DNA of 64,000 nucleotides from Earliella scabrosa (taxonomy: Eukaryota; Basidiomycota; Agaricomycetes; Polyporales; Polyporaceae), in contig JABYQQ010000039.1 of NCBI GenBank assembly GCA_022605405.1, forward strand, positions 82,219-146,218. The letters are read 5' to 3'. The notes under the pieces are model-generated. The model saw only the letters and a program-made list of their open reading frames with translations, had not been told where the DNA came from and made no database searches. Both the position numbers and the translations under genes were made by a program. Positions 1 to 64,000 of this stretch are shown here, in pieces (the first letter of the stretch is position 1; every line of letters begins with the position of its first letter).

Positions 1-307
1 GCGAGCCCATACGGTGACGATGGCTCGCTCACAAATAGCCCCCGGGACTTCCAGATCGCACACAACTTCACGTTCCTGTCACGGTTGCGAGGCATCTGAG
101 CTTCCGATCCAGGCTTCAAGCTTCAGGGGGCGCATGGCCGGTTGGTCACGGACCATCTCCACATCTTCCAGATCCAGATTGCATCAGTCTGGTCTATTCT
201 CAAGTAAACAGCTGCGTCCTGTTCCTCGAGTTGAACCCCTTGCCCGCCCTCTCCTCGACCCGCTCCGAGTCTCTAGACCTTCCTCAGTACAATCTTGTCT
301 GTGGACC
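1..307. other. 5' flank of first CFEM gene; no gene seen
   Basis: An open frame runs through this stretch into the CFEM gene, but its upstream part is composition-biased and looks unlike any protein I recognise. The CFEM signal peptide begins at the ATG at 308. I read this stretch as promoter and 5' UTR. Confidence 0.5.
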
Positions 308-1034
308 ATGCGCATCCTCTCTAGCATCTCTGTCGCCTTCGTTCTCATACTCCCCATTGCCGGCGTACATGCCCAGCTGAGAGGGACGACATCTTCCGCT
401 CCGTCCCTATCCACGCCCGGCGTATCTCCCTGCCTGATCAACTGCTTCTCAAAGGCGCTAGCCGAGGCCAACATCTCCGGTTGCGCGTCGTTAGATGGGT
501 AGGTCTCCGTTGAGTTTGCTCGTTCCCAATTTCCTGATTATCATACTGATTACTCATATATCATTGGTGCTCCAGGAACGTGACGACCGGCTTACTCGAG
601 AAGTGCTTATGTCCGAACATTCAGCAGAGTCTGAGCTGCGTCCAGTCCATGTGCGCGCAGGCGGATATCGAGGCACTCCAGCACAGTGTGCAGCCGCTGT
701 GCGCGCTCGGAGAAGGTCAGTCCTATTGTCTAGGAATTTGACTGTTGTACCTCGGGCTGAGTGCTCTATAGCGTCTTCCCGGCCCAGCTCTTCCGCAGTG
801 CCCACTGGTCCAAGTTCTTCACCGTTATATTCCAGTTCTATACCGGATCCTTCGATATCACTGCGTTCAAGCAGCGCCACAACTACAAGCTCTGAAGACT
901 CTCCTCCTCCCACTCTCAACCCGGAGGCCAATGCTGCTGCGAAAGGTTCCCAACTCGGACCCCACTATGGAGGTGTATTCAGCATAAGCCTCGCAATCTT
1001 CGGGGTCGTCGCGGGCGCTGAGTTCGTCTTGTGA
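308..1034 (+). CDS. CFEM-domain GPI-type surface protein 1
   Basis: Three exons, 308-498, 576-715 and 772-1034, give 197 aa; introns are 77 and 56 nt. An N-terminal signal peptide (about residues 1-23, ending VHAQ) leads into a CFEM domain with all eight cysteines, from PCLINC to the last Cys shortly before the second intron. A Ser/Thr/Pro-rich linker and a hydrophobic C-terminus (FSISLAIFGVVAGAEFVL) suggest GPI anchoring. CFEM proteins are fungal surface or secreted proteins; some yeast members bind haem, others act in wall structure or host contact, and nothing here decides between these. The loop between Cys3 and Cys4 is long (ASLDGNVTTGLLEK) and lacks the usual Asp three residues before Cys4. 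First of four tandem same-strand copies. The start was chosen because the signal peptide begins at this ATG. Confidence 0.88.
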
Positions 1035-2991
1035 CTTGTGACGGGGATCGTCTGGGATAATGACTGCAATCAAAGCGGATGGTCCGGGTCGTTATGTCGA
1101 TGTGCTCCTGATTCACGCTGGTCGCCGACGAAAATTCGAACCTCTGTAATAGGGTCCGTGGGGTACTCAAATTTCTGCAGTTCAATACCACTCGTTGTTG
1201 CCTTCAATTTGGGACATCGAGATGGAATGCCAGTGCGTTCTGTCACTGAGGCGTTGAACTATTACTGCCGCTGCTGAATTTGTATATCGATTGGCAGAGG
1301 TGACTTTTCCAGTCTTGAACAGCCCCATTATGCTGTTCAGTTTCGCACAGACGGCTGTCAGTGTCATGTGGCTACGACAGACGTGGATCAAATTTTATGT
1401 TTGTCAGTTTCCCTCAATCACTCAATCGTGCGACTCGCATGGCCCCGCTGAGTCGTCTTTGAATTTGCGATGCTATAGGTATCCTGCTGCGATCTGTACG
1501 GGATGTGCCCTGGCTCGTCCCGCGGCGAGTATAATCAATCCCCCAATTTCAACACTCCTGCGAGGCTATACAGAATGTGGATACAAACGGCTGTTATCAG
1601 ACTCCGTGAAGACTACCAGATGCCAAAGCCGACGTTAGCAGACATTATGCGACTGATCAAAGCTGTGAGTTGCCTTGGACTGGAACGTTTGGACGAGACT
1701 GACCACCGCCGCAACTGATAGCTCGTTCGACAACATCTCGTCGACATGTCCCTCCCGCTCTTCAGAATAAAGCCGTTCGCCATCTTGACCGCACCAAGCA
1801 AAGTACCCGCCTGTCCAATTCCTACTTCCGGCCAGCCGGTCTTATACCTTCAACCCGCACACAACCCCATTCCGGCACATCTACATCATGCGTTATAGTA
1901 TGACACTCCTTCTCAATTACATTGCTTCGTCCTTCAACGGCCTGTATTCGTCTGTCTACTTCAGGGCCAAGTAAGTACGCCACGTTCTATAGTCTTTCGT
2001 GGTTCGGAGTTAGCCGTGATCCAAACAATGTGCCTGAGGAGGAGGGCGCTAACTGGTCGCGTCGCTCTTGTTCTCGACCTCCATCATCATGCAAGCTGAC
2101 TTGTGTCTCTCGTCGAATGCACTACTCTCTTCCCCGCGCTGATGTGGACTTGTCCGTGCATGCTGGAGGCGACGTGAACACGAAAGACCAAGACTTTTGA
2201 TTATCAACATACTTCCGTCTTTCGTGCTGTCCTTGACTCTCGCCAGCTCGATCTGTACTAGCCACGCTGCTGGAGGACCCTCAAACGGACACACCCATGA
2301 AGGTAGGATGGGGCTTGACCTATCAAAAACGCATAGTCTGTGCTCAAGACGGAAGATGCACGACCCCAACAGCATCAAGGGGAACATGGGAAGCCTGCTA
2401 TTCTCGAGATCGGTGCGTTCAGGCTTTCAGCTTCATTCCCTGCATCCTTCCATTGTCTGTTCCGGTCTCCCCATGCATCGAGCATCTGTCTTTCATCCGT
2501 CATTCCTTGCTATCTTCTCTGTTTCGGACGTATGGCGGCGACGCCAGATTCTCTCACTGCCGTTGTACCCCCGCTGTCCATCTTTCCTTCGTCATGTTAT
2601 AGTTTGCGTCCCGTTGTCTAGGTGTTGGAGTGTACATGCTGACCATATTCTCCGTAGCGCAGCACGAGCTAAGTTCCCAAGCGAGCATCGCCGCCGCACC
2701 ATCTACACCCCAGTCGTCTCAGTTCCTTGCAGTCTGTCATCCGAATAACGCTACTTTGCGCACCATCCCAAGCGCGCGAGTAGTACTTCTTCCCTCACCC
2801 TGGTCGTTCGCGTCACTTACGGCGGTACATGCATCACCTTCTTCAGCGTCGTCGGATCGTAACTTATGATGCACGTGCGACCGGCGGAAGTAGGGCGATG
2901 CGACCGCAGGTATCCCTCTTATAGTGCGCTTGCCCTGGCAGCCTCGCTCCCATTTCCTCTTCGTTCCACACAGCCAACCTCGTCTTGCATC
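1035..2991. other. 2-kb spacer between CFEM genes 1 and 2; no confident gene
   Basis: No reading frame here has both a convincing start and coherent splicing. Two hints remain. A short ATG exon at 1889, with a TATA-like CTTATACC upstream, ends in a GTAAGT donor. A hydrophobic leader-like stretch (about 2199-2270) follows a TTG, not an ATG. No CFEM cysteine pattern is visible. It could hold a degenerate gene or only regulatory DNA. Confidence 0.4.
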
Positions 2992-3605
2992 ATGATCTTC
3001 AACTCCCTATACGCTATCACTCTTTTGCTTCCTCTCGTCAATGTATATGCCCAGAGCGGATCGACAACTGCTCCTCCTCCTCAGACCACTGGTGTCACTC
3101 CCTGCTTGTTCCAATGCGTCGCACAGGCTCAGAATAGCTCGACGTCTGGAAGCTGCAACCCTTCGGACACGTGAGTTAACAGTGAATGTCTGCTATATGA
3201 CAGGTCGACTGACATGTATCAACTTGACTTGCACAGTAGCCCGACCCCTGAGAACATCGTGAACTGTGTCTGCCCAAACATACAGCAGATCCTCAACTGT
3301 GCACAGTCTTCGTGCTCCGACGCGGAGGTCCAAGCCATCCAGAGCGTCCAGCCGCTGTGTCCATCGGGGTCAGGTCAGTTCGAACTTCGTCGTGACATTC
3401 CTCCAATATCAGTCAGTGCACATCGCTGACCATCACTCGTTCATCCTCAGCGACCAATGGGTCCTCGACTGCACCGCCCAATGCGAACACCGGCAATGCT
3501 GCGACGGCGCTCAACCCTGCTGCGTTGGGGCTCGAGCATGGTGGCGTAGTCCGATGCCTGGGTCTGGCCCTCGTCGGAGTTGTTGCGGGCGCTGCGATCC
3601 TCTGA
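2992..3605 (+). CDS. CFEM-domain GPI-type surface protein 2
   Basis: Exons 2992-3170, 3237-3373 and 3451-3605 encode 156 aa. The signal peptide (MIFNSLYAITLLLPLVNVYA) is followed by a CFEM domain with eight Cys (PCLFQC ... CVCPNIQQ ... CAQSSC ... PLC), a short Asn/Ala linker and a hydrophobic GPI-type end (LGLALVGVVAGAAIL). Intron phases (2 then 1) and positions equal those of the other three copies. Like copy 1, and unlike copies 3 and 4, the Cys3-Cys4 loop is long and has no Asp at Cys4 minus 3. Its shared NIQQ-L-C motif makes copy 1 the closest neighbour. The Ser/Thr stalk is much shorter than in copies 3 and 4, so the domain would sit nearer the membrane. Function beyond the family is unknown. 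Confidence 0.88.
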
Positions 3606-4345
3606 GCGAGACAGAAAAGGGCTCCAGCATGCATGCGGTGCGGGCGATCTTTGGGAAGCTTCGCTTTTCCTTGACAACGTGAGAAGGAATGCTACACGTG
3701 TACACGCCTCGCGGTATATATCTCTGCGTTTTCCGGTGAAACCCTAACTTTGTGAGCGTTAGTTGCCGCTCATCCGCCACCCGACTCTCCCATTATCCCC
3801 GCTGGACAGGCTGTACAGGTAACACGGCGATGTAAAAGTGCGGGAAAATGACTGCGTCAGATGCTGCTGCTCGCAGTCGAACATCGGAACGGGGAATGTT
3901 TGCCTTCATGAAGGTTCCAGGTGCCACCCCATCGGATATGAAGATTCATGCGACTCGGATCGACTTCATGATATGTATGCTGCCTTGTCGTAATGCTCTT
4001 CTTGCCATCTCCATAGCTTACCACTATGTTCTCTAGCATCAATGTAGGCACCCGATTCGGAGGCGGCAATAGGCCCTTCGACAGGTTGAACTTGAACAGA
4101 CGGGACTGGACGGCGGAGTCAAGCACCATGAGAACCTCAGCGGATCCCGAGCGTCATCCGCCACCGAACATCCTGTCTAATCTTGTCCACCGTGACGTGA
4201 ATATGGAAGTGAACGCCATCACAATCCAATCTCCGGTGGATCCTTCCTCTCCGTATAAAGGCTCTCCCCCGCGTGTCAGCTTCACTCTGCCTCGCTTTGC
4301 TCCTCCCATATCGTCTCACCCTGACTACGGTGTGCTTCCGTGAAC
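3606..4345. other. Intergenic spacer with promoter of CFEM gene 3
   Basis: No gene is evident; the frames here are short. The 3' half carries the CCAAT and TATA elements of the next CFEM gene. Confidence 0.5.
4226..4260 (+). promoter_or_regulatory. CCAAT and TATA box of CFEM gene 3
   Basis: CCAAT at 4226-4230 and TATAAAG at 4254-4260 lie 120 and 92 bp upstream of the ATG at 4346. This is a classical core-promoter arrangement and supports the chosen start. Confidence 0.6.
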
Positions 4346-5293
4346 ATGACCATCATGAATGTCTCCGTGTTCGCCATCCTCGCCGCCCTCGCCGGTGTAC
4401 ACGGCCAAAGCAGCCCCTCGTCTGCCCCTCTCCCAACCTCGACCACAGGCATCTCTCCCTGTATCCTCACTTGCGTCGCACAGGCGGGGTCTGCCACAGG
4501 CTGCAGTCTGTAAGTGAACATTGAATATTCGAACTTCGAATTTCAACTTCGCACGACCAGCTCCTGACGTCATTCTTTCTTCTTGCGCTCATAGTGCGGA
4601 CGTTTCGTGCGTCTGCACGAACCAGCCGTTCCAACAGCAGATCATCAACTGTCTCCAGACGTCGTGCTCTCCGAGCGATCTCCAGGCGGTTCAAGTAATC
4701 CAGCAGCAGCTGTGCGGTACAGGTTCGTTGTTCTTCCTTGTGTATCATGTTTTCGAGTCCCCGGAGTGGGATGTGTCGACTTGACACGTCTCGTCCGCTT
4801 CGCCACGTCCTCACTTATCTCAATAAGGATCTCAACGACGATACCCTGGTTGCTGTCAACTGACGAATGATTTGCTTTAGGAGCGAGCAGCGTCAGCGGA
4901 TCGTTCAGTAGTCGATCCACCAGCATCGGCTCTGCGACACCGCCGCTACCCTCCCTCTCCCTGTCCATCACAAGCGCTGTGTCTTCGCCAGGCAGCATCA
5001 CCTCGATCCCGTCCTCCGGTATCAGCCCAAGTCTCACCGCACCTCTTTCGTCCGCCTTCCCCTCCAACCTCAGCAGCGCAGCCTCCTCCGCAGCGTCCGT
5101 GGCATCCTCACTTGGGAGCGCCGCTTCGTCTGCCTCCTCCGTCGCAGCTTCGCTCAGCAGCGTTGCCTCTTCCGGCGCGGCAAACACCAATAATGCAGCG
5201 CATGCGTTGAAGATTGGACCCAAGGTTGGCAGCTTGGTCGGCGTGGGCGTCGCCATCGTCGGAGTGGTGGCGGGTGCCGCACTTGTCTTGTGA
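4346..5293 (+). CDS. CFEM-domain GPI-type surface protein 3
   Basis: Exons 4346-4509, 4595-4722 and 4881-5293 encode 234 aa. A signal peptide (to about VHGQ) precedes an eight-Cys CFEM domain (PCILTC ... GCSLADVSCVC ... CLQTSC ... QLC). The canonical Asp lies three residues before Cys4 (D in ADVSC), the position that binds haem iron in characterised CFEM proteins. A long Ser/Ala-rich stalk (about residues 100-205, many AASS repeats) and a hydrophobic tail (VGVAIVGVVAGAALVL) mark a GPI-anchored wall protein. The second intron is unusually long (158 nt) for this locus. A second in-frame ATG at 4355 is a possible start. This copy and copy 4 share the compact Cys3-Cys4 loop. Confidence 0.9.
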
Positions 5294-5790
5294 GCTCAAT
5301 AAAGGTCGATGGATGTAATGCTGTACCTTCCGCAATGGACAAAAGCGATCGCGACCGAGTACGTGCTGCAGGTGGAGAACCAGATGCCATCGCACTTGGG
5401 TGGGCCTGGCAGTTCTGCTGTGCCACAATCTGGTCTCGGAGGAAGATCGTACGAGCTGCTGTCGAGCTCGAGTCGAGATGCCCGGGTCGCCCGTAGGTCA
5501 CAGACTTGCTGACGGTGACATGACAAGCCGAAGCATGGAACCGCGATAATGCAGTCCCAAATCTGTCACCAGTCGTCTCTTACGATCAGCGAACGAGGAA
5601 GCGCCTCAAACCCGAAACATGGCTGCGACCAGGATGCGTTTTCATCAAGTCTACTGTCTCATCTCTGTTGACGTGGCTCACATCAGGTCACCTCTAGAAC
5701 CTCCACAGAGCCCTACAAAGTCACTGTAGTCCCACCCATCCTACCGTCGTCCCCTCCCCATCGCGTCGACTTGGACCTCTCACCTGTACC
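5294..5790. other. Intergenic spacer between CFEM genes 3 and 4
   Basis: About 500 bp without a supportable gene. Pyrimidine-rich runs at 5730-5790, just before the next ATG, are typical of fungal promoters. I see no TATA box. Confidence 0.5.
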
Positions 5791-6760
5791 ATGATGAACG
5801 ACCTCAACGTTCTGTCAGCGCTCGCTCTTCTGACCGCAGTCACTGTAGCGGGCGCACAGGACATACCACTGCCGAGCATCCCAGCTGTAGCCGGTACGGA
5901 AGGCATCACACCCTGCATCCTCCATTGTATCGGATCCACCCCCGGATGCGCGTTGTAAGTCACCACTGAGCTTTTGGAGCCACAACCTCTTAGAACGTTT
6001 CGAACCCGCGCCCTTCCGTACTGACCTCCGAGCACAGCGCAGACATCTCTTGCTTCTGCACGAACGTGGAATTTCAGCTGGGCCTTCTCAACTGCATCCG
6101 ATCCGCATGCCCTGACGAGGTCCAGGACGCAGCGGGCCTCCAGTCGTCGTTCTGTGGTCCGACCAGTGAGTTCATTCTCTGCAGATGCTTACTTCTGCCC
6201 CCGTCGCCTTGTCACTACCTATGACACCTATCCGGGAGAACCATGATGTCAACGCACTCTTCATGCATGACACTGACCTATGCATTGTAGCCGTCAGCCT
6301 CAGCTCCACCGTTGTCCCCAGTACAACCAGCTCCAGCACCGTGTCCAGCTCGACCAGCACCAGTAGTGCGTGGAGCACGGTCGGCAACAGCGAGAGCGGC
6401 AGCAACAGTACCACCATCACATCCACCGCCTCCAAGTCACCCCACTCCAGCCACCCAAACACTTCCACCTCGGCCCCCGGCTCGGATTCATCCATTACTT
6501 CCGTCTCTGCCTCGAGCAGCGTCCCGTCCTCGTACAGCTCACTTCCCTCGCTGCTTCCGTCCCTCTCGACTTCACTCAGGGCGCCCAGCGCGCCTCTCGC
6601 GACCGTCGTTTCGACCATCACCAACGACACGGGAAGCACACCGTCCGGTGCGAACGCGAGCAACGCCGCGACTCGGCTCAAGGCTGGCCGCATGCTGGTC
6701 GCTAGAATCATCACCGTTGGCCTCGTAGGAATCATCAGCGCGGTGCTCATCGAGCATTGA
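5791..6760 (+). CDS. CFEM-domain GPI-type surface protein 4
   Basis: Exons 5791-5954, 6038-6165 and 6291-6760 encode 253 aa. A signal peptide (LALLTAVTVAGAQ) precedes an eight-Cys CFEM domain (PCILHC ... GCAFADISCFC ... CIRSAC ... SFC), with the canonical Asp before Cys4. The stalk of about 130 residues is dominated by Ser and Thr and is probably O-glycosylated; the hydrophobic end (ARIITVGLVGIISAVLIEH) suggests GPI anchoring. Exons 1 and 2 have exactly the lengths of copy 3 (164 and 128 nt), so copies 3 and 4 are sister duplicates that differ mainly in the stalk. Two consecutive ATGs open the gene. Confidence 0.9.
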
Positions 6761-7758
6761 TTAATATTGATTAACCAGAATAGTGCTCGGAACGGTGGAG
6801 AATGTACGCTGTCGGGAGACGATGCTAGATGGGGCCTCAAATAGATATCGGAGTGGTGTACGAACAGTCGATCGACGTGGGGCTTGCGCTTGTACATGCT
6901 CGTTCTGCCAACATACTTTCTTGAGCTCACCAGAGATCGCGCGGACTGGTCGGATCCCTCTTCAAGCCAACCGACGAGGACGAACGCACCTGCGATCGGT
7001 CATGATGACATGGACGACATGTGAACGTGTATGTGTATGTATTGATTGACCCAAGCGGTGACCGTGAACCGAAGCACAGGCTTACAGCAGCTATAATGTA
7101 CCAGCGACGAATGGAGGAGGAAGGCTTGACAAGAGAATGGGGCACGAGTAACGAGATACGGATACAGATCAGAGCAGCGTGCGATATGGGGCTGATACAG
7201 ACCCGAGATGGTGACGTGAGAGACGTGAACAACACAGATGAAATATAGGATGCGGGATGCGGGATGCGAGGCACGGGATGGAGATCAGGCGCAGTCAACG
7301 CACATATAGATTGTTTCATGCGAGCTGTTCCACGAGGTAGGGCAGATACAGGAGTTGGAGGCAGAGATGGAAGGCAGGATGGGGTGAGATGGGGCAAGGA
7401 ACGGGGGGTGACGACTGAGAGGCACGGACAGCGACAGCAGACAGACAGGGAGGGACCTAGATCCGGGGGCAGGGATTTACTGTAGTATGGAATAAATATA
7501 TCGCACGACCTGGTCTTCTATGGATCGAGCAAGAATGAACGAACAAGCCGCGCGAAAGGATACGACAGGGGGAAGGGGGAAGGGCGTGATGGACGGTACG
7601 GCGTCGGAGAGGCAGCGCGGATGAGCGCCAACAAGAAAGCGAATGGGCTTGAGGCCCGAGGGAGATCCATGCTGCGCATGCGGAGCGAGTCCCGGCTGAA
7701 CCTCGGTCAGGTCCTAAGCATTCCTGATACCAGCTGCTGACCAGGAGCCGCGCCTGCT
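6761..7758. other. Convergent intergenic region; simple repeats
   Basis: The region lies between the 3' ends of CFEM gene 4 and the RhoGAP gene. It contains a short tandem repeat of GGGATGC units near 7250-7275 and purine-rich tracts. No gene is supportable. Confidence 0.5.
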
Positions 7759-10401
7759 TCAAAACTCGAAAGCGGTGCCGTGGCTCTGAGGACGCGGGGA
7801 GCAGCGGCTTGAGCCCCCTGAACCTGAACCTGGACCCGAGCCCCGAGAACCCCGCGAACCCCCTGAACCTGAACCTGGGCGCGAGTGCCAGCTGGACGTT
7901 CCGTCGTACTCGGACTCGGGAGGAGACGACCCGTCTGCGCCCAAAACTCGTCAGTCGAATCTAATTCATAGAGGTGCGGTAAGAGAAGAAGACTCACTTG
8001 AATGCGCGCTGCCGGCTTTTTCGTGGGCGGCGAAGAGGCGAGAGGTTATTCCCGAGAAAGAGAACCCGTCTTCGTCTACCAGAGCAAGAGGGGAAAAGGT
8101 CAGGTCGATGAAGCTTGCATGGAAGGATACTAGCAGCCAAGGTGCTCACCATAGTCAAACGCCGTCCGAGCGCGCGCCTGCACGTCCAACAAGCACCCCG
8201 GCTCTCCAAACGGCGTGCGCACGCCCAGTGAAGGTTCCTCGCTCTCGCCGGTCGACAAGCTCGTGACCGACCCGCCGCCATCCGACGAGATAGACGCAGA
8301 ATGCGGCCTCGCGAAAAACGCATAGCCCTTCGCAGCGCCAGACCCAGACCCAACAGCAGAACATGGAGAAGCACAACGCGATGACGCGCCGCTCCTGCTC
8401 TGCCTCGGCGTGAGACTCGACGGTGGCGGGGGCATCCGCGGAGAACACTCGCCAAACGCCCTGCTTTCAACGTCCTCACCAACCCGCCCGTCTTCCTCCT
8501 CCCTATCGCCCCCGACCTCGAACAACCCATCCGAGATCCTGACCCACCGCTCGAGGAGCCACATCAAGACAGCATGTCGCATGCTCGACGCTCCTGCGGC
8601 GAGCGCGCGCCCAAACATGCACGCGACGTCCTCGAGCGTGATACCGTTGTCGGGCGAGAGCGGGAGCTGGGTAAAGAACGCGAGGAGATACGCAAAGAGC
8701 GACGCGAGCGGGGGCGGCGCGAGCCGCAGCAAGTGCTGCGCCACGACGATCTGCCGCGACTCGGCCGCGAACCGCTGTTCGCCCGGCGTCATGAGCAGCG
8801 CGGCCGGAGAGGGGAACGAAAGCGGCGGTGCAGAGCGGGCGCGAGCGTGCGTCTGCTGTGCGTGTCCGTGTGGGGACAGGGGAGAGGAGGCAGCCTGCTC
8901 AGAGCCTTCGCTGGCGTCTGTTTCGGCGTCTGTCTGCAGGAGCGAGGGCAGCACGCAGAGCCGGTGCAGCGCCGCAGTCAGGTTCTCGTCGAGCAGCGGT
9001 TCTGGAAGCACGTCCAGGTACGTCTTGAGCAGAGCGCAGATATCCGCCATGGACTCCTTGCGCAGTGACGCCCGTGTGATGGATGGAGTGGGGATGACAG
9101 GTGGGCACGGATGGTCCTCTGCTGCTGTCACCGCTGCATAGTTGGTCGTCGACACCGCTGCGGGCGGCAGAGGAAGATCGAAGTTTGATACCAGCTTCGC
9201 CAGGCGGGTGCGGTGAGGCACAGCGCGGAACAGGCCGGGCTGATATATCCCTGCACGATGGGGCGATGTGGCGCAACGGCCCCATGCGGCGTGAGCGACC
9301 AAGGGTACGACTGAATGGCAGAAGAGATAACCACTGACCGGTACGATTCAGTTCCTCGACGCACGCGTACACAACCCAGGGTACGTGGTGCTGGAAGCCG
9401 CCGAGCGCTGTGGCCATCGAAGCGCATCTGACCGCCACGCTCACGGGCGTGCCGAACGTCTCTGTGCAAAGAAGCCGGTCAGATCGCATGCACGCACGCC
9501 CCCCGCTTCTCCCTCTCTCGCGAGCGCGCAGGAACATGGACGTACTGCAGTCTCCGCCGAGCGGGTCTGGGCCAAACTGTGAAGGGCGGCGCTGCTGCAC
9601 GCTCCAGCGCTCGACAACGTGTTGGACGTCTAGGCAGTCGTCGAGCTGCACGCCTTCCTGGTCGAGCGTGCTCCTCAGGGACCACAGCACGCTGCGTGGG
9701 CTAGATGGCGAGAAGACGGGTATCGAGGCAGGCTGCGAGGTCGATCGAGGACGCGATGGGACGTGGGTCGGCGATGTCCGCTGTGGGACGCGCACCGAGC
9801 GCGCGCGAGGACGCACGCCGTACGAGGCTGACAGCTCGGGATGGTCCCAGACATAGCTGCCGTTTGACGAGGGCTCACGCGCGGGCCTGCCGAGCAGAGC
9901 AGCTGAAGAATCCTCCCAATGTGGCGTCCCTCTTGCTGGCTCGGCGCGAGGGGAGACAAGAGAGAAGGACGGACCCTGTCCGCACGCGCGCGCAAGACGA
10001 TCCGACTCCATGTCGATGGGAGGGAGACCGTTCAGCTTGAGGTGCGCGAAGGTGGAGGCTGACATGGGAGGTCGATCGGGTGTCTTGTACGAGGTGCTAG
10101 CGGGAGGAGAGGAAAGAGGAGCATCTGGCTGAGCAAGAGATCGCCTGATAGCGCGCGGAGTGGCGGGTGCAGACAAGCAGCCCGGGATCCGCTCGAATGG
10201 GACAATAGACGGTTGCTGCGCGGAGGGCGGGTGGAGAGTAGATCGCGCCCACTGAGAGGCCTCGTAGCCCGTCTTGCCCGTGTTGCGCGTGCTCGGTCCC
10301 GGGACGCTGCCGAAGTCGTCGCGAGGGTGCGGAAGATGCGGATTGAAGGTCGAGTATGACGGCGGTGGCGAGAAGATGGGCGCGTGTACGGACCAGGACA
10401 T
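7759..10401 (-). CDS. RhoGAP-domain protein (Rho GTPase activator)
   Basis: Five minus-strand exons, 10401-9546, 9461-9339, 9250-8150, 8075-7998 and 7934-7759, encode 777 aa. Residues 1-285 are a Pro/Ser/Arg-rich region expected to be disordered. The RhoGAP fold spans about 287-575: it opens with FGTPVSVAVR, has the arginine finger in GLFR (R335), then LLKTYLDVLPEPLL (about 400-413) and the LPLSPDNGITLEDVACMFG helix near 523-540. A low-complexity insertion sits between the last two motifs. The C-terminus is Gly/Ser-rich with a repeated PGSGSGGS unit. Such proteins stimulate GTP hydrolysis by Rho/Cdc42-type GTPases and act in polarity and cytokinesis. The domain only appears after removing the 84- and 88-nt introns. 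The first in-frame ATG (10401) was taken as start; the frame stays open upstream, so the N-terminus is uncertain. Confidence 0.85.
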
Positions 10402-13059
10402 CAGAGCAGAAGAGCGGACTAGAGGCTCGCAGGAAGAAGACACCGAACGCTGACGAGGACGGGAAGCCGATGGGATGGGACCGAGCGGGAGGAGAGTGGG
10501 AGGAGGAAGAGGAGAGGGAGGAGGAGGGAAAGTTGGAGAGTTGGAGGCTGCCACGGACGACGAAGAGCGGGCGGGATCGAAATCGCGAGAGACGCGGTCT
10601 GGGCTGGATTCATACTCTCTCCGTCGCTGGGCTCGATCACCACCCTGGATATCTCCGCAGTGGGCATCCAGTCACAAACAGGGTGGCGGACAGCATGCGT
10701 CCGCGCCCTCGGACGGGGGTCCTCAGAAGCCCCTCTCGCGGCAATGTTGCGGCGAGAAACTGATCGACGGCCGATACCGTAGGATAGCCCATATCTGGCT
10801 CGCTTCTAGTCTTTCCATGTTGCAATTAGACACACTCCGCCGCGTGCGAATGTCGCGGATGACAGTGTCGACGTGCGGGGACGGCGATGTTGAGGTTCAC
10901 TTGCAGGGAGGACACCGTCGTCCACACCAAGAAAGACAAACTGCGTAGAGGCGTAAGCGAATGCGCCACCTCGAATGAAGAGAGCCGAATGAAGAGACGG
11001 TCTGCATGGAGCACTCTGGCCAGCGCTCCTATCTGGCCTAGACTGGACGACCGGGGAGAGCGTACGTACAACGGCATACTCATCAGAGTCATCACGTCCA
11101 GCATGTCTCCGGTCCCGAGTCAAGTCCCTCCGGTGAACGTTTAAGCTTCGAGCAGGCTAGGCACGGCGGCACATACTCTGTAAGCCCGAAATACTACCCG
11201 AACACGATGCTCGGCGCAGACGAATATATCCCCGTCATGGGGCAGCGCGTATCTCGGACGCAATAGGCAAGGTGCGTATATAGCGCGGAGAGCTCTAGTA
11301 TGACTTCTAGCGGATGCAACTAGCGGAGTGCTGGCATGCTATTCGTGTTCGCCGTACGCCAGCTGCAACCGGATGAGATGATTGCTCCCGCGACGCGCGG
11401 AAGACACGTCCTAAACTTGTCATCCCTCCGACATGTGAAGGAGGCAAACACGTCCAACGAACGTCCTTCCTTGGCAGACAGCAGAGGACCCTGCTATCAG
11501 TGGGAGCATTGAAACGTAGAGGGCCAAGAGGACTTCAATTCCGGGGGTTGCAACCTGCGTCCAACCCATGCGCGAAGAGGGCCTGGCGGTCGCGGGAAGG
11601 CGGACACACTAAAGCCTAGTTGGAGCGATGAAATAGCCCTGCTCGCGGAGGCGCCAGCTAGGGGGCTCACAACGGTGCGCTCTGGGACATGTGAGCCAGC
11701 GAGGACGACGAAGTCCTCGTAGGGCTACGCGGGATCACTACTAAGCCCGTAGGTTGCAACCCACGACGTTTAATATAGGGCGGGGTTGCAATCCCGGAAC
11801 TGAGACTGTTGGTATTGATGTCATCCCAAGGCTCCGTGTGGCGAGATGGCGACCGCATGCAAACACATCGTGGACGTAGCGCACCGTACCGCTCGCGGAA
11901 CATGGGAGATCGATCTGCAGGGAACCAAGAGCGACCGAAAACATACAGCGGTCTGCCATACGCGAACAGTACTCCGCCCGCGGAGGTGACAATGAATCCC
12001 AATAGGCGAGAACGTGTCCTCCGAGCGCATCATTCGTGCCAGCATGAACAGCAAGGGGGAATACCGTCGACAGTGCGGCCCTACTCCCTCCTGCAAGCTC
12101 ACGACAAGTAGACCAGACCCTGCCAGATGATCAAGATGATCAAGAAGGCCGATAGACAGCACCTGTTCGCACCTGTTCTAGCCTCTCTCGAAGTCGTGCC
12201 GACGACTCGCCCTCGTCCGAGACACTGACAATCAGGCCACCGAAGACGCGCGCGGACAGATACGAGGCACAGCAGGCTGTCCTGCGCATCGTGATCTGTA
12301 TCTTCGCGCATAGTGTAGTACCACCGTGTCTCATGCGTGCGTGGACAGGACAGGGCAGAGGAACAGAGACAGAATCAAGGAACTCACCGACGCCCACAGC
12401 CCTTTACCTCAGCCCCTTCCTTCCACACAAATCACCACGGCGAAGTGCGATCCTCGTGTGCACCACCTGCTCCTGCATGCGGCTCCTGTCCCGCTCTAAG
12501 TCCACAGTGCAGACGGGTTCCCAAAGTCCCATGTGTCTTGGAGGCCTCGTGTACGCGTCTGTGTCGGTGCTAGCTTGACTGCGATTCGTCCGTCGAATAT
12601 CGCGCATGTTGAGCTCGCAACGCAGTGCGCTGCGCGAGAGTAGAGAGGGAGAAGTGCATGACCTGGTACGCGCGTACACGATGGAGGAGGCTGAAGGAGG
12701 ACAAGGTCAAGACAAAAGTTTCCCAGTTCCAGTGTTGTAAGCGCTGTAAGACCTTATCTAATCAGTTCTCTAGCGCTCGTTGACTGCAACGTCACTCGTC
12801 AGGCCTTCAGGTGTTGTTTTGCCACATAATGAGGATGCAAAAGGAGGGTATTACATTAGGAAGTAGGTCCATGCACATATAGACGGTAGACACCAGAGTC
12901 CAGCTCCGAGCGTATACAACACGCGCGCGGCTCATCCTATCGTCCAGCCTGTGCAAGCAGTCCAACACCCACGGTGGGGATACGTATAGGTACGTAGTGC
13001 AGTAGCGGTGGTTAGTGTACGTCTCGGACATTTTTCTCGTCTTCGTCGTCGTTGCGCCC
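10402..13059. other. 2.6-kb region without a supportable gene
   Basis: Only short frames without domain-like sequence occur. Inverted GGTTGCAACC-type motifs recur near 11547, 11751 and 11784. The 11.1-11.8 kb part is irregular and may be old repeat debris. I found no terminal repeats or coding remnants that would name it. Confidence 0.4.
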
Positions 13060-13635
13060 TTACAACGCGAGGCCCGCGCCCGCGAGCACGCCCGCGATGG
13101 CGAAGCCGACCGAGCCAGCAGCGCGGAACGACGCCGCACCGTTCGGGTCGGTCGAGTTCGACCCGCCGCCCGAGCCCGTGCTGTTGAGGCCTGGGTTGAG
13201 ACCAGACGGTGCAGCGGGCGCGGACGGCGCGGACGAGGCACCGCCCAAGACGGTGTCCGTTGCAATGGGGAGGGTCGGGCTCGCGTCGGTGGGGATTGCG
13301 GGCGCAGATGGGGTCTCGCCGGGCGCGGTCGGGAGCGACACAGCGGCGGTGTCAGTGCCCTCTGGAGGGACGGCCGCTGAGTCGGTGGCTGAGGGTACGG
13401 GCTCGCCTGCAGGGTCGCTGGGACCAGCGGCGGGGTCTGTGACAAGGGTGCCTGGAACGAACGCGTCAGGACATCAACGGCATTGGGATCGAGGACGTGG
13501 GATGTGCAACGTACCTGGTACGCTGGACTCGGAGGGAGCAGTCGCCCCGGGGTCTGAGACCTCCTGCGGCCGTGCGACGACGCTTGTGCAGGCAAGGGCG
13601 AGGGTGAGGACGACGAGCTTGGTGTTAGCGAACAT
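13060..13635 (-). CDS. Small GPI-type Pro/Ser/Ala-rich wall protein
   Basis: Two exons, 13635-13515 and 13451-13060, with a 63-nt intron, encode 170 aa. A signal peptide (about residues 1-21, LVVLTLALACT) is followed by about 115 residues of Pro/Ser/Thr/Ala/Gly with no fold-like sequence. It ends in a hydrophobic tail (VGFAIAGVLAGAGLAL) preceded by small residues suitable for GPI attachment. The tail resembles those of the CFEM proteins upstream, but there is no cysteine-rich domain, so this is a structural or mucin-like surface protein and not a CFEM member. Function unknown. Confidence 0.75.
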
Positions 13636-13781
13636 GATGTGGAGTGTGCCGGTCTCGAGACGACGAATGAGTGGGACAACGAAGGACGAGGTGTGTTGGA
13701 CGCGAGCGACTCGGACAAAGGATGAGTGGCGGGGTGCGAGGGGAGGAGACTGGTGATGTCCTTCCTCCTCTACGCCCAGGG

Positions 13782-13787
13782 TTTATA
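13782..13787 (-). promoter_or_regulatory. TATA box of the GPI-type protein gene
   Basis: TATAAA on the minus strand lies 147 bp upstream of the ATG at 13635, in a pyrimidine-rich promoter. The distance is at the long end for fungi, so an untranslated leader is implied. Confidence 0.45.
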
Positions 13788-14999
13788 TCCACGTACGCAC
13801 CTCAGACATCGTGCCCTCTCTACCGCGACTCCAACTTCCAAGCTTCTGCACCTTCGCGAGCCCGTTCAGCACGACCCCGTCGACAGGAGCGAAACGGGGT
13901 GTCTCCACGAGCGCGTGACGGGCCGCTCATAGTCGCTGCAATAACAATCAAACGCGAACAAAGCGGTGGAGCATCGAACCGCGCTTGCCCGCATCCTCGA
14001 GATGGGACGGTGTTCGAAGTGGAGTCGCTACCACCGCTCCAGTGTTCCGCAGCAACCCCCCGAACCGCCGTGGTGATCATAGGGCGTAGACCGCCGCGGC
14101 GTGAACAGAGACCACCGAAAGGGAACATCATTTGCCTCCGGGACCTATGCAAATTCCAAAACACCTGTACCTTGTTCAGGTCGTGAGTACAACGGCGTGT
14201 ATACGTGGAGGTGAATGAAGGCACGGACCCTAGAGATGTCATCACCGCTCCGCCAACAGCCACAATCCCCGACCTGACTTACTAAGAACAAGTCAATTCG
14301 ACGGTGGTATACCACAGCGATCACGACGTTCCTGAAAGCGGGGACTAGCTCACGGTCGTCGAGGCTCACGACAAGCTTGGATGCGGACTCACCCAGCCGA
14401 CTCGGACGCAAGCGTCTATCTAATCTAATCGCGAAGGGTTTCCAGTCTCTGAGTCTGGACTCCTCCTCTCAGCGTACTCAACTTGCAGTTGCACTTCGAC
14501 ACATTAGCAACCATGTACCACACGCAAATTGCTCTCTGAACCGGACTAGCCTCTAGGACACTCTTTTGGTGACGCTATACTATGGCTAGTACGACCAATC
14601 CTCTGACAATCTCTGGCCCTGCGATACTAAGTTTGACCCGCGGTTCCGACATGAATGTCTGCTCGAGGTACTCTGTCTCGACCTCAAGATCTACATCACT
14701 CACCCCGTCTATCTAATCACTGGCAGCGCTGCAAGAACTTACCGCTCCCATCGGACACCATATCGGAACGACTGCACGCGTATGTGGTACTGACGGGCGG
14801 ATGCACCGATCCAGAAAGCTTCCGCACCCCTCCGACCTCCAACTTGTAGACACAAGGAAACTAGGCTGTTTCGAAGCACATCCCTGCTATAATAAGCATT
14901 GGTCCGTGGAATGCGGATCGCTCATCCTCCGTCCGCGACGTTCAAGCTGAGTCTTCGTCACCGGCCGCCTCCCGGGCTTTCCACAACCAATCCTCCGAC
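13788..14999. other. 1.2-kb intergenic region; nothing recognised
   Basis: Only short, unsupported frames are present. The last 100 bp or so before 15000 is pyrimidine-rich and is probably the promoter of the small secreted-protein gene. Confidence 0.45.
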
Positions 15000-15325
15000 A
15001 TGTTCACCACGCAACGCTGCGCAGTAGCTGCCCTCTTAGTCTTCGCGCTCATGGCATTCTTTGGCATAGGGACCCATGGTGAGTGCTGTCTATTCGAGAT
15101 GCCCCTCGGTCTCTTACCTCCTAATCCCTCCCAGCCATCATCCCCAATGTGCATGCGGTTCGAGGACGCAGTGACGACGCCTGCATCATCACGTCCACCA
15201 TCTCATCATACCATCCTGTGTTCACTACTGTTACATCCACAGTCACGGTACTCCTCTCCGAGAGCACCACCATCTACCCGTTCCAGCGTCAGGCCGTCGA
15301 GAAGTTGACCCCACACAGACACTGA
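15000..15325 (+). CDS. Small secreted protein, unknown function
   Basis: Exons 15000-15078 and 15135-15325, with a 56-nt intron (GTGAGT...CCCAG), encode 89 aa. Residues 8-22 are strongly hydrophobic (VAALLVFALMAFFGI), consistent with a signal peptide. The mature part is short, has one Cys, and has a Thr/Val/Ser run (TTVTSTVTVLLSESTT) followed by a basic tail. No known family is recognised. Support comes from the leader and the frame-preserving intron only. It could be a small wall or effector-like protein. Confidence 0.45.
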
Positions 15326-15659
15326 GGTCATTTCAGCCGCACCCCAAATGATACCGTAAATATTCCCGATGCACGTCGCGCCGTGTGCGACCAAGCTAGC
15401 ATCGCGACTCGCCGCCATCACGCCACACTGGCGGCGGCATCCGTCTCGTCCGAGACGTCGTCGCTCCTCAACGTCGAACTTGAAGATCCGCAGTGTAGCC
15501 TTAGGGAGGGGAACGATGTGTATGTCTTAGCATCCATGGTGTATTTGTAGGTACTAGTCCATGTAGCTGTAGCCGTATCCATCCCAATGATGACCAGTGA
15601 CCCCTAACGCCTGTTCAGGTGTTCCACGGTTCACAACTCACTCGCGTCGAACGCCCTCT
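15326..15659. other. Short intergenic gap
   Basis: 334 bp between the small secreted-protein gene and the 3' end of the F-box gene, with no gene seen. Confidence 0.5.
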
Positions 15660-17792
15660 TCACCCGTCCGAGGATGCGCTCTCTGAGGAGCTATCATCCC
15701 ACAGCGACGCTCCCGCCTGCAGAGCGTACTTCTGACTGCCCGCGAAAGTGCTCAAGAGCTCCGCACGATGATCCTTTAGATCTTCGTCGCTTGAGTCATA
15801 TTCATACCCTCCGACCCGATAATACTTCCACCCATCGGCGCCATAGCTGTTCAGATCCTCAGACTCGTCGGAGTCCGACACGTTCGCCATGTTGTCTGCA
15901 CGCCTAGTTGCTTCGTCTTCCATCTCCCCGGCCAAGTCTCGTGTCTCGACGCGGACGGGCGGCGGTGGCGTGTCCTTGCGCCTTTGGTCAGGCGGGAAAA
16001 TACGCCCCACAGACTCGGCTTCATACACCTCCGCCCATGTGTCGGCGACCTCGTCGGGCGCGTCCCCGTCGCACGCAAAGTGGTCCGAGCGCAGGAGCGC
16101 ATACGCCGTCTGCGCGACCCACGTGTCCACGAAGCGGTGGTAGCGCACGTCCGACGCGTCCGCGAGCAGGTCCGGGTGGCATATGAGCGGCCACTTCCAC
16201 TCTGCGCTGGACATCTGTTCGAGCTTGGTCGCCTTCGGGTCGAGCATGAGCAGTCGCACACCCTGAAGCGCGGGTAGGACGCTGTCGGGGTGCAGAAAGC
16301 GTTGATAGAGCGTGTCGTGCGGGAGAAGCTCGGTGGGGAGCGAGCTTGCAGGGGTCCATACGTCGAGATGCTTGAGCGTTGGGTGGAGCAATGGCGTTGC
16401 GGAGAAGTTGTCTGATCTGCCTCGGGGCACGACGAGATGCTCGAGAGCTGGAAGGGTGGCGAACAAGTTAGGGCAGCGCCTCCAGTCGAACGCGCTGAAC
16501 CACGGGCTGTTCACTTTGGGGAATAGATGCAGGTAGCGCAGTCGAGAGCCAAATTGCGCGAGGAACTTTGCGGGCCAGCGGTGGCACATCAACAGCGTGA
16601 GGCGAACGAGTCGTGGCACATTCCAATGCGTGATGATGTGCTTCTCGAGTTCGTACACCGCAGTGAGGTGGATGGTCAACTCGGAGAGCGATGTAAGCGA
16701 AAGGTCGGATAGAAGTGTGAGCCGCGGGATGGATACGGGCTGAACCTCGTACGTTGAGTATAAACTCAGAGACTTGAGCTCCCCGTTGTGACGAAGCAAT
16801 CGATCAACGGTTCGCATCGTCTTGGCGTCTTCGTGTCGCAAAGGGAGTGCGATCTCCAGGTTTCGGAGCCCCGACCATACACGCGTTCCGTAGTGGAACA
16901 GAGGAGGAAATCCCTTCAGGAACCATGTCGGATTGGAGAGCCAATCCCATTCGTCAAAATCGGCCGGAGCCCTATGACGAACGGGGTAGTAGGGGTGTCC
17001 GTGGTAGGAGAATGACCGTAGAGAGGTGCATTGCTTTAGAATGAGGTGGAAGTCTTCGCGCACGACGGTGGTGGACCAATACGGCACGAGACACTCCACG
17101 AGGCGTATGGACTTGATCCAACGGCTGACGACCGGTCCAATGTCCCTGAGTTGCAGTGTTCGCGCGAGAGCAGGGATCTGCCACATGCGTCGAAACACGA
17201 TGTCTTCGTAGAGGACAGTCATTCCGAGCCAATGCATAGCTTTGCATACAAGAACGAGAGATTTCTTCGTGCGGAGCTCCGTTAACCAGGGGTTGAATGC
17301 GCCGCGGGTGATCGACGGGTCGTGGCACTCTGGAGGAGAGACAGTCGCCCGAAATATGGTGAATATAATCTCGGTAGGCAACCTGGCAAAAGCACTCGTC
17401 TGTCTCAGTCGGGTGCGGTCTACTCTCGATGCCCGAGAGATCATTTGCTGATGATGCGAGACTTGTCAGCCTCGTGTATACCTGAGGGTCTTACGATATA
17501 CTAGTAGTAATGCGGGGACTCACTTCATAGAATCTTTGCGCTGCGCCGGTATGTCCAATGTCAATCTCATTTCCTTCCAAGTCTTCTCCCGCCCTCTTCA
17601 GCATATCGAGCTCCTAAGCAGAACGGTAATCACGATCAACTTGAAGGCGGCCATATGGAGATGCAACTCTCGTACTTCTCGAACCTCGGCCAAGTCCATC
17701 CTCAGGAGAGCATTTCGAGTCTTCAATTGCTCATTCTCATCCTTCAGCGCAGTATTCTGGTGACGAAGCTGAGATAGACCATTCTGAAGCAT
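15660..17792 (-). CDS. F-box protein with N-terminal coiled coil and acidic C-terminus
   Basis: Exons 17792-17676, 17613-17524 and 17447-15660 join in phase 0 to give 664 aa. Residues about 8-50 form a coiled coil (LRHQNTALKDENEQLKTR). The F-box is at about 91-150 (ARLPTEIIFTIF ... KSLVLVCKAM), then a leucine-rich region resembling LRR substrate-binding parts, and an acidic Ser/Asp/Glu tail (DSDESEDL, YDSSDEDL). F-box proteins bind Skp1 in SCF ubiquitin ligases and choose substrates. The two small upstream exons are easy to miss because the big exon alone begins with a plausible ATG. The gene at 58457 shares the core (NPWL..-RTKKSL-LVCKA, VLYED-V-RRM-QI-ALART) and the acidic tail, so they are paralogues. 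Substrate unknown. Confidence 0.8.
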
Positions 17793-18846
17793 AAGAGCAT
17801 AGAGGGTGTGGTGTGGAGAATAAAACGAGCCGCCGGCGCGCTGAAGTCGAACCTCGGACACACGCAGCCACGTGGAATTTGACTGATAAGATTAGATGTC
17901 TTGCGGCTATCTCCGAGGCAAGTTTCTACGCAGGCCTGAGGCTGGCACCAACTTGAACTTGAACTGGAAGCTCGAGGCTTGACTCTCTTCTAGGAACCGG
18001 TTTACTTCCGCAGACTCCGACTGGGAGGCCGACTCATGAGGGTTTGCTTAGGCTCGTCAATGGCACGAAGTTGCTGAGACTGTCACCGTGACGACTCCCG
18101 GGCCGTCCCGCACGCTCAAAGCATGTCACAGTGAGTCGCTCGCAGGTTGGCTGCCCCCGCCCATAGACTCACTAGGTTCGTAAGTTGGAAGCTGCGCTGT
18201 TGGACTCTTGTAAGTCTAGGGTTTACTTGGCTGGTCTCATGCCTTACCGATGCCCCATGGACAATCGAGATTCAGGTGAGGAGAGGAAGGGGTGCTGCGG
18301 CGCCCTTCCAGAGTCAGTGAAAGCCGCGTTGCATACGCATTCGGACACGGAGCTCGTCGCATCGGCGAAGACAAACATTGCGATTGCACTTGGGTGAGTC
18401 GTTTGAATACGATATGGGTTGTAGGACCGTCCCTTCCCCCTTCAATAGGTCCGTCCAAACGTCTGCCTAGGGGAGACAAACGATATGGGCGTCATAGCAC
18501 GCATGTGAGAGGTACCTTCCCGTGTGGGACCGCGCATGGCGTGCTGAGGCAGAGCGCTCTCCGATATGTCACAGTTGTCCTCCTTAGTTCACGTAGTCGC
18601 AAGATTGACAGTGACTGCGCGCAGCGTCCTGCGGAGGTGTCGTAGACCGAGCAACATTTGAATTGGTTTTCGAAGGGACGCCCGTCGGAGACTGCGTTCC
18701 GCAGTCGGAGATCCCTCCGCAGACGTGGTTCTCACCGGGATGGAGGACGCTCAAGCGCAGTGCTTGGTCTCGTCCCTTATATTCACAGCCTCTTCTTCTT
18801 ACTGCTCCTCACCCCTACTGCTCGTCCCGACATACCTCAATTATCC
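17793..18846. other. Divergent promoter region, no gene
   Basis: About 1 kb between divergently transcribed genes. The frames are short and carry no recognisable protein. Confidence 0.5.
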
Positions 18847-19951
18847 ATGCCACCCTCGTTTCGCAACCCCATCGTGGCCGGAATCGTAGCGGCCTTCTTC
18901 TTTCTCCTTACGACTCTTCATGTTTTTGTCGCGAGTGACACTTCGTCTCTCGCAGCTAGCCTAGTGGGCAGGGAAGGGGTGCGTCATACCGTCTCGCTTG
19001 CCTACGCACTAATCCTGACCTAATCATTCTCCAGATCACGGTCCTCGGGTTCATCCATGACGTTGATATTCGGGAGCGCACCCTGAAGGTCCGATGGGAG
19101 GTTATCAGGTATGTCCACCTATCATCACAACTCACTGTCGCAGGGCATTCACGTACGGCCATCGTCGATAGCCGCAACGTGGCGAACAACGCGTCCATCC
19201 TCGTCTACGTCGACCAGTCCGCCTCTCCGTCTGGCAGCGTCGTTTCTTTCCTCCTCCCAGAAGGAAAGGACGACGTCCACCCCGTCACACAGCACACGCT
19301 CGATGGCTCCTGGAAAGAGTGGGCCAAGAGCGACAATCCCTTCCCCTACCCCTTCGACCGGTACACCTTCTCCGGCAACGTGTCCGCGTTCGACGCCAAG
19401 ACCCTCGCGTCCATCAGCCTCTCGTCCTTCGCCATCGCAGACAACCGCGCTGGGAAGCACCTCACCCCCGTCCCGGTGCTCACGCTCTACCCAGACAGCA
19501 AGACGGACGACGGCTCGGCGTTCGAGCCTCAGACGTTCGGGGCTCTCGTCGAGCGCCCTATCCCGCTCAAGGTCGCGACGTTCGCCATGTTCGGCGCGAG
19601 CTGGATCTTCACGCTCTCGGTCGTGTACGCTGTCGTCGCGGTGCTCCTGTGGAAGCGCGAGCTGGCGTCGCGGCGCCTGATCGAGGCGCTCCTCGGCGCG
19701 ATCGCCATCGTGGTCATCTTGCGCGAGATGGGCGCACGGGACGCTCGGCCGGACTATGGTGTCCTCCTCGGTGAGCAGCATCATCCTATCTTTTTCCCGA
19801 GCGAGTGCTGACAGGCCCACCCACAGACTACGTCGGGATGTACGTTCAGATCGTCTACTTCGTGCTCCTGATTGTCGCCGTGCACGTCGCTATGCGGCAC
19901 AACAGGACCGTCAAGGGAGAGATTGCTCTGAGCGGTGACGACACGATTTGA
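18847..19951 (+). CDS. Fungal membrane protein (DUF4436-like), copy 1
   Basis: Exons 18847-18978, 19035-19108, 19172-19770 and 19827-19951 encode 309 aa. One membrane segment lies near residues 10-30. A probable extracytoplasmic domain follows (LVYVDQSA, TLDGSWKEW, YPFDRYTFSGNVSAF), then three C-terminal membrane segments, with a conserved ILREMGARDARPDYGVLL just before the last exon. The YPFDRY motif and layout resemble fungal DUF4436 proteins; that name is from memory and needs a search. A full-length paralogue of identical length and exon plan lies on the opposite strand at 31916-33051. The acceptor for exon 3 (19171) was chosen over an earlier AG because it matches the paralogue and avoids a stop. 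Function unknown. Confidence 0.8.
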
Positions 19952-20061
19952 TTTTTTGTACTACTACGATTATTCTCCTGAAGTGCATGGGATGAGCATA
20001 TGACGCAGGCCCGACACAGTGAGGAGCGGCACGACGCGCAGATGAGATGGAATGGTACGCA

Positions 20062-21788
20062 CTACTTCTCCCCTCCCGCCGCCCGCTGCGCCGCAACCTT
20101 CTTGTTCCACGCGACCCTGAACTGCTCAACCCACCGCAGCACGATATCCCACCCAGACGGCTGCCCCTCGATCGCCGTCGGCCACACGTACGGGAACAGG
20201 AAGAACACATACCGCCCGACCATCTTTGCGTCCGCAATCGGGTACGCGTCCATCGTCGTCAGCACCTCCAGCCTATGCCTGCCCACGCGCGCCGGGACGT
20301 CCGGCAGCGGCTCGCTCGTGTCGATATTCGACAGCACGAGCTCGCGCAGCGCCGGGCAGTGCTGCGCAAAGTGCGCGAGGGCCTTGAGCGGCGGTGCGCT
20401 CACTCCCTGGCCGTCGTCTCTACGCTGTCCAGGACGTTGAAAGGGACGCGCCTTCCAGCAGACGAGCAGACGAGTGAGCCGTGGCCACGCGCGGGCCATG
20501 CGCGCGAGGTCGTCCTCGGTGACGCGGTACTCGCTCCGCGGCGCGTGCACGATGACGCGCTCGAGCGTCGGGAGGTCGAGGAGCGGCTGCATAAGGTCTC
20601 CGATGGTCTCCTCTCCCGTGCGCCAGCGCGTGCTGATATCGAGCTTGATGGACTGGAGCTTCGTCGCGTGTCCGTGCGACTGCAGGCATTCCAGAGGCTT
20701 CCGGTACGTCCTGCTCATCTCCGGCACGCCGTTTGGGTACTCGAGTGAGAGGGAAGTGAGCGCTATGAGCGGATTGACCGTCTCGAAGAAGAGCGCCATG
20801 TCGGGAGCGCGGGCGGCAAGATCGAGAGAGGTGAGGTGTTGGAAGCCTTGGATGGGCCGAGAGGGTGCCGTTACGTCGTAGTTTGGGAGGAAGTTGATCG
20901 TGAGCGACTCGAGGCCCCGGAGGGCACTGAGTGACTGCAAGAACTCGAGGTCGATGGGAGTGTCCCGGAGGTAGAGGTGTTCTAGTTTTGTGAAGCTTGC
21001 AATGGGGGCGAGACAGAGTGGATGAGCCGGGGAGGAGAACTCGAGCGTCTTCAGTCGGAGGGTGCGCTCGGAGTAGGTCTTGATGAGTTGCTCAACATTG
21101 CGATCTCCCGCGGTGCGTGTAGATGACTGGCGGAGCGTCTTCATCTTCTCATGATGAGGCAGCCATTCGAGCTCGTCTGAGAGTTGGATGCCCTCGAGAA
21201 CAATGTGAAGCAGTTCGAGGGACTCCGTGCCTAACAGGAGCGCGCTCGTGTCGGATGGTGAGGCAGGACACCACGTCAGCTCCTTCACTGCAGGAAGAAG
21301 TGGCGCGCCATGGTTCCACTTGGAGAGTACAGAGACGATGTGCGGTGTGATAGTAGTTCGCCTGGGAAGGTTGATGATGCGTACGCGTCTGGCATAGCTC
21401 TGAAACGTTCTCCAGGCTTCCTCCGAGGGTTCTCCTGTGAGAATCTGAGGATATTGATCAGTGTGTGCCCTGCATCTCTTCAAATGATCGAGAACATGCT
21501 CACGTAGAGCGTGTCGCCAGTCGCTGAGCCCTTGCGCTTGACTCTGGTAGGTACAAAGCACGGCAGAAGACGAATGAGAGGGACGAGGTTGTCAAGACGC
21601 CACCACAACGCATCGAGGGCGGGGTCCCGGAATTGTCTGCAGACGAGTGCGCCTTGTAGCAAGGTTGCGCGCAATCGCGCTTCCATATAGAGACGCTGAA
21701 CGAAATCGACGTCTGCTTCCTCCGCATCTTCAATCATAGTCATAAAGATTCCGGAAAGAACATCGCAGTTTTCCAGTGCGCGATGCAT
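20062..21788 (-). CDS. F-box/LRR-type protein
   Basis: Exons 21788-21504 and 21444-20062, with a 59-nt intron, encode 555 aa. The N-terminal exon has the degenerate F-box pattern common in agaricomycetes (CDVLSGIF ... QGALVCRQFRDPALDALWW). The rest is a run of leucine-rich segments (LKTLEFSS, LEHLYLRD, LESLTINF, LTSLDLAA, LTSLSLEY), consistent with an LRR substrate-recognition part. It probably pairs with Skp1/Cullin for ubiquitination; the substrate is unknown. Sequence similarity to the other F-box genes in this window is low, so it belongs to a different subfamily. It converges with the DUF4436-like gene, with only 110 bp between the stop codons. Confidence 0.78.
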
Positions 21789-21976
21789 TGCGATGAGTGA
21801 GTATCTTGAAGCTCCTGGACTGAGAGAAAGATAGCACGATGCCAGCGATTAGCACTTACTACGTACTACATCGTCATGATGGCACGGAGAGTCGTGAAGT
21901 CAACTTACAGTCAACGACAGGGAGCCGGGATGAACGCAGAACACAGACTGGATAAGTGAGAGATTCGATTGAATAT

Positions 21977-22012
21977 ACTAAGGAGTACTAGTAATACTAG
22001 TACTACTAGTAA
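21977..22012. repeat. Short ACTAGT-rich palindromic tract
   Basis: Three ACTAGT palindromes lie within about 30 bp, separated by AT/TA bases. This is a small sequence oddity in the promoter-side spacer of the F-box/LRR gene. Confidence 0.5.
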
Positions 22013-22125
22013 GTGATCAGTGCGGCACCGGTTGTTTGGTCATGTTAAGATCGCAGGCTATCAGCTTTGACGCCCAAGAGTATTACTCATCAACTTGAAG
22101 GTTACTTGTTAGCCAGAACGATGTA

Positions 22126-22313
22126 CAGTCATAACCCGTCGAGCGGGTCACCACCGCCCAACGGGCCTCCTTACTGTATAAGGCAGGTTTGAGCAGATAG
22201 ACGCCAAAATTTCCATCCAAATGGGCGTCACACGGGCGTTTAGCTCCCTCTAGCTGCCTTATCAGGCAGGAGGCCCGTTGGGTGGTGGTGACCCGCTCGA
22301 CGGGTTATGACTG
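22126..22313. mobile_element. MITE with Tc1/mariner-type ends (TA target duplication)
   Basis: A 188-bp non-coding element begins CAGTCATAACCCGTCGAGCG and ends with the exact reverse complement. Its 47-bp arms differ at one base, and weaker complementarity runs further inward. It is bounded by TA on both sides (22124-22125 and 22314-22315). TA duplication plus CAGT-starting inverted ends is the hallmark of Tc1/mariner elements; with no transposase inside, this is a MITE mobilised in trans. Near-identical arms suggest fairly recent activity. Confidence 0.85.
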
Positions 22314-22513
22314 TACTTAATGCAGACGCTAATCAACTAAAACCTGAAGCTGACCGCATGTAGGTGACGTGCCAATATTGTGTCGCAACTTTGGCAGACT
22401 CGGACTATGTACAACTGTCAGATGCGGATCCCGACTATAGTACTTAGATCCCGACGTTAAGTTTCCTCGGGAAGAACATCAATTGACTCTTCTTATTCAG
22501 AGTCCGGAACATC

Positions 22514-22916
22514 ATGGCACGCACAGGGTATAAGGCCACACTACCGCCATCTACAAGTAGCCAAGCTTCTGTTGCACCCGCCCCGCCCTCAGCAATCCTT
22601 GCCTGCGGCGGTGAGCGCTTCCTGCTCAGCTTCCGGCCCGTCTCCGCGATCGCCTCCAACTTCCAAGATCTCGTCGTCGTCAAATTCAAGCTGATCACCC
22701 GGTAAACGCATTCAAGCCGTACCTTGCGGACCTGACCCGGTCTTCTAGGGTCTTCTTCCATCCGACCCGCAGTCTCGCGCATCCGAGCAACGCATGGATC
22801 AGCCGATGGTTGGCCGGTGGGCTAGGCGGGAAGACCACAACGTGAGTACGCTTCTTTGACCTCCGGCGGTCCTCTGCTCATCCTGTCATCCTGTCAGGAC
22901 CAACGCGACTTTGTGA
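22514..22916 (+). CDS. Putative small protein, unknown
   Basis: Exons 22514-22701, 22749-22841 and 22898-22916 preserve frame across two introns of 47 and 56 nt and give 99 aa (start MARTGYKATLPPST, hydrophobic core FRPVSAIASNFQDLVVVKFK). No signal peptide, domain or family is recognised. Support is only the coherent splicing and ATG. It lies between the MITE and the siderophore transporter promoter and could be spurious. Confidence 0.3.
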
Positions 22917-23002
22917 CATGCTCGCCGGACACTGTGACTCGGAGAGAAGAAGTCAATGGGCGAAGTGGTACGCCCATGGCTTCAAGCTGGCGAGGCGACG
23001 TT

Positions 23003-23011
23003 ATCAGATAA
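23003..23011 (+). promoter_or_regulatory. Iron-GATA site ATCAGATAA upstream of siderophore transporter
   Basis: ATCAGATAA matches ATCWGATAA, the extended site of fungal iron-repressor GATA factors (SREA-type; related regulators are Urbs1 and Cir1 in basidiomycetes). It lies 383 bp before the transporter ATG. A near match, ATCTGATTA, follows at 23042-23050. Confidence 0.6.
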
Positions 23012-23118
23012 GAGAGTTTTAAGCGAAACCTTGGATCCTCTATCTGATTAGATCAACTGGCCGACCACAGCCGAAATTCAAAGGGGAAATCCCAGCCTAA
23101 TGAGATGGCTGTGCAATC

Positions 23119-23127
23119 TTATCTGAT
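23119..23127 (-). promoter_or_regulatory. Second iron-GATA site (minus strand)
   Basis: TTATCTGAT on the plus strand is ATCAGATAA on the minus strand, an exact match to ATCWGATAA, about 260 bp before the transporter ATG. Two exact sites and one near site within 125 bp suggest iron-responsive repression. Confidence 0.6.
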
Positions 23128-23385
23128 AGCATGCTATTCTCCACACGCGAAGTACCTGGCTCGCTCTGGCTCGTTGTGCTTTCTAAACTTCTACCGTCCC
23201 CACACAGCGGCGAACGATGTTTCGGAGCCGTTGCACGCATCTTCAGGACCCAGGTGAGCATTTTTCCGACCCAGTCCGTGGGCCCGACCGCACGCCTGGG
23301 TCCCCACATCCTCCAACTTCCTGCATATTTATGCCATCGTCATCCGCCGCAGGGTCTCCCTCGTCCGCCCACCACTTCTGCTGTC

Positions 23386-25452
23386 ATGTTCGGGAAACTG
23401 TTCGGTCAAAAGGTCGAGCGCCCTGCTTCTGCTCCTGCGGCCAGCACCGGGGCCCACAGCACGGTCGCCTCCGTCGAATCCAAGACAGACATCAATGCGA
23501 CCACCGACATGCCCCAGCTCGGTGGCAACGAGAAGGGTGCAGATCCCGCCGGGGACGAGGAGCAGGGCAACAAGGTCTCGCGCGATAGCCAGGAGGAGAG
23601 CGGCAATCATGTCTTCCACGGTGTTGCCGAAATGGAGGCGATCACCACCCTCTGGAGTAAGAGGTCGATGATTATCGCCTATGTCCTGTAAGTCTTTCGG
23701 ATTCGTTCAGAATCGAACTCTCTGTCATTGACTTGGCGTGCAGCATCTACCTCAATCACTGGGCGATGTCCATGCTCTCGCTCACTGCCCAGAACCTACG
23801 ACCGTACGTCACGAGCGCGTTCAGAAGGCATGGTCTCCTCCCCACCACCACCGTTGTGTCCTCGATCGTCGGCGGCGTGTGCAGATTGCCAATCGCCAAG
23901 ATTATCGACATCTGGGGGCGCGTCGAAGGGTTCCTGCTGATGACGGCCATCATGGTCATCGGTACGTCGTGTTCGAGGTTTTGCTTCGCACGGAATGCGC
24001 GCTGACCGTTCGCAGGTCTGATCATGATGGCTACGTGCGACAGTGTCCAGACGTATGCCGCCGCCCAAGTCTTCTACCAGATTGGCTACACGGGGATCAA
24101 CTATGTCATCAACGTCTTCGTGGCCGACACGTCCAGTTTGCGCAACCGTCCACTGCTCATGGCCCTCAACTCGACTCCCTACCTCGCCACGGCCTTCGCA
24201 GGTCCCGCCGCAGCGGAGAAATTCTATTACGGCGCGGGCTGGCGCTGGGGGTATGGTACCTTCACCATCGTCGTCCCTGCCATCTGCCTACCCATGGCCT
24301 ACCTCTTTATTGTACTCCGCAACCAGGCGCGTGCGAATGGCCTCGTCAACAAGCAAGAGTCCGGCCGTACCCTCCGGGAGTCTGCGAAGTACTATTTCAT
24401 CGAGTTTGACGGTATGTCGCCCCTCCCTGCCCATGTTATCCACGCTAACGAGCTCGTGCAGTAATCGGGTTGATCCTCGTCATCTCCGGCTTCTCGCTCG
24501 TGCTCCTTCCTCTGACGATCGCTACCTACCAAGCGGAGAAGTGGCAGACGTCGTACATCATCGCGATGATCGTTCTGGGCGGCTGCCTCGTCATCGCGTT
24601 CGGCATCTGGGAGAAGTTCTTCGCGCCCGTCTCGTTCGTGCCGTTCAACGTCCTCACGGACCGCACCGTGATCTGCGCGTGCCTTCTCTCGACGTGCTTG
24701 TTCATCGCGTCGAGCTGCTGGAGCTCGTACTTCAGCTCGTTCCTACAGGCCGCTCTCTACCAGAGCATCTCGGAAGCCGGTTGGGTGGGAAGCATCTATA
24801 GCCTGGGTACGTGTGTATGGGCGTTTGTGATTGGAGCGTGAGTGATTCTCTTCGCTGTGTCCGGCCGCTTTGTACTCATTGCCATTCTCGCAGGCTCATC
24901 CGGTACACGAACCGGTTCAAGTGGCTCGCCATGCTCGCCGCCCCTCTCATCGTCCTCGCGTCCGGGCTGTTCATCAAATACCGCCAGCCGGGCGTGTCGC
25001 TCGGGTCGATCATCGGCTGCCAGATCCTCATGACCATCTCCGCCGGGACGCTCGTCGTCTGCGAGCAGATGGCGGTCCAGTCCGCGGCGGAGCACACGAA
25101 CGTCGCGGTCTGCATCGCGCTCCTCTCGCTCTTCACGAACATCGGCTCGGGCATCGGCTCGGGCGTCTCGGGCGCGCTCTGGACGAACATCTTCCCGGAC
25201 AAGCTGCACGAGGCGCTCGGGAACCAGACGGACGAGGCGACGATCAACGCGATCTACGGCTCGCTCGTCGAGCAGCTCAAGTACGAGCCCGGGACGCCGT
25301 TGAGGGACGGGATCGTGTGGGCGTATGGCGTGGGCATGCGCTACCAGAGCATCGGCGCGACGGCGGTGCTGTGCCTCACCATCCCGCTCGTCGCGTGCTG
25401 GCGGGACTACAACGTCAAGGAGACGCGTCGGAACAAGGGCCGCGTGCTGTAG
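23386..25452 (+). CDS. Siderophore iron transporter (MFS, ARN/SIT family)
   Basis: Exons 23386-23687, 23744-23961, 24016-24411, 24462-24837 and 24894-25452 encode 616 aa, the usual size for this 14-span major-facilitator family. A cytosolic N-terminus of about 95 residues is followed by family signatures: LNHWAMSMLSLTAQNL, the GRVEGFLLM loop, GYTGINYVINVFVADTSSLRNR, then WQTSYIIAMIVLGG, WEKFFAPVSFVPFNVL-DRTV and the late SGALWTNIFPDKL segment. These transporters are proton symporters that import ferric siderophores at the plasma membrane or endosomes. The specific siderophore cannot be told from sequence. Two exact iron-GATA sites upstream fit repression in iron sufficiency. The second ATG in the region (MEAITTLW) is internal; the chosen start is the first ATG of this frame after a pyrimidine-rich leader. 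Confidence 0.93.
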
Positions 25453-25707
25453 CGCGTTGTGCAGTCTTTCGTCTGCAAAAGACCTGTCGAAGGTTAGGAT
25501 CGCGCTCGATCCGTTATGTTGCTTTACGACTTCCTAGACGATCCCACGAAAATGTATGATACGCCGCAGTACCTTACGAGTGCCGATCCCCTCAACTCAC
25601 ACTATAGATTACATTTGTTTGGGAATTCGAGCAGAGCGGTGTTTTCCGTCAACAAGTACGTAGGTCGTGAAGTGGGAACGAACGCCGCAGGACGTGACGA
25701 AGACGAA

Positions 25708-26618
25708 CTAATCCGGACAGAGAGTCTGCACCGCCCGAGTGACGCCTCGCTCATCTTCGCCACGTTCAGCCACCCTCTCCAAGAGTTCGACGATGCGGTC
25801 CACTCGGTCGGCGATCCGTTCAAGTATTTGAGTCGCGGCCAGCGAGCTTGGACAGCCCGGCCCGGGTACAAGGCTCGTGTCGGATGGACCAGCATTCGCA
25901 CTCGGGGCGCTCGAGCCTTCGCTCTTCTTCGGTCCCTTGCGTCGATTCGACTTCGCAGGCGCGCCTTTGCGCGTTCTCAGAGCTTTCGTGGCGGGGGCGC
26001 GGCGCCTCGGAGCGGCGGACCTGACATCGCGCGCGCGGTCGACGGAGAGGCCCTCGCGCTCCAGTCTGTGACGCAGCGCCATGTCCACAGGGGGCCGCTT
26101 GCCCGTCGCCCCGAGGAGGTCGACTGCAACAAACGGTTCATCGATCGTGAGCTCCACAACGGTCGGAATGGAGCGCGCGTATACGTACCTGTTCGCCGCT
26201 GCCACTCGCAGCCGCGCGCCATGCGGAGGCAGGATCTGCACTTCCACGACGCTGCGTTGGTCTGGACGCAGGCCTGGGTGCCGCGGTGGGAGACGCACTC
26301 GCTGCATGCGCTCGCGCGTGCGCTGACGAGCTTCTGTCGGAAGTCTGCGGGGAGGTTCTCCTCGCGGAGGCCGGCGGGGATGACGAGCGTGTCGAGCGTG
26401 ACGAGGGGGACGAGGGGTGTAAGGCAAGTGGCGAGGGAAGCTGCGACGACGGGATCGTGATCAGAGTTGAGCTCGTCGACATCGGAGTCTTTGGAGTCGC
26501 CTTCGTCGTCGTCATCGTCAATGACGGTGTCGGGGAAGTCGTTGATTGTTGCCACGCTCGGGAGGGACAGTGGATACAGGTGGAGTGAGGGCGGTAGGAC
26601 GTTATTATGGTCGGCCAT
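25708..26618 (-). CDS. Cys-rich motif protein with basic middle and coiled-coil C-terminus
   Basis: Exons 26618-26189 and 26123-25708, with a 65-nt intron, encode 281 aa. An acidic stretch (DDDDDEGDSKDSD) precedes a compact cysteine motif, C-x2-C-x7-C-x8-C-x2-C-x6-C-x-W, at about residues 104-133. Many agaricomycete proteins, including element-derived ones, carry similar CxxC...CxxC clusters thought to bind zinc. A Lys/Arg-rich region follows (KGAPAKSNRRKGPKKS), then a C-terminal amphipathic helix (LERIADRVDRIVELLERV). DNA or RNA binding is a reasonable guess but not shown. It converges with the siderophore transporter gene, 255 bp away. Confidence 0.65.
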
Positions 26619-26928
26619 GTCAAGTGTTGAGGACTCGAACGAGGTCTGCCGTCAAGGCTTGTTGAGCATGCGCGTGGTCGTTGAGGCCTTGGAAATAGTC
26701 GGGCAAACTCTGCTCAAGGATCTAAATGCGCCCAACATAGGCACCCGGCTACCGCAGTGCGTGCTGCGGGAGCAAAGTGCGCATACGAGCCTTGCCGCAC
26801 GAACCCATAAGGAGGTCGGTCAGCTCGATAGCCATCGAAGTCTACCCTGCGTCCCTAGATGACTTGTGGGAGACGATGCATAAGCGTTACGCTCACCGAT
26901 CCTGCAGGTTCCGTTAGGGTGAGCGGCA
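26619..26928. other. Upstream spacer, no gene
   Basis: 310 bp between the Cys-rich gene's start and the first long direct repeat; no coding signal. Confidence 0.5.
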
Positions 26929-27971
26929 AAGACACTCACGTACAGTGGAGGGGGGGACAATTCTGGGTATCTTGGACCCAGTCACAAGCGTACCAGGTCG
27001 ATGATGGAAGCTGATGGAAGTGTAACGTCTGCTTAACTTCAACGTGCCACTCCTCACTTCAAGCGTATCATTGCCTAGTACATCTCCGAAAGTTGAGTCG
27101 GGAAGACACAAGTTACAGTTAGAACAGCTCACATATGTATGTAATTGTCGCATCTGGCCGTTAAGAATCCTGCGACGAGCAGTCGAAGTTGAAGTTGAAG
27201 GGTTGACGTTGAAGCTTTAAAGGACCGTGCATGGTGGAGGTCGAAGTCGTTGAAGGCGAAGTTGGCAATCTGAGATTGCCAAATGGGGGCAGCCGCATCT
27301 TATCCAATCTTATTGCCACGTGGCTTTCCAAGCCGACCAACTGTTCGGATTTACTACTCGTTTTGTTCTTCACACCATACTCTATGCTCCAAATCGCAAC
27401 ATGTTTGAGAATACGACAGTATATACCGCGCTCCAGCACGAGAACCACCTGAAGACCCGAAGTGAAGTGACTTGAGGATGGACCTGGCTGATACACGTGT
27501 AAGTATGTCAGCTACTCGTCATATGGTGGCGGCGGAACTGCCTGCTCGCTGTCCTTTGTCCAACGCTCGAATGTACCCCTCTCAGTCTCTGCGGTTCATA
27601 GAGCGCAATCGGCGAGTACGCCCCAGCGACCGCGATATCCGCTACTTGACATACCGACCCGACGGCGCAATTCCGATCCGTCATAACACGTTCCGAGTGG
27701 TATATGTATGCATTGTCTCTATCTTTTCGTGTGTCCTGTACCTGATGGATCATCTGCACAGATCCATATCTGTTACATCACCGGCTCCCGCCAAACGTTC
27801 CCGGTGAGTGCGCTCTCATGCGGCGTGCAATATCATTACTTCTGCGACGGCTCGCGCTAGCTTGGTTGCTAACTTGTTCCTCATCTTGATTTTGATCTGA
27901 GTGAACTGAAGTGCGTACTGTATATAGCGTCAGGCCTAAGGCTGCGCGAACGCTCTACCCAAGTCTACCCA
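26929..27971. repeat. 1,043-bp direct repeat, copy 1
   Basis: Compared by eye and through identical translated frames, this segment matches 28020-29062 with no difference found. The offset is a constant 1,091 bp. It duplicates the region immediately upstream of phospholipase B, including the TATATA element and a putative small gene. Confidence 0.9.
27478..27860 (+). CDS. Putative small protein inside repeat copy 1
   Basis: ATG at 27478 lies 58 bp after a TATATACC element (27420-27427). Exons 27478-27699 and 27762-27860 (intron GTATAT...CACAG, 62 nt) give 106 aa with a basic middle (RNRRVRPSDRDIRYLTYRPDG) and three Cys in the last third. The end could instead be spliced at 27804-27860. No family is recognised and there is no signal peptide. 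The paired TATA, ATG and intron are its only support. An identical copy sits 1,091 bp downstream. Confidence 0.3.
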
Positions 27972-28019
27972 CCGGGGGAGAGGTGGCGAGGAGGTGGAGA
28001 AGCGCGATGCCAGCGAGTG
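27971..28019 (-). repeat. 49-bp inverted copy of phospholipase B 5' coding sequence
   Basis: This spacer between the two direct repeats is the exact reverse complement of 29092-29140, the signal-peptide-encoding start of the phospholipase gene. One base at its left end is shared with the repeat. It marks a complex rearrangement with a template switch to the opposite strand. Confidence 0.9.
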
Positions 28020-28568
28020 AAGACACTCACGTACAGTGGAGGGGGGGACAATTCTGGGTATCTTGGACCCAGTCACAAGCGTACCAGGTCGATGATGGAA
28101 GCTGATGGAAGTGTAACGTCTGCTTAACTTCAACGTGCCACTCCTCACTTCAAGCGTATCATTGCCTAGTACATCTCCGAAAGTTGAGTCGGGAAGACAC
28201 AAGTTACAGTTAGAACAGCTCACATATGTATGTAATTGTCGCATCTGGCCGTTAAGAATCCTGCGACGAGCAGTCGAAGTTGAAGTTGAAGGGTTGACGT
28301 TGAAGCTTTAAAGGACCGTGCATGGTGGAGGTCGAAGTCGTTGAAGGCGAAGTTGGCAATCTGAGATTGCCAAATGGGGGCAGCCGCATCTTATCCAATC
28401 TTATTGCCACGTGGCTTTCCAAGCCGACCAACTGTTCGGATTTACTACTCGTTTTGTTCTTCACACCATACTCTATGCTCCAAATCGCAACATGTTTGAG
28501 AATACGACAGTATATACCGCGCTCCAGCACGAGAACCACCTGAAGACCCGAAGTGAAGTGACTTGAGG

Positions 28569-28951
28569 ATGGACCTGGCTGATACACGTGTAAGTATGTC
28601 AGCTACTCGTCATATGGTGGCGGCGGAACTGCCTGCTCGCTGTCCTTTGTCCAACGCTCGAATGTACCCCTCTCAGTCTCTGCGGTTCATAGAGCGCAAT
28701 CGGCGAGTACGCCCCAGCGACCGCGATATCCGCTACTTGACATACCGACCCGACGGCGCAATTCCGATCCGTCATAACACGTTCCGAGTGGTATATGTAT
28801 GCATTGTCTCTATCTTTTCGTGTGTCCTGTACCTGATGGATCATCTGCACAGATCCATATCTGTTACATCACCGGCTCCCGCCAAACGTTCCCGGTGAGT
28901 GCGCTCTCATGCGGCGTGCAATATCATTACTTCTGCGACGGCTCGCGCTAG
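28569..28951 (+). CDS. Putative small protein inside repeat copy 2
   Basis: Same sequence and splice plan as the frame at 27478-27860 (exons 28569-28790 and 28853-28951). The same doubt about its reality applies. If real, the gene has been duplicated intact together with its promoter. Confidence 0.3.
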
Positions 28952-29011
28952 CTTGGTTGCTAACTTGTTCCTCATCTTGATTTTGATCTGAGTGAACTGA
29001 AGTGCGTACTG

Positions 29012-29017
29012 TATATA
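29012..29017 (+). promoter_or_regulatory. TATA box of phospholipase B
   Basis: TATATA 65 bp before the ATG at 29082. The same element in repeat copy 1 (27921-27926) is followed by the inverted fragment and no longer drives an intact gene. Confidence 0.6.
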
Positions 29018-29081
29018 GCGTCAGGCCTAAGGCTGCGCGAACGCTCTACCCAAGTCTACCCATCCAGCAGCCTCTCGAAGC

Positions 29082-31223
29082 ATGCGCGCCGCACTCGCTG
29101 GCATCGCGCTTCTCCACCTCCTCGCCACCTCTCCCCCGGTTGCGGCTCAAAGCGCGGCCGCCATCGCATACGCGCCAGCTCTACAGCCCTGCCCGCCTCG
29201 CACCGCTCTCGTTCGCGAGGTCGGACCCAACGCGCGCAAGCAGAAGCTGAGCTCCGGTGAGGCACAATACGTCTCCGAACGTCAATCGCGCGTACTGCCA
29301 CGGGCATGGGCGGAGTACCTCTTCAACGTCCAGTCGCACACACGCACCGTGCTCCCATCGTACGTCAATGACATCCTCCTCGGACGCCACGGGCGGGACG
29401 CGCTTCCGACGCTGGGGATTGCGACGAGTGGAGGAGGCTATCGGGCGGCGATCTTTGGTGCTGGCGTACTCAACGCGCTCGACGGGAGGAACAAAACGGC
29501 AGTGCGCGCGGGGACGGGAGGGCTGTTGCAGAGCGCGACGTATCTGGCAGGCCTCTCTGGCGGCTCGTTGCTGGTCTCTTCGCTCTCTCAGGCGGACTTT
29601 CCGACGATCCCTGAGTTGATCTTCGGGGGGACGAACATGCATGCGCAGGGAGGCGACGGGTTTGGTGGATGGTTGACCGAGATTGACTTGCTCCAGCCCA
29701 GTGCGAACGCGAATGTGTCGGCCGCTTTCTGGGGAGACCTACAGGAGGACATTGCCCTCAAGTGGGCCAAGGGCTTCCCGGTCACGGTCAACGACGTCTG
29801 GGGCCGCGCACTGGCGAGGCATTTTGTGAATGGGACGACGTCCGCCAGCTACTTCGACGAGAGCGGCACGCACGGCGCCGGTATCACCCTCTCTGGGCTA
29901 GCTAATCTGTGAGTAGCATGGTGCAGGCTCTGCTCGCTCGACTGACGTCGAGGTAAAGGTCGTCCTTCGTAGGCCACGCACAGCCCTTTCCGATCTTGAT
30001 CGCAAACACGTTGACTAGTCGGACGACCGGCAACGAGGTCCTAGAGCCCGGGAACCTCGTCCCCCTCAACAACCCCATCTATGAGTTTAATATCTGTGAG
30101 TCTACCGCCTCCTATGGGACGTAACGAGCTAACGCACCTTGTAGTTGAGATGGGCTCGTGGGATCCGGCACTCGGAGCCTTCACGCCGACACGATTCCTG
30201 GGTTCACCTAATGGCTCCGTTTGCGCGACGGGGTTTGACCAGGTCTCGTTCATCGAGGGCGTCTCCTCATGTCTGTGGAACGGGTTTAACACTTCGGTCA
30301 GCTATCTTCTTTGAACCTCCATTGATAGTGTCAATCTCTGACAGCGACTATCCATCCGCAGGAAGCAGCATTAGCAGCTTCTCCTATTGGACCTATTATT
30401 AGCGCCTTGCAGCAGGCTCTTCCGCAGACCGGGATCCGTCTCGACTCAGCTGCCGTGCCGAACCCATTCATGGGCGTGTCAAGCAAGACGTTCGTCGACT
30501 CGGATCAACAGCTGTTGAATCTCGTTGACGGCGGCGAAGACGGCGAGGGGACCCCCTTCCAGCCGCTGCTCGTTAAGGCTCGCGGGGTCAATACCATTAT
30601 CGCTATCGATGCGGTACGCGACTCGTGTTAGCTGTATCGGCAAGCTCTGACTCACTCCCCCGTCAGCCGGCAGATCCAGATAATTGGGCGAACGGCAGCT
30701 CCCTCGTCGTAAGTGAAGCGCGGGAGTCTACGTAAACGTTTCCAAGGCTGACACTGCACACCCTCAGGCCACTCAAAACCGCGTCGCGCTTTTCTCCTCG
30801 ACGTACTCTTTCCCGCCCGTCCCTCCATCCACGACGACCTTCGTCGCCCACAATCTCACCCGTCACCCTACGTTCTTTGGCTGCAACAGTCCTCCGTCGC
30901 GAGGTGACCCGCTGGTCGTCTACATCGCCAACGGCGGGCCGCCCTTGGACCAGTTTCCACTCACGAACACGACGACCTTCCAGATGCAGTACCCGCGCAC
31001 ACTAGTCGAGGCGATGCTTGACCAGGTGTTCGATGTCGCCACGCAGGGCATACCTACTCAAGCTGGCGCCCCGCATCAGCATCATGGAGGAACGGAGGAG
31101 GGAAAAGACCCACTGTGGCCTGTCTGCCTCGCGTGCGCCATTGTGGACCGCTCGAGGCGCACTCTGGGCGTGCGGAGGACGGGAGTGTGCGAGTCTTGCT
31201 TGGAGCGATACTGTTGGAGTTGA
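29082..31223 (+). CDS. Secreted phospholipase B (lysophospholipase)
   Basis: Six exons, 29082-29908, 29959-30095, 30145-30296, 30362-30613, 30667-30708 and 30768-31223, give 621 aa, the family's usual length. A signal peptide spans residues 1-22. The patatin/cPLA2-like catalytic core is complete: oxyanion motif SGGGYR (116-121), nucleophile elbow GLSGGS (Ser159), and the catalytic Asp in LVDGGEDGEGTPFQPLL (Asp428). The C-terminus carries the family Cys pattern (CLACAIVDRSRRTLG ... CESCLERYCW). The enzyme cleaves acyl chains from (lyso)phospholipids outside the cell or at the wall. I see no hydrophobic GPI tail, so it is probably secreted. Its upstream kilobase is exactly duplicated, and a 49-bp inverted copy of its own start lies between the copies; the gene itself looks intact. 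Confidence 0.93.
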
Positions 31224-31915
31224 CCCGTTGTAAACGCAGGCCTCCTGCATGCCATCGCACCGACTGCAGCTGAATTGCGCTATAACTGACCAAGATATCT
31301 AGTGGTAGTTGGAATGGTAAAATAGCCGCTTGTTGGGATCTACCGTACTCGTGCGTCACCGTCGTGCACGAAGACTTTCAGCTTGTCCTAAGACAACGCA
31401 CCCCTCTCAGGCTACAGTCGTGTCCCAACCATGGGCACCAGGCCTATTATCCTATTTGCCACAAGGCGCCATCTCGATGTGAATATAATTAGCTGTTCAA
31501 CTATCCGGAATAGCTCCTGCCCAAGGCTCCCGTTCGCTGTTCAACTATGGCACGCGAATACCGTCACGCCTAGGGCTCCGGAACGTGGAGATCGCACTCC
31601 CTTTGCAACACGACAACGCCAACTTGAATACCATGCAAGGAAACGGTTCCCTGCAGTCATAAGAGACAGCCCATGGCAGTTACGTCGTTCGGGCAATGAC
31701 CATGACCTGGCAAGTCGTCCCTCATCGGGATTCGGGATCTCCATCCATCGAGACAGACGATGAATCTCACGTCTCCCAGGACTTAGCGGTTCGGGACCTT
31801 TCGGGTCTGGAACTTGCATGGATGATTGATATGATAATCACGCACACGACATAACAAAGAACAATGCCAAACTGGACAGAAACGCTAGCGTTACCGCCAA
31901 AACCACATGCGTCAA
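31224..31915. other. Convergent intergenic region, no gene
   Basis: About 690 bp between the stops of phospholipase B and the DUF4436-like copy 2. The frames are short and not protein-like. Confidence 0.5.
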
Positions 31916-33051
31916 TTATACCGAATCCTCCCCATCCAAGGAAATACTATTGCCCTTCCCTATTCCCTTCTGCCACATCACGGTGCATACTACTAGAATC
32001 AGCACTATAAATATGAGTATCTGAGGAAAAACACCGAGGTAGTCTATTCAACCACCACGAACGTATAATCAGATGATGGACTTCGACTCCTGCCAGGGGG
32101 TACGTACCGAGGAGAACACCATAGTCCGGTCGGGCCTCCCTGGCACCCATCTCCCTGAATACGAGTACCGCATAGATGGCACCAACAAGCATGCCGACAA
32201 TCCTCGCTGAACACTTCTCCCTCTTCCGCAGAAGTATCCCGACTGTTGCGAAGAAGACGGCGAGCGTGAAGATCCAGCTGACGCCGAACATACCCAGCGC
32301 CGCAACCTTGAATGGGATCGGACGCTCGATGAGCGAGCCAATCGACTTCGGCCCGTACGCCGTCTTGTCGTCCGTCCTGAGGTCTGGGAGGAAGGTGATC
32401 ATCTCGAGGGGCGTGAAGTGCTTTGCGGCACGGTTGTCCATCATGCCTCCGGTGTTGAGCGCGATCGGCTCGTGCGTCTCTGCGTCGAACGCGGTGATGT
32501 TGCCGGTGAAGGAGTGCCGGTGGAAGGGGAACCGGAAGGGATCGTCACTGTTGGTCCACTCTTTCCAGGAGCCGTCGAGCATGTGCTGGGTGATAGGGTG
32601 GAATCGGTCATTGCCCTTCGAGAGCAGGAATCGGGTGGCCACGCCGCCACCTTGAGGCGCAGACTGGTCAACGTAGACGACCACGGAGCTGTCCTTCTCG
32701 ACGTTGCGGCTGTTGGCGGAAGTCTCAACATCACTGACAGTTGAAAACGATTGAACGACAATTGAGCGTACTTCACCACTTCCCAACGGATCCTGAAGGT
32801 ACGCATAGACAGATCTACGTCATGTATGAAACCAAACACATGAATCTACATTCCCACTGGGCCTTAGCCACTATACTCATGTCGCGAACGCAGTGAAGTT
32901 CTAGGATGAATGGCGTCACACATACCCCTTTCCTGTCCAGCGGCCCGAACTGTGTAGGATGTCTCTCATAGTAGACCTGCACATACGTCAGAATAAAGAG
33001 GATGGCGCCAACAACACCGGCCGCCAAGGAGTGTCGAAATGAGAGCATCAT
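31916..33051 (-). CDS. Fungal membrane protein (DUF4436-like), copy 2
   Basis: Exons 33051-32926, 32845-32772, 32709-32108 and 32043-31916 encode 309 aa, exactly the length of copy 1 at 18847-19951. All intron phases are conserved, and the second exon is 74 nt in both. An N-terminal membrane segment is followed by the conserved domain (VVVYVDQSA, MLDGSWKEW, FPFHRHSFTGNITAF), then three C-terminal membrane spans with FREMGAREARPDYGVLL. The YPFDRY motif of copy 1 is FPFHRH here. The acceptor at 32710 was preferred over one at 32734 because it gives a normal intron (62 nt) and aligns with copy 1. It lies 467 bp from the left end of the giant transposon. Function unknown. Confidence 0.8.
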
Positions 33052-33517
33052 GGGAGGGAAGAGAGAGGAAACGAGTGGAATAAGTACCTCGCCACCCGTA
33101 GTAGTGGGACCTCCGAGTGCCGCGTGTGACCGGTGGCTGTGTAGGACGGCCCGAGGGCTGTGGCCCCCGTAATACTGGCCGGGACCAGATCATCTTTGCT
33201 GCGTTACTACTAGTCTCCGTTAGCACGGTGTTGCTCGCTACACCTGAGGCCACACATGACGCGTCTGGGCGCTTGTTCGCTGTGGTTGTGGTGTCGGGCG
33301 GTGGTGAGCAGATTTCTCTTCACTGAGCAACCCGTTCTTCACAAAAACTACCATGACTGAGCCTATAATGTGTAAGAGCGTGTATCTCGAGATTCAGAGG
33401 GATTCATGAAAGCAGTGGCCGGCGAGTCAAGTATCGAGTTTCGAGCGCTAAAATTCACTGTACCCGGACAATTTGTCCTTGTTTGTCCCCTGCGAAGTGC
33501 GTCCAGTCAACGCCTAT
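33052..33517. other. Host flank left of the giant element
   Basis: Non-coding promoter side of the DUF4436-like copy 2, ending in the TAT target-site copy (33515-33517). Confidence 0.6.
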
Positions 33518-35635
33518 CACGGCGGGCAGCGCCCAGAAAACGGATGCGAGAAAAGTCAGGAATAACCTCCACTAAGCCGACTTTTCTCGTACTTGTCCCG
33601 CGCTTTGTCGGCAGCTGAACAAGTGACAGGTTTCCGACGTTCTTCTGATGTTATCTGGTGACCAGACAGGCAGAGTTTGCAGCGACTTACGCAGGTGCGC
33701 GAAAGGTCTTGAACAGGCGACATGTTCGGGACATTTCTGCATCCGGAATACGGTCCCTGAAAGGTGACAGACCATGAAAATTTCTTGTTACTATTCTAAT
33801 CATTGACAGAAGAACTTTCTCAGAGACAACCTCGAGCGGCAAGAAAGGACCGGAAAATATCAACTCCCTGTAAACGTGAAAGGCCGGCATAAACAGCGAA
33901 AGAGGCGGTCCTTTCAGGTGCACGTAAGTGCCGGAATCCATTGACCTTCTTGCAGCCGGAAATATCTCACTGAACAGGTCGCCTATTCCGGACACCAAAA
34001 AGCGTCGACTAGGTCACCTTTCCCCTCGGCGAAAAATAAGCCTCCTACGCCACACCCCGACGCGCCGCGCCACATCCCGACGCACCGCGCCACATCCCGA
34101 CTCCTCACGCCGCTCCCCGACGCGTCGCACCGCACCCCGACGCGACACATAGCCCTTAAGAGCACCCCGATGCTCTGTATCTGTCCTCATAGCCCTCGTA
34201 GACGACTGCGACCGACGACGACGAGACACACAGCGCCGTCAGTCTCGATGCTCGGCACCACCCACGACGCATGACGCCTCATAAGCCACGACAGAGCTCT
34301 GCGCCCACAACAAGTCCGGGTCGACGCCTCCAAAACCCGACAACGCCGACGGACGACTTGCAGACGACGCACGATGCGCTGCCCCTCTCGTTCGTGCCTC
34401 GGCGGCTACACCAGGTCTTCCCTCCCACACTCCGCCCTTAGTTCTGGCATTCGCTTGACAAATGTCGGGCAGAGCAGGTACGACGACCGCGCACTCCGTC
34501 GCTGCCATATGCGCTCACCTCTGCTCTCTCCTCAGCTTCCGCTCTGCCGTCGCGCTCGTGCGCTGTTCGAGAGGGGTACGGCCCAACTTCGCGCAGTATG
34601 GCGCAATGTTCGCGCCCGGGGACTGCTCGACGAGGACACCACGCCAGTCGTGCCGAGCAAGCACGACGACCGTGCGTTCCGTCGCCGCTGCGTTACGCAC
34701 CTGCCTCCGCCCTCCCTACATGCTCCAGTCTCCGCTCCGCTGGCGCGCTCGTGCACAGTCCGAGAGTGGCACGGCACAATGGCATCGTATGGCGCGCTGC
34801 TCGCGCCCGGTGACGACACCACGCCAGTCGCGCCGAGCAGCTACCGTTCAGTCGCCGCCGCATTACGCACCTGCCTCCGCCCATTGCTCTCGCCTCCGCT
34901 CCGCTGGCGCGCCCGTGCGTAGTCCGAGTACAACGGCGCCCTATGACGCACCGCTCGGGCCCAGTGAGTTCATGACGAGGATGCCACGCTGGTCGCGCCG
35001 AGCAGCTACGACGGTCATGCGCCGCGTCGCCGCAATATGCAACCGCCCCCGCCCCCTGCAAAGCCCCTCTACTCTGCTGGCGCGCTCGTGCGCACTCCGC
35101 GAGTGGCACAGCACAACGGCGCCGTATGACGCATTGCCGACTGCGCGACGAGGACACCACGCCGCCCGCTGCGTCGCCGTCATACACACTCGCCCGCGCC
35201 TAGCACAGTCCAAGTACGCGAGCCGGGGCTCGTGATCGTCTCGTCCGGAGCCGATCGCATGGAACGATGTCGGGCGTAGCGTCTCCCCGCCGTTGTCCCG
35301 CTCATGAGAGGGCTCCGCTACCGCGCTCGTGCGTAGTCCCAGAGGCAACACTCAACGACGCCGTATGATGCACTCCTCTCGCCCGGCGACTTCACGAGGC
35401 CGGTCGCGCCGTCGTCCGCGATATGCAACCGCCTCCATGCCCTGCCCCCTCCTCAGCCTTCACTGCCCCATGTGCCGATTCGCTATCGTGCTTCAGGAGC
35501 GCACCCGTAAGTGTACATGAAATGATGTGTCATAGCAATATCATACAGTACTTGTCCATCGTGCCGGAGTCATTGGGTGCGTCAAAAACCCCCATCAGGA
35601 GGGAAAAAGCTACCAACGACCTGCGCACATTTGCC
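33518..35635 (+). repeat. Left terminal inverted arm
   Basis: Inverted match to 56003-57829. The first 270 bp or so is nearly identical. A GC-rich block at 34040-34150 has short CACCCCGACGC-type repeats, and longer repeats follow from 34370. The inner end is set where the shared GTGCGTCAAAAACCC ... GGGAAAAAGCTACC motif (about 35578-35613) stops matching; that inner border is approximate. Confidence 0.82.
34370..35420. repeat. Subterminal tandem repeats, left arm
   Basis: About five diverged units of roughly 140-170 bp recur. Each contains GAGTGGCACGGCACAA-like, CGCGCCGAGCAGCTACGAC-like and CCGCTGGCGCGCTCGTGCG-like blocks. Long open frames here are a by-product of GC bias, since several frames stay open on both strands. 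In CACTA elements such repeats are binding sites for an element-encoded protein. Confidence 0.7.
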
Positions 35636-35697
35636 GACCCATTACTCCCTAGCACGCGCACCCTCCAAGGTTGTCATGTGGCCGCGCAAGGTCTCGT

Positions 35698-36941
35698 TCA
35701 ACCGGTTGGAGGTCTACCGGCTGTTAATACACATTCCAAGGCTACGATCATGGAACTCACCTCGGTAAGCCTGGCGCACTCGATCCAGATGACCTCGTAT
35801 AGTTCGAAGGACTCACGAACATCGCCGACAGAAATCGGACCTCCTTGAGCCGAGGGCGTACTGAGCGTGCTGTGATTGACGTTTGCTACCTTCATGATGG
35901 ACTAACAGAATGTGAGCGAGCTCCTGACATTGTGTATAGTTCATATGCACACACCTTGAGATCGTCCACGAGAGTCATCTGCGTCGCGGTCTGCTCGGAG
36001 AGTTCGCGTAAGAGATCTTGGTACTTCGCAACCGCCGAGCACACTTCAGACGTCGGCAGGCGATTGCCCGGGCGATTGCCAGTGATCCACAAGTCAAGAG
36101 AATCCTCCCAGAGCGCGTTACTCTTTGTCAGCAGGTCTCCGCGGGACTCCGCAAGTTGTTGGAGAGAGCTGACCACGTCGTCCACACGACTGGGGAAGGT
36201 TTGTGACGTCCAGGCACGCCTTTCGTTGATAACTTGGTCGCACCCAAGGCGCCCTTCCTACACATACGATGAGCCATTACAACATGTAGCTGGCAATCTG
36301 TAAGCACAATCAACATACCTCCGTTAGTAGAAGGTTGAAGCAGGGCCGCCATCGCGCAACCGTTGTCCTCATCGTTGCAGCTCGCCGACGGGCTTCCTCG
36401 CAAAGCCGCTCCAACTCCGAGTAGGCCTTCTGCATGGACTCCCGCTCGCTAGTCTCTAGAAGTAGTACATTGCTATCGTAGGACATTTTGAACTGAAGGA
36501 TGTCAGTCGGTCAATTTGCGGTGGAACATCAGGATCACTGACCTGTTGCCAAAGCGTATGGTTTTCTCCAGATGAAGTGAACATCCCCAACACGACTGCG
36601 TCGAGACGTCCAGGGAGCTCATCTTCTCCAGGATACAGCTCGTCCAACATTGCACGTCGGTGAGTGACCTCTTGGATTGTGACAGTCGAGAGCGTGTCGA
36701 AACAACCCCTCGCACGCGATGAGAGTACGGGGGACCAGCGGGACATATCTGCTGGCAAGACAAGCTTGTCGCGCACACTGTTGAGTGGGATGAAATAGTG
36801 AGCGGGAGACAAAGACATGAGCCACTGAGGGACTACGCACTGGTCCAGCTCCTTGTTGAGCATGTTCACTATGTCTTCTATCATCTGAGGAAAGCCGCGT
36901 ATCAGCGAGATGGCTGCAGGGACTTTAGGACCAGGGGCCAT
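35698..36941 (-). CDS. Cargo gene: predicted helical/coiled-coil protein, unknown
   Basis: Exons 36941-36841, 36777-36543, 36492-36319, 36257-35955 and 35901-35698 join without stops to 338 aa. Charged helical stretches are evident (SERESMQKAYSELERLCEEA; VDDVVSSLQQLAESRGDLL; KYQDLLRELSEQ), suggesting coiled coils. I see no membrane segment or known domain. The ATG at 36941 was chosen; the frame is open further upstream. The last exon might splice once more (GTGAGT at 35760) to end at 35649, but that intron would be only 40 nt. The gene ends at the inner border of the left arm, as the second element gene does at the right arm. Function unknown. Confidence 0.6.
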
Positions 36942-37208
36942 TCTGAAGTCAAAGTGGTAGGAGGTACAGAAAGCGTGCGTCGAGTCGAAGAGCGGATGGG
37001 TGTGCCACCCGGCTCGACGGGCAAGTTGCGTGATCACGCCTGATGACGCACGGGCGCCCACACTGTGCTCACGCTCGACGACTGGTGAAAACTCAATCAA
37101 ATACATTGGAATACAGAAGAAAGCGCAGCCACAACTAGCCATACATACTCTAACAGGAAGAGCCGCGGTAAGTAAGTATATGGTCACAATGCGCATTACA
37201 ACTCACCA

Positions 37209-38257
37209 TCAGCGCGTCGCCTCCACGCCATGTACTCGTACGCGGTAAAGACGCGTCATAGCTCCCCCCCAGTTGCTCCTGACTTCGACGACAAGGACAC
37301 CAAAGAAGATGCGGGACCGAAGTACCGCCGCGTCGATGGGGAAGGTCTGGATATGAGACTCGGCCTTGATGTCGTACTCGAAGGCGGCGAGGGGAAGAAA
37401 GGTGCCGCCGGTTGTGACGGGAGGGCCGTCGCCCGTCGTGTTGAGAGGCGACATACTGAAACGATCGATCGAATCAGCGTAGCGTTGCTCGTTCTCCTTG
37501 CCGTCCAAACCTCCCCAAACAACAATTTGACGGGGAGCTTGAGTGATGGCGGTCGTGAGCTCACGGGGAAGATGGTCGATGGTGACATGAGTGGGGTAGA
37601 TCTGACTGGACAGTTTGATGCCGACTTGACCACTTTCGCCTGAGAAGGACCAACACGACGCGGCGCGAAGGTCTTCATCCAGGATGTTTGAGGGGGGACG
37701 AGCCTTCTCGATCTCGGACTTCGGGGGAGAAGTCAACTTGACGATGACCTTGGCCCCCTCGCCCGCCAGAGCGAAGTCAGGGAGACCAACAGGCCCTCTG
37801 AGAACATCCTTCATGGCCTCCTTGATCTCTTTTTGCACGTAAGAGGCGATGTGCGGGGGAACGGAAGCGGGACGACGTCGGGGAGCGATGCGCGAGAATG
37901 TAAACTTCGGGCGAACATTGGACATGTCGACCAGGGTTCGCGACATGATGCCCGAGTCGTCGCGGACCGCTATGCCAATACACGCACCCATGATGAGGCC
38001 AAACAAGCTGAGAAGAACGACCAAGAGGGTCGACCAACTCCCAGCACTCCGTGGTTTGTTCTCCCTACGAGGATCCCCGCCATTGTCAGAGTCGCTGTGT
38101 GGGCTCCGCGATCGGACGCGCTTGACCTTCTTCCTGTCGTGCTTGGAGTCGAATCGAACGTTTCGATCTGATGGGCCGGTCAGTCAACGTTCAGGAGTCG
38201 AGTGGGACACTACTTGCCAGGTGGCAGAAAACGATCAGGGTCGTAAGGGTCCGACAT
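37209..38257 (-). CDS. Cargo gene: SUN-domain inner nuclear membrane protein
   Basis: Exons 38257-38218 and 38167-37209 encode 332 aa. Residues 1-57 are basic and hydrophilic (RKKVKRVRSRSPHSDS), suited to a nucleoplasmic tail. One membrane span lies at about 58-81 (STLLVVLLSLFGLIMGACIG), followed by a short helical neck and a full SUN domain (about 143-328): FALAGEGAKVI, ASCWSFSGESGQVGIKLSS, PTHVTIDHLP, APRQIVVWGG, closing with SNWGG ... LYRVRVHG. SUN proteins bind KASH tails between the nuclear membranes, forming LINC bridges. The 50-nt intron uses a GC-AG donor (GCAAGT), which is rare but gives a clean ATG start (MSDPYDPDRFLPP). The protein is short for a SUN protein, with hardly any coiled coil. 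Finding it inside a transposon is unexpected. Confidence 0.85.
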
Positions 38258-38704
38258 GCCACAACGACAAGCTCGAGATGACTGCAAGTGTCGAGCGTTG
38301 AGAGGGATGAGGCACGGATCGACAATAAGGCGAGCCACTTACGTGCACGACTGGCGATGCAGATGAGGACAAGAGTCGGAACGGACAAGCGCCCTTGCGG
38401 ACGTCCCGGGGAATGCCGACGGGGCGCACCAACGGGGCGCGTCCCCAAGACACCATTCAACAGGAGTCAATACATGCAGAGACCAGTACAGACAACGCTA
38501 CACAAAGTTTTGTTTAGATACGCACACCAAAGTATCCACAAGATCCCAATTCAGTCATCCTCCGACCTTTCCAACTTGAGTACAACGTGCTCAGGTTCTC
38601 CCGTGGAGAGCCCCTCGGTAACGACGCCGTCGTTGATCGCGCCAAGGAGCGACCTTCCGTTGATTGCGAGTCCTACCACGTTATGCGACAGGCGAGCCGG
38701 GGTG
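38258..38704. other. Spacer between SUN gene and next cargo gene
   Basis: The spacer holds the SUN promoter and, at 38551-38700, a minus-strand open stretch ending GEPEHVVLKLERSEDD. That stretch could be an alternative last exon of the neighbouring membrane-protein gene. No independent gene is supported. Confidence 0.4.
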
Positions 38705-39421
38705 CTATATGGCGTCAGACGGGGGGCAGGAGGTGAGGGCTGGAAGCAGGAGACATCCGAGCCGGACGGCGCGCCGCTCGGAGATGACACTGTTGCGAGA
38801 GATGACGATGACGAGATTGACAACCACCATGGTCGCGAGGGTATACTTGACGAGCAGGAGGACGACGCCAACGATGCCGCGGATCCAGCATAGGAACAAT
38901 GCAGATCCGTCGTAGCAATCGCCCCAATCGCCGCTGAGGTCGTCTCCCGAAGCTGCCATAATGACATCCTCGAAGATAAACTCAAGCAGCGCGCAGACGA
39001 ACCAGAGGACTCCGAGGACGATGCGGCGGATGAACTTGTACACCGTAACGATGAAACCTTCGCGAACGTCGCAATGGCCGCAGGCACAGTAATAGTCGAA
39101 ATCACCGAGGAGAAAGTCTATGATAGCGTCGAAGGCGCGCCTCGGGAGAGAATCCTCGTACTCCAAGACGCAGTTGCTGCCCTCGCTGCCGTCATCGTGG
39201 TTGTCATCGTCTTCGCCCTTGTCAGCGTTGTCAATATTGTGGATGCTGTCGGCGTTGTCGCGGGGGTCTTCGCGGCCACTCTCATCGATGACTTGGGCCG
39301 TCCGTGCGCCAGCTAGATTTACGGAACAACAGAATGAATATGGCGCAGACAAAAAGTCAGAATGTTGATTGGACGTACAGGAGGACGCGGACTTGCGCTC
39401 GTGCTCTATGGAAACAGACAT
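38705..39421 (-). CDS. Cargo gene: small acidic membrane protein, unknown
   Basis: Exons 39421-39379 and 39312-38705, with a 66-nt intron, encode 216 aa. An acidic region (NADKGEDDDNHDDGSEGS) is followed by a short Cys cluster (DYYCACGHCDV), an amphipathic to hydrophobic stretch (FIRRIVLGVLWFVCALLEFIFEDVIM) and a second long hydrophobic span (WIRGIVGVVLLLVKYTLATMVVVNLVIVI). One or two membrane passes are likely. The C-terminus is uncertain: splicing could replace the last residues with the open stretch ending at 38551. No family is recognised. It sits head to tail with the SUN gene. Confidence 0.55.
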   Translation of the reverse strand: MSVSIEHERKSASSCTSNQHSDFLSAPYSFCCSVNLAGARTAQVIDESGREDPRDNADSIHNIDNADKGEDDDNHDDGSEGSNCVLEYEDSLPRRAFDAIIDFLLGDFDYYCACGHCDVREGFIVTVYKFIRRIVLGVLWFVCALLEFIFEDVIMAASGDDLSGDWGDCYDGSALFLCWIRGIVGVVLLLVKYTLATMVVVNLVIVISRNSVISERRAVRLGCLLLPALTSCPPSDAI

Positions 39422-39756
39422 CGCGTTCTGAAGTAGTCCTAGATGGCACGGTGACGTTAGATAGAGAGGATCAACACCATGGAATGCGCCACTCACGTCG
39501 TTGTATGGAGTGGCGAAGGATGCAGGTCGGAGCGTCCAGGGACCGCCCAATGCGAGCCCGCCACGAGAGTACTACCACGCCACTCGCATGAGGCTGACGG
39601 TGTCTTCTGGCATCATCTGGCGTCAGGAGCAGCGATGTGGAGCCGACAGCGCGACGTCGGCAGCAGACACCACACAGTGCACGCCAAAGATACGACCGAA
39701 GAGATGTGTATTGTGCTAGACAAGAGAACTGCTGCTCGGACTAAATAGCGGAGTAA

Positions 39757-40788
39757 TTACCGCGCCTTCGGGTTGCGGAGCTGCTTGATACCCCATCCCG
39801 GAGATACCCATGAAGGCTGGTGCCTCGTCGGGGTGATGGTAAGCCGTCGCCCATCCTCCCTCACATCTCCCTCACGAGTCTTCTTCCAAAATCCAGACCC
39901 GTCGGCCCCGACCGTCCAGATCCAAAGTTGGACCGTGATCTGCGGCAGGTCGAGTACAACATTGCTGTAAAGATCATCAACCTTCAAGTCGGGATACGAG
40001 GTGAGGTCCGGAGGATGGTCGATCGGTTCGGATGAGAACGACTCCCAGAATGGGGTGCGGACGTGGGGGTCTATAGTAGACGTGGTTCTGTTGTCTTTGA
40101 TGAAGAAGGGTTCGCCGTCCTGGGAGGAGATGTCAGAGAGCTGAGTATGCCGGATATCATGCAGAGAGGCGTACCATCTCCCCATATCGCGTGATGAGTT
40201 CCCCGTTAGGCTTCACGTATTCTGCAATGGTGGCCAGCGTAGCCTTCTTCCCAAGCTTCTTCAGAGGCGGCAGCGAACTCCGGGAGGTCGGCTGATTGAC
40301 TCGCGCCGTGCCAGCTTGAGCTTGTGTAGAGCTGCGCGGAGTCGCGGAGGCTTTGGGGAAGGCACGCATCAAGGGAGAGGAAGGGAGGCTGGAGAGGGAC
40401 GACTCCTCGGACGATGAGCTCTCGCCGGAGGGGGAGTGCGCCCTCGGAGTTACTGCTCGCTTCGAAGAGGGGCCAGGCGTGCTCGCACGAGACGCGGAGC
40501 CCTGCTGGTCCTTCATCCGCATTTCATGACGCTTGACCACTTGGGCTGGACGAATCAAACTACGGAGCAGTCAGTAATAAACTTGAAGAATGGAGTGCCA
40601 AAAACGTACGCGGCGGGCTGACTCTTGAAGCGTCGAGTCGCAGTGAGCGCTGCTCCTCTCACACGACGTGCTGGGGCCGGAGCAACACACTCGATAAACG
40701 TGGGTGATCCCGTCTCGCACCGACGCGATGCAGTGAAGTAGTACAGTGGAGGATTGGAGGAGCGTAGTTTGGAGTGGGTGGGAGCCAT
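39757..40788 (-). CDS. Cargo gene: Ser/Pro-rich protein with conserved-looking C-terminal domain
   Basis: Exons 40788-40610, 40559-40175 and 40119-39757 give 308 aa with introns of 50 and 55 nt. The first 60 residues are basic (AALTATRRFKSQ). Residues about 75-150 are Ser/Pro-rich with a polyserine-acidic block (GESSSSEESSLSSLPSSP). The C-terminal 130 residues have mixed, fold-like composition (DGEPFFIKDN, DLPQITVQLWIWTVGADGSG, WVSPGWGIKQ). No known domain is recognised and there is no membrane segment. Coherent splicing over three exons argues for an expressed gene. Confidence 0.6.
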
Positions 40789-41515
40789 CAGGACGACGTG
40801 AGACGCGATCGAGTGCTGTCAGGCAGGCGGTGGAGGCGTTCGGTGGTGATGTTCCGACAACAAGGGTGGGTCACAATTTATGCAGACGAGGATTGAGGAC
40901 ATCGTCGCATTCATTCGAACTCGGGGAAAGGGAGTGAGCAAACGACACAAGCGCGATGCGGAGGCGGAGGGATGTTCGGCGAGCGCCGGAAAGACATGTT
41001 TGCATCTGTTTACAAAGCTCCACCTCTAAGCTCTTAAGACCCCATTCTAAGTTGTTGGGCAACACAACGGTCGTAAGTCATCCACTGCTATTGCTTTTAC
41101 TCAGGATGCTCAAAAATTGAACCAAACACCTTTGAAGGTTTGAAGTTTGACACCTCGGCAGTAAGTAGCTGTAAGCGCCTCGATCATGTGGAGGCGCAGG
41201 GCCCAACAAAGGAAGACCGTGGAAGCCGCTGCCCTGCAATCAACAGGCCCACCAAAGGCTGAGCTTGCGCATTCGACTTCACTCTTTTACTCTTACACCG
41301 CTACTGGAAGCCTGCGACAGCTCGCGAGCTGACATCAAAGGAGGTCTACAAACACGAGCTGTAGTGGCACTCCGTAAGTGGCGCTGTTTTGCTCCGCTTC
41401 GCGCCGTTTAGGCTTGGCCTCGGTTCCCCGCCACTCGAGGTCAGTGCGCTCTCGTCTAACGGTGAAATCACAGAGCAACGTCACCGCGAAGCTCGCAGAA
41501 GTACCGCGCGTCATC
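40789..41515. other. Divergent spacer inside the element
   Basis: 727 bp between two divergent cargo genes, which probably share this promoter region; no other gene seen. Confidence 0.5.
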
Positions 41516-42199
41516 ATGGCGCATGCCGCACCCGTCAAATTGTTCTACACCGCACCCTGCGAGACTGTCTTCGCATTTGGCACTGACAGCGCGGAGGACG
41601 ACGACTACGCCCTCAAGCCAGTGCAGGTATTTCTAGTAGAGCTGATGGATCCAGTATCCCGTGAGTTGATCCGTATGCGCTTGGAGTAACGAGCTCAACC
41701 ATGTCTCTAGTGCTGCTGTGCACTGTAGTGGATAAGGGTGACGCCGTCACCTTTCGGTCGTTAGAGGTCACACATGAAGGAGTTTCGTCACTGCGCCAAC
41801 TAGTGAGGGCGTCCTCCCAAGCTAGGCAATGCATCATCTGACTCAAAGCTCCTACAGGCACCAACTATGCTGAGCATGCGGCTTCCTTACTTTGGTATAT
41901 TTATCTCCTTCGAGATGCAAGAGATACTCGAAGAGTTCAAGACCGCCTTGAACGAATGGTTCGACGCCAAGGGGACGGTTGACCCGGCAGGACAGCCAGA
42001 ACCCGGCACAAGGCCGACTGTCACAGGCCCTGCCATAGGCGGGGTGAGTGCGGTTACGGTTCTCGAGCATGTTCAATCTTTTGCCGCCATGGTAGAGGAT
42101 GCTAGGTCCCGAACGAACGCTAAGCTCATTTCGGGCACTCCAGAGTCACTCGAGGAATTATGTTCTTGGACGGAAGGGCAGATTGGGGCGGAACGGTGA
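41516..42199 (+). CDS. Cargo gene: 192-aa protein, unknown
   Basis: Exons 41516-41660, 41711-41802 and 41858-42199 encode 192 aa through introns of 50 and 55 nt. The N-terminal half looks like a compact beta-rich domain (VKLFYTAPCETVFAFGTD, VQVFLVELMDPVS, LLCTVVDKGDAVTFRSLEV). The C-terminal half has helices (EMQEILEEFKTALNEWFDAKG; LEHVQSFAAMVEDARSRTN). No recognised domain or targeting signal. It converges with the WD40 cargo gene, 318 bp away. Confidence 0.55.
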
Positions 42200-42517
42200 T
42201 TGTGGCTAGCACGACTCTGGTGTGATGATGTATAGTGCTATGGAACAACATACTGACTCCTGAACCACGCGCGTGTCCCGGGTTCCCGGCAACCAAATCT
42301 AAGTCTTGGAAGAAGCGTCGATCAGGTACACGATAAGCTTTGCAGATCTAGGCACCGATGTTGCGGTTGATCGCGGCCTGACCTCGCGCTACTCAACATC
42401 TTCGCAAGCCGACTTAGCGCTCTGCCTCTTGACCTTCGTGGCTTGCGCCAAGTGGTTGATAATACATGGAGCAGATTCATTCCAGGCTTCATTCGTCGAC
42501 TATTCCTACAGCAGCAT
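42200..42517. other. Convergent 3' spacer inside the element
   Basis: 318 bp between the stops of two converging cargo genes; no gene seen. Confidence 0.5.
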
Positions 42518-44188
42518 TTACGCAAATTGATCGTCCCCAAATATGTCCTCAAGCTCTCCGTCCAGCCACTCAGCCATGCAGACCAGGTATACCACGACCG
42601 ACATCAAGACGAGCAAGCCCAAGAACAGCGCTATGCCTCCCAGCAGTCTGAGCGAAAGCTAAAAATGTGTTAGCATGGCAGCAGGTGGGGTATGTTGAGA
42701 CACGTACCAGGGACGAAGTGCAACGACGAGCCAGCTTCTTGTCCTTGGCGCGGTCAGACGCCTCGGCGCTCCGCTTCGCCTTGACGGAGCCACCGGCAGT
42801 CCATACAATAATAGGACAAGGACCGTCCTCGTTCATAATGCCCGCCGCTATGATGAATGTATCGTTCTCGCCATCATAGTGGCCCTGCAGAGTGGCAAGC
42901 AGTCAGGCTATGCGCTCAAATCTCGGAGACGATGGATGCTACTCACAGACAAGGCCAGGACTGTCTCATCGTCTACGAAAGCTGATTAGGCCGTACTGAT
43001 ATCGGTAAAAAATGAACATACTTGGGATAGCCAACGAAGGCAGCTTTCGTTCCGACTCGACGAACCAGAGCATCAGGCGGCCATTGGTACTACCCCCCAC
43101 GATAGCAGTCCCGCCGTGAATGAAGGAGACCTGAACTGCACGCGTGTGTTCTCCATCGTCCTTCTGCTTGAACGTCCGGATAATCTCGCCCGCGTTCAAG
43201 TCATAGATCTGGAAGCCGACACCGAGGTTATACGCCGCAAGCAACCCCCCGTTGGGGGATAGACTGCTCGTGATGCTGCCGCGCAGCGGGCGGTGTCAGT
43301 ACTAGGTGCGAGAGTGCGAGGTGATGGTCTCACATGGGTGCGTTGCTATCTATACTCCGAATGGATTGCCACGAGTCCCTGTCAAACAGTCTACGCGACA
43401 TCAGTTCGCGAGTATAACGTGGGCGCCATAGTCAGGTACTGCACTCACTTTATTCCGTGGTTCAGATATGCGACAACAAGACACGCAGGGGTCCAGTATA
43501 TCCCAGTGATCAGAACTTCCGATGTACCCTTGCCCTCATGGCCGGTCTCTGGGCCCGGCTGGGTTGAGTCTTCGGTATCTTTGCGCCCGTCCGTCCGCTC
43601 ACCGCCGCGCGTCTTGCCTTCATGTCGCTTACGAAGTTTATTCTGGCGTTTGGGGGTTCCCGGACCAGGGAGAGACCGGAACAGGCAGGACATGGAGGCT
43701 GAACAAGGTCGTAAATGCCTGGACTCCGCCACATCTAGAACAACACTCACGATCAATGTTCCAGTACCATATGGACAGCTCCTGTTGCGCTCCGGAAGCG
43801 ACCAGCTCTCCCGAGACAGCTAGGTGCTCAACCGGATAGAGATGTCCCCATAAGCCGCGCACGTGAGTAAACTCCTGTAGGCGCAAGATGAGCGAAAGGA
43901 CCGCCTATGAAACGTGCCACTCACCTCGCCTTTGATCATGGACGAGATGATGCCGTCGGCCAGTCCACAGACCAGTGCCTCGTTGTTGAACCAGGCCAGC
44001 GATGTGACTTTGGTCTTCGAGTTATACACGTCTGACAGTGACCAGGTCTTGGTATCCCAGACGCAAACTGTGCCGTCCAATCCGGCGGTAGCGAAAAGGG
44101 AACCGTCGGGATTGAAGACCACCGCTGTGATGCCGCTGGAATGGCCGTCCATCAAGTGGGCTGTTTGTGTGTATCGAATCTCGGACAT
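42518..44188 (-). CDS. Cargo gene: WD40-repeat protein with C-terminal membrane anchor
   Basis: Eight exons, 44188-43925, 43874-43751, 43698-43449, 43390-43334, 43275-43022, 42972-42947, 42884-42708 and 42658-42518, keep frame to give 430 aa. WD40 blades are clear at the start (DGHSSGITAVVFNPDGSLFATAGLDGTVCVWD) and later (SSLSPNGGLLAAYNLGVGFQIYDL; GGTAIVGGSTNGRLMLW). A basic/acidic insertion (about 133-190) interrupts the propeller. The last exon encodes one membrane span (about 389-413, IALFLGLLVLMSVVVYLV) and a short acidic tail. A cytosolic propeller with a C-terminal span is the topology of ER exchange factor Sec12, but I see no Sec12-specific signature. Seven short introns and a clean frame indicate an intact gene. 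Confidence 0.8.
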
Positions 44189-45142
44189 AGCTATCGCCGT
44201 TGGTCGAGGGTTTCGCGAGTGAGGTTGAGGTGAGCAAAGGAGCGATTTGGGGTGCCACTCGAGCCCGCCGGCGCGCACATTGACGACACGCGACTGAGAC
44301 TTACACGTGGTCGCGCATGGGCGCATAGGTTGTTCGCTGTCGGCGCGGCATGGCATCGATGAGCAGTAGACAAGAATAATAGATATGTATACGTCACGAT
44401 GGAGGACATGCGAGACGTCATGTTGTGAGTGATCACATGGAATCGGGACTTGCAGTACTCGCCTCAAGTACGTCGCTCAACGACGCGACGCGACGCGACA
44501 CGTGAGAAGTAGAAGCACGTGCTTTTCCATGCCAGCACCGTCATGGCGCCGACATGAAGTTGAACTTGCTCACTGCGTTGACCAGCGTGCACGATGGTAC
44601 CTGTTACGATTGGGCTGTCCCCTGGTGCAGCTCAACAGCACTTTCCTCCATCACTCTTCCTCCTCTGCTCTGTTACATCGACAGGAACGTCGCCGCGTCG
44701 GTGTGGAGTCAAGACACGCGCACGACCAGGAACACCACGCCCTATTGCCATTGGGATGCAGCCCTAGGACCGTACAGACGGGGCCGACATGTTCTGCAAG
44801 TTAATATTGCCATGTGTGCGTACCATATCTACTGTCTGGTTTCCGCTAGCGCCATCAGTACTGACAGGATAGCCTGGGGCAAGTACCGCTTCCGGCGCGT
44901 TTATTGCGATCTGCGTACGCTCCATCTTTCGGCAATGCAGGTGTTGAGTAGGGAGCATGGACAAGACCCCAGGTGCGAGTATCTTTTGCACTCACGTGAT
45001 GCAGCGTGACTGACTCTCGGGCAAAGGTTCTTTGTACGCTACCACGTGTAGTAGCTGGAGCTCACCCACTCCGTCTGCCCTTCGTCGCATCGCATCGCAC
45101 CTTGCAACGTCGTCGCACGAGCCCGCTATTTTGCCTGACACC
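44189..45142. other. Divergent promoter region inside the element
   Basis: About 950 bp between the WD40 and LRR-like cargo genes. An open stretch from 44554 has no splice support and is not convincing as a gene. Confidence 0.45.
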
Positions 45143-46323
45143 ATGGTCTGTACCCGCTCTCAATTCAAGAACGATGTGGAAGAAGTATGTTCCTCCCTGA
45201 TAACTCCATGTCGTTGTGCTGATTGTGACAGGTCGCTGCCGCTACGCCACTACAAGTGAGTAGGTTGTGTGCTGACGACACCCAGCTACTGAATTGTTGC
45301 TTAGGAGACCAAAGTGCTTCTCACCTTGGCGGAACTGATCACTTTCGTTGAAGTTGCCCGCCTGAAAGCAGGGCATGGCGCCGCCGTTGACTACCTGAGC
45401 ATCACACTCAAAGTACCGTCAATGGAGCAAGATATCGTCCAACGGTACCTGCCAGTGTGCCTTGCGCTCACCCCCAACGTCACGATCCTCGAGGTCTTCA
45501 CGACGCCTCCCATGTCCCTCCCTTCCCTCTCTTCCGCGCCGCTCCCTCGTATCGAGGTGCTAAAGACAAACCTCCCTCACCGGACTCTATTCGCATTCGT
45601 TGCCAAACATCCCTCTCTACGCGCGTTGGACATCGAGGCCTGCGGACGCGCCCGCCAATGCGCTCTCTCTCCCATCGTCACCCAGGAGATAACCGACATT
45701 CGCTGTCCCGCTGAGTGTGCTCCCCGACTTGTACATGAGCGCCTCGAGCGCCTCCGAATCGACCTTGCACGAGCAGTCAGCCCGGCATCAGCCGTCATTA
45801 CAAGTTTCCCCATCGCGCTGGACGCCCTCTACGTCCTTACCGTGGAGTTCACGGCTGACGACAAGAAGATCTTAGACGTCATCGCCACGAATCTGCCGGC
45901 GCTCCGCTACCTGAAGCTCGTCGAGAAGACTAAGCCCCTGGTACGTCAATGATATTGTTCCTGTACGGGAAATACCTTCTCAACTCCTTGCAGACTCATA
46001 AGCACAAACCGCGGCCATGGACCAACCGTACCGCGTGGGCAACGTCGCTGAACAAGATGGTCAATCTTGAACGACTCCTCATACGCACCGCCGGATCCGT
46101 CGGGACGACGCCCGGCGACGTTGCGTCGGAGCGCGACATCTTTCATGGCTGGGTCAATCCCGCTGCCGGGCCTCCCCAGCCTACTCTCCATTACATCGGA
46201 GTCTGGCAGCGCGCAAAAGATCAGGATGGTGGGGTTCTGAGCGAATGGTCTCGCATGGATGGGAGTTGGAGAGGTACATGGACCCCCGCTCCAGATCCAG
46301 ACCGAGTGGCATTATTTTTGTAA
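45143..46323 (+). CDS. Cargo gene: LRR-like protein (no F-box seen)
   Basis: Exons 45143-45184, 45232-45255, 45305-45940 and 45994-46323 encode 343 aa; the two first exons are tiny but in phase 0. The body has the spacing of leucine-rich repeats found in agaricomycete F-box proteins (LALTPNVTILEVF, LPRIEVLKTNLP, HPSLRALDIEAC, LDALYVLTVEF, LPALRYLKLVE, LERLLIRTA). The N-terminus (MVCTRSQFKNDVEE) is too short for an F-box. It could be an F-box family derivative captured by the element. Function unknown. Confidence 0.65.
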
Positions 46324-46611
46324 CATTGTGTATGGTACGATATTGGCAAAGCATTCTACTACTAGGATGTCCATCGCGCGCGACCGACGGGAGCGACGGA
46401 GCGATGGAACGGACAGCCGGCACGCAACCGACGGGCCTGGGAGCGCGCAAGCTGGCGCTCCGGGGCGCCAGCCACTCGGCGGCGCGGATCAGACACGGAC
46501 AAAGAGCCTTTGTCCGCTACCCACTTGCGCTCGACATTTGCGCATCGTCATGTCTCGTCCACCTTCACCGCGCTCACAACGGCCGCTACCTACACAAGAT
46601 AAGCACTCTCG

Positions 46612-48255
46612 ATGCCAACCACCTCTACCGCTTGGGATTCCGATGGGATGATTCAGGCGGATAGTTCACCTGAATCTCCTCGTACGTCCGAGTCGCCCCC
46701 TCGCACGCCCGAGTCGCCCCCTCGCACGCCCTCTCCTCGCATGTTCGAGTCGCCCCCTCGCACGTCCTCATCCCCTCGAGCGGCCCCTCGTCCTTTCATT
46801 CCATCGCCTCCGAGGCCTGTTGTTTCCTCGGACGACTCCTCCTTCGAGGTAAATTCCATGGGATCGTCCGATTTGCCGACCTCCTCTCAAGTGGAGCGTG
46901 TCTCCCCTCGCTCCAGCCTGTCGAGCTCCGATAGGTCAGACACGTCCCAGTCGGACGACAGCATTGCTCTCGAAGACCGCCATATGGACTACGATGTCCC
47001 CTGTGCCGCTCAGGACGACGACATCGCGCCACTACTGTCTTCGTTGGCGGAGCTTCAACTACACTCCAAACCAACCACTCCATCGCGCGGACGATTGACG
47101 CCAGGAGGCTACACTGCTCCGGTATCGGAAGACATGGTCCCCGCTGAGGACGCCGAGTCCAATGCCGCCTTGTCCAGGCACTTCTTCAAGACGATCAAGG
47201 GCATGCTGCGCACTCAAGTACGTTTGTCCCCACTTATGCCAGATACGCAGGCTGACGTTCAAAATAGACTATTATCGACAAGCGGACGGTTGAACTAGAG
47301 AGTGAGCTCGCCCGTTTACGCGCTCAATTCGTCGAGTCCGTCAAGACATCCAGGAGTCTGCTAGTGAAAACCAGGGGTACGTCTTACGTCACTCCGTCCT
47401 CTGGAATCCCCATACTGACTCTCCAGCACAGAGACAATTGTGCAAGAACGTCGCGACATCGCCAGAGCGCAAGAAGGCGCGTGCGACACCGTGAAAGCAC
47501 TCGAACAGCAGCTCGCCAAGGCTCAAGTGGCCATCGCGACTCTCCAAGCCCAGCATCTCGCCAACAAGGAGGCGATGGATAGCATGTCCAACGATATTGC
47601 CGCGGTTCTTTCTATCCAGGACGAGATGGGACGTCAGTTGGAGCGACTGGACGAGTGCGAACAGAAGATTAGACACGACGTCCACTCCACAAGGGAGCGT
47701 CTCGCCGAACTGGCCTCCGATGAGGCTTTCCCTCCATTGGCCAACATCTACCCGACGCGTTCCAGCTTGGCCGAGGAGCTGTCTGCCGTAGCTACTCCCC
47801 TCGGCGTCGCACACCGAGGACAGGACGCGAATGCATCTCCCCAGACCGCGGGCGTTCCTGAGCGCTCCGCGGATGTCTCCGCCGCCCATCCCTCAGGCGC
47901 CGGCAGAGGTGCAAGTCTTTCTCAAGCTGATGAAGATCAGCATCAGCGGGCAACCATGCTATCGCGCGTTGCAGCGTTCCTAGCAGCCAGGATCTCTGTA
48001 GGCGAGGACGTTCTAAGCAACAGTTATAGGGAACTCAAGCTGCGAGTCCCACGACCCATGGTTCGTCCTCAGACCAACGCGTCGAAGTCAGTGCTAATAT
48101 TGTTCAAGGACATGAAAGCGACGACCGCCCGCACGATCAACAATATTGTCATGTACGCTGATTGGAACACCATTTCTCGGACCGTGGCTGCATTCGCTGC
48201 GGTCATATGCGTCGTGCTCGTCTGGTGGCTGCAACTGCGCACGCCGCCCAGCTAA
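46612..48255 (+). CDS. Cargo gene: coiled-coil tail-anchored protein with KASH-like end
   Basis: Exons 46612-47217, 47268-47376 and 47432-48255 encode 512 aa. The N-terminus is Ser/Pro-rich with repeats of ESPPRTP type (about residues 20-65). A long coiled coil follows (about 203-320: KRTVELESELARLRAQFVES; VKALEQQLAKAQVAIATLQA; DEMGRQLERLDECEQKIRHD). One membrane span lies at the extreme C-terminus (about 490-507, VAAFAAVICVVLVWWLQL), leaving only RTPPS. A cytosolic coiled coil, terminal span and very short tail ending in PPx match the plan of KASH proteins (canonical end PPPx), the partners of SUN domains. This assignment is inferred from layout; the motif is one proline short of canonical. 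A generic tail-anchored ER protein is the alternative. Confidence 0.7.
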
Positions 48256-48517
48256 TATCCCCTCTGGGATTCCTTGTGAGCTCCGTTGTTGTTCCGTCAG
48301 CACTTCCATCAGTACTGTCGCCATACCCGTGATGTACGTTTATAATACTGGGTTATCAATGCCACATGATCATTTGTACTCGCGTCATATAGGCGTAGCC
48401 ATACGGTGTGATCGCAATGCACTCTTGACTCCCGCCCTCTCTCGCTCCTCAGTATCTTCGCTGACTACATAATATCCCATCTTCAGCCGCAGACCCACGT
48501 CGCTGTTGAGGCTCGCG

Positions 48518-51500
48518 ATGCCTATCTGCGAGTGCTCCCCATGTGTCAAAACGTCCACATACGAAGACGGCGATGGAGTCATCCGCCCTGGTTCCCGTTT
48601 ATCAACATCCGACTACAAACTTCATCAGCTGGCCGAGAGGAAGCGTCAAGCTCGGGCAAAAGATCAAGAGCAACGAGTCGCCTCTGAGATCCTGTTCACC
48701 ACTCTACGGCCGACGACATCGAACTCAATGCCCGTTCGCAACCGTGACGTGCTGGATTCCGTCGTCGACAAACTGCCGTCGTCAGGCGCTGCGGCGATGT
48801 CTACAATCCCGTCCCAAGTAAGTCTTCGTCCTCCCTGCGATTATCTACTACACACTTTTCATGTGGCATCCAGGATGTAGTGGAGGCGGATCATACAGAA
48901 GCTATCGTGGACTCATTTAGCCATCTCTCGTTGAAGGTCACCATTTTACCTCCTTGCCCAACATAGACCGACTGATACCTACACTAGGATGAGGCGCGAG
49001 CTCGTATCGTCGCCATGGGGAAGCTAGAGGCGCAGATCTATCGCCGATCCCTTCACGTACCACTGTCAACTAGGCTCGTCTTCGAATCAGCTCCCTCATC
49101 CGCCTCTGAGCCTCCGGGAGCGCTGGCGTCCGTGGCCCACAACTCTGCCTTCATTGACTTCCGTTCCTGGCTCGAACAGAGGAAAGAGGAGCTGCGCGCG
49201 ACCATCCTGCCCCTTGGCCACAATGATGCCGACAACAGGCGCACGTCGAACATGAAGCGGCTTGACGTGCAGCTCGCTCGACTGGACAGGATACTTGCGT
49301 GGTCATGGGATCAAGCAAAGGTACTCGCTCGAGTCCCAGGTTACTACGTGCTTCCGGACGATGAGAGACCAATCCTTATAACGCCTCGTTCGTCTTCCTT
49401 TCCTCACCTGCCCTATTGCTTGTATTCTAATTGTGCATTCACAGCTCCCGCGCTCGAGACACGTACCTCGATGGAGCCCGTTTTGTTAGCATGCCTTATG
49501 ATGGTGACGGTCCTCCACGCCATAGCAGCTATGTCTCGTCCCATCACCGCATATGTCCTCTCCACACTCAAGGTCGTCATCCTCGGCATGATCATCGCGC
49601 AAGGTTCTGCGCCCACTCAAACACAACGCCTGCTCATGGAGAATCTCCCTAAGGACGTCCGTACGCGATGAAGATGCTCCATCTCGTCCCCGATATCGTC
49701 ACCTATGCATGTTGTCGCGAATGTTTTGCCATATATGAAGCCGACTTCTCAAAGCCCCGCGACCCCTTCCCTCGCTTCTGCACCCACAAGAAGACGCCTG
49801 CCGCGAAAGCTTGTAATGAGCCTCTCGTGTTCGAGAGGATTATTGGAGCGGTCTTGCCAGGCGATACGAGACATTCCCAATGGACGCCATTTCGCACGTA
49901 CCCGTGTCGGAGTCTCAAGGCGTGGCTAGCCGAATTCCTCTTGCGCATTGGCATCGAGAAGTTCATCGCCGACTCATGGGTAGAGCCGACGCGTACCGAC
50001 GCGTGGACTGACATCATGCAGACACCCGGCATACGGGGCCTCATAGGCCCTGACGGCAAGACGTCGTTCTCGGTGCAGGTCGACGGCGAGTTGCATCTAG
50101 TGTTCAGCCTGTTCGTCGACTGGTTCAACCCGCGGGGCAACAAGGCTGCGGGGAAGTCGCACAGCATAGGAGCCGTGTACCTGTGTTGCCTCAACCTGCC
50201 TCCCCATCTCCGTTATCGCCCGGAGAACATCTTCTTGTTTGCGATCATTCCTGGACCCCACGAGCCCAATGTACACCAACTGAACCACCTCCTCCGACCC
50301 CTCGTCGACGAGTTGCTGCAGCTGTGGCACTCGGGAATCCTCCTCCAGCGCACCGCAGAGCGCCCGGCGGGACGCCTTGTGCGCGTTGCGGTAGTGCCAC
50401 TCATCTGCGATCTGCCCGCCCTGCGGAAGACGGCTGGCTTCGCTTCGTACTCTGCCGCTCATTTCTGCAGCTTCTGTCAGCTGCTCGAGAAGGACATCAA
50501 CAACGTCGATCGATCCACATGGCCGCCGGGTTGCTCGTGGACAGAGCATCTCAAGCACGCGAACGCGTATCGCCAAGCACGCACGGGCAAGGAGCGGAAG
50601 AATGTGTTCGACGCCCACGGAATCCGATGGTCCGAGCTCCTCCGTCTACCATACTGGGACCCTACGCGGTATGCTCTTCTCGATGCCATGCATAATCTTT
50701 TCCTGGGCGAGCTCCGCCACCACTGCATCCGTATTTGGGGCTTGAAGACCGCGGAAAAGCGCGCTACACCGCAACGAACGGCAGTGCATACCCAAGACCA
50801 GCAGGGAGAGCAACTCAGACTGATTCACAGAGGTCTAGTTGCTGGTCACGAGAACGTCATGGCCCGCGCGAGGCGAGACTATCTGGTAGCCGTTGCAAAG
50901 TTTAACAACGTCGAGATACCTCCGAGCAAGAGCACGAAGGCTGGAATAGCCGCAGTCCTGCTTGAATGGGTGAGTCATCGCCATATCCGTCATGGGCGAA
51001 GCATTGAAAAAGCCGTGCGAGGAAGGTGAAGAAGGTTCCTGGAGGAATAGGCGCGTTCAAACTGCCACCTACGCAGCCATATTCCATGGTCGAATTCCGC
51101 CTGCCTGGCGATGAGCCGGAGCCAGAAGACATCAGCGGGATCTTTTCACCTCTTCTGTGTTGAAGGAGCTACGCGCCGACATCTCTGCAATGTTCATTCC
51201 GTCCTGGCTTGAGAGGCCTCCCCGCACAATCGGAGAGCGAGCTCACGGCAAACTGAAGGCTGACCACTGGAGGACCCTATGTACCGTACCTATGGTGATG
51301 ACGCTGGTGCGCCTTGGGGTATACCAACCGCTTTCACATGAAGAAGCTCTCGCCCTGGAGAACACATGCATCTCGTTGCGGCCGTCGACCTCGCGACTCG
51401 ACGCTCTATGTCTCCCGAGCGCGAACGCCTTCGATCCCACATGGAGGCATACGTACAAGGCCTGAGAACGCTATACGATTGCCCAGCTTGTCCCTAACCA

Positions 51501-52436
51501 TCACCTCTCTCTTCACTCAGGGAATGCCTGCTGCTCTTCGGACCGACATATGGGTGGTGGGCCTTTCCCTTCGAACGATACAATGGGCTACTTCAGAGGC
51601 TGAACACAAATCACAAATCCGGTGAGTCCGCTTCCTGAAACCTTGCTTAAGTATTGATGATATTACAGCTGAGATGCCCGGACATTCATTCGGTATTTCT
51701 ATATTGGCGCAACGTTACGTTGGATGATGGATAGTGCAAGTGGCCAACGCTAACTGCGTACCAGGACATGCTACGCGCTTTCGCGAAGCGTTCGAGAGCC
51801 ATCGCAAGGGATCAAACACGACGGACATTCTCTCGTCGATCGTGAGCGAAGACGATCAGGACTCGTCGCGTCGTCGCAAGGCGGGAGTGCATCGCACGTT
51901 GCCCCTCGACACCTACGACAGTGTTCGCGCGCTCATCAACGCGACCCGCATCGACGCCGTTTGGCTCCATCCACGAAGGACGCATAGGCGACTTGCGCTA
52001 CCTCCCGATTCGGCCGAATTCGTGCGAAGCGTCGATCACGACGGTGTCACCTACGCCACGTCCACAGGGGGTCGACGTACACTCCTTCATCCTCTTCATG
52101 TCCCATCCAGCCAAGAGGTTGTCGCTGGCCAGATCTCTGAGATATTCTACCACACACGACGCATCGATGCCGAAACAACTGTCGAGGAAACCCTTCATCC
52201 TAGTACATCGGTTCAAGACGCTGTCCGAAGAGCACATCCCATTGGATCCATATCGGAAGTTCCAGACGTCCCTTCCTGGCTATGCTACAACGAACTCTCA
52301 CCTGAACAGGAAGTAGTGCGGTCTGGCAGACGTGACTTGTCATTTTGCAGCGCTCATGTACGTTCCGGAGAGCATTGGGCGCGAGTGTGTTGTGGTGCGG
52401 TCACTGGACAGGGTGAGTCCCTAGTTCTCTGTGCTT
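48518..52436 (+). pseudogene. Tnp2/Plavaka-like (CACTA superfamily) transposase, frameshifted
   Basis: Recognisable exons start at 48518 (MPICECSPCVKTSTYEDG, then LAERKRQARAKDQEQR) with introns 48818-48873, 48937-48987 and 49388-49444. The long exon 49668-50969 holds the core: YACCRECFAIY, IEKFIADSWVE, VDWFNPRGNKAAGKSHSIGA, LNLPPHLRYRPENIFL, ICDLPALRKTAGF, HGIRWSELLRLPYWDPTRYA and MHNLFLGELRHHCIRIWG. The family's conserved order continues to 52436, but in shifting frames. Single-base shifts are visible near 49664, 51147, 51361, 51478, 51520 and 51676, with more in 51.9-52.4 kb. No single spliced frame covers the protein, so the copy is inactive unless the sequence is faulty. It would have catalysed excision and integration using the terminal arms. 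Confidence 0.82.
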
Positions 52437-52836
52437 GACACGTTGCGGGTTTCCTCGTCGTGCTTATTGAGCGTTTCAGAGCTGAACATTACGTCGGACC
52501 ATCTCTGTAGTTACTGCATGATGTCATGCCGCTGGCGGATTCGATGTGATACGCTAAAAGCCTGAGCCTCTGGGTGTCTTCACGAAGTTCTTTCGGGAGC
52601 CCTTCGACGCGGTACGTACGTCTTCCATTGTGGTCTATTGCCAGTGCTCTAGCCTCTAGGAGCCGCTAGGTGTCGTCACATTCTTTTGGGAGCCCTTCGG
52701 CGCGGCGCGTTTGTCTTCCATTGTGTTTCGTTCCTTACTGAGTGGCGCGCCTGCTCAATGAGGCTTTTGTATTGAATGTCTATAGAAGCGCAGGCAAGTC
52801 CCTCGCTAACTCTGCACTTCGTTTCCGCTCTTGAAT
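52437..52836. other. Spacer between the two element genes
   Basis: 400 bp; a GGAGCCGCTAGGTG/GGGAGCCCTTCG-type motif occurs twice (52558-52730). No gene. Confidence 0.45.
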
Positions 52837-55800
52837 ATGTCATCTACAGAACCACGCCTCCGCCTCCAGAGCAACCTCCCGCCCTCACGCGTCCTCTCCC
52901 TCCGGAGCCGAAAGCCGAGTGGCCACCTTGAAGGTGGTCCGTCATCGCAGACCCCAGCGGAGACGCCTGCGGAAGCCTCTCACGACAACCGCCTCCCAGC
53001 CACTCCGCCGAGGCACGAAGACCCCGCCGTGGAGCTCCTTCAACTACTCCTCCTGAATCGCCCGCAGTTCAGGCGCTGTCGCGCGCCACTGGTTCTCCGG
53101 AGCAAGCCGCCGTGGTCGCAAGCGTCGTAATCGTGGCGCCGATCAACTTGAGAACGAGAAGTCCAGTCGGACAGAGGCCGTGGTACGCCTATCGTGTGCT
53201 CCAGTTCTCCTCCACCAGCTGAGTCGCATTTAGCACTGGGCACCCCCTCTCACTATCCCAGAGACCCCAAAAACCCGGAAGAAAGGTCCGCTCCGACGCA
53301 TGGCAGAACGGGCTGCAGCCGCGATGCAGCCGCGGCCAGCTGAAGAAGCTGTCCTTCAGACACCTCCCCCGCGTCGCGCTCTTCCTAACCTGCCGCCACA
53401 CCACGCGTCATCGGATCCCAACGCGTTCCGCAACCTCCCCCCGTTCAGCAGCAGCAGCTGGCTGACCATGTGCAGCCCTTGACGACTCGCCAGGGCGAGC
53501 AACAACAGCAAGGGGCCCCGCAGTACCCTCCCCAACCCGCGCAACCTCTCGTGCAGCCTCTTCAGCACGCGCAGCTGCCCCTGCAGGCTCCCTTGATTCA
53601 TCTCCCTCAGGCGGCCTTGCAACACGCGCAGCTGGTCCAGTACTTGCCACAGATGCAGTACGTGAACCCCGCTCAGCCCATCGGACAGCCTGTGGCACCT
53701 ATCCCGCAGATGCATCAGCCGAACCTGGACAATGTGAGCTCGAGTTGACAAGTTGTCGCGTCTATTCCGGCGCTGATCATGATTAGCAGCGTGCCCCTCA
53801 GCCTGGGTACCAATATGCGTATAACATGTTGCAGTACATGCAGCCAGAGCAAGCTCAGCAAGTTCCTCAGCCTCAAGCTGGCATCTCGGCACCAGTCGCT
53901 GCTGCTGCTGCCCCTCCAGCGACGCCTGGACGCTCTCCTCATGCACCCCGCCCCGGGAAGGCTCTCCAGAAGCCTTCGTCTCATCCGAAGACTCCGCGGT
54001 CGCGTGGGCACCCGTACAGCGGCGATCGCGACAAGCGCAATGCGGTCCGCTTCAACATCGCAAAGGTATGTCCCTCCGATACTGCTTCACCATAAGTCAA
54101 ACACTGATACCCGGGCCTTGCCTGACATTGCAGCGGCTACTAGCGAAGAAGCAGACGAGGAAGAGACGCACGGTTGCCGACAACAACAACGACGACGACG
54201 ACGACGATCCCATGGATGCGGACGCCCGGGCCAGCGAGGACGACGCTGACATCGAGGACAGCTCTGATGAACGGGATTATGATGACGGCGAGCTTGACGA
54301 CGACGACGACGACCTCAATCCAGACATCAGCGCCGAATTAGAAGACTTCATGGAGAATTATGTATGTATTCATCTAGCATTGCTATGACGCTATCATTCA
54401 GCTAAAGGTCCTTCGCCAGCTCGGAAGTGGAACCGGGGACGAGGAGGGCGTTGGCAACGAGGAGGGGACCGGTGCCGGGGACGAGGACGAGGACGAGGAG
54501 GGCGTTAGGGCGACGGAGGACGACCCCGAGCGGCCTCCGCAGCCCGTCAATCTACGCACGATGTTCGAGCTGCCTAGTACCCAGCAGAAAAGGCCGGCGA
54601 ACAAGAATGCTCGACGCGGTTTCGGGCAAGAACAACTCACATTCCATATCCTGGATCAAGTGAATGTGATGATGACGGAGAATCGTGCGTTTAAGTGAGT
54701 ACCAGTCGTCATCGTCAATTCATCCGGAGCCTCCTGACCTGACTTGCATCAACAGTAAATTCGTGATTAAGCGTCTAGAGAAGCTCGAGAAGCGGTTGGC
54801 TGGCATGGAACAGGGAGCGGCCACTTCGACGACGGTGCCCCCCGTCCAGACCAAGAGACTTCGTGCCCCGAAGGCATCCCGCTCCAAGGCGTCCCGCATT
54901 GAGCTGCCTCCTTCCGAGGATGGCAAGCCGCGAACGCGCGCCGAGATCGAAGAGATGGCCGCCATCGAACTCTTGTACCTGAACCGCGCTGCAGTACGCC
55001 TATCCTCGAGTGCTCAGATTATATGCCCACTGATGTACTTTCAGCGAGTCGTTCGTATCCATCTCAAGAAGCTCCTCGGTGCAAGGTCGTACCAGGAGAT
55101 AGCTGCGAAATGTCCGCCGCTCACGGAGGACGAGATCAGCGCGTACAACAGGAGTCCCATCGATCAGGAGTACTTCTCGCCCAGCAAATTCCGTGTCGAC
55201 TGCTCCCAGCCTTGGGCCACATTCCCTTACAATGTGGATGCTCGCGACTACTTCTTACGCCACCTGATCCACTGTCTCGAGGGCGGTGAATACAAACGGG
55301 AAGACCTGCAATTCCCTGAGCGGTACTGGACGGTTTACCCACCTCGGCGCCGCATTGGACTCGCACATGGAACATGTTCGCGCTCGAGTGCGACAGATCC
55401 AGAACCCGTCTCCCGACTTTGATAGCGACGAGGATGCAAAGAAGAAGCGTGCGCGTGCGCGAAGGACCACAGTGCGTATCCATACCGATATTCTACATCT
55501 ATCACGATCTCACTATGTCCCTAGCTATACGAAGGCCGGGTAGCGGTCATCATTGACCACGGTTTCGACGAGCACGTCGACCTCATCAGCCGACTCAGCG
55601 CCGGGAACCTCAGCGAGGACGAGACTGACGCGGAGGGCTCCAAGCAGCGGTCTCGCGAGAACAAGTTCATCATTCATCGGGTCCTCTGGATGAGCGACGA
55701 ACTGAGAAACCTCCTCCGCCGGCTCGACGAGATCCACATCGACGACTTCGAGAATCTGGTCTTGAAGAAACGTACGGGCGGTAGTGCTCCGCGCAAGCGG

Positions 55801-55992
55801 GACGAGGCGTATCCTATCAGGGCAGAGTTGGGGAACCCTGCCAAAGGTCTCTGGCGCAACTGCTACAACCCGCAATGGCTGGCGACGCTGAAGCCTCATG
55901 AATATCGCGCTCTCCGGATTATCGAAGAGGACTACGACTTCAGCCTCCCGGAAGAACAGCCGGAGTTCGTGGAGGGCAGCAGCCAAGGCTGA
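52837..55992 (+). pseudogene. Second transposon gene (acidic accessory-type protein), frameshifted
   Basis: Exons trail the transposase on the same strand. The 5' part (52837-53480) changes frame near 53050 and 53430. It continues as a Gln/Pro-rich stretch (53485-53733), then exons 53791-54066, 54134-54363 (acidic: DNNNDDDDDD, DDDDDLNPD), 54409-54694, 54755-54994, 55045-55333 and, after another one-base shift near 55333, 55334-55470 and 55531-55992. The well-preserved C-terminal half (RRIHLKKLLGARSY-type helices, NKFIIHRVLWMSDELRNLLRRL, GNPAKGLWRNCYNPQW) looks like a conserved domain I cannot name. By analogy with the second gene of CACTA elements it may bind the subterminal repeats. Three or more frameshifts mark it as decayed. 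Confidence 0.65.
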
Positions 55993-56002
55993 GATCGCGC
56001 GT

Positions 56003-57829
56003 ATGCACCCGTCGCCGCTGGTAGCTTTTTCCCCTCTACTCGGGAGGGTTTTTGACGCACCCAGCGGTCGTGGCAGCAGAGATTGTTACTTCGCCGGTAC
56101 GAGAACATATTGTTGTATTCTGTACTATTCTCTATTCTACAGTGTTCGATGAGACAGAGACAGAGGAGCCGTGTCAGCGGAACCCACAGGGACGTCGGAC
56201 ATCGCAGCATGTGCCCCATTGCACAGTCAAGGAGCGAGTTGGCATTGAGCCGCGGCGGGAGGAGTGCGCGGTACGGCGCAGTTGTGTCGTGCCACTCGCG
56301 GACTCGAACTGCGCACGAGCGCGCGGGCAGAGCGAAGACGGAGGAGGGGCTTCAATGCAGGGCGCGGAGGCGGTTGGCCACGCCCGGTCGTCGTAGCTGC
56401 TCGGCGCGACCGGCGTGGTGTCCTCGTCATGGACTCACCGGGCCCGAGCGGTGCGCGATGGGGCGCCGTTGTACCGCGCCTCACTCGGACTGCGCACGGG
56501 CGCGCCAGCGGAGCGGAGGCGAGAGCATGTACGGGGGCGGAGGCAGGTGCGTAATGCGGCGGCGACAGATCGCACCATCGTTGTAGCTGCTTGGTGCGAC
56601 CGGCGTGGTGTCGTCGTGCAGTCGCCGGGCCCGAGCAGCGCGCCATACGATGCCGTTGCGCCGTACCACTCTCCGACTGCGCATGAGCGCGCCAGCAGAA
56701 GGACAGAGTGCTTATGGCGGCGGCGCAGCACCCTGTCGTTGCTGGCAGATGCTCTGCGCAACCGACATGGTGTCCTAGAGGCTAGCCGTGCAGTTACTCG
56801 CGAGGAGTGCGCCATGCCGCGCCGTTGTACCGTGCCACTCTCGGACTGCGCACGGGCGCGCTAGCGGAGGGGAGGTGGAGGCTGAGGCTGAGGCTCGACG
56901 AAGCATGTGTAGGGGCCCACCCACGGCAGTCGGCGAAGTGCGAGCAATAGGGGCGGCGCAGCGTGCGTCGTCTCCAAGTCGTCCGTCGGCGTTGTCGGGT
57001 GCTGGAGGCGTTCGGAGTTGTTGGGCGCAGAGCTCGGTCGTGGCTCGTGAGGCCTGAGACGCCATGCGTCGTGGGGGCGGCGCCGAGCATCCTTGAAGAT
57101 CGTGCAGCCTCACGGCGCTGTGCGCCTCGTCGTCGTCGTCGGTCGCAGTCGTCTACGATCGCTGTGAGGAGGGAGCATCGGGGCGCTCATGATAGCTATG
57201 TGCGGCGTGGGGGTGCGGCGTGGAGGGTCGGGATGCCGCGCGACGCCTCGGGGTGCGGTGTGATGCGTCGGGGGGTGGCGCGGCGTGTCGGGGTGTGGCG
57301 TAGGAGACGTATTTTCCCTCTGCAGGAAAGGTGACCTATTTGTCGCTTTTCCGTATCCTGAATAGGGAACCTGTTCAGTAAGACATTCCGGCCGCCAAGA
57401 AGGTCAATGGATCCGGCACTTACGACGACCTGAAAAGCTCGCCTCTTTCGTTGTTTATGCCGGTCTTTCATGTACGCGGGAAATTGGTCTTTCCTGCTCC
57501 TTTTTTGCCGCTTGAGATTGTCTCTGAAAAAGTTCACCTATCAACGATCAGAATAGTACGAAGAAATTTTCATGGTCTGTCACCTTTCAGGGACCGTATT
57601 TCGGATGCAGAAATGTCCCGAACATGTCGCCTGTTCAGGACCTTTCGCGCACCTGCGTAAGTCGCTGCAAAGTCTGCCTGTCTGGTCACCAGATAACATC
57701 AGAAGAACGTCGGAAACCTGTCACTTGTTCAGCTGCCGACAAAGCGCGGGACAAGGACGAGAAAAGTCGGCTTAGTGGAGGTTATTCCTGACTTTTCTCG
57801 CATCCGTTTTCTGGGCGCTGCCCGCCGTG
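56003..57829 (-). repeat. Right terminal inverted arm
   Basis: Inverted counterpart of 33518-35635, ending CCGTG before the TAT target copy. The arm is shorter than the left one because it has fewer subterminal units. The inner border is approximate. Confidence 0.82.
56220..56960. repeat. Subterminal tandem repeats, right arm
   Basis: About four to five diverged units with the same blocks as in the left arm, inverted (CGCACGGGCGCGCCAGCGGAG, GTCGTAGCTGCTCGGCGCGAC-like). Both strands are open over hundreds of bases, so the long frames here are not evidence of genes. Confidence 0.68.
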
Positions 57830-58456
57830 TATGGGGTATGCTCGCTTCGCTCGCAATTACAGCAGTGAACGCAATCACCGCGGATCCACTGCTACCCTGT
57901 AAGTGGACTAACTGCCATAGAATACTACGGCTGTGAGTCATGCACCGTGACAGCGTCGGTCAGGAATCTTTCCCTTGTTCCCGACGCCGCGGCACGCCTG
58001 CCAAAATTACATCTCTTCTTCAAAGGTGCGCCCAGCCAAACCTCACCAAGTTTGCCAGTAAAGATGATGCTCGCCCCATACTGTGGCTTACTTATGCGAA
58101 TGGCTTCGCTCTAACAGATCACGGACGTGGGAACATCGATCGTATGTCGCCTACTAGTACTCAACATGCTCCTTAGTATACTTATTGTCACCACCATCAT
58201 ATTCAGCGAAAACAGTGGCTCAGGTGAAATAGGGACACCGATCAGTATGTCAAACGATGAGTCGGATATGCAGTAGGACAAAGCAGCATTTCTGACTGGG
58301 ATCGCGGCGCTAGAGACCACAAACTTCGCGCAATCGATCGGCGCGCCAGCAAGACCCTCTGACGAGAACACGGCAAGTTCATCTTGATTTCTCGCATTGC
58401 TGTGGTTGGACTAACGGAGACGTCTAGAACGATCGCGCAGCGACTACGACATAGTC
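57830..58456. other. Host flank right of the element
   Basis: The stretch begins with the TAT target copy. A short leader-like frame starts at 57838 (MLASLAITAVNAITADPLLP) only a few bases from the insertion, but it has no supported continuation. No gene is called. Confidence 0.45.
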
Positions 58457-60148
58457 ATGGGCAGCAAGTGCGCCTCGCTATCGCCGGAGGTCCTACTCAG
58501 CATCTTCCGCTGGACACCACCCGAATACAGTGTGGATGTCTCACTGACACTTGGACAGCGAAATCCTTGGCTCGAGACCGTGCGCACGAAGAAGTCACTC
58601 GCCCTCGTCTGCAAAGCATGGTTCGGGCCCGCAACCGAGGTGCTATACGAAGACGTCGTCCTCCGCCGCATGGGCCAAATCGTCGCCCTCGCCCGCACGT
58701 TCCGCTCAGAGGGCAGCAATCACGCTGCTCTCGTCAAGAACATCCGCATCGACCGTCTTGCCGTGCTGCCGATGTGCACTGAGGTTGTCCGGGAAGACCT
58801 CGAGTTTGTCTTTGCGTGCTGCACCATGCTGAAGCGTTTTGTCTTCCGGGCGGTGCCAAGCATCCCTTATTGCGATGGTCCTGTAGACGAGCCGCATCCC
58901 CGAGATGCGCTCAACCCTGCGTGGATGTTCCCTCGACAAGACACAACCACCGCCCTGTGCGATAGGTTCGCGTCTCGGCTGCAGCGCCTCGAGCTCATTG
59001 CGACCTTCCCAGAGGCCCTTCTCCCATCCATCCACCGTCTCCTCTCGCACGCATCGCACCTGCGCTCGCTCAATCTAGGGACCTTCGACGCCATGACTCC
59101 AAGCCGCTACGCAGATCTCGAGCCAGTGCCGCTTCCCATCCTTGAGGACCTCACCATCAACGACAGCGAGGAGGATGTCACAGATTACGTTCAGACAAAG
59201 CTCCGCCTCCCATGCCTCCGAACTCTGACAATTATCGACGCTCACCGTCTCCCTGCCCCCCTCCTGCGCACGCACGGCTGCGCGCTCCGCTACCTCCACC
59301 TACATTCCAAGCCCAGCTCTAGCTGGAGCCTCATCTGCACGCGGTTCGAGTCTGCATGGCTCGAAGATCTCGCCGACCTCTGCCCAGCCCTCGTTCACCT
59401 CGTCCTCCCCGAGACGCTCTCCGGCCCCGTGGCTATTACCGCGCCTGCCGCGCTGCGCTTTCTAGACATCTGGGGCAAGAACGTCACGATCCGGTACAAC
59501 CAGTGGAACTCAGACTGCGCAGACCAGCTCGCGCGCATCCGCCGCGTCCTCGGCGAGACCACCGTCCCTCCCGGTTGCGCGGTGCGTCTCCTCGGGCCGG
59601 TCGAGATCCCCGACCTTCCGCGCCTGCTCCCACCTGGTAGCGTACAGCCGGGGGAGTGGCGCGTGCACACCTTGCCCGGGGTGCGGGTGGTGGAGACGGC
59701 GTGGGCGCTGCTGCCCGACCGGTGGCCGTACGCGATGTTCAAGTGCGCGTGCGGGGGCGTGCCCTGGGCCGAGGACGAGTCGATGAACTTTATCCCGCCG
59801 GAGTATCGGAGTTGGAAGATCGAGTATGACGATGTCGTTGACGAGGAGTATGGCTGTCCCGAGCCGGCCTCGGACTGCGATGGGTCGGACGAGGCTGAGG
59901 AGACGACGTCGCACGTGTCGGATCCGGATTCTGACAACTCGGTCGCCTCGGATGACTGGGTCGACGGCGAAGGGAGTGATTGGGACGGTGATCATGCGCC
60001 GCAGCTAGACAGGGACACGATCTTGGAGATGTTTGCACGTAGCCAAGATGCGTGGTTTGATTTGGAGGGATCTGAGGATACAGAGCTCGCTTCAGTGGCG
60101 GACGGTCGACTGAACATGCCGTACAATCCTTGGAGGGCTAGACCCTAG
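58457..60148 (+). CDS. Intronless F-box protein with acidic C-terminus
   Basis: A single exon encodes 563 aa. The F-box is at the start (about 6-60: CASLSPEVLLSIFRWTPP ... KSLALVCKAWFGPATEVLYEDVVLRRM), followed by leucine-rich segments (LKRFVFRAVPS, LQRLELIATF, LRSLNLGTFD, LRYLHLHSK, LVHLVLPETL) and an acidic tail (DCDGSDEAEETTSHVSDPDSDN) ending in a LEMFARSQDAWFDLEGSED motif. It is a paralogue of the gene at 15660-17792, without the coiled-coil exons; lack of introns could reflect loss or a retrocopy-like origin. The decayed fragment at 63419-63922 is closer still (shared LARIRRVL, MLARSQDAW). Likely a substrate receptor of an SCF ubiquitin ligase; substrate unknown. Confidence 0.82.
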   Translation: MGSKCASLSPEVLLSIFRWTPPEYSVDVSLTLGQRNPWLETVRTKKSLALVCKAWFGPATEVLYEDVVLRRMGQIVALARTFRSEGSNHAALVKNIRIDRLAVLPMCTEVVREDLEFVFACCTMLKRFVFRAVPSIPYCDGPVDEPHPRDALNPAWMFPRQDTTTALCDRFASRLQRLELIATFPEALLPSIHRLLSHASHLRSLNLGTFDAMTPSRYADLEPVPLPILEDLTINDSEEDVTDYVQTKLRLPCLRTLTIIDAHRLPAPLLRTHGCALRYLHLHSKPSSSWSLICTRFESAWLEDLADLCPALVHLVLPETLSGPVAITAPAALRFLDIWGKNVTIRYNQWNSDCADQLARIRRVLGETTVPPGCAVRLLGPVEIPDLPRLLPPGSVQPGEWRVHTLPGVRVVETAWALLPDRWPYAMFKCACGGVPWAEDESMNFIPPEYRSWKIEYDDVVDEEYGCPEPASDCDGSDEAEETTSHVSDPDSDNSVASDDWVDGEGSDWDGDHAPQLDRDTILEMFARSQDAWFDLEGSEDTELASVADGRLNMPYNPWRARP

Positions 60149-60846
60149 ATAGAGTGTTAACCATGCAGAGGAAGAGACCATGTACTACTACTATCGCACA
60201 AGACTCGTGAGTACTAAGCACGCGTAGCCGATAAGTACTCTGATCCTCTTGCATGGCGCGAGGGCGTTCAGCCTTGAAGCTTGAAGCTGTTAGCTCATGA
60301 GCTTCACCCAACGATGATATGACCACTCTGCGTCAGATGCACAGTCGCTCGCTTCCTGAACATCTCCGCTTGTGCGGGGACAAACAGATACTCACTACTC
60401 ATCATGGCACCACTGCAAGATGATCATACGTATCATCCACCTGAGGCAGTCGTTTGACATCCACTCTCAGCACGCCGTCGTTAAAGCCCTGCCTCATAGT
60501 GCGAGATTATCTATGGTAAATCAGCTCGTGTCACTATGCACCGTAATGCACGCGTACGACCAAGATCACTCACCTCCGACGCGAACACCTACAGGGGCAG
60601 GGTTTTGCCTGGTCCCACCCGCAATGTACAGGATAGCGCAGGGTAGGGAGGCGGTGCAGACTCGCATGGTAACAATCGGCCAAATGGATGATGAGAATAC
60701 ATTGATCATATGTCACTGAAGTTTGGACACGGATACTACGCAGTCCTGACATCGGATCATGTCAACACTTGTAATTTTGTGGTGGACTGAGAACACGGTA
60801 TAACCCACCTCTATAACGTGAAAAGCTGAGCAAATTGCCATAGGGC
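60149..60846. other. Convergent intergenic region, no gene
   Basis: About 700 bp between converging F-box genes. An open stretch at 60372-60719 has no recognisable protein or splice support. Confidence 0.45.
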
Positions 60847-62986
60847 CTATGCCATGAGTCCCCGTGCAGCGTTTCCAATGGAACGGCGACCTTTGCGTCC
60901 TCCTTTGTCCAGCCTGCCTACGGCCGCGCGCATCCTGGCTCGATCCTTGATTTGCTGCATCTTTCTTCTCGCTCTCTGGCTTCTCCTACGCTCTCGCCGC
61001 TGCTTCCGCTGGGCGCGCTGGCTCCTCCGCCGCCCGCGTCGTTGTCTTCGTCGATGTCTTTGCTTGTTACCTCCCGTCCGAGGACCACGTGGGCCCTGTT
61101 TCTCTCTCACCCGTTGCAATCGCTTTGATTGAGAACGTCGTTTGATGAGATTCTTCATCATAAGCCGTGGACGCAAACGCCGTCTGAAAGAGCGCATCCG
61201 TCTGACCGACAGCCGGGACTCGGGGTCGTGATCGGAGGGGGGCGGTGTGATTGCGGACGTCTCTTTGGTGCATGCCGGTAGCGGCTTGAAATGGAGAAGC
61301 GGAGATGACGCCCATAGTAGCGGCTCAAGCCGGTCTGAGGGAGAGCTAGGGGCAGGGACCTCAGGCACATAGTCACCATCTTCATGCTACAGTCAGCCAA
61401 GGCATATAAAAGAACTTGGCTAACGCACACTCTTTGTAGATCTGAATGGTTGGATGTAGTTTGGGAAAACACTTTTTCACAAGGGCCTTGTATTGCCGTT
61501 GTTCCGAGTCGGGATCACCTCCGATGAGGTTATTCTCCAACTCGGCGTGTTCTGAGGTGAGTTTCCTGTGAAATCGAACGGTAATGGGGAAGTCACGGCG
61601 CATCCCAATCTCCTTCATCACTTGGCCGACAGTTCTAAGTATACGGCGAAGCTCGGAGTCCATGCGGGACGATGTAGCACATACTTCCACATTGATATAG
61701 CTATCGCTCCAATTGCCGCTGGAACGGTTGATTGTGTCTAGTGCGCACAGCTGCAGGCATCTCTTCAAGAGACGAACTCTGCAAGCGTGGCCGCCATCAA
61801 GCTGGTAGTAGCGGGATGTGGTGGATAGAAACCAGATGGGGAACCTTGAGAACGGCCCGATAGTAACAGACACTGGAGCGAGTAACGAGGGCACACCTTC
61901 CAGTTTGAGAGACAGATGTCAAACCTGAAGTGCGCAGAATAATGATGGATACAACTTACCACAATATTTGGTAGGATATCCCCAGTCAACGTCTAGATGG
62001 ATGGGTCGCTCGGAGGCCTGCAAGGGACGCATGATGTGTTCCAGCGCTAGGCTGTCCATATTACGAATCTGTCAAACGCGTACCGTTATAAGCGTGCAGT
62101 ATGACCAAGGGGCAAAGCAACATACATAGAGCCTTTCCAGATCTGGTAGGAAAGTGTTTTTGTGACTGGTAGCTCCTCCCGACATGAAGGAAGGAAAGGT
62201 GCCTTGAGAAACCCATATAATATTGACGCAGGAAAGATCGCGAAGCCTGGGAGCCGAGTACAACAGCCGTGCGAGGTCGCTGAAGGAAGGAAACCTCAGG
62301 TTTATGAGTCGCACCTCGTTGAGATGGCGGAAGGAATGGAAGGAGGGCGGGAAGCGACGATGGATAGGGAGGAAGGGAAGGTTTTGCCTTTGACGACTCC
62401 GTGGTGGAGATGGATTGCAGATAAGCGAGAGCACCCGGATGTTGGGAAGACGGTTCCCCGGATTGGAAGAGAGTGAGTTGATGATACTATCTGGACGATG
62501 GAGGTATGGACCGGTGAGATAGAGCTCTCGGACAAGCTCCGGTGCGCGCGAGGCCTTTCGGGAAAGTTGGTAGAGGCGGTTCAAACAGTCGGTATCTTCG
62601 ACCTCGATAGCGTACATAAGCCAGTGCTGAGAACGAGGCCGCCATGCCCGGCAAACGAGGGAACATTGTTTCAAGGCCGTACGTGAGTGTTTGATCCCGT
62701 CGACTACCCTATAGGCGTGGATAGCGTCGATGATACGCTCAGATATCTCGATTGGAATATGAGCAGTATCGAGGCGTGTGTGCCGAAGTTTGCTGCAGGT
62801 TGAACTGCAGGCCAACTCTGTTGTGCAGATAGGACACCAGGGGAGTGCGTGCGGAATATGACTAGGACGGGCTTGTTCAGTAGGGGAGATCATGTCGAAG
62901 TGCAGCGAGTCAGACCGTTCAACGAGTAGACAAGTAGTGGCGGGAGGGAGGGGTGCCAGAACAGGCTGGTGACTGAGAACTGACAT
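60847..62986 (-). CDS. F-box protein with extremely Arg-rich C-terminus
   Basis: Exons 62986-62126, 62068-61960, 61896-61429 and 61379-60847 join to 656 aa. A TATATA element 44 bp upstream supports the start. The F-box lies at about residues 70-125 (HIPIEISERIIDAIHAYR ... QCSLVCRAWRPRSQHWLMYAI), the classic agaricomycete form, followed by weak leucine-rich segments (LPNIRVLSLICNPSPPR, LNEVRLINLRFPSFSDLARLL, LRDLSCVNIIWVS, LPDLERLY). The last 110 residues are dominated by Arg/Lys/Gln (RRRQRRGRRRSQRAQRKQRR). The 63-nt third intron ends at a GGAAG acceptor, an unusual but frame-fitting choice; the last intron (49 nt) also ends at AAG, so the C-terminal exon is less certain than the rest. Confidence 0.65.
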
Positions 62987-63418
62987 GTGTGCCAGTGAGC
63001 TGTTGAGAGAGCAGGCCACACTGTATGGCTATATACATATCGGCCCTGATTCAGCAGTGTTTGGACAGCATCGTAGAAGCGCAAAGAGTGTCAGATCACT
63101 TCAAGCACATGTCACTCGCAGGCGGCTCCTGGTGGAAGTAGACACAGCATTATAACCGTCGCACTGCGGTGCTGTGCGGGAGTCGACAGCATTGACAAGT
63201 CGTCTGCTCGGTGGCTAGCTGGATTCTGTTACTGCCAGCCAATGATCTTGAGAACACTAGCTAGGCATCGCATGAAATGGATTTAATGCGATACGCATGT
63301 GAACCGCTTAAAATTTTGACGAGGCGTGCGCATACGTACTGGCATTTCAAACGAGGAGGTGACCCAGTGTCCGTAAGGCGGTCGGGGCGACTGGTCCTAG
63401 TCCGAGGAAGACCTCGCA
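62987..63418. other. Promoter-side spacer, no gene
   Basis: It contains the TATATA element of the minus-strand F-box gene at 63030-63035. No other coding signal was seen. Confidence 0.5.
63030..63035 (-). promoter_or_regulatory. TATA box of the Arg-rich F-box gene
   Basis: TATATA on the minus strand, 44 bp before the ATG at 62986. It favours that start over the in-frame ATG at 62893. Confidence 0.55.
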
Positions 63419-63922
63419 GCAGACGTCTGCCTTGCCCACGTCCACCTCGTTCCCTGCCACAGACGTTCGCCGGCTTCGTGGTCATCTTTGCGCTTCCTGG
63501 ACGACTAGGGCCAAAACAGTGCGAGCACGATGGAGTACGCACTGGGGAGGCGAGCTCGCCCGCATCCGCCGCGTCCTCGACGAGAGCACAGTCCCGTCCG
63601 ACCTTCCCGCCTGGTAGCATTCGGCTGGAGCCTCGGCGCGTACACATGCCCGCGCCGGGTGTCAGATGAGGAAGATGCGACGTCGCTCATGTCTCGGTCG
63701 GACGATGGCGATAGACAGCTCGCCAGGGACACAATCTCGGATATGCTCGCCCGTAGCCAGGATGCGTGGTCTGTCTTGGAAGGCTCCGAAGATCAGAAGC
63801 TCACTTCGGAGGCATATGACAGCCTGACTGTGCCATCTTATCCTTGGAGGAACAATCTCGAAACGATTCGTCAACGAACGCAGCAAGACAGCATGTATGT
63901 ACTATGTATACTCACCTCGTAG
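63419..63922 (+). pseudogene. Decayed C-terminal fragment of an F-box paralogue
   Basis: Scattered pieces in different frames match the C-terminal third of the protein at 58457-60148: SLRFLDD followed by a stop, ELARIRRVLDESTVPS (cf. LARIRRVLGETTVPP), FPPGS, then DRQLARDTISDMLARSQDAWSVLEGSED (cf. LDRDTILEMFARSQDAWFDLEGSED) and a PW end. The frame changes and much intervening sequence, including the acidic block, is missing. No F-box or start remains. It is a partial tandem-type duplicate that has degenerated. Confidence 0.75.
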
Positions 63923-64000
63923 TAGAAGAGACCGATCCTTCGAGCTAGCCATTTCGATGGCCGACGTGACATAGACATGTGCTCATACAAGGTTGTACAC
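63923..64000. other. Window edge, nothing seen
   Basis: The last 78 bases hold no feature I can support. Confidence 0.5.

Follow-up and report, generated by a model that had tools for sequence, protein, structure and literature searches.

A 24,312-bp stretch of Earliella scabrosa contig JABYQQ010000039.1 (C39; other contigs are abbreviated likewise) is very probably a giant Tnp2/CACTA transposon that carries a conserved set of accessory genes. The element occupies positions 33518–57829 of the window, the whole 64-kb stretch of DNA that was analysed, and contains about nine genes. Its termini, read directly, are CACGG at 33518 and CCGTG at 57829, and TAT stands immediately outside each of them. 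The left and right arms show 100% identity in their outermost 50 bp; the value is 98.1% when the outer 270 bp are compared and 85.2% for 900 bp. In a shuffle control of the outer 270 bp (n = 50), the mean identity was 56% and the maximum 61%. Imperfect pieces of the inverted repeat reach inward to ~35.1 kb on the left and ~56.3 kb on the right, and each arm includes an array with a 20-bp period. The original prediction had described a CACTA-type element that is complete and bounded and holds many genes, with CACGG and CCGTG ends between TAT trinucleotides, arms of about 2 kb that are nearly identical in the outer 270 bp, and subterminal tandem repeats, all of which are present in the sequence.

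The motif GGTGAC, which was chosen after viewing the same sequences, was counted 14 times across the 4,181 bp that make up the ends and the short derivatives; shuffled sequence gave 2.2 on average and at most 7. This motif and the 20-bp-period arrays appear to be subterminal repeated motifs of the CACTA/EnSpm type. The features of the element are as follows.

33515–33517, no strand: left target-site duplication TAT (single TAT at related empty sites)
33518–33787, plus strand: left terminal inverted repeat, outer 270 bp, starts CACGGCGGGCAGCGCCC (arm comparison)
33788–35137, plus strand: left subterminal arm, which repeats the right arm imperfectly in inverted orientation; array at 34048–34144
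35530–36941, minus strand: gene 1, conserved protein; limits from the model of the C2 copy; dN/dS 0.14 against the C22 copy
37209–38183, minus strand: gene 2, SUN-domain protein (Sad1/UNC domain); 5' end unplaced
38705–40788, minus strand: gene 3, judged by eye to encode a membrane protein; model uncertain in its 5' half; dN/dS 0.43 over 191 aligned codons
41516–42199, plus strand: gene 4, small conserved protein of at least 2 exons, positioned by eye through its resemblance to the C22 model
42518–44152, minus strand: gene 5, WD40-repeat protein with a C-terminal hydrophobic segment
45143–46323, plus strand: gene 6, LRR/F-box-like by eye only
46648–48255, plus strand: gene 7, coiled-coil-like protein with a C-terminal hydrophobic segment
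49015–52424, plus strand: gene 8, Tnp2-type transposase, disrupted in its 3' half by indels of the assembly; 3' limit taken from the C2 copy
51143–53395, no strand: stretch in which C43, C2, and C11 all differ from the window at 27 gap columns, probable assembly error
53324–55992, plus strand: gene 9, second conserved protein of the element, resembling TnpA in position only
56265–57559, minus strand: right subterminal arm, array at 57205–57301
57560–57829, minus strand: right terminal inverted repeat, outer 270 bp (arm comparison)
57830–57832, no strand: right target-site duplication TAT (single TAT at related empty sites)

Genes of the element and type of the transposase

The Tnp2 gene and gene 9 are probably the transposition genes among the nine or so. 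The gene finder, run on the window alone, merged genes 1 and 2, and the C2 copy was used for the limits of gene 1. Gene 1 had no Pfam family above the cut-off, gene 6 had no match in the Pfam scan, and a PDB search with gene 9 gave no match at E up to 0.1. Most of the accessory proteins had no assigned domain in the Pfam scans. AlphaFold gave only a poor model for the isolated gene 6 exon (mean pLDDT 43), which was set aside, and Rfam and tRNA scans of the 64-kb window gave no matches. In gene 7, an in-frame TAA (48253–48255) in the window removes the last 8 residues, which the C2 copy retains (to 48279). At 51143–53395, C43, C2, and C11 jointly disagree with the window at 27 gap columns (26 runs), which are most likely assembly errors; these indels break the transposase frame in its 3' half in the window.

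The transposase exon in the window matched Pfam Transposase_21 (tnp2, PF02992; E 4.6e-16), and the C22 transposase protein matched the same family (E 4.4e-15), both above the curated cut-off. Judged by sequence, the transposase is of the Tnp2/CACTA type. Of the predicted "Tnp2/Plavaka-like" transposase, the Tnp2 part stood and the Plavaka part is not supported: the Plavaka model PF18759 gave no match to this transposase at E up to 1 or, in a further scan, up to 0.5, although it matches 126 stretches of the same genome, none of which lies inside the 10 bounded copies described below. The exons and proteins of the element that were scanned gave no Pfam match to a tyrosine recombinase, and no relatives of the transposase exon were confirmed in viral contigs or in bacterial and archaeal genome contigs.

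CACTA/EnSpm (CMC) elements are characterised by CAC-type inverted ends, 3-bp duplications, subterminal repeats, a Tnp2-type transposase, and a second element gene, and the present family shares these traits, including short inverted ends that start with CAC. It differs in that (i) the ends read CACGR, not CACTA; (ii) the elements measure 24–81 kb end to end; and (iii) a set of SUN, WD40-TM, LRR-like, and tail-anchored coiled-coil genes recurs, which to our knowledge has been described in no CACTA element. Plavaka elements are likewise fungal and CACTA-related, but their model fails on this transposase. Starships, the giant transposons of ascomycetes, resemble the element in spanning tens of kb, moving as a whole unit, and carrying many genes; in Starships a tyrosine recombinase lies at one end and the cargo varies, whereas the present element has Tnp2, inverted ends, and a recurring gene set. 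In the mechanism that we propose, the Tnp2 transposase, probably with the gene 9 protein, would act on the terminal and subterminal repeats, and the element would move by excision and reinsertion, each insertion duplicating 3 bp. Such movement would be of the cut-and-paste rather than the copy type.

Copies, relatives, and empty sites

A genome search with the terminal 300 bp and a search for empty TAT sites had been proposed with the original prediction, and both yielded what was sought. The terminal 300 bp matched 8 places: C39, C2, and C43 each contain both ends, C11 has a single end, and C33 has a 62-bp fragment. The left flank on C2 ends with TCC and the flank on C11 starts with TCC, and these two flanks border a second insertion with its own 3-bp duplication TCC. 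Reading across the join in three copies of the target repeat gave exactly one TAT in two of them and, in the third, a TAT with 6 extra bp before it. These copies are related empty sites.

Two contigs were rejected as further insertions. The flanks of C43 are those of the window except for one duplication far from the element; C43 thus represents the locus of the window a second time, as a redundant contig. C2 is not an independent intact insertion, because it is of the B type (the TCC insertion) to window position 51206 and of the A type (the window copy) from 53030, followed by the right flank of the window. This composite reflects either an assembly switch or real recombination.

Bounded copies were defined as end pairs enclosing a transposase relative, among the end matches listed, with C43 and C4 excluded. 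Bounded relatives lie on C28 (duplication TCT, 35.2 kb), C1 (CGC, 37.9 kb), C3 (AGA, 81.1 kb), C6 (TTG, 49.5 kb), C8 (AGT, 26.8 kb), and C14 (CCA, 73.5 kb). The C39 element, which had been taken for an unusually large member, is thus exceeded in size by 6 bounded copies. A matching 3-bp duplication flanks 7 of the 11 single-contig end pairs (C43 excluded); in the other 4, the duplications of C2, C1:1.42M, and C22 match only by pairing flanks across contigs, and that of C4 does not match. The first 50 bp are identical between both ends in all nine relatives' pairs compared (C4 included). The interval C4:830938-937083 was rejected as a 106-kb element, since each of the two flanks read is the reverse complement of the other, which indicates an inverted duplication. 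Half-kilobase derivatives with similar ends, too small to hold the genes, are also present, and all 3 that were read have 3-bp duplications.

The 3-bp duplications that match in 7 single-contig end pairs, the identity of the first 50 bp of both ends in nine pairs, and the related empty sites argue against an assembly artefact or a chance pairing of repeats that inflates the size and completeness of the element. Although the flanks exchanged among the C2, C1, and C22 contigs, the redundancy of C43, the error stretch in the window, and the inverted duplication on C4 are the kind of features that such an artefact would leave, we consider this explanation extremely improbable.

The recurring gene set

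The second lineage (C22), which is 24,365 bp long and 62–70% identical in DNA, has the same genes in the same order. The dN/dS ratios of the C39 element genes against this lineage range from 0.08 to 0.43, each gene compared being below 0.5; the ratios were computed on approximate gene models, and dS is high (0.7–2.3). Where these two lineages were compared gene by gene, the gene set has changed mostly at silent sites. An A-type SUN copy on C33 carries stops, yet its dN/dS against A is 0.20, and it therefore failed as a neutral control. The low ratio of this broken copy means that low dN/dS reflects selection over most of the interval and not present-day intactness.

The transposase, SUN-domain, WD40, LRR-like, and second conserved (gene 9) genes are all present in 10 of 10 bounded copies (24.3–81.1 kb, eight lineages), a count in which near-identical copies (A/C2/C11; C1/C22) are separate entries and which favours family members, since the gene 9, WD40, and LRR-like queries were drawn from this element family. 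The occurrence of the same set in eight lineages of the genome does not support the earlier description of the extra genes as cargo; they are not recent cargo. It also bears on ordinary gene capture, in which a CACTA element recently acquired host genes that are carried passively and degenerate. Plant CACTA elements do capture genes, SUN and WD40 are common host domains, and the A-type SUN on C33 has stops; however, gene order and content are the same in a lineage at 62–70% DNA identity, dN/dS is below 0.5 for every gene compared, and the five gene types recur in every bounded copy, so that capture of this kind is highly unlikely. We infer instead that the accessory genes serve the element.

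For locus counts, exon rows of one locus were merged and positions were entered by hand, which reduced 44 SUN rows to 25 loci and 81 WD40 rows to 28. After the exclusion of 7 weak loci (C3:2.94M, C4:2.58M, C2:1.45M, C26, C16, C13:0.18M, and C25), 33 transposase loci were kept (32 without C43). A relative of this transposase lies within 90 kb of 23 of the 25 SUN loci (22 of 24 without C43).

The SUN protein and its candidate partner

The gene 2 protein consists of a basic N-terminus, one hydrophobic segment (Kyte–Doolittle window), and a Sad1/UNC domain (PF07738, E 5.2e-23; PDB SUN2, E 8.3e-15), that is to say, it has the Sad1/UNC domain after a membrane segment that defines SUN proteins. The element SUN of the A group is ~12 residues shorter than human SUN2 in what we take to be the KASH-lid region of the alignment, and it does not have the full KASH lid with its cysteines. 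The late Cys, kept in host-like SUN, is absent in A, C22, C8, and C1:1.61M and present in C14:710188 and C12:796320. The shortened lid and the missing late Cys speak against ordinary KASH binding.

At the C-terminus of both the gene 5 and the gene 7 protein, a hydrophobic segment is followed by a short tail. The last 12 residues of the gene 7 protein are identical at 11 of 12 positions between two lineages, compared with 10 of 42 just upstream. The gene 7 tail was not found in 801 bases of C8; C28 has a tail that resembles it by eye. As in the SUN-KASH (LINC) system, a SUN domain lies behind a hydrophobic segment; a separate tail-anchored protein, whose terminal peptide is conserved between two lineages, is a candidate for the partner. 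By contrast, the lid region is shortened here, and the tail ends with PPSEYPLWDSL, whereas animal KASH peptides end in PPPX.

The SUN, tail-anchored coiled-coil, and WD40 proteins may be located at the nuclear envelope, where they would tether or position the element DNA or the transposition complex. Such a tethering step is a tentative reading and on balance doubtful. We also regard as unlikely, though worth stating, that this giant CACTA-type lineage encodes its own nuclear-envelope bridge, composed of a short-lid SUN and a co-evolved tail-anchored partner, which would anchor or position element DNA that perhaps moves between, or is inherited with, the paired nuclei of the dikaryon. There is about an even chance that the transposon is real and its accessory genes serve otherwise than in envelope tethering, for example in anti-silencing or in favouring one dikaryon nucleus at division. 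The many accessory proteins without a domain assignment and the shortened SUN lid region are consistent with such another role; that one of the proteins is a SUN protein, its hydrophobic segment in the usual N-terminal position, and that two others finish with such a segment and a short tail points back to the envelope.

If the gene set is general, it would define a class of fungal DNA transposons far above the usual CACTA size, whose stable genome comprises about nine genes, among them a gene for a nuclear-envelope-type protein, and it would make testable whether transposons exploit nuclear architecture in order to spread. It would also account for the 24 SUN loci in the genome (C43 excluded), only 2 of which are far from such elements. 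Many SUN and WD40 genes annotated as "host" genes may be transposon genes. In a SUN tree of 12 rows, 3 SUN loci near more distant transposases cluster with host-like SUN and not with the A group.

Limits of the element and related empty sites

The genome assembly comprises 51.67 Mb in 48 contigs (C followed by a number), and the window corresponds to C39:82219–146218, reaching the contig end. The window's transposon, designated A, carries CACGGCGGGCAGCGCCC at one end and its reverse complement at the other.

Window 33518–57829: transposon A, 24,312 bp, with both ends and TAT on each side

Between the two arms, identity is complete in the outer 50 bp and 98.1% in the outer 270 bp, the highest value among 50 shuffles being 61%, and arrays with a 20-bp period are present in both arms. 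The original prediction of a bounded element with inverted ends and TAT on both sides is borne out by these ends, arms and arrays.

The left flank of A is a repeat, and the joined flanks of A match other copies of this repeat across the join. In two of the three copies read (C5 and C8), CAACGCCTAT is directly followed by GGGGTATGC, with a single TAT and no element; the third, on C22, has the same join plus 6 extra bases preceding the TAT. Empty TAT sites, for which the original prediction had proposed a search, are seen in this genome on C5, C8 and, with the extra bases, C22, as related repeat copies elsewhere in the same genome and not as A's own site in another strain. The left flank also contains a lysophospholipase gene (window 29031–29909; PLA2_B, E 2e-32) and an exact 1,043-bp direct duplication (window 26929–29062), which is single-copy on C43, a contig identical around this point, and whose 48-bp spacer is the reverse complement of window 29092–29139.

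Further copies, the wider family and short derivatives

A search with the terminal 300 bp of A, also proposed with the prediction, recovered other copies, matching 8 places in the genome. The flanks on C43 equal those of the window except for one 1.04-kb duplication at approximately 28 kb; C43 therefore represents the same locus as the window and is redundant. Two further copies have other flanks:

C2:1484333–1508652: element copy; left flank unlike the window's, right flank the same over the 6.2 kb compared
C11:1640667–1649941: partial copy; the contig stops 9.3 kb inside it, and the outer flank is different again

Within the part covered by C11, the C2 and C11 copies have substitutions in common up to window position 51206, and the C2 copy is identical to the window from position 53030 onward. 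TCC stands at the end of the C2 left flank and at the start of the C11 flank. The simplest reading is that the genome contains insertion A, with TAT, and insertion B, with TCC, and that the C2 contig switches between them inside the element; in that case, some 49 substitutions (39 + 10) separate A from B over 24.3 kb. A flank exchange of the same kind was found between C1:1417492–1441856 and C22:86632–110996 (24,365 bp each), whose flanks, TCT/AGT and AGT/TCT, match only crosswise. The exchanged flanks of these near-identical copies (C2, C11, C1:1.42M, and C22) could stem either from switches in the assembly or from genuine recombination between copies.

Searching the genome for the end-sequence pattern revealed, among the matches listed, further end pairs around transposase relatives.

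Further end pairs of the family, with end-to-end lengths and target duplications
C28:389394–424563: 35,170 bp, TCT
C1:126782–164688: 37,907 bp, CGC
C3:2559175–2640313: 81,139 bp, AGA
C6:1794224–1843754: 49,531 bp, TTG
C8:838368–865175: 26,808 bp, AGT
C14:697101–770630: 73,530 bp, CCA

The first 50 bp are identical between both ends in all 6 of these, in the C1:1.42M and C22 copies, and in a pair on C4. Three-base-pair duplications were found directly in 7 of the 11 single-contig pairs (without C43) and by cross-contig pairing in 3, with none in the remaining pair. The sizes are end-to-end lengths and not those of proven simple elements, because the larger copies may hold nested insertions: the C14 interval has 2 SUN and 2 WD40 loci, and the 2 genes predicted in an 8-kb middle piece of the C3 interval show no similarity to either the window or the C22 copy. 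Also inside the C3 interval, a predicted protein (L084, C3:2600726–2603392) has no Pfam family above the cut-off; by eye it presumably resembles fungal TET/JBP-type dioxygenases. The C4 pair (C4:830938–937083), with identical ends 106 kb apart, was rejected as an element, its flanks being reverse complements, which points either to an inverted duplication of large size or to a palindrome created by assembly. A broken A-type copy (C33:177420–181983), composed of a 62-bp end fragment, gene-1 pieces, and a SUN gene with stops (89% identity), lies near matches to another family member.

Pairs of similar ends approximately 0.45–0.7 kb apart are common, with at least 12 of a roughly 546-bp type among the matches listed. 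All 3 short pairs read carry 3-bp duplications (TTT, AGG, and TTA). In the two of these 3 that are of the 546-bp type, end stretches of approximately 65 bp are 77%–82% like the large-element ends, and the ends of the third have no match to them. Examples of these 0.55-kb derivatives are C1:733228–733773 and C20:221014–221560. The motif GGTGAC, which was picked post hoc, was counted 14 times across 4,181 bp of ends and derivatives (shuffle mean 2.2, maximum 7), and also 18 times within the interiors of the 2 large copies.

Gene set, transposase and SUN genes

Gene models are approximate, being predicted with a small in-house gene finder that took the window and approximately 20 kb of flanks as its seed and was retrained on window predictions; for the C22 copy, where several genes were first fused, the finder was rerun on hand-set stretches. 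Between A and the C22 lineage, gene order and strand are kept, with 62%–70% DNA identity in collinear blocks. Nei–Gojobori dN/dS ratios, which are rough because dS is high (0.7–2.3), are 0.14 for gene 1, 0.15 for the SUN-domain gene (gene 2), 0.43 for gene 3, 0.19 for the WD40 gene (gene 5), 0.25 for the LRR-like gene (gene 6), 0.22 for the coiled-coil gene (gene 7), 0.08 and 0.11 for two parts of the transposase (gene 8), and 0.26 for gene 9; gene 4, seen by eye, is outside this count.

Within 60 kb of 32 transposase loci, near-identical copies being counted separately, SUN genes were found at 17 (expected about 1.7), gene 9 at 18 (1.8), WD40 genes at 17 (1.9), and LRR-like genes at 15 (1.2). 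Ten bounded copies, that is, end pairs enclosing a transposase relative with C43 and C4 left out, represent 8 lineages, and all 10 contain all five of these gene types, the transposase included. Relatives of gene 1 were found in 6 of the 10 and of gene 7 in 5; a gene-7-like tail was seen by eye on C28.

The transposase matches the Pfam tnp2 profile above the cut-off. The Plavaka profile (PF18759) has no match to it, and none of its 126 matching stretches in the genome lies inside the 10 bounded copies. The Plavaka-like affiliation originally proposed is not borne out, and by these Pfam profiles the element is CACTA/Tnp2 and not Plavaka.

Of the 25 SUN loci, a count that includes C43, just two lie far from such transposases, C12:1197994 and C26:210014; we take these as the host's own SUN genes. 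In a 12-row tree, the SUN proteins of the A type (A group), together with C14:710188, C12:796320, and C4, split from C12:1197994, whereas C6:2041178, C1:3455001, and C17:1014595 group with it. On this tree, the SUN gene may have been acquired more than once, or the tree may be too small to tell.

Proposed working and a putative role at the nuclear envelope

The family occurs as bounded units with 3-bp duplications, related empty sites, several insertion sites, and short derivatives. CACTA elements are cleaved at their ends by Tnp2, which is aided by a protein that binds the subterminal repeats. By analogy, the Tnp2 protein of A would cut its ends with the help of a protein on the subterminal repeats, for which gene 9 is a candidate by position.

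The accessory genes may act at the nuclear envelope. The SUN protein combines a basic N-terminus with a hydrophobic segment and a SUN domain, and the products of genes 5 and 7 have a C-terminal hydrophobic segment followed by a short tail. Three differences count against a standard LINC pair, in which animal KASH peptides end in PPPX: (i) the lid region of the element SUN protein is 12 residues shorter than that of human SUN2; (ii) the A-group proteins lack a late cysteine; and (iii) the gene-7 tail does not have the PPPX end. Between the C2 and C22 copies, 11 of 12 residues of this tail are identical, compared with 10 of the 42 preceding residues. In the window's gene 7, an in-frame TAA cuts off the last 8 residues of the tail.
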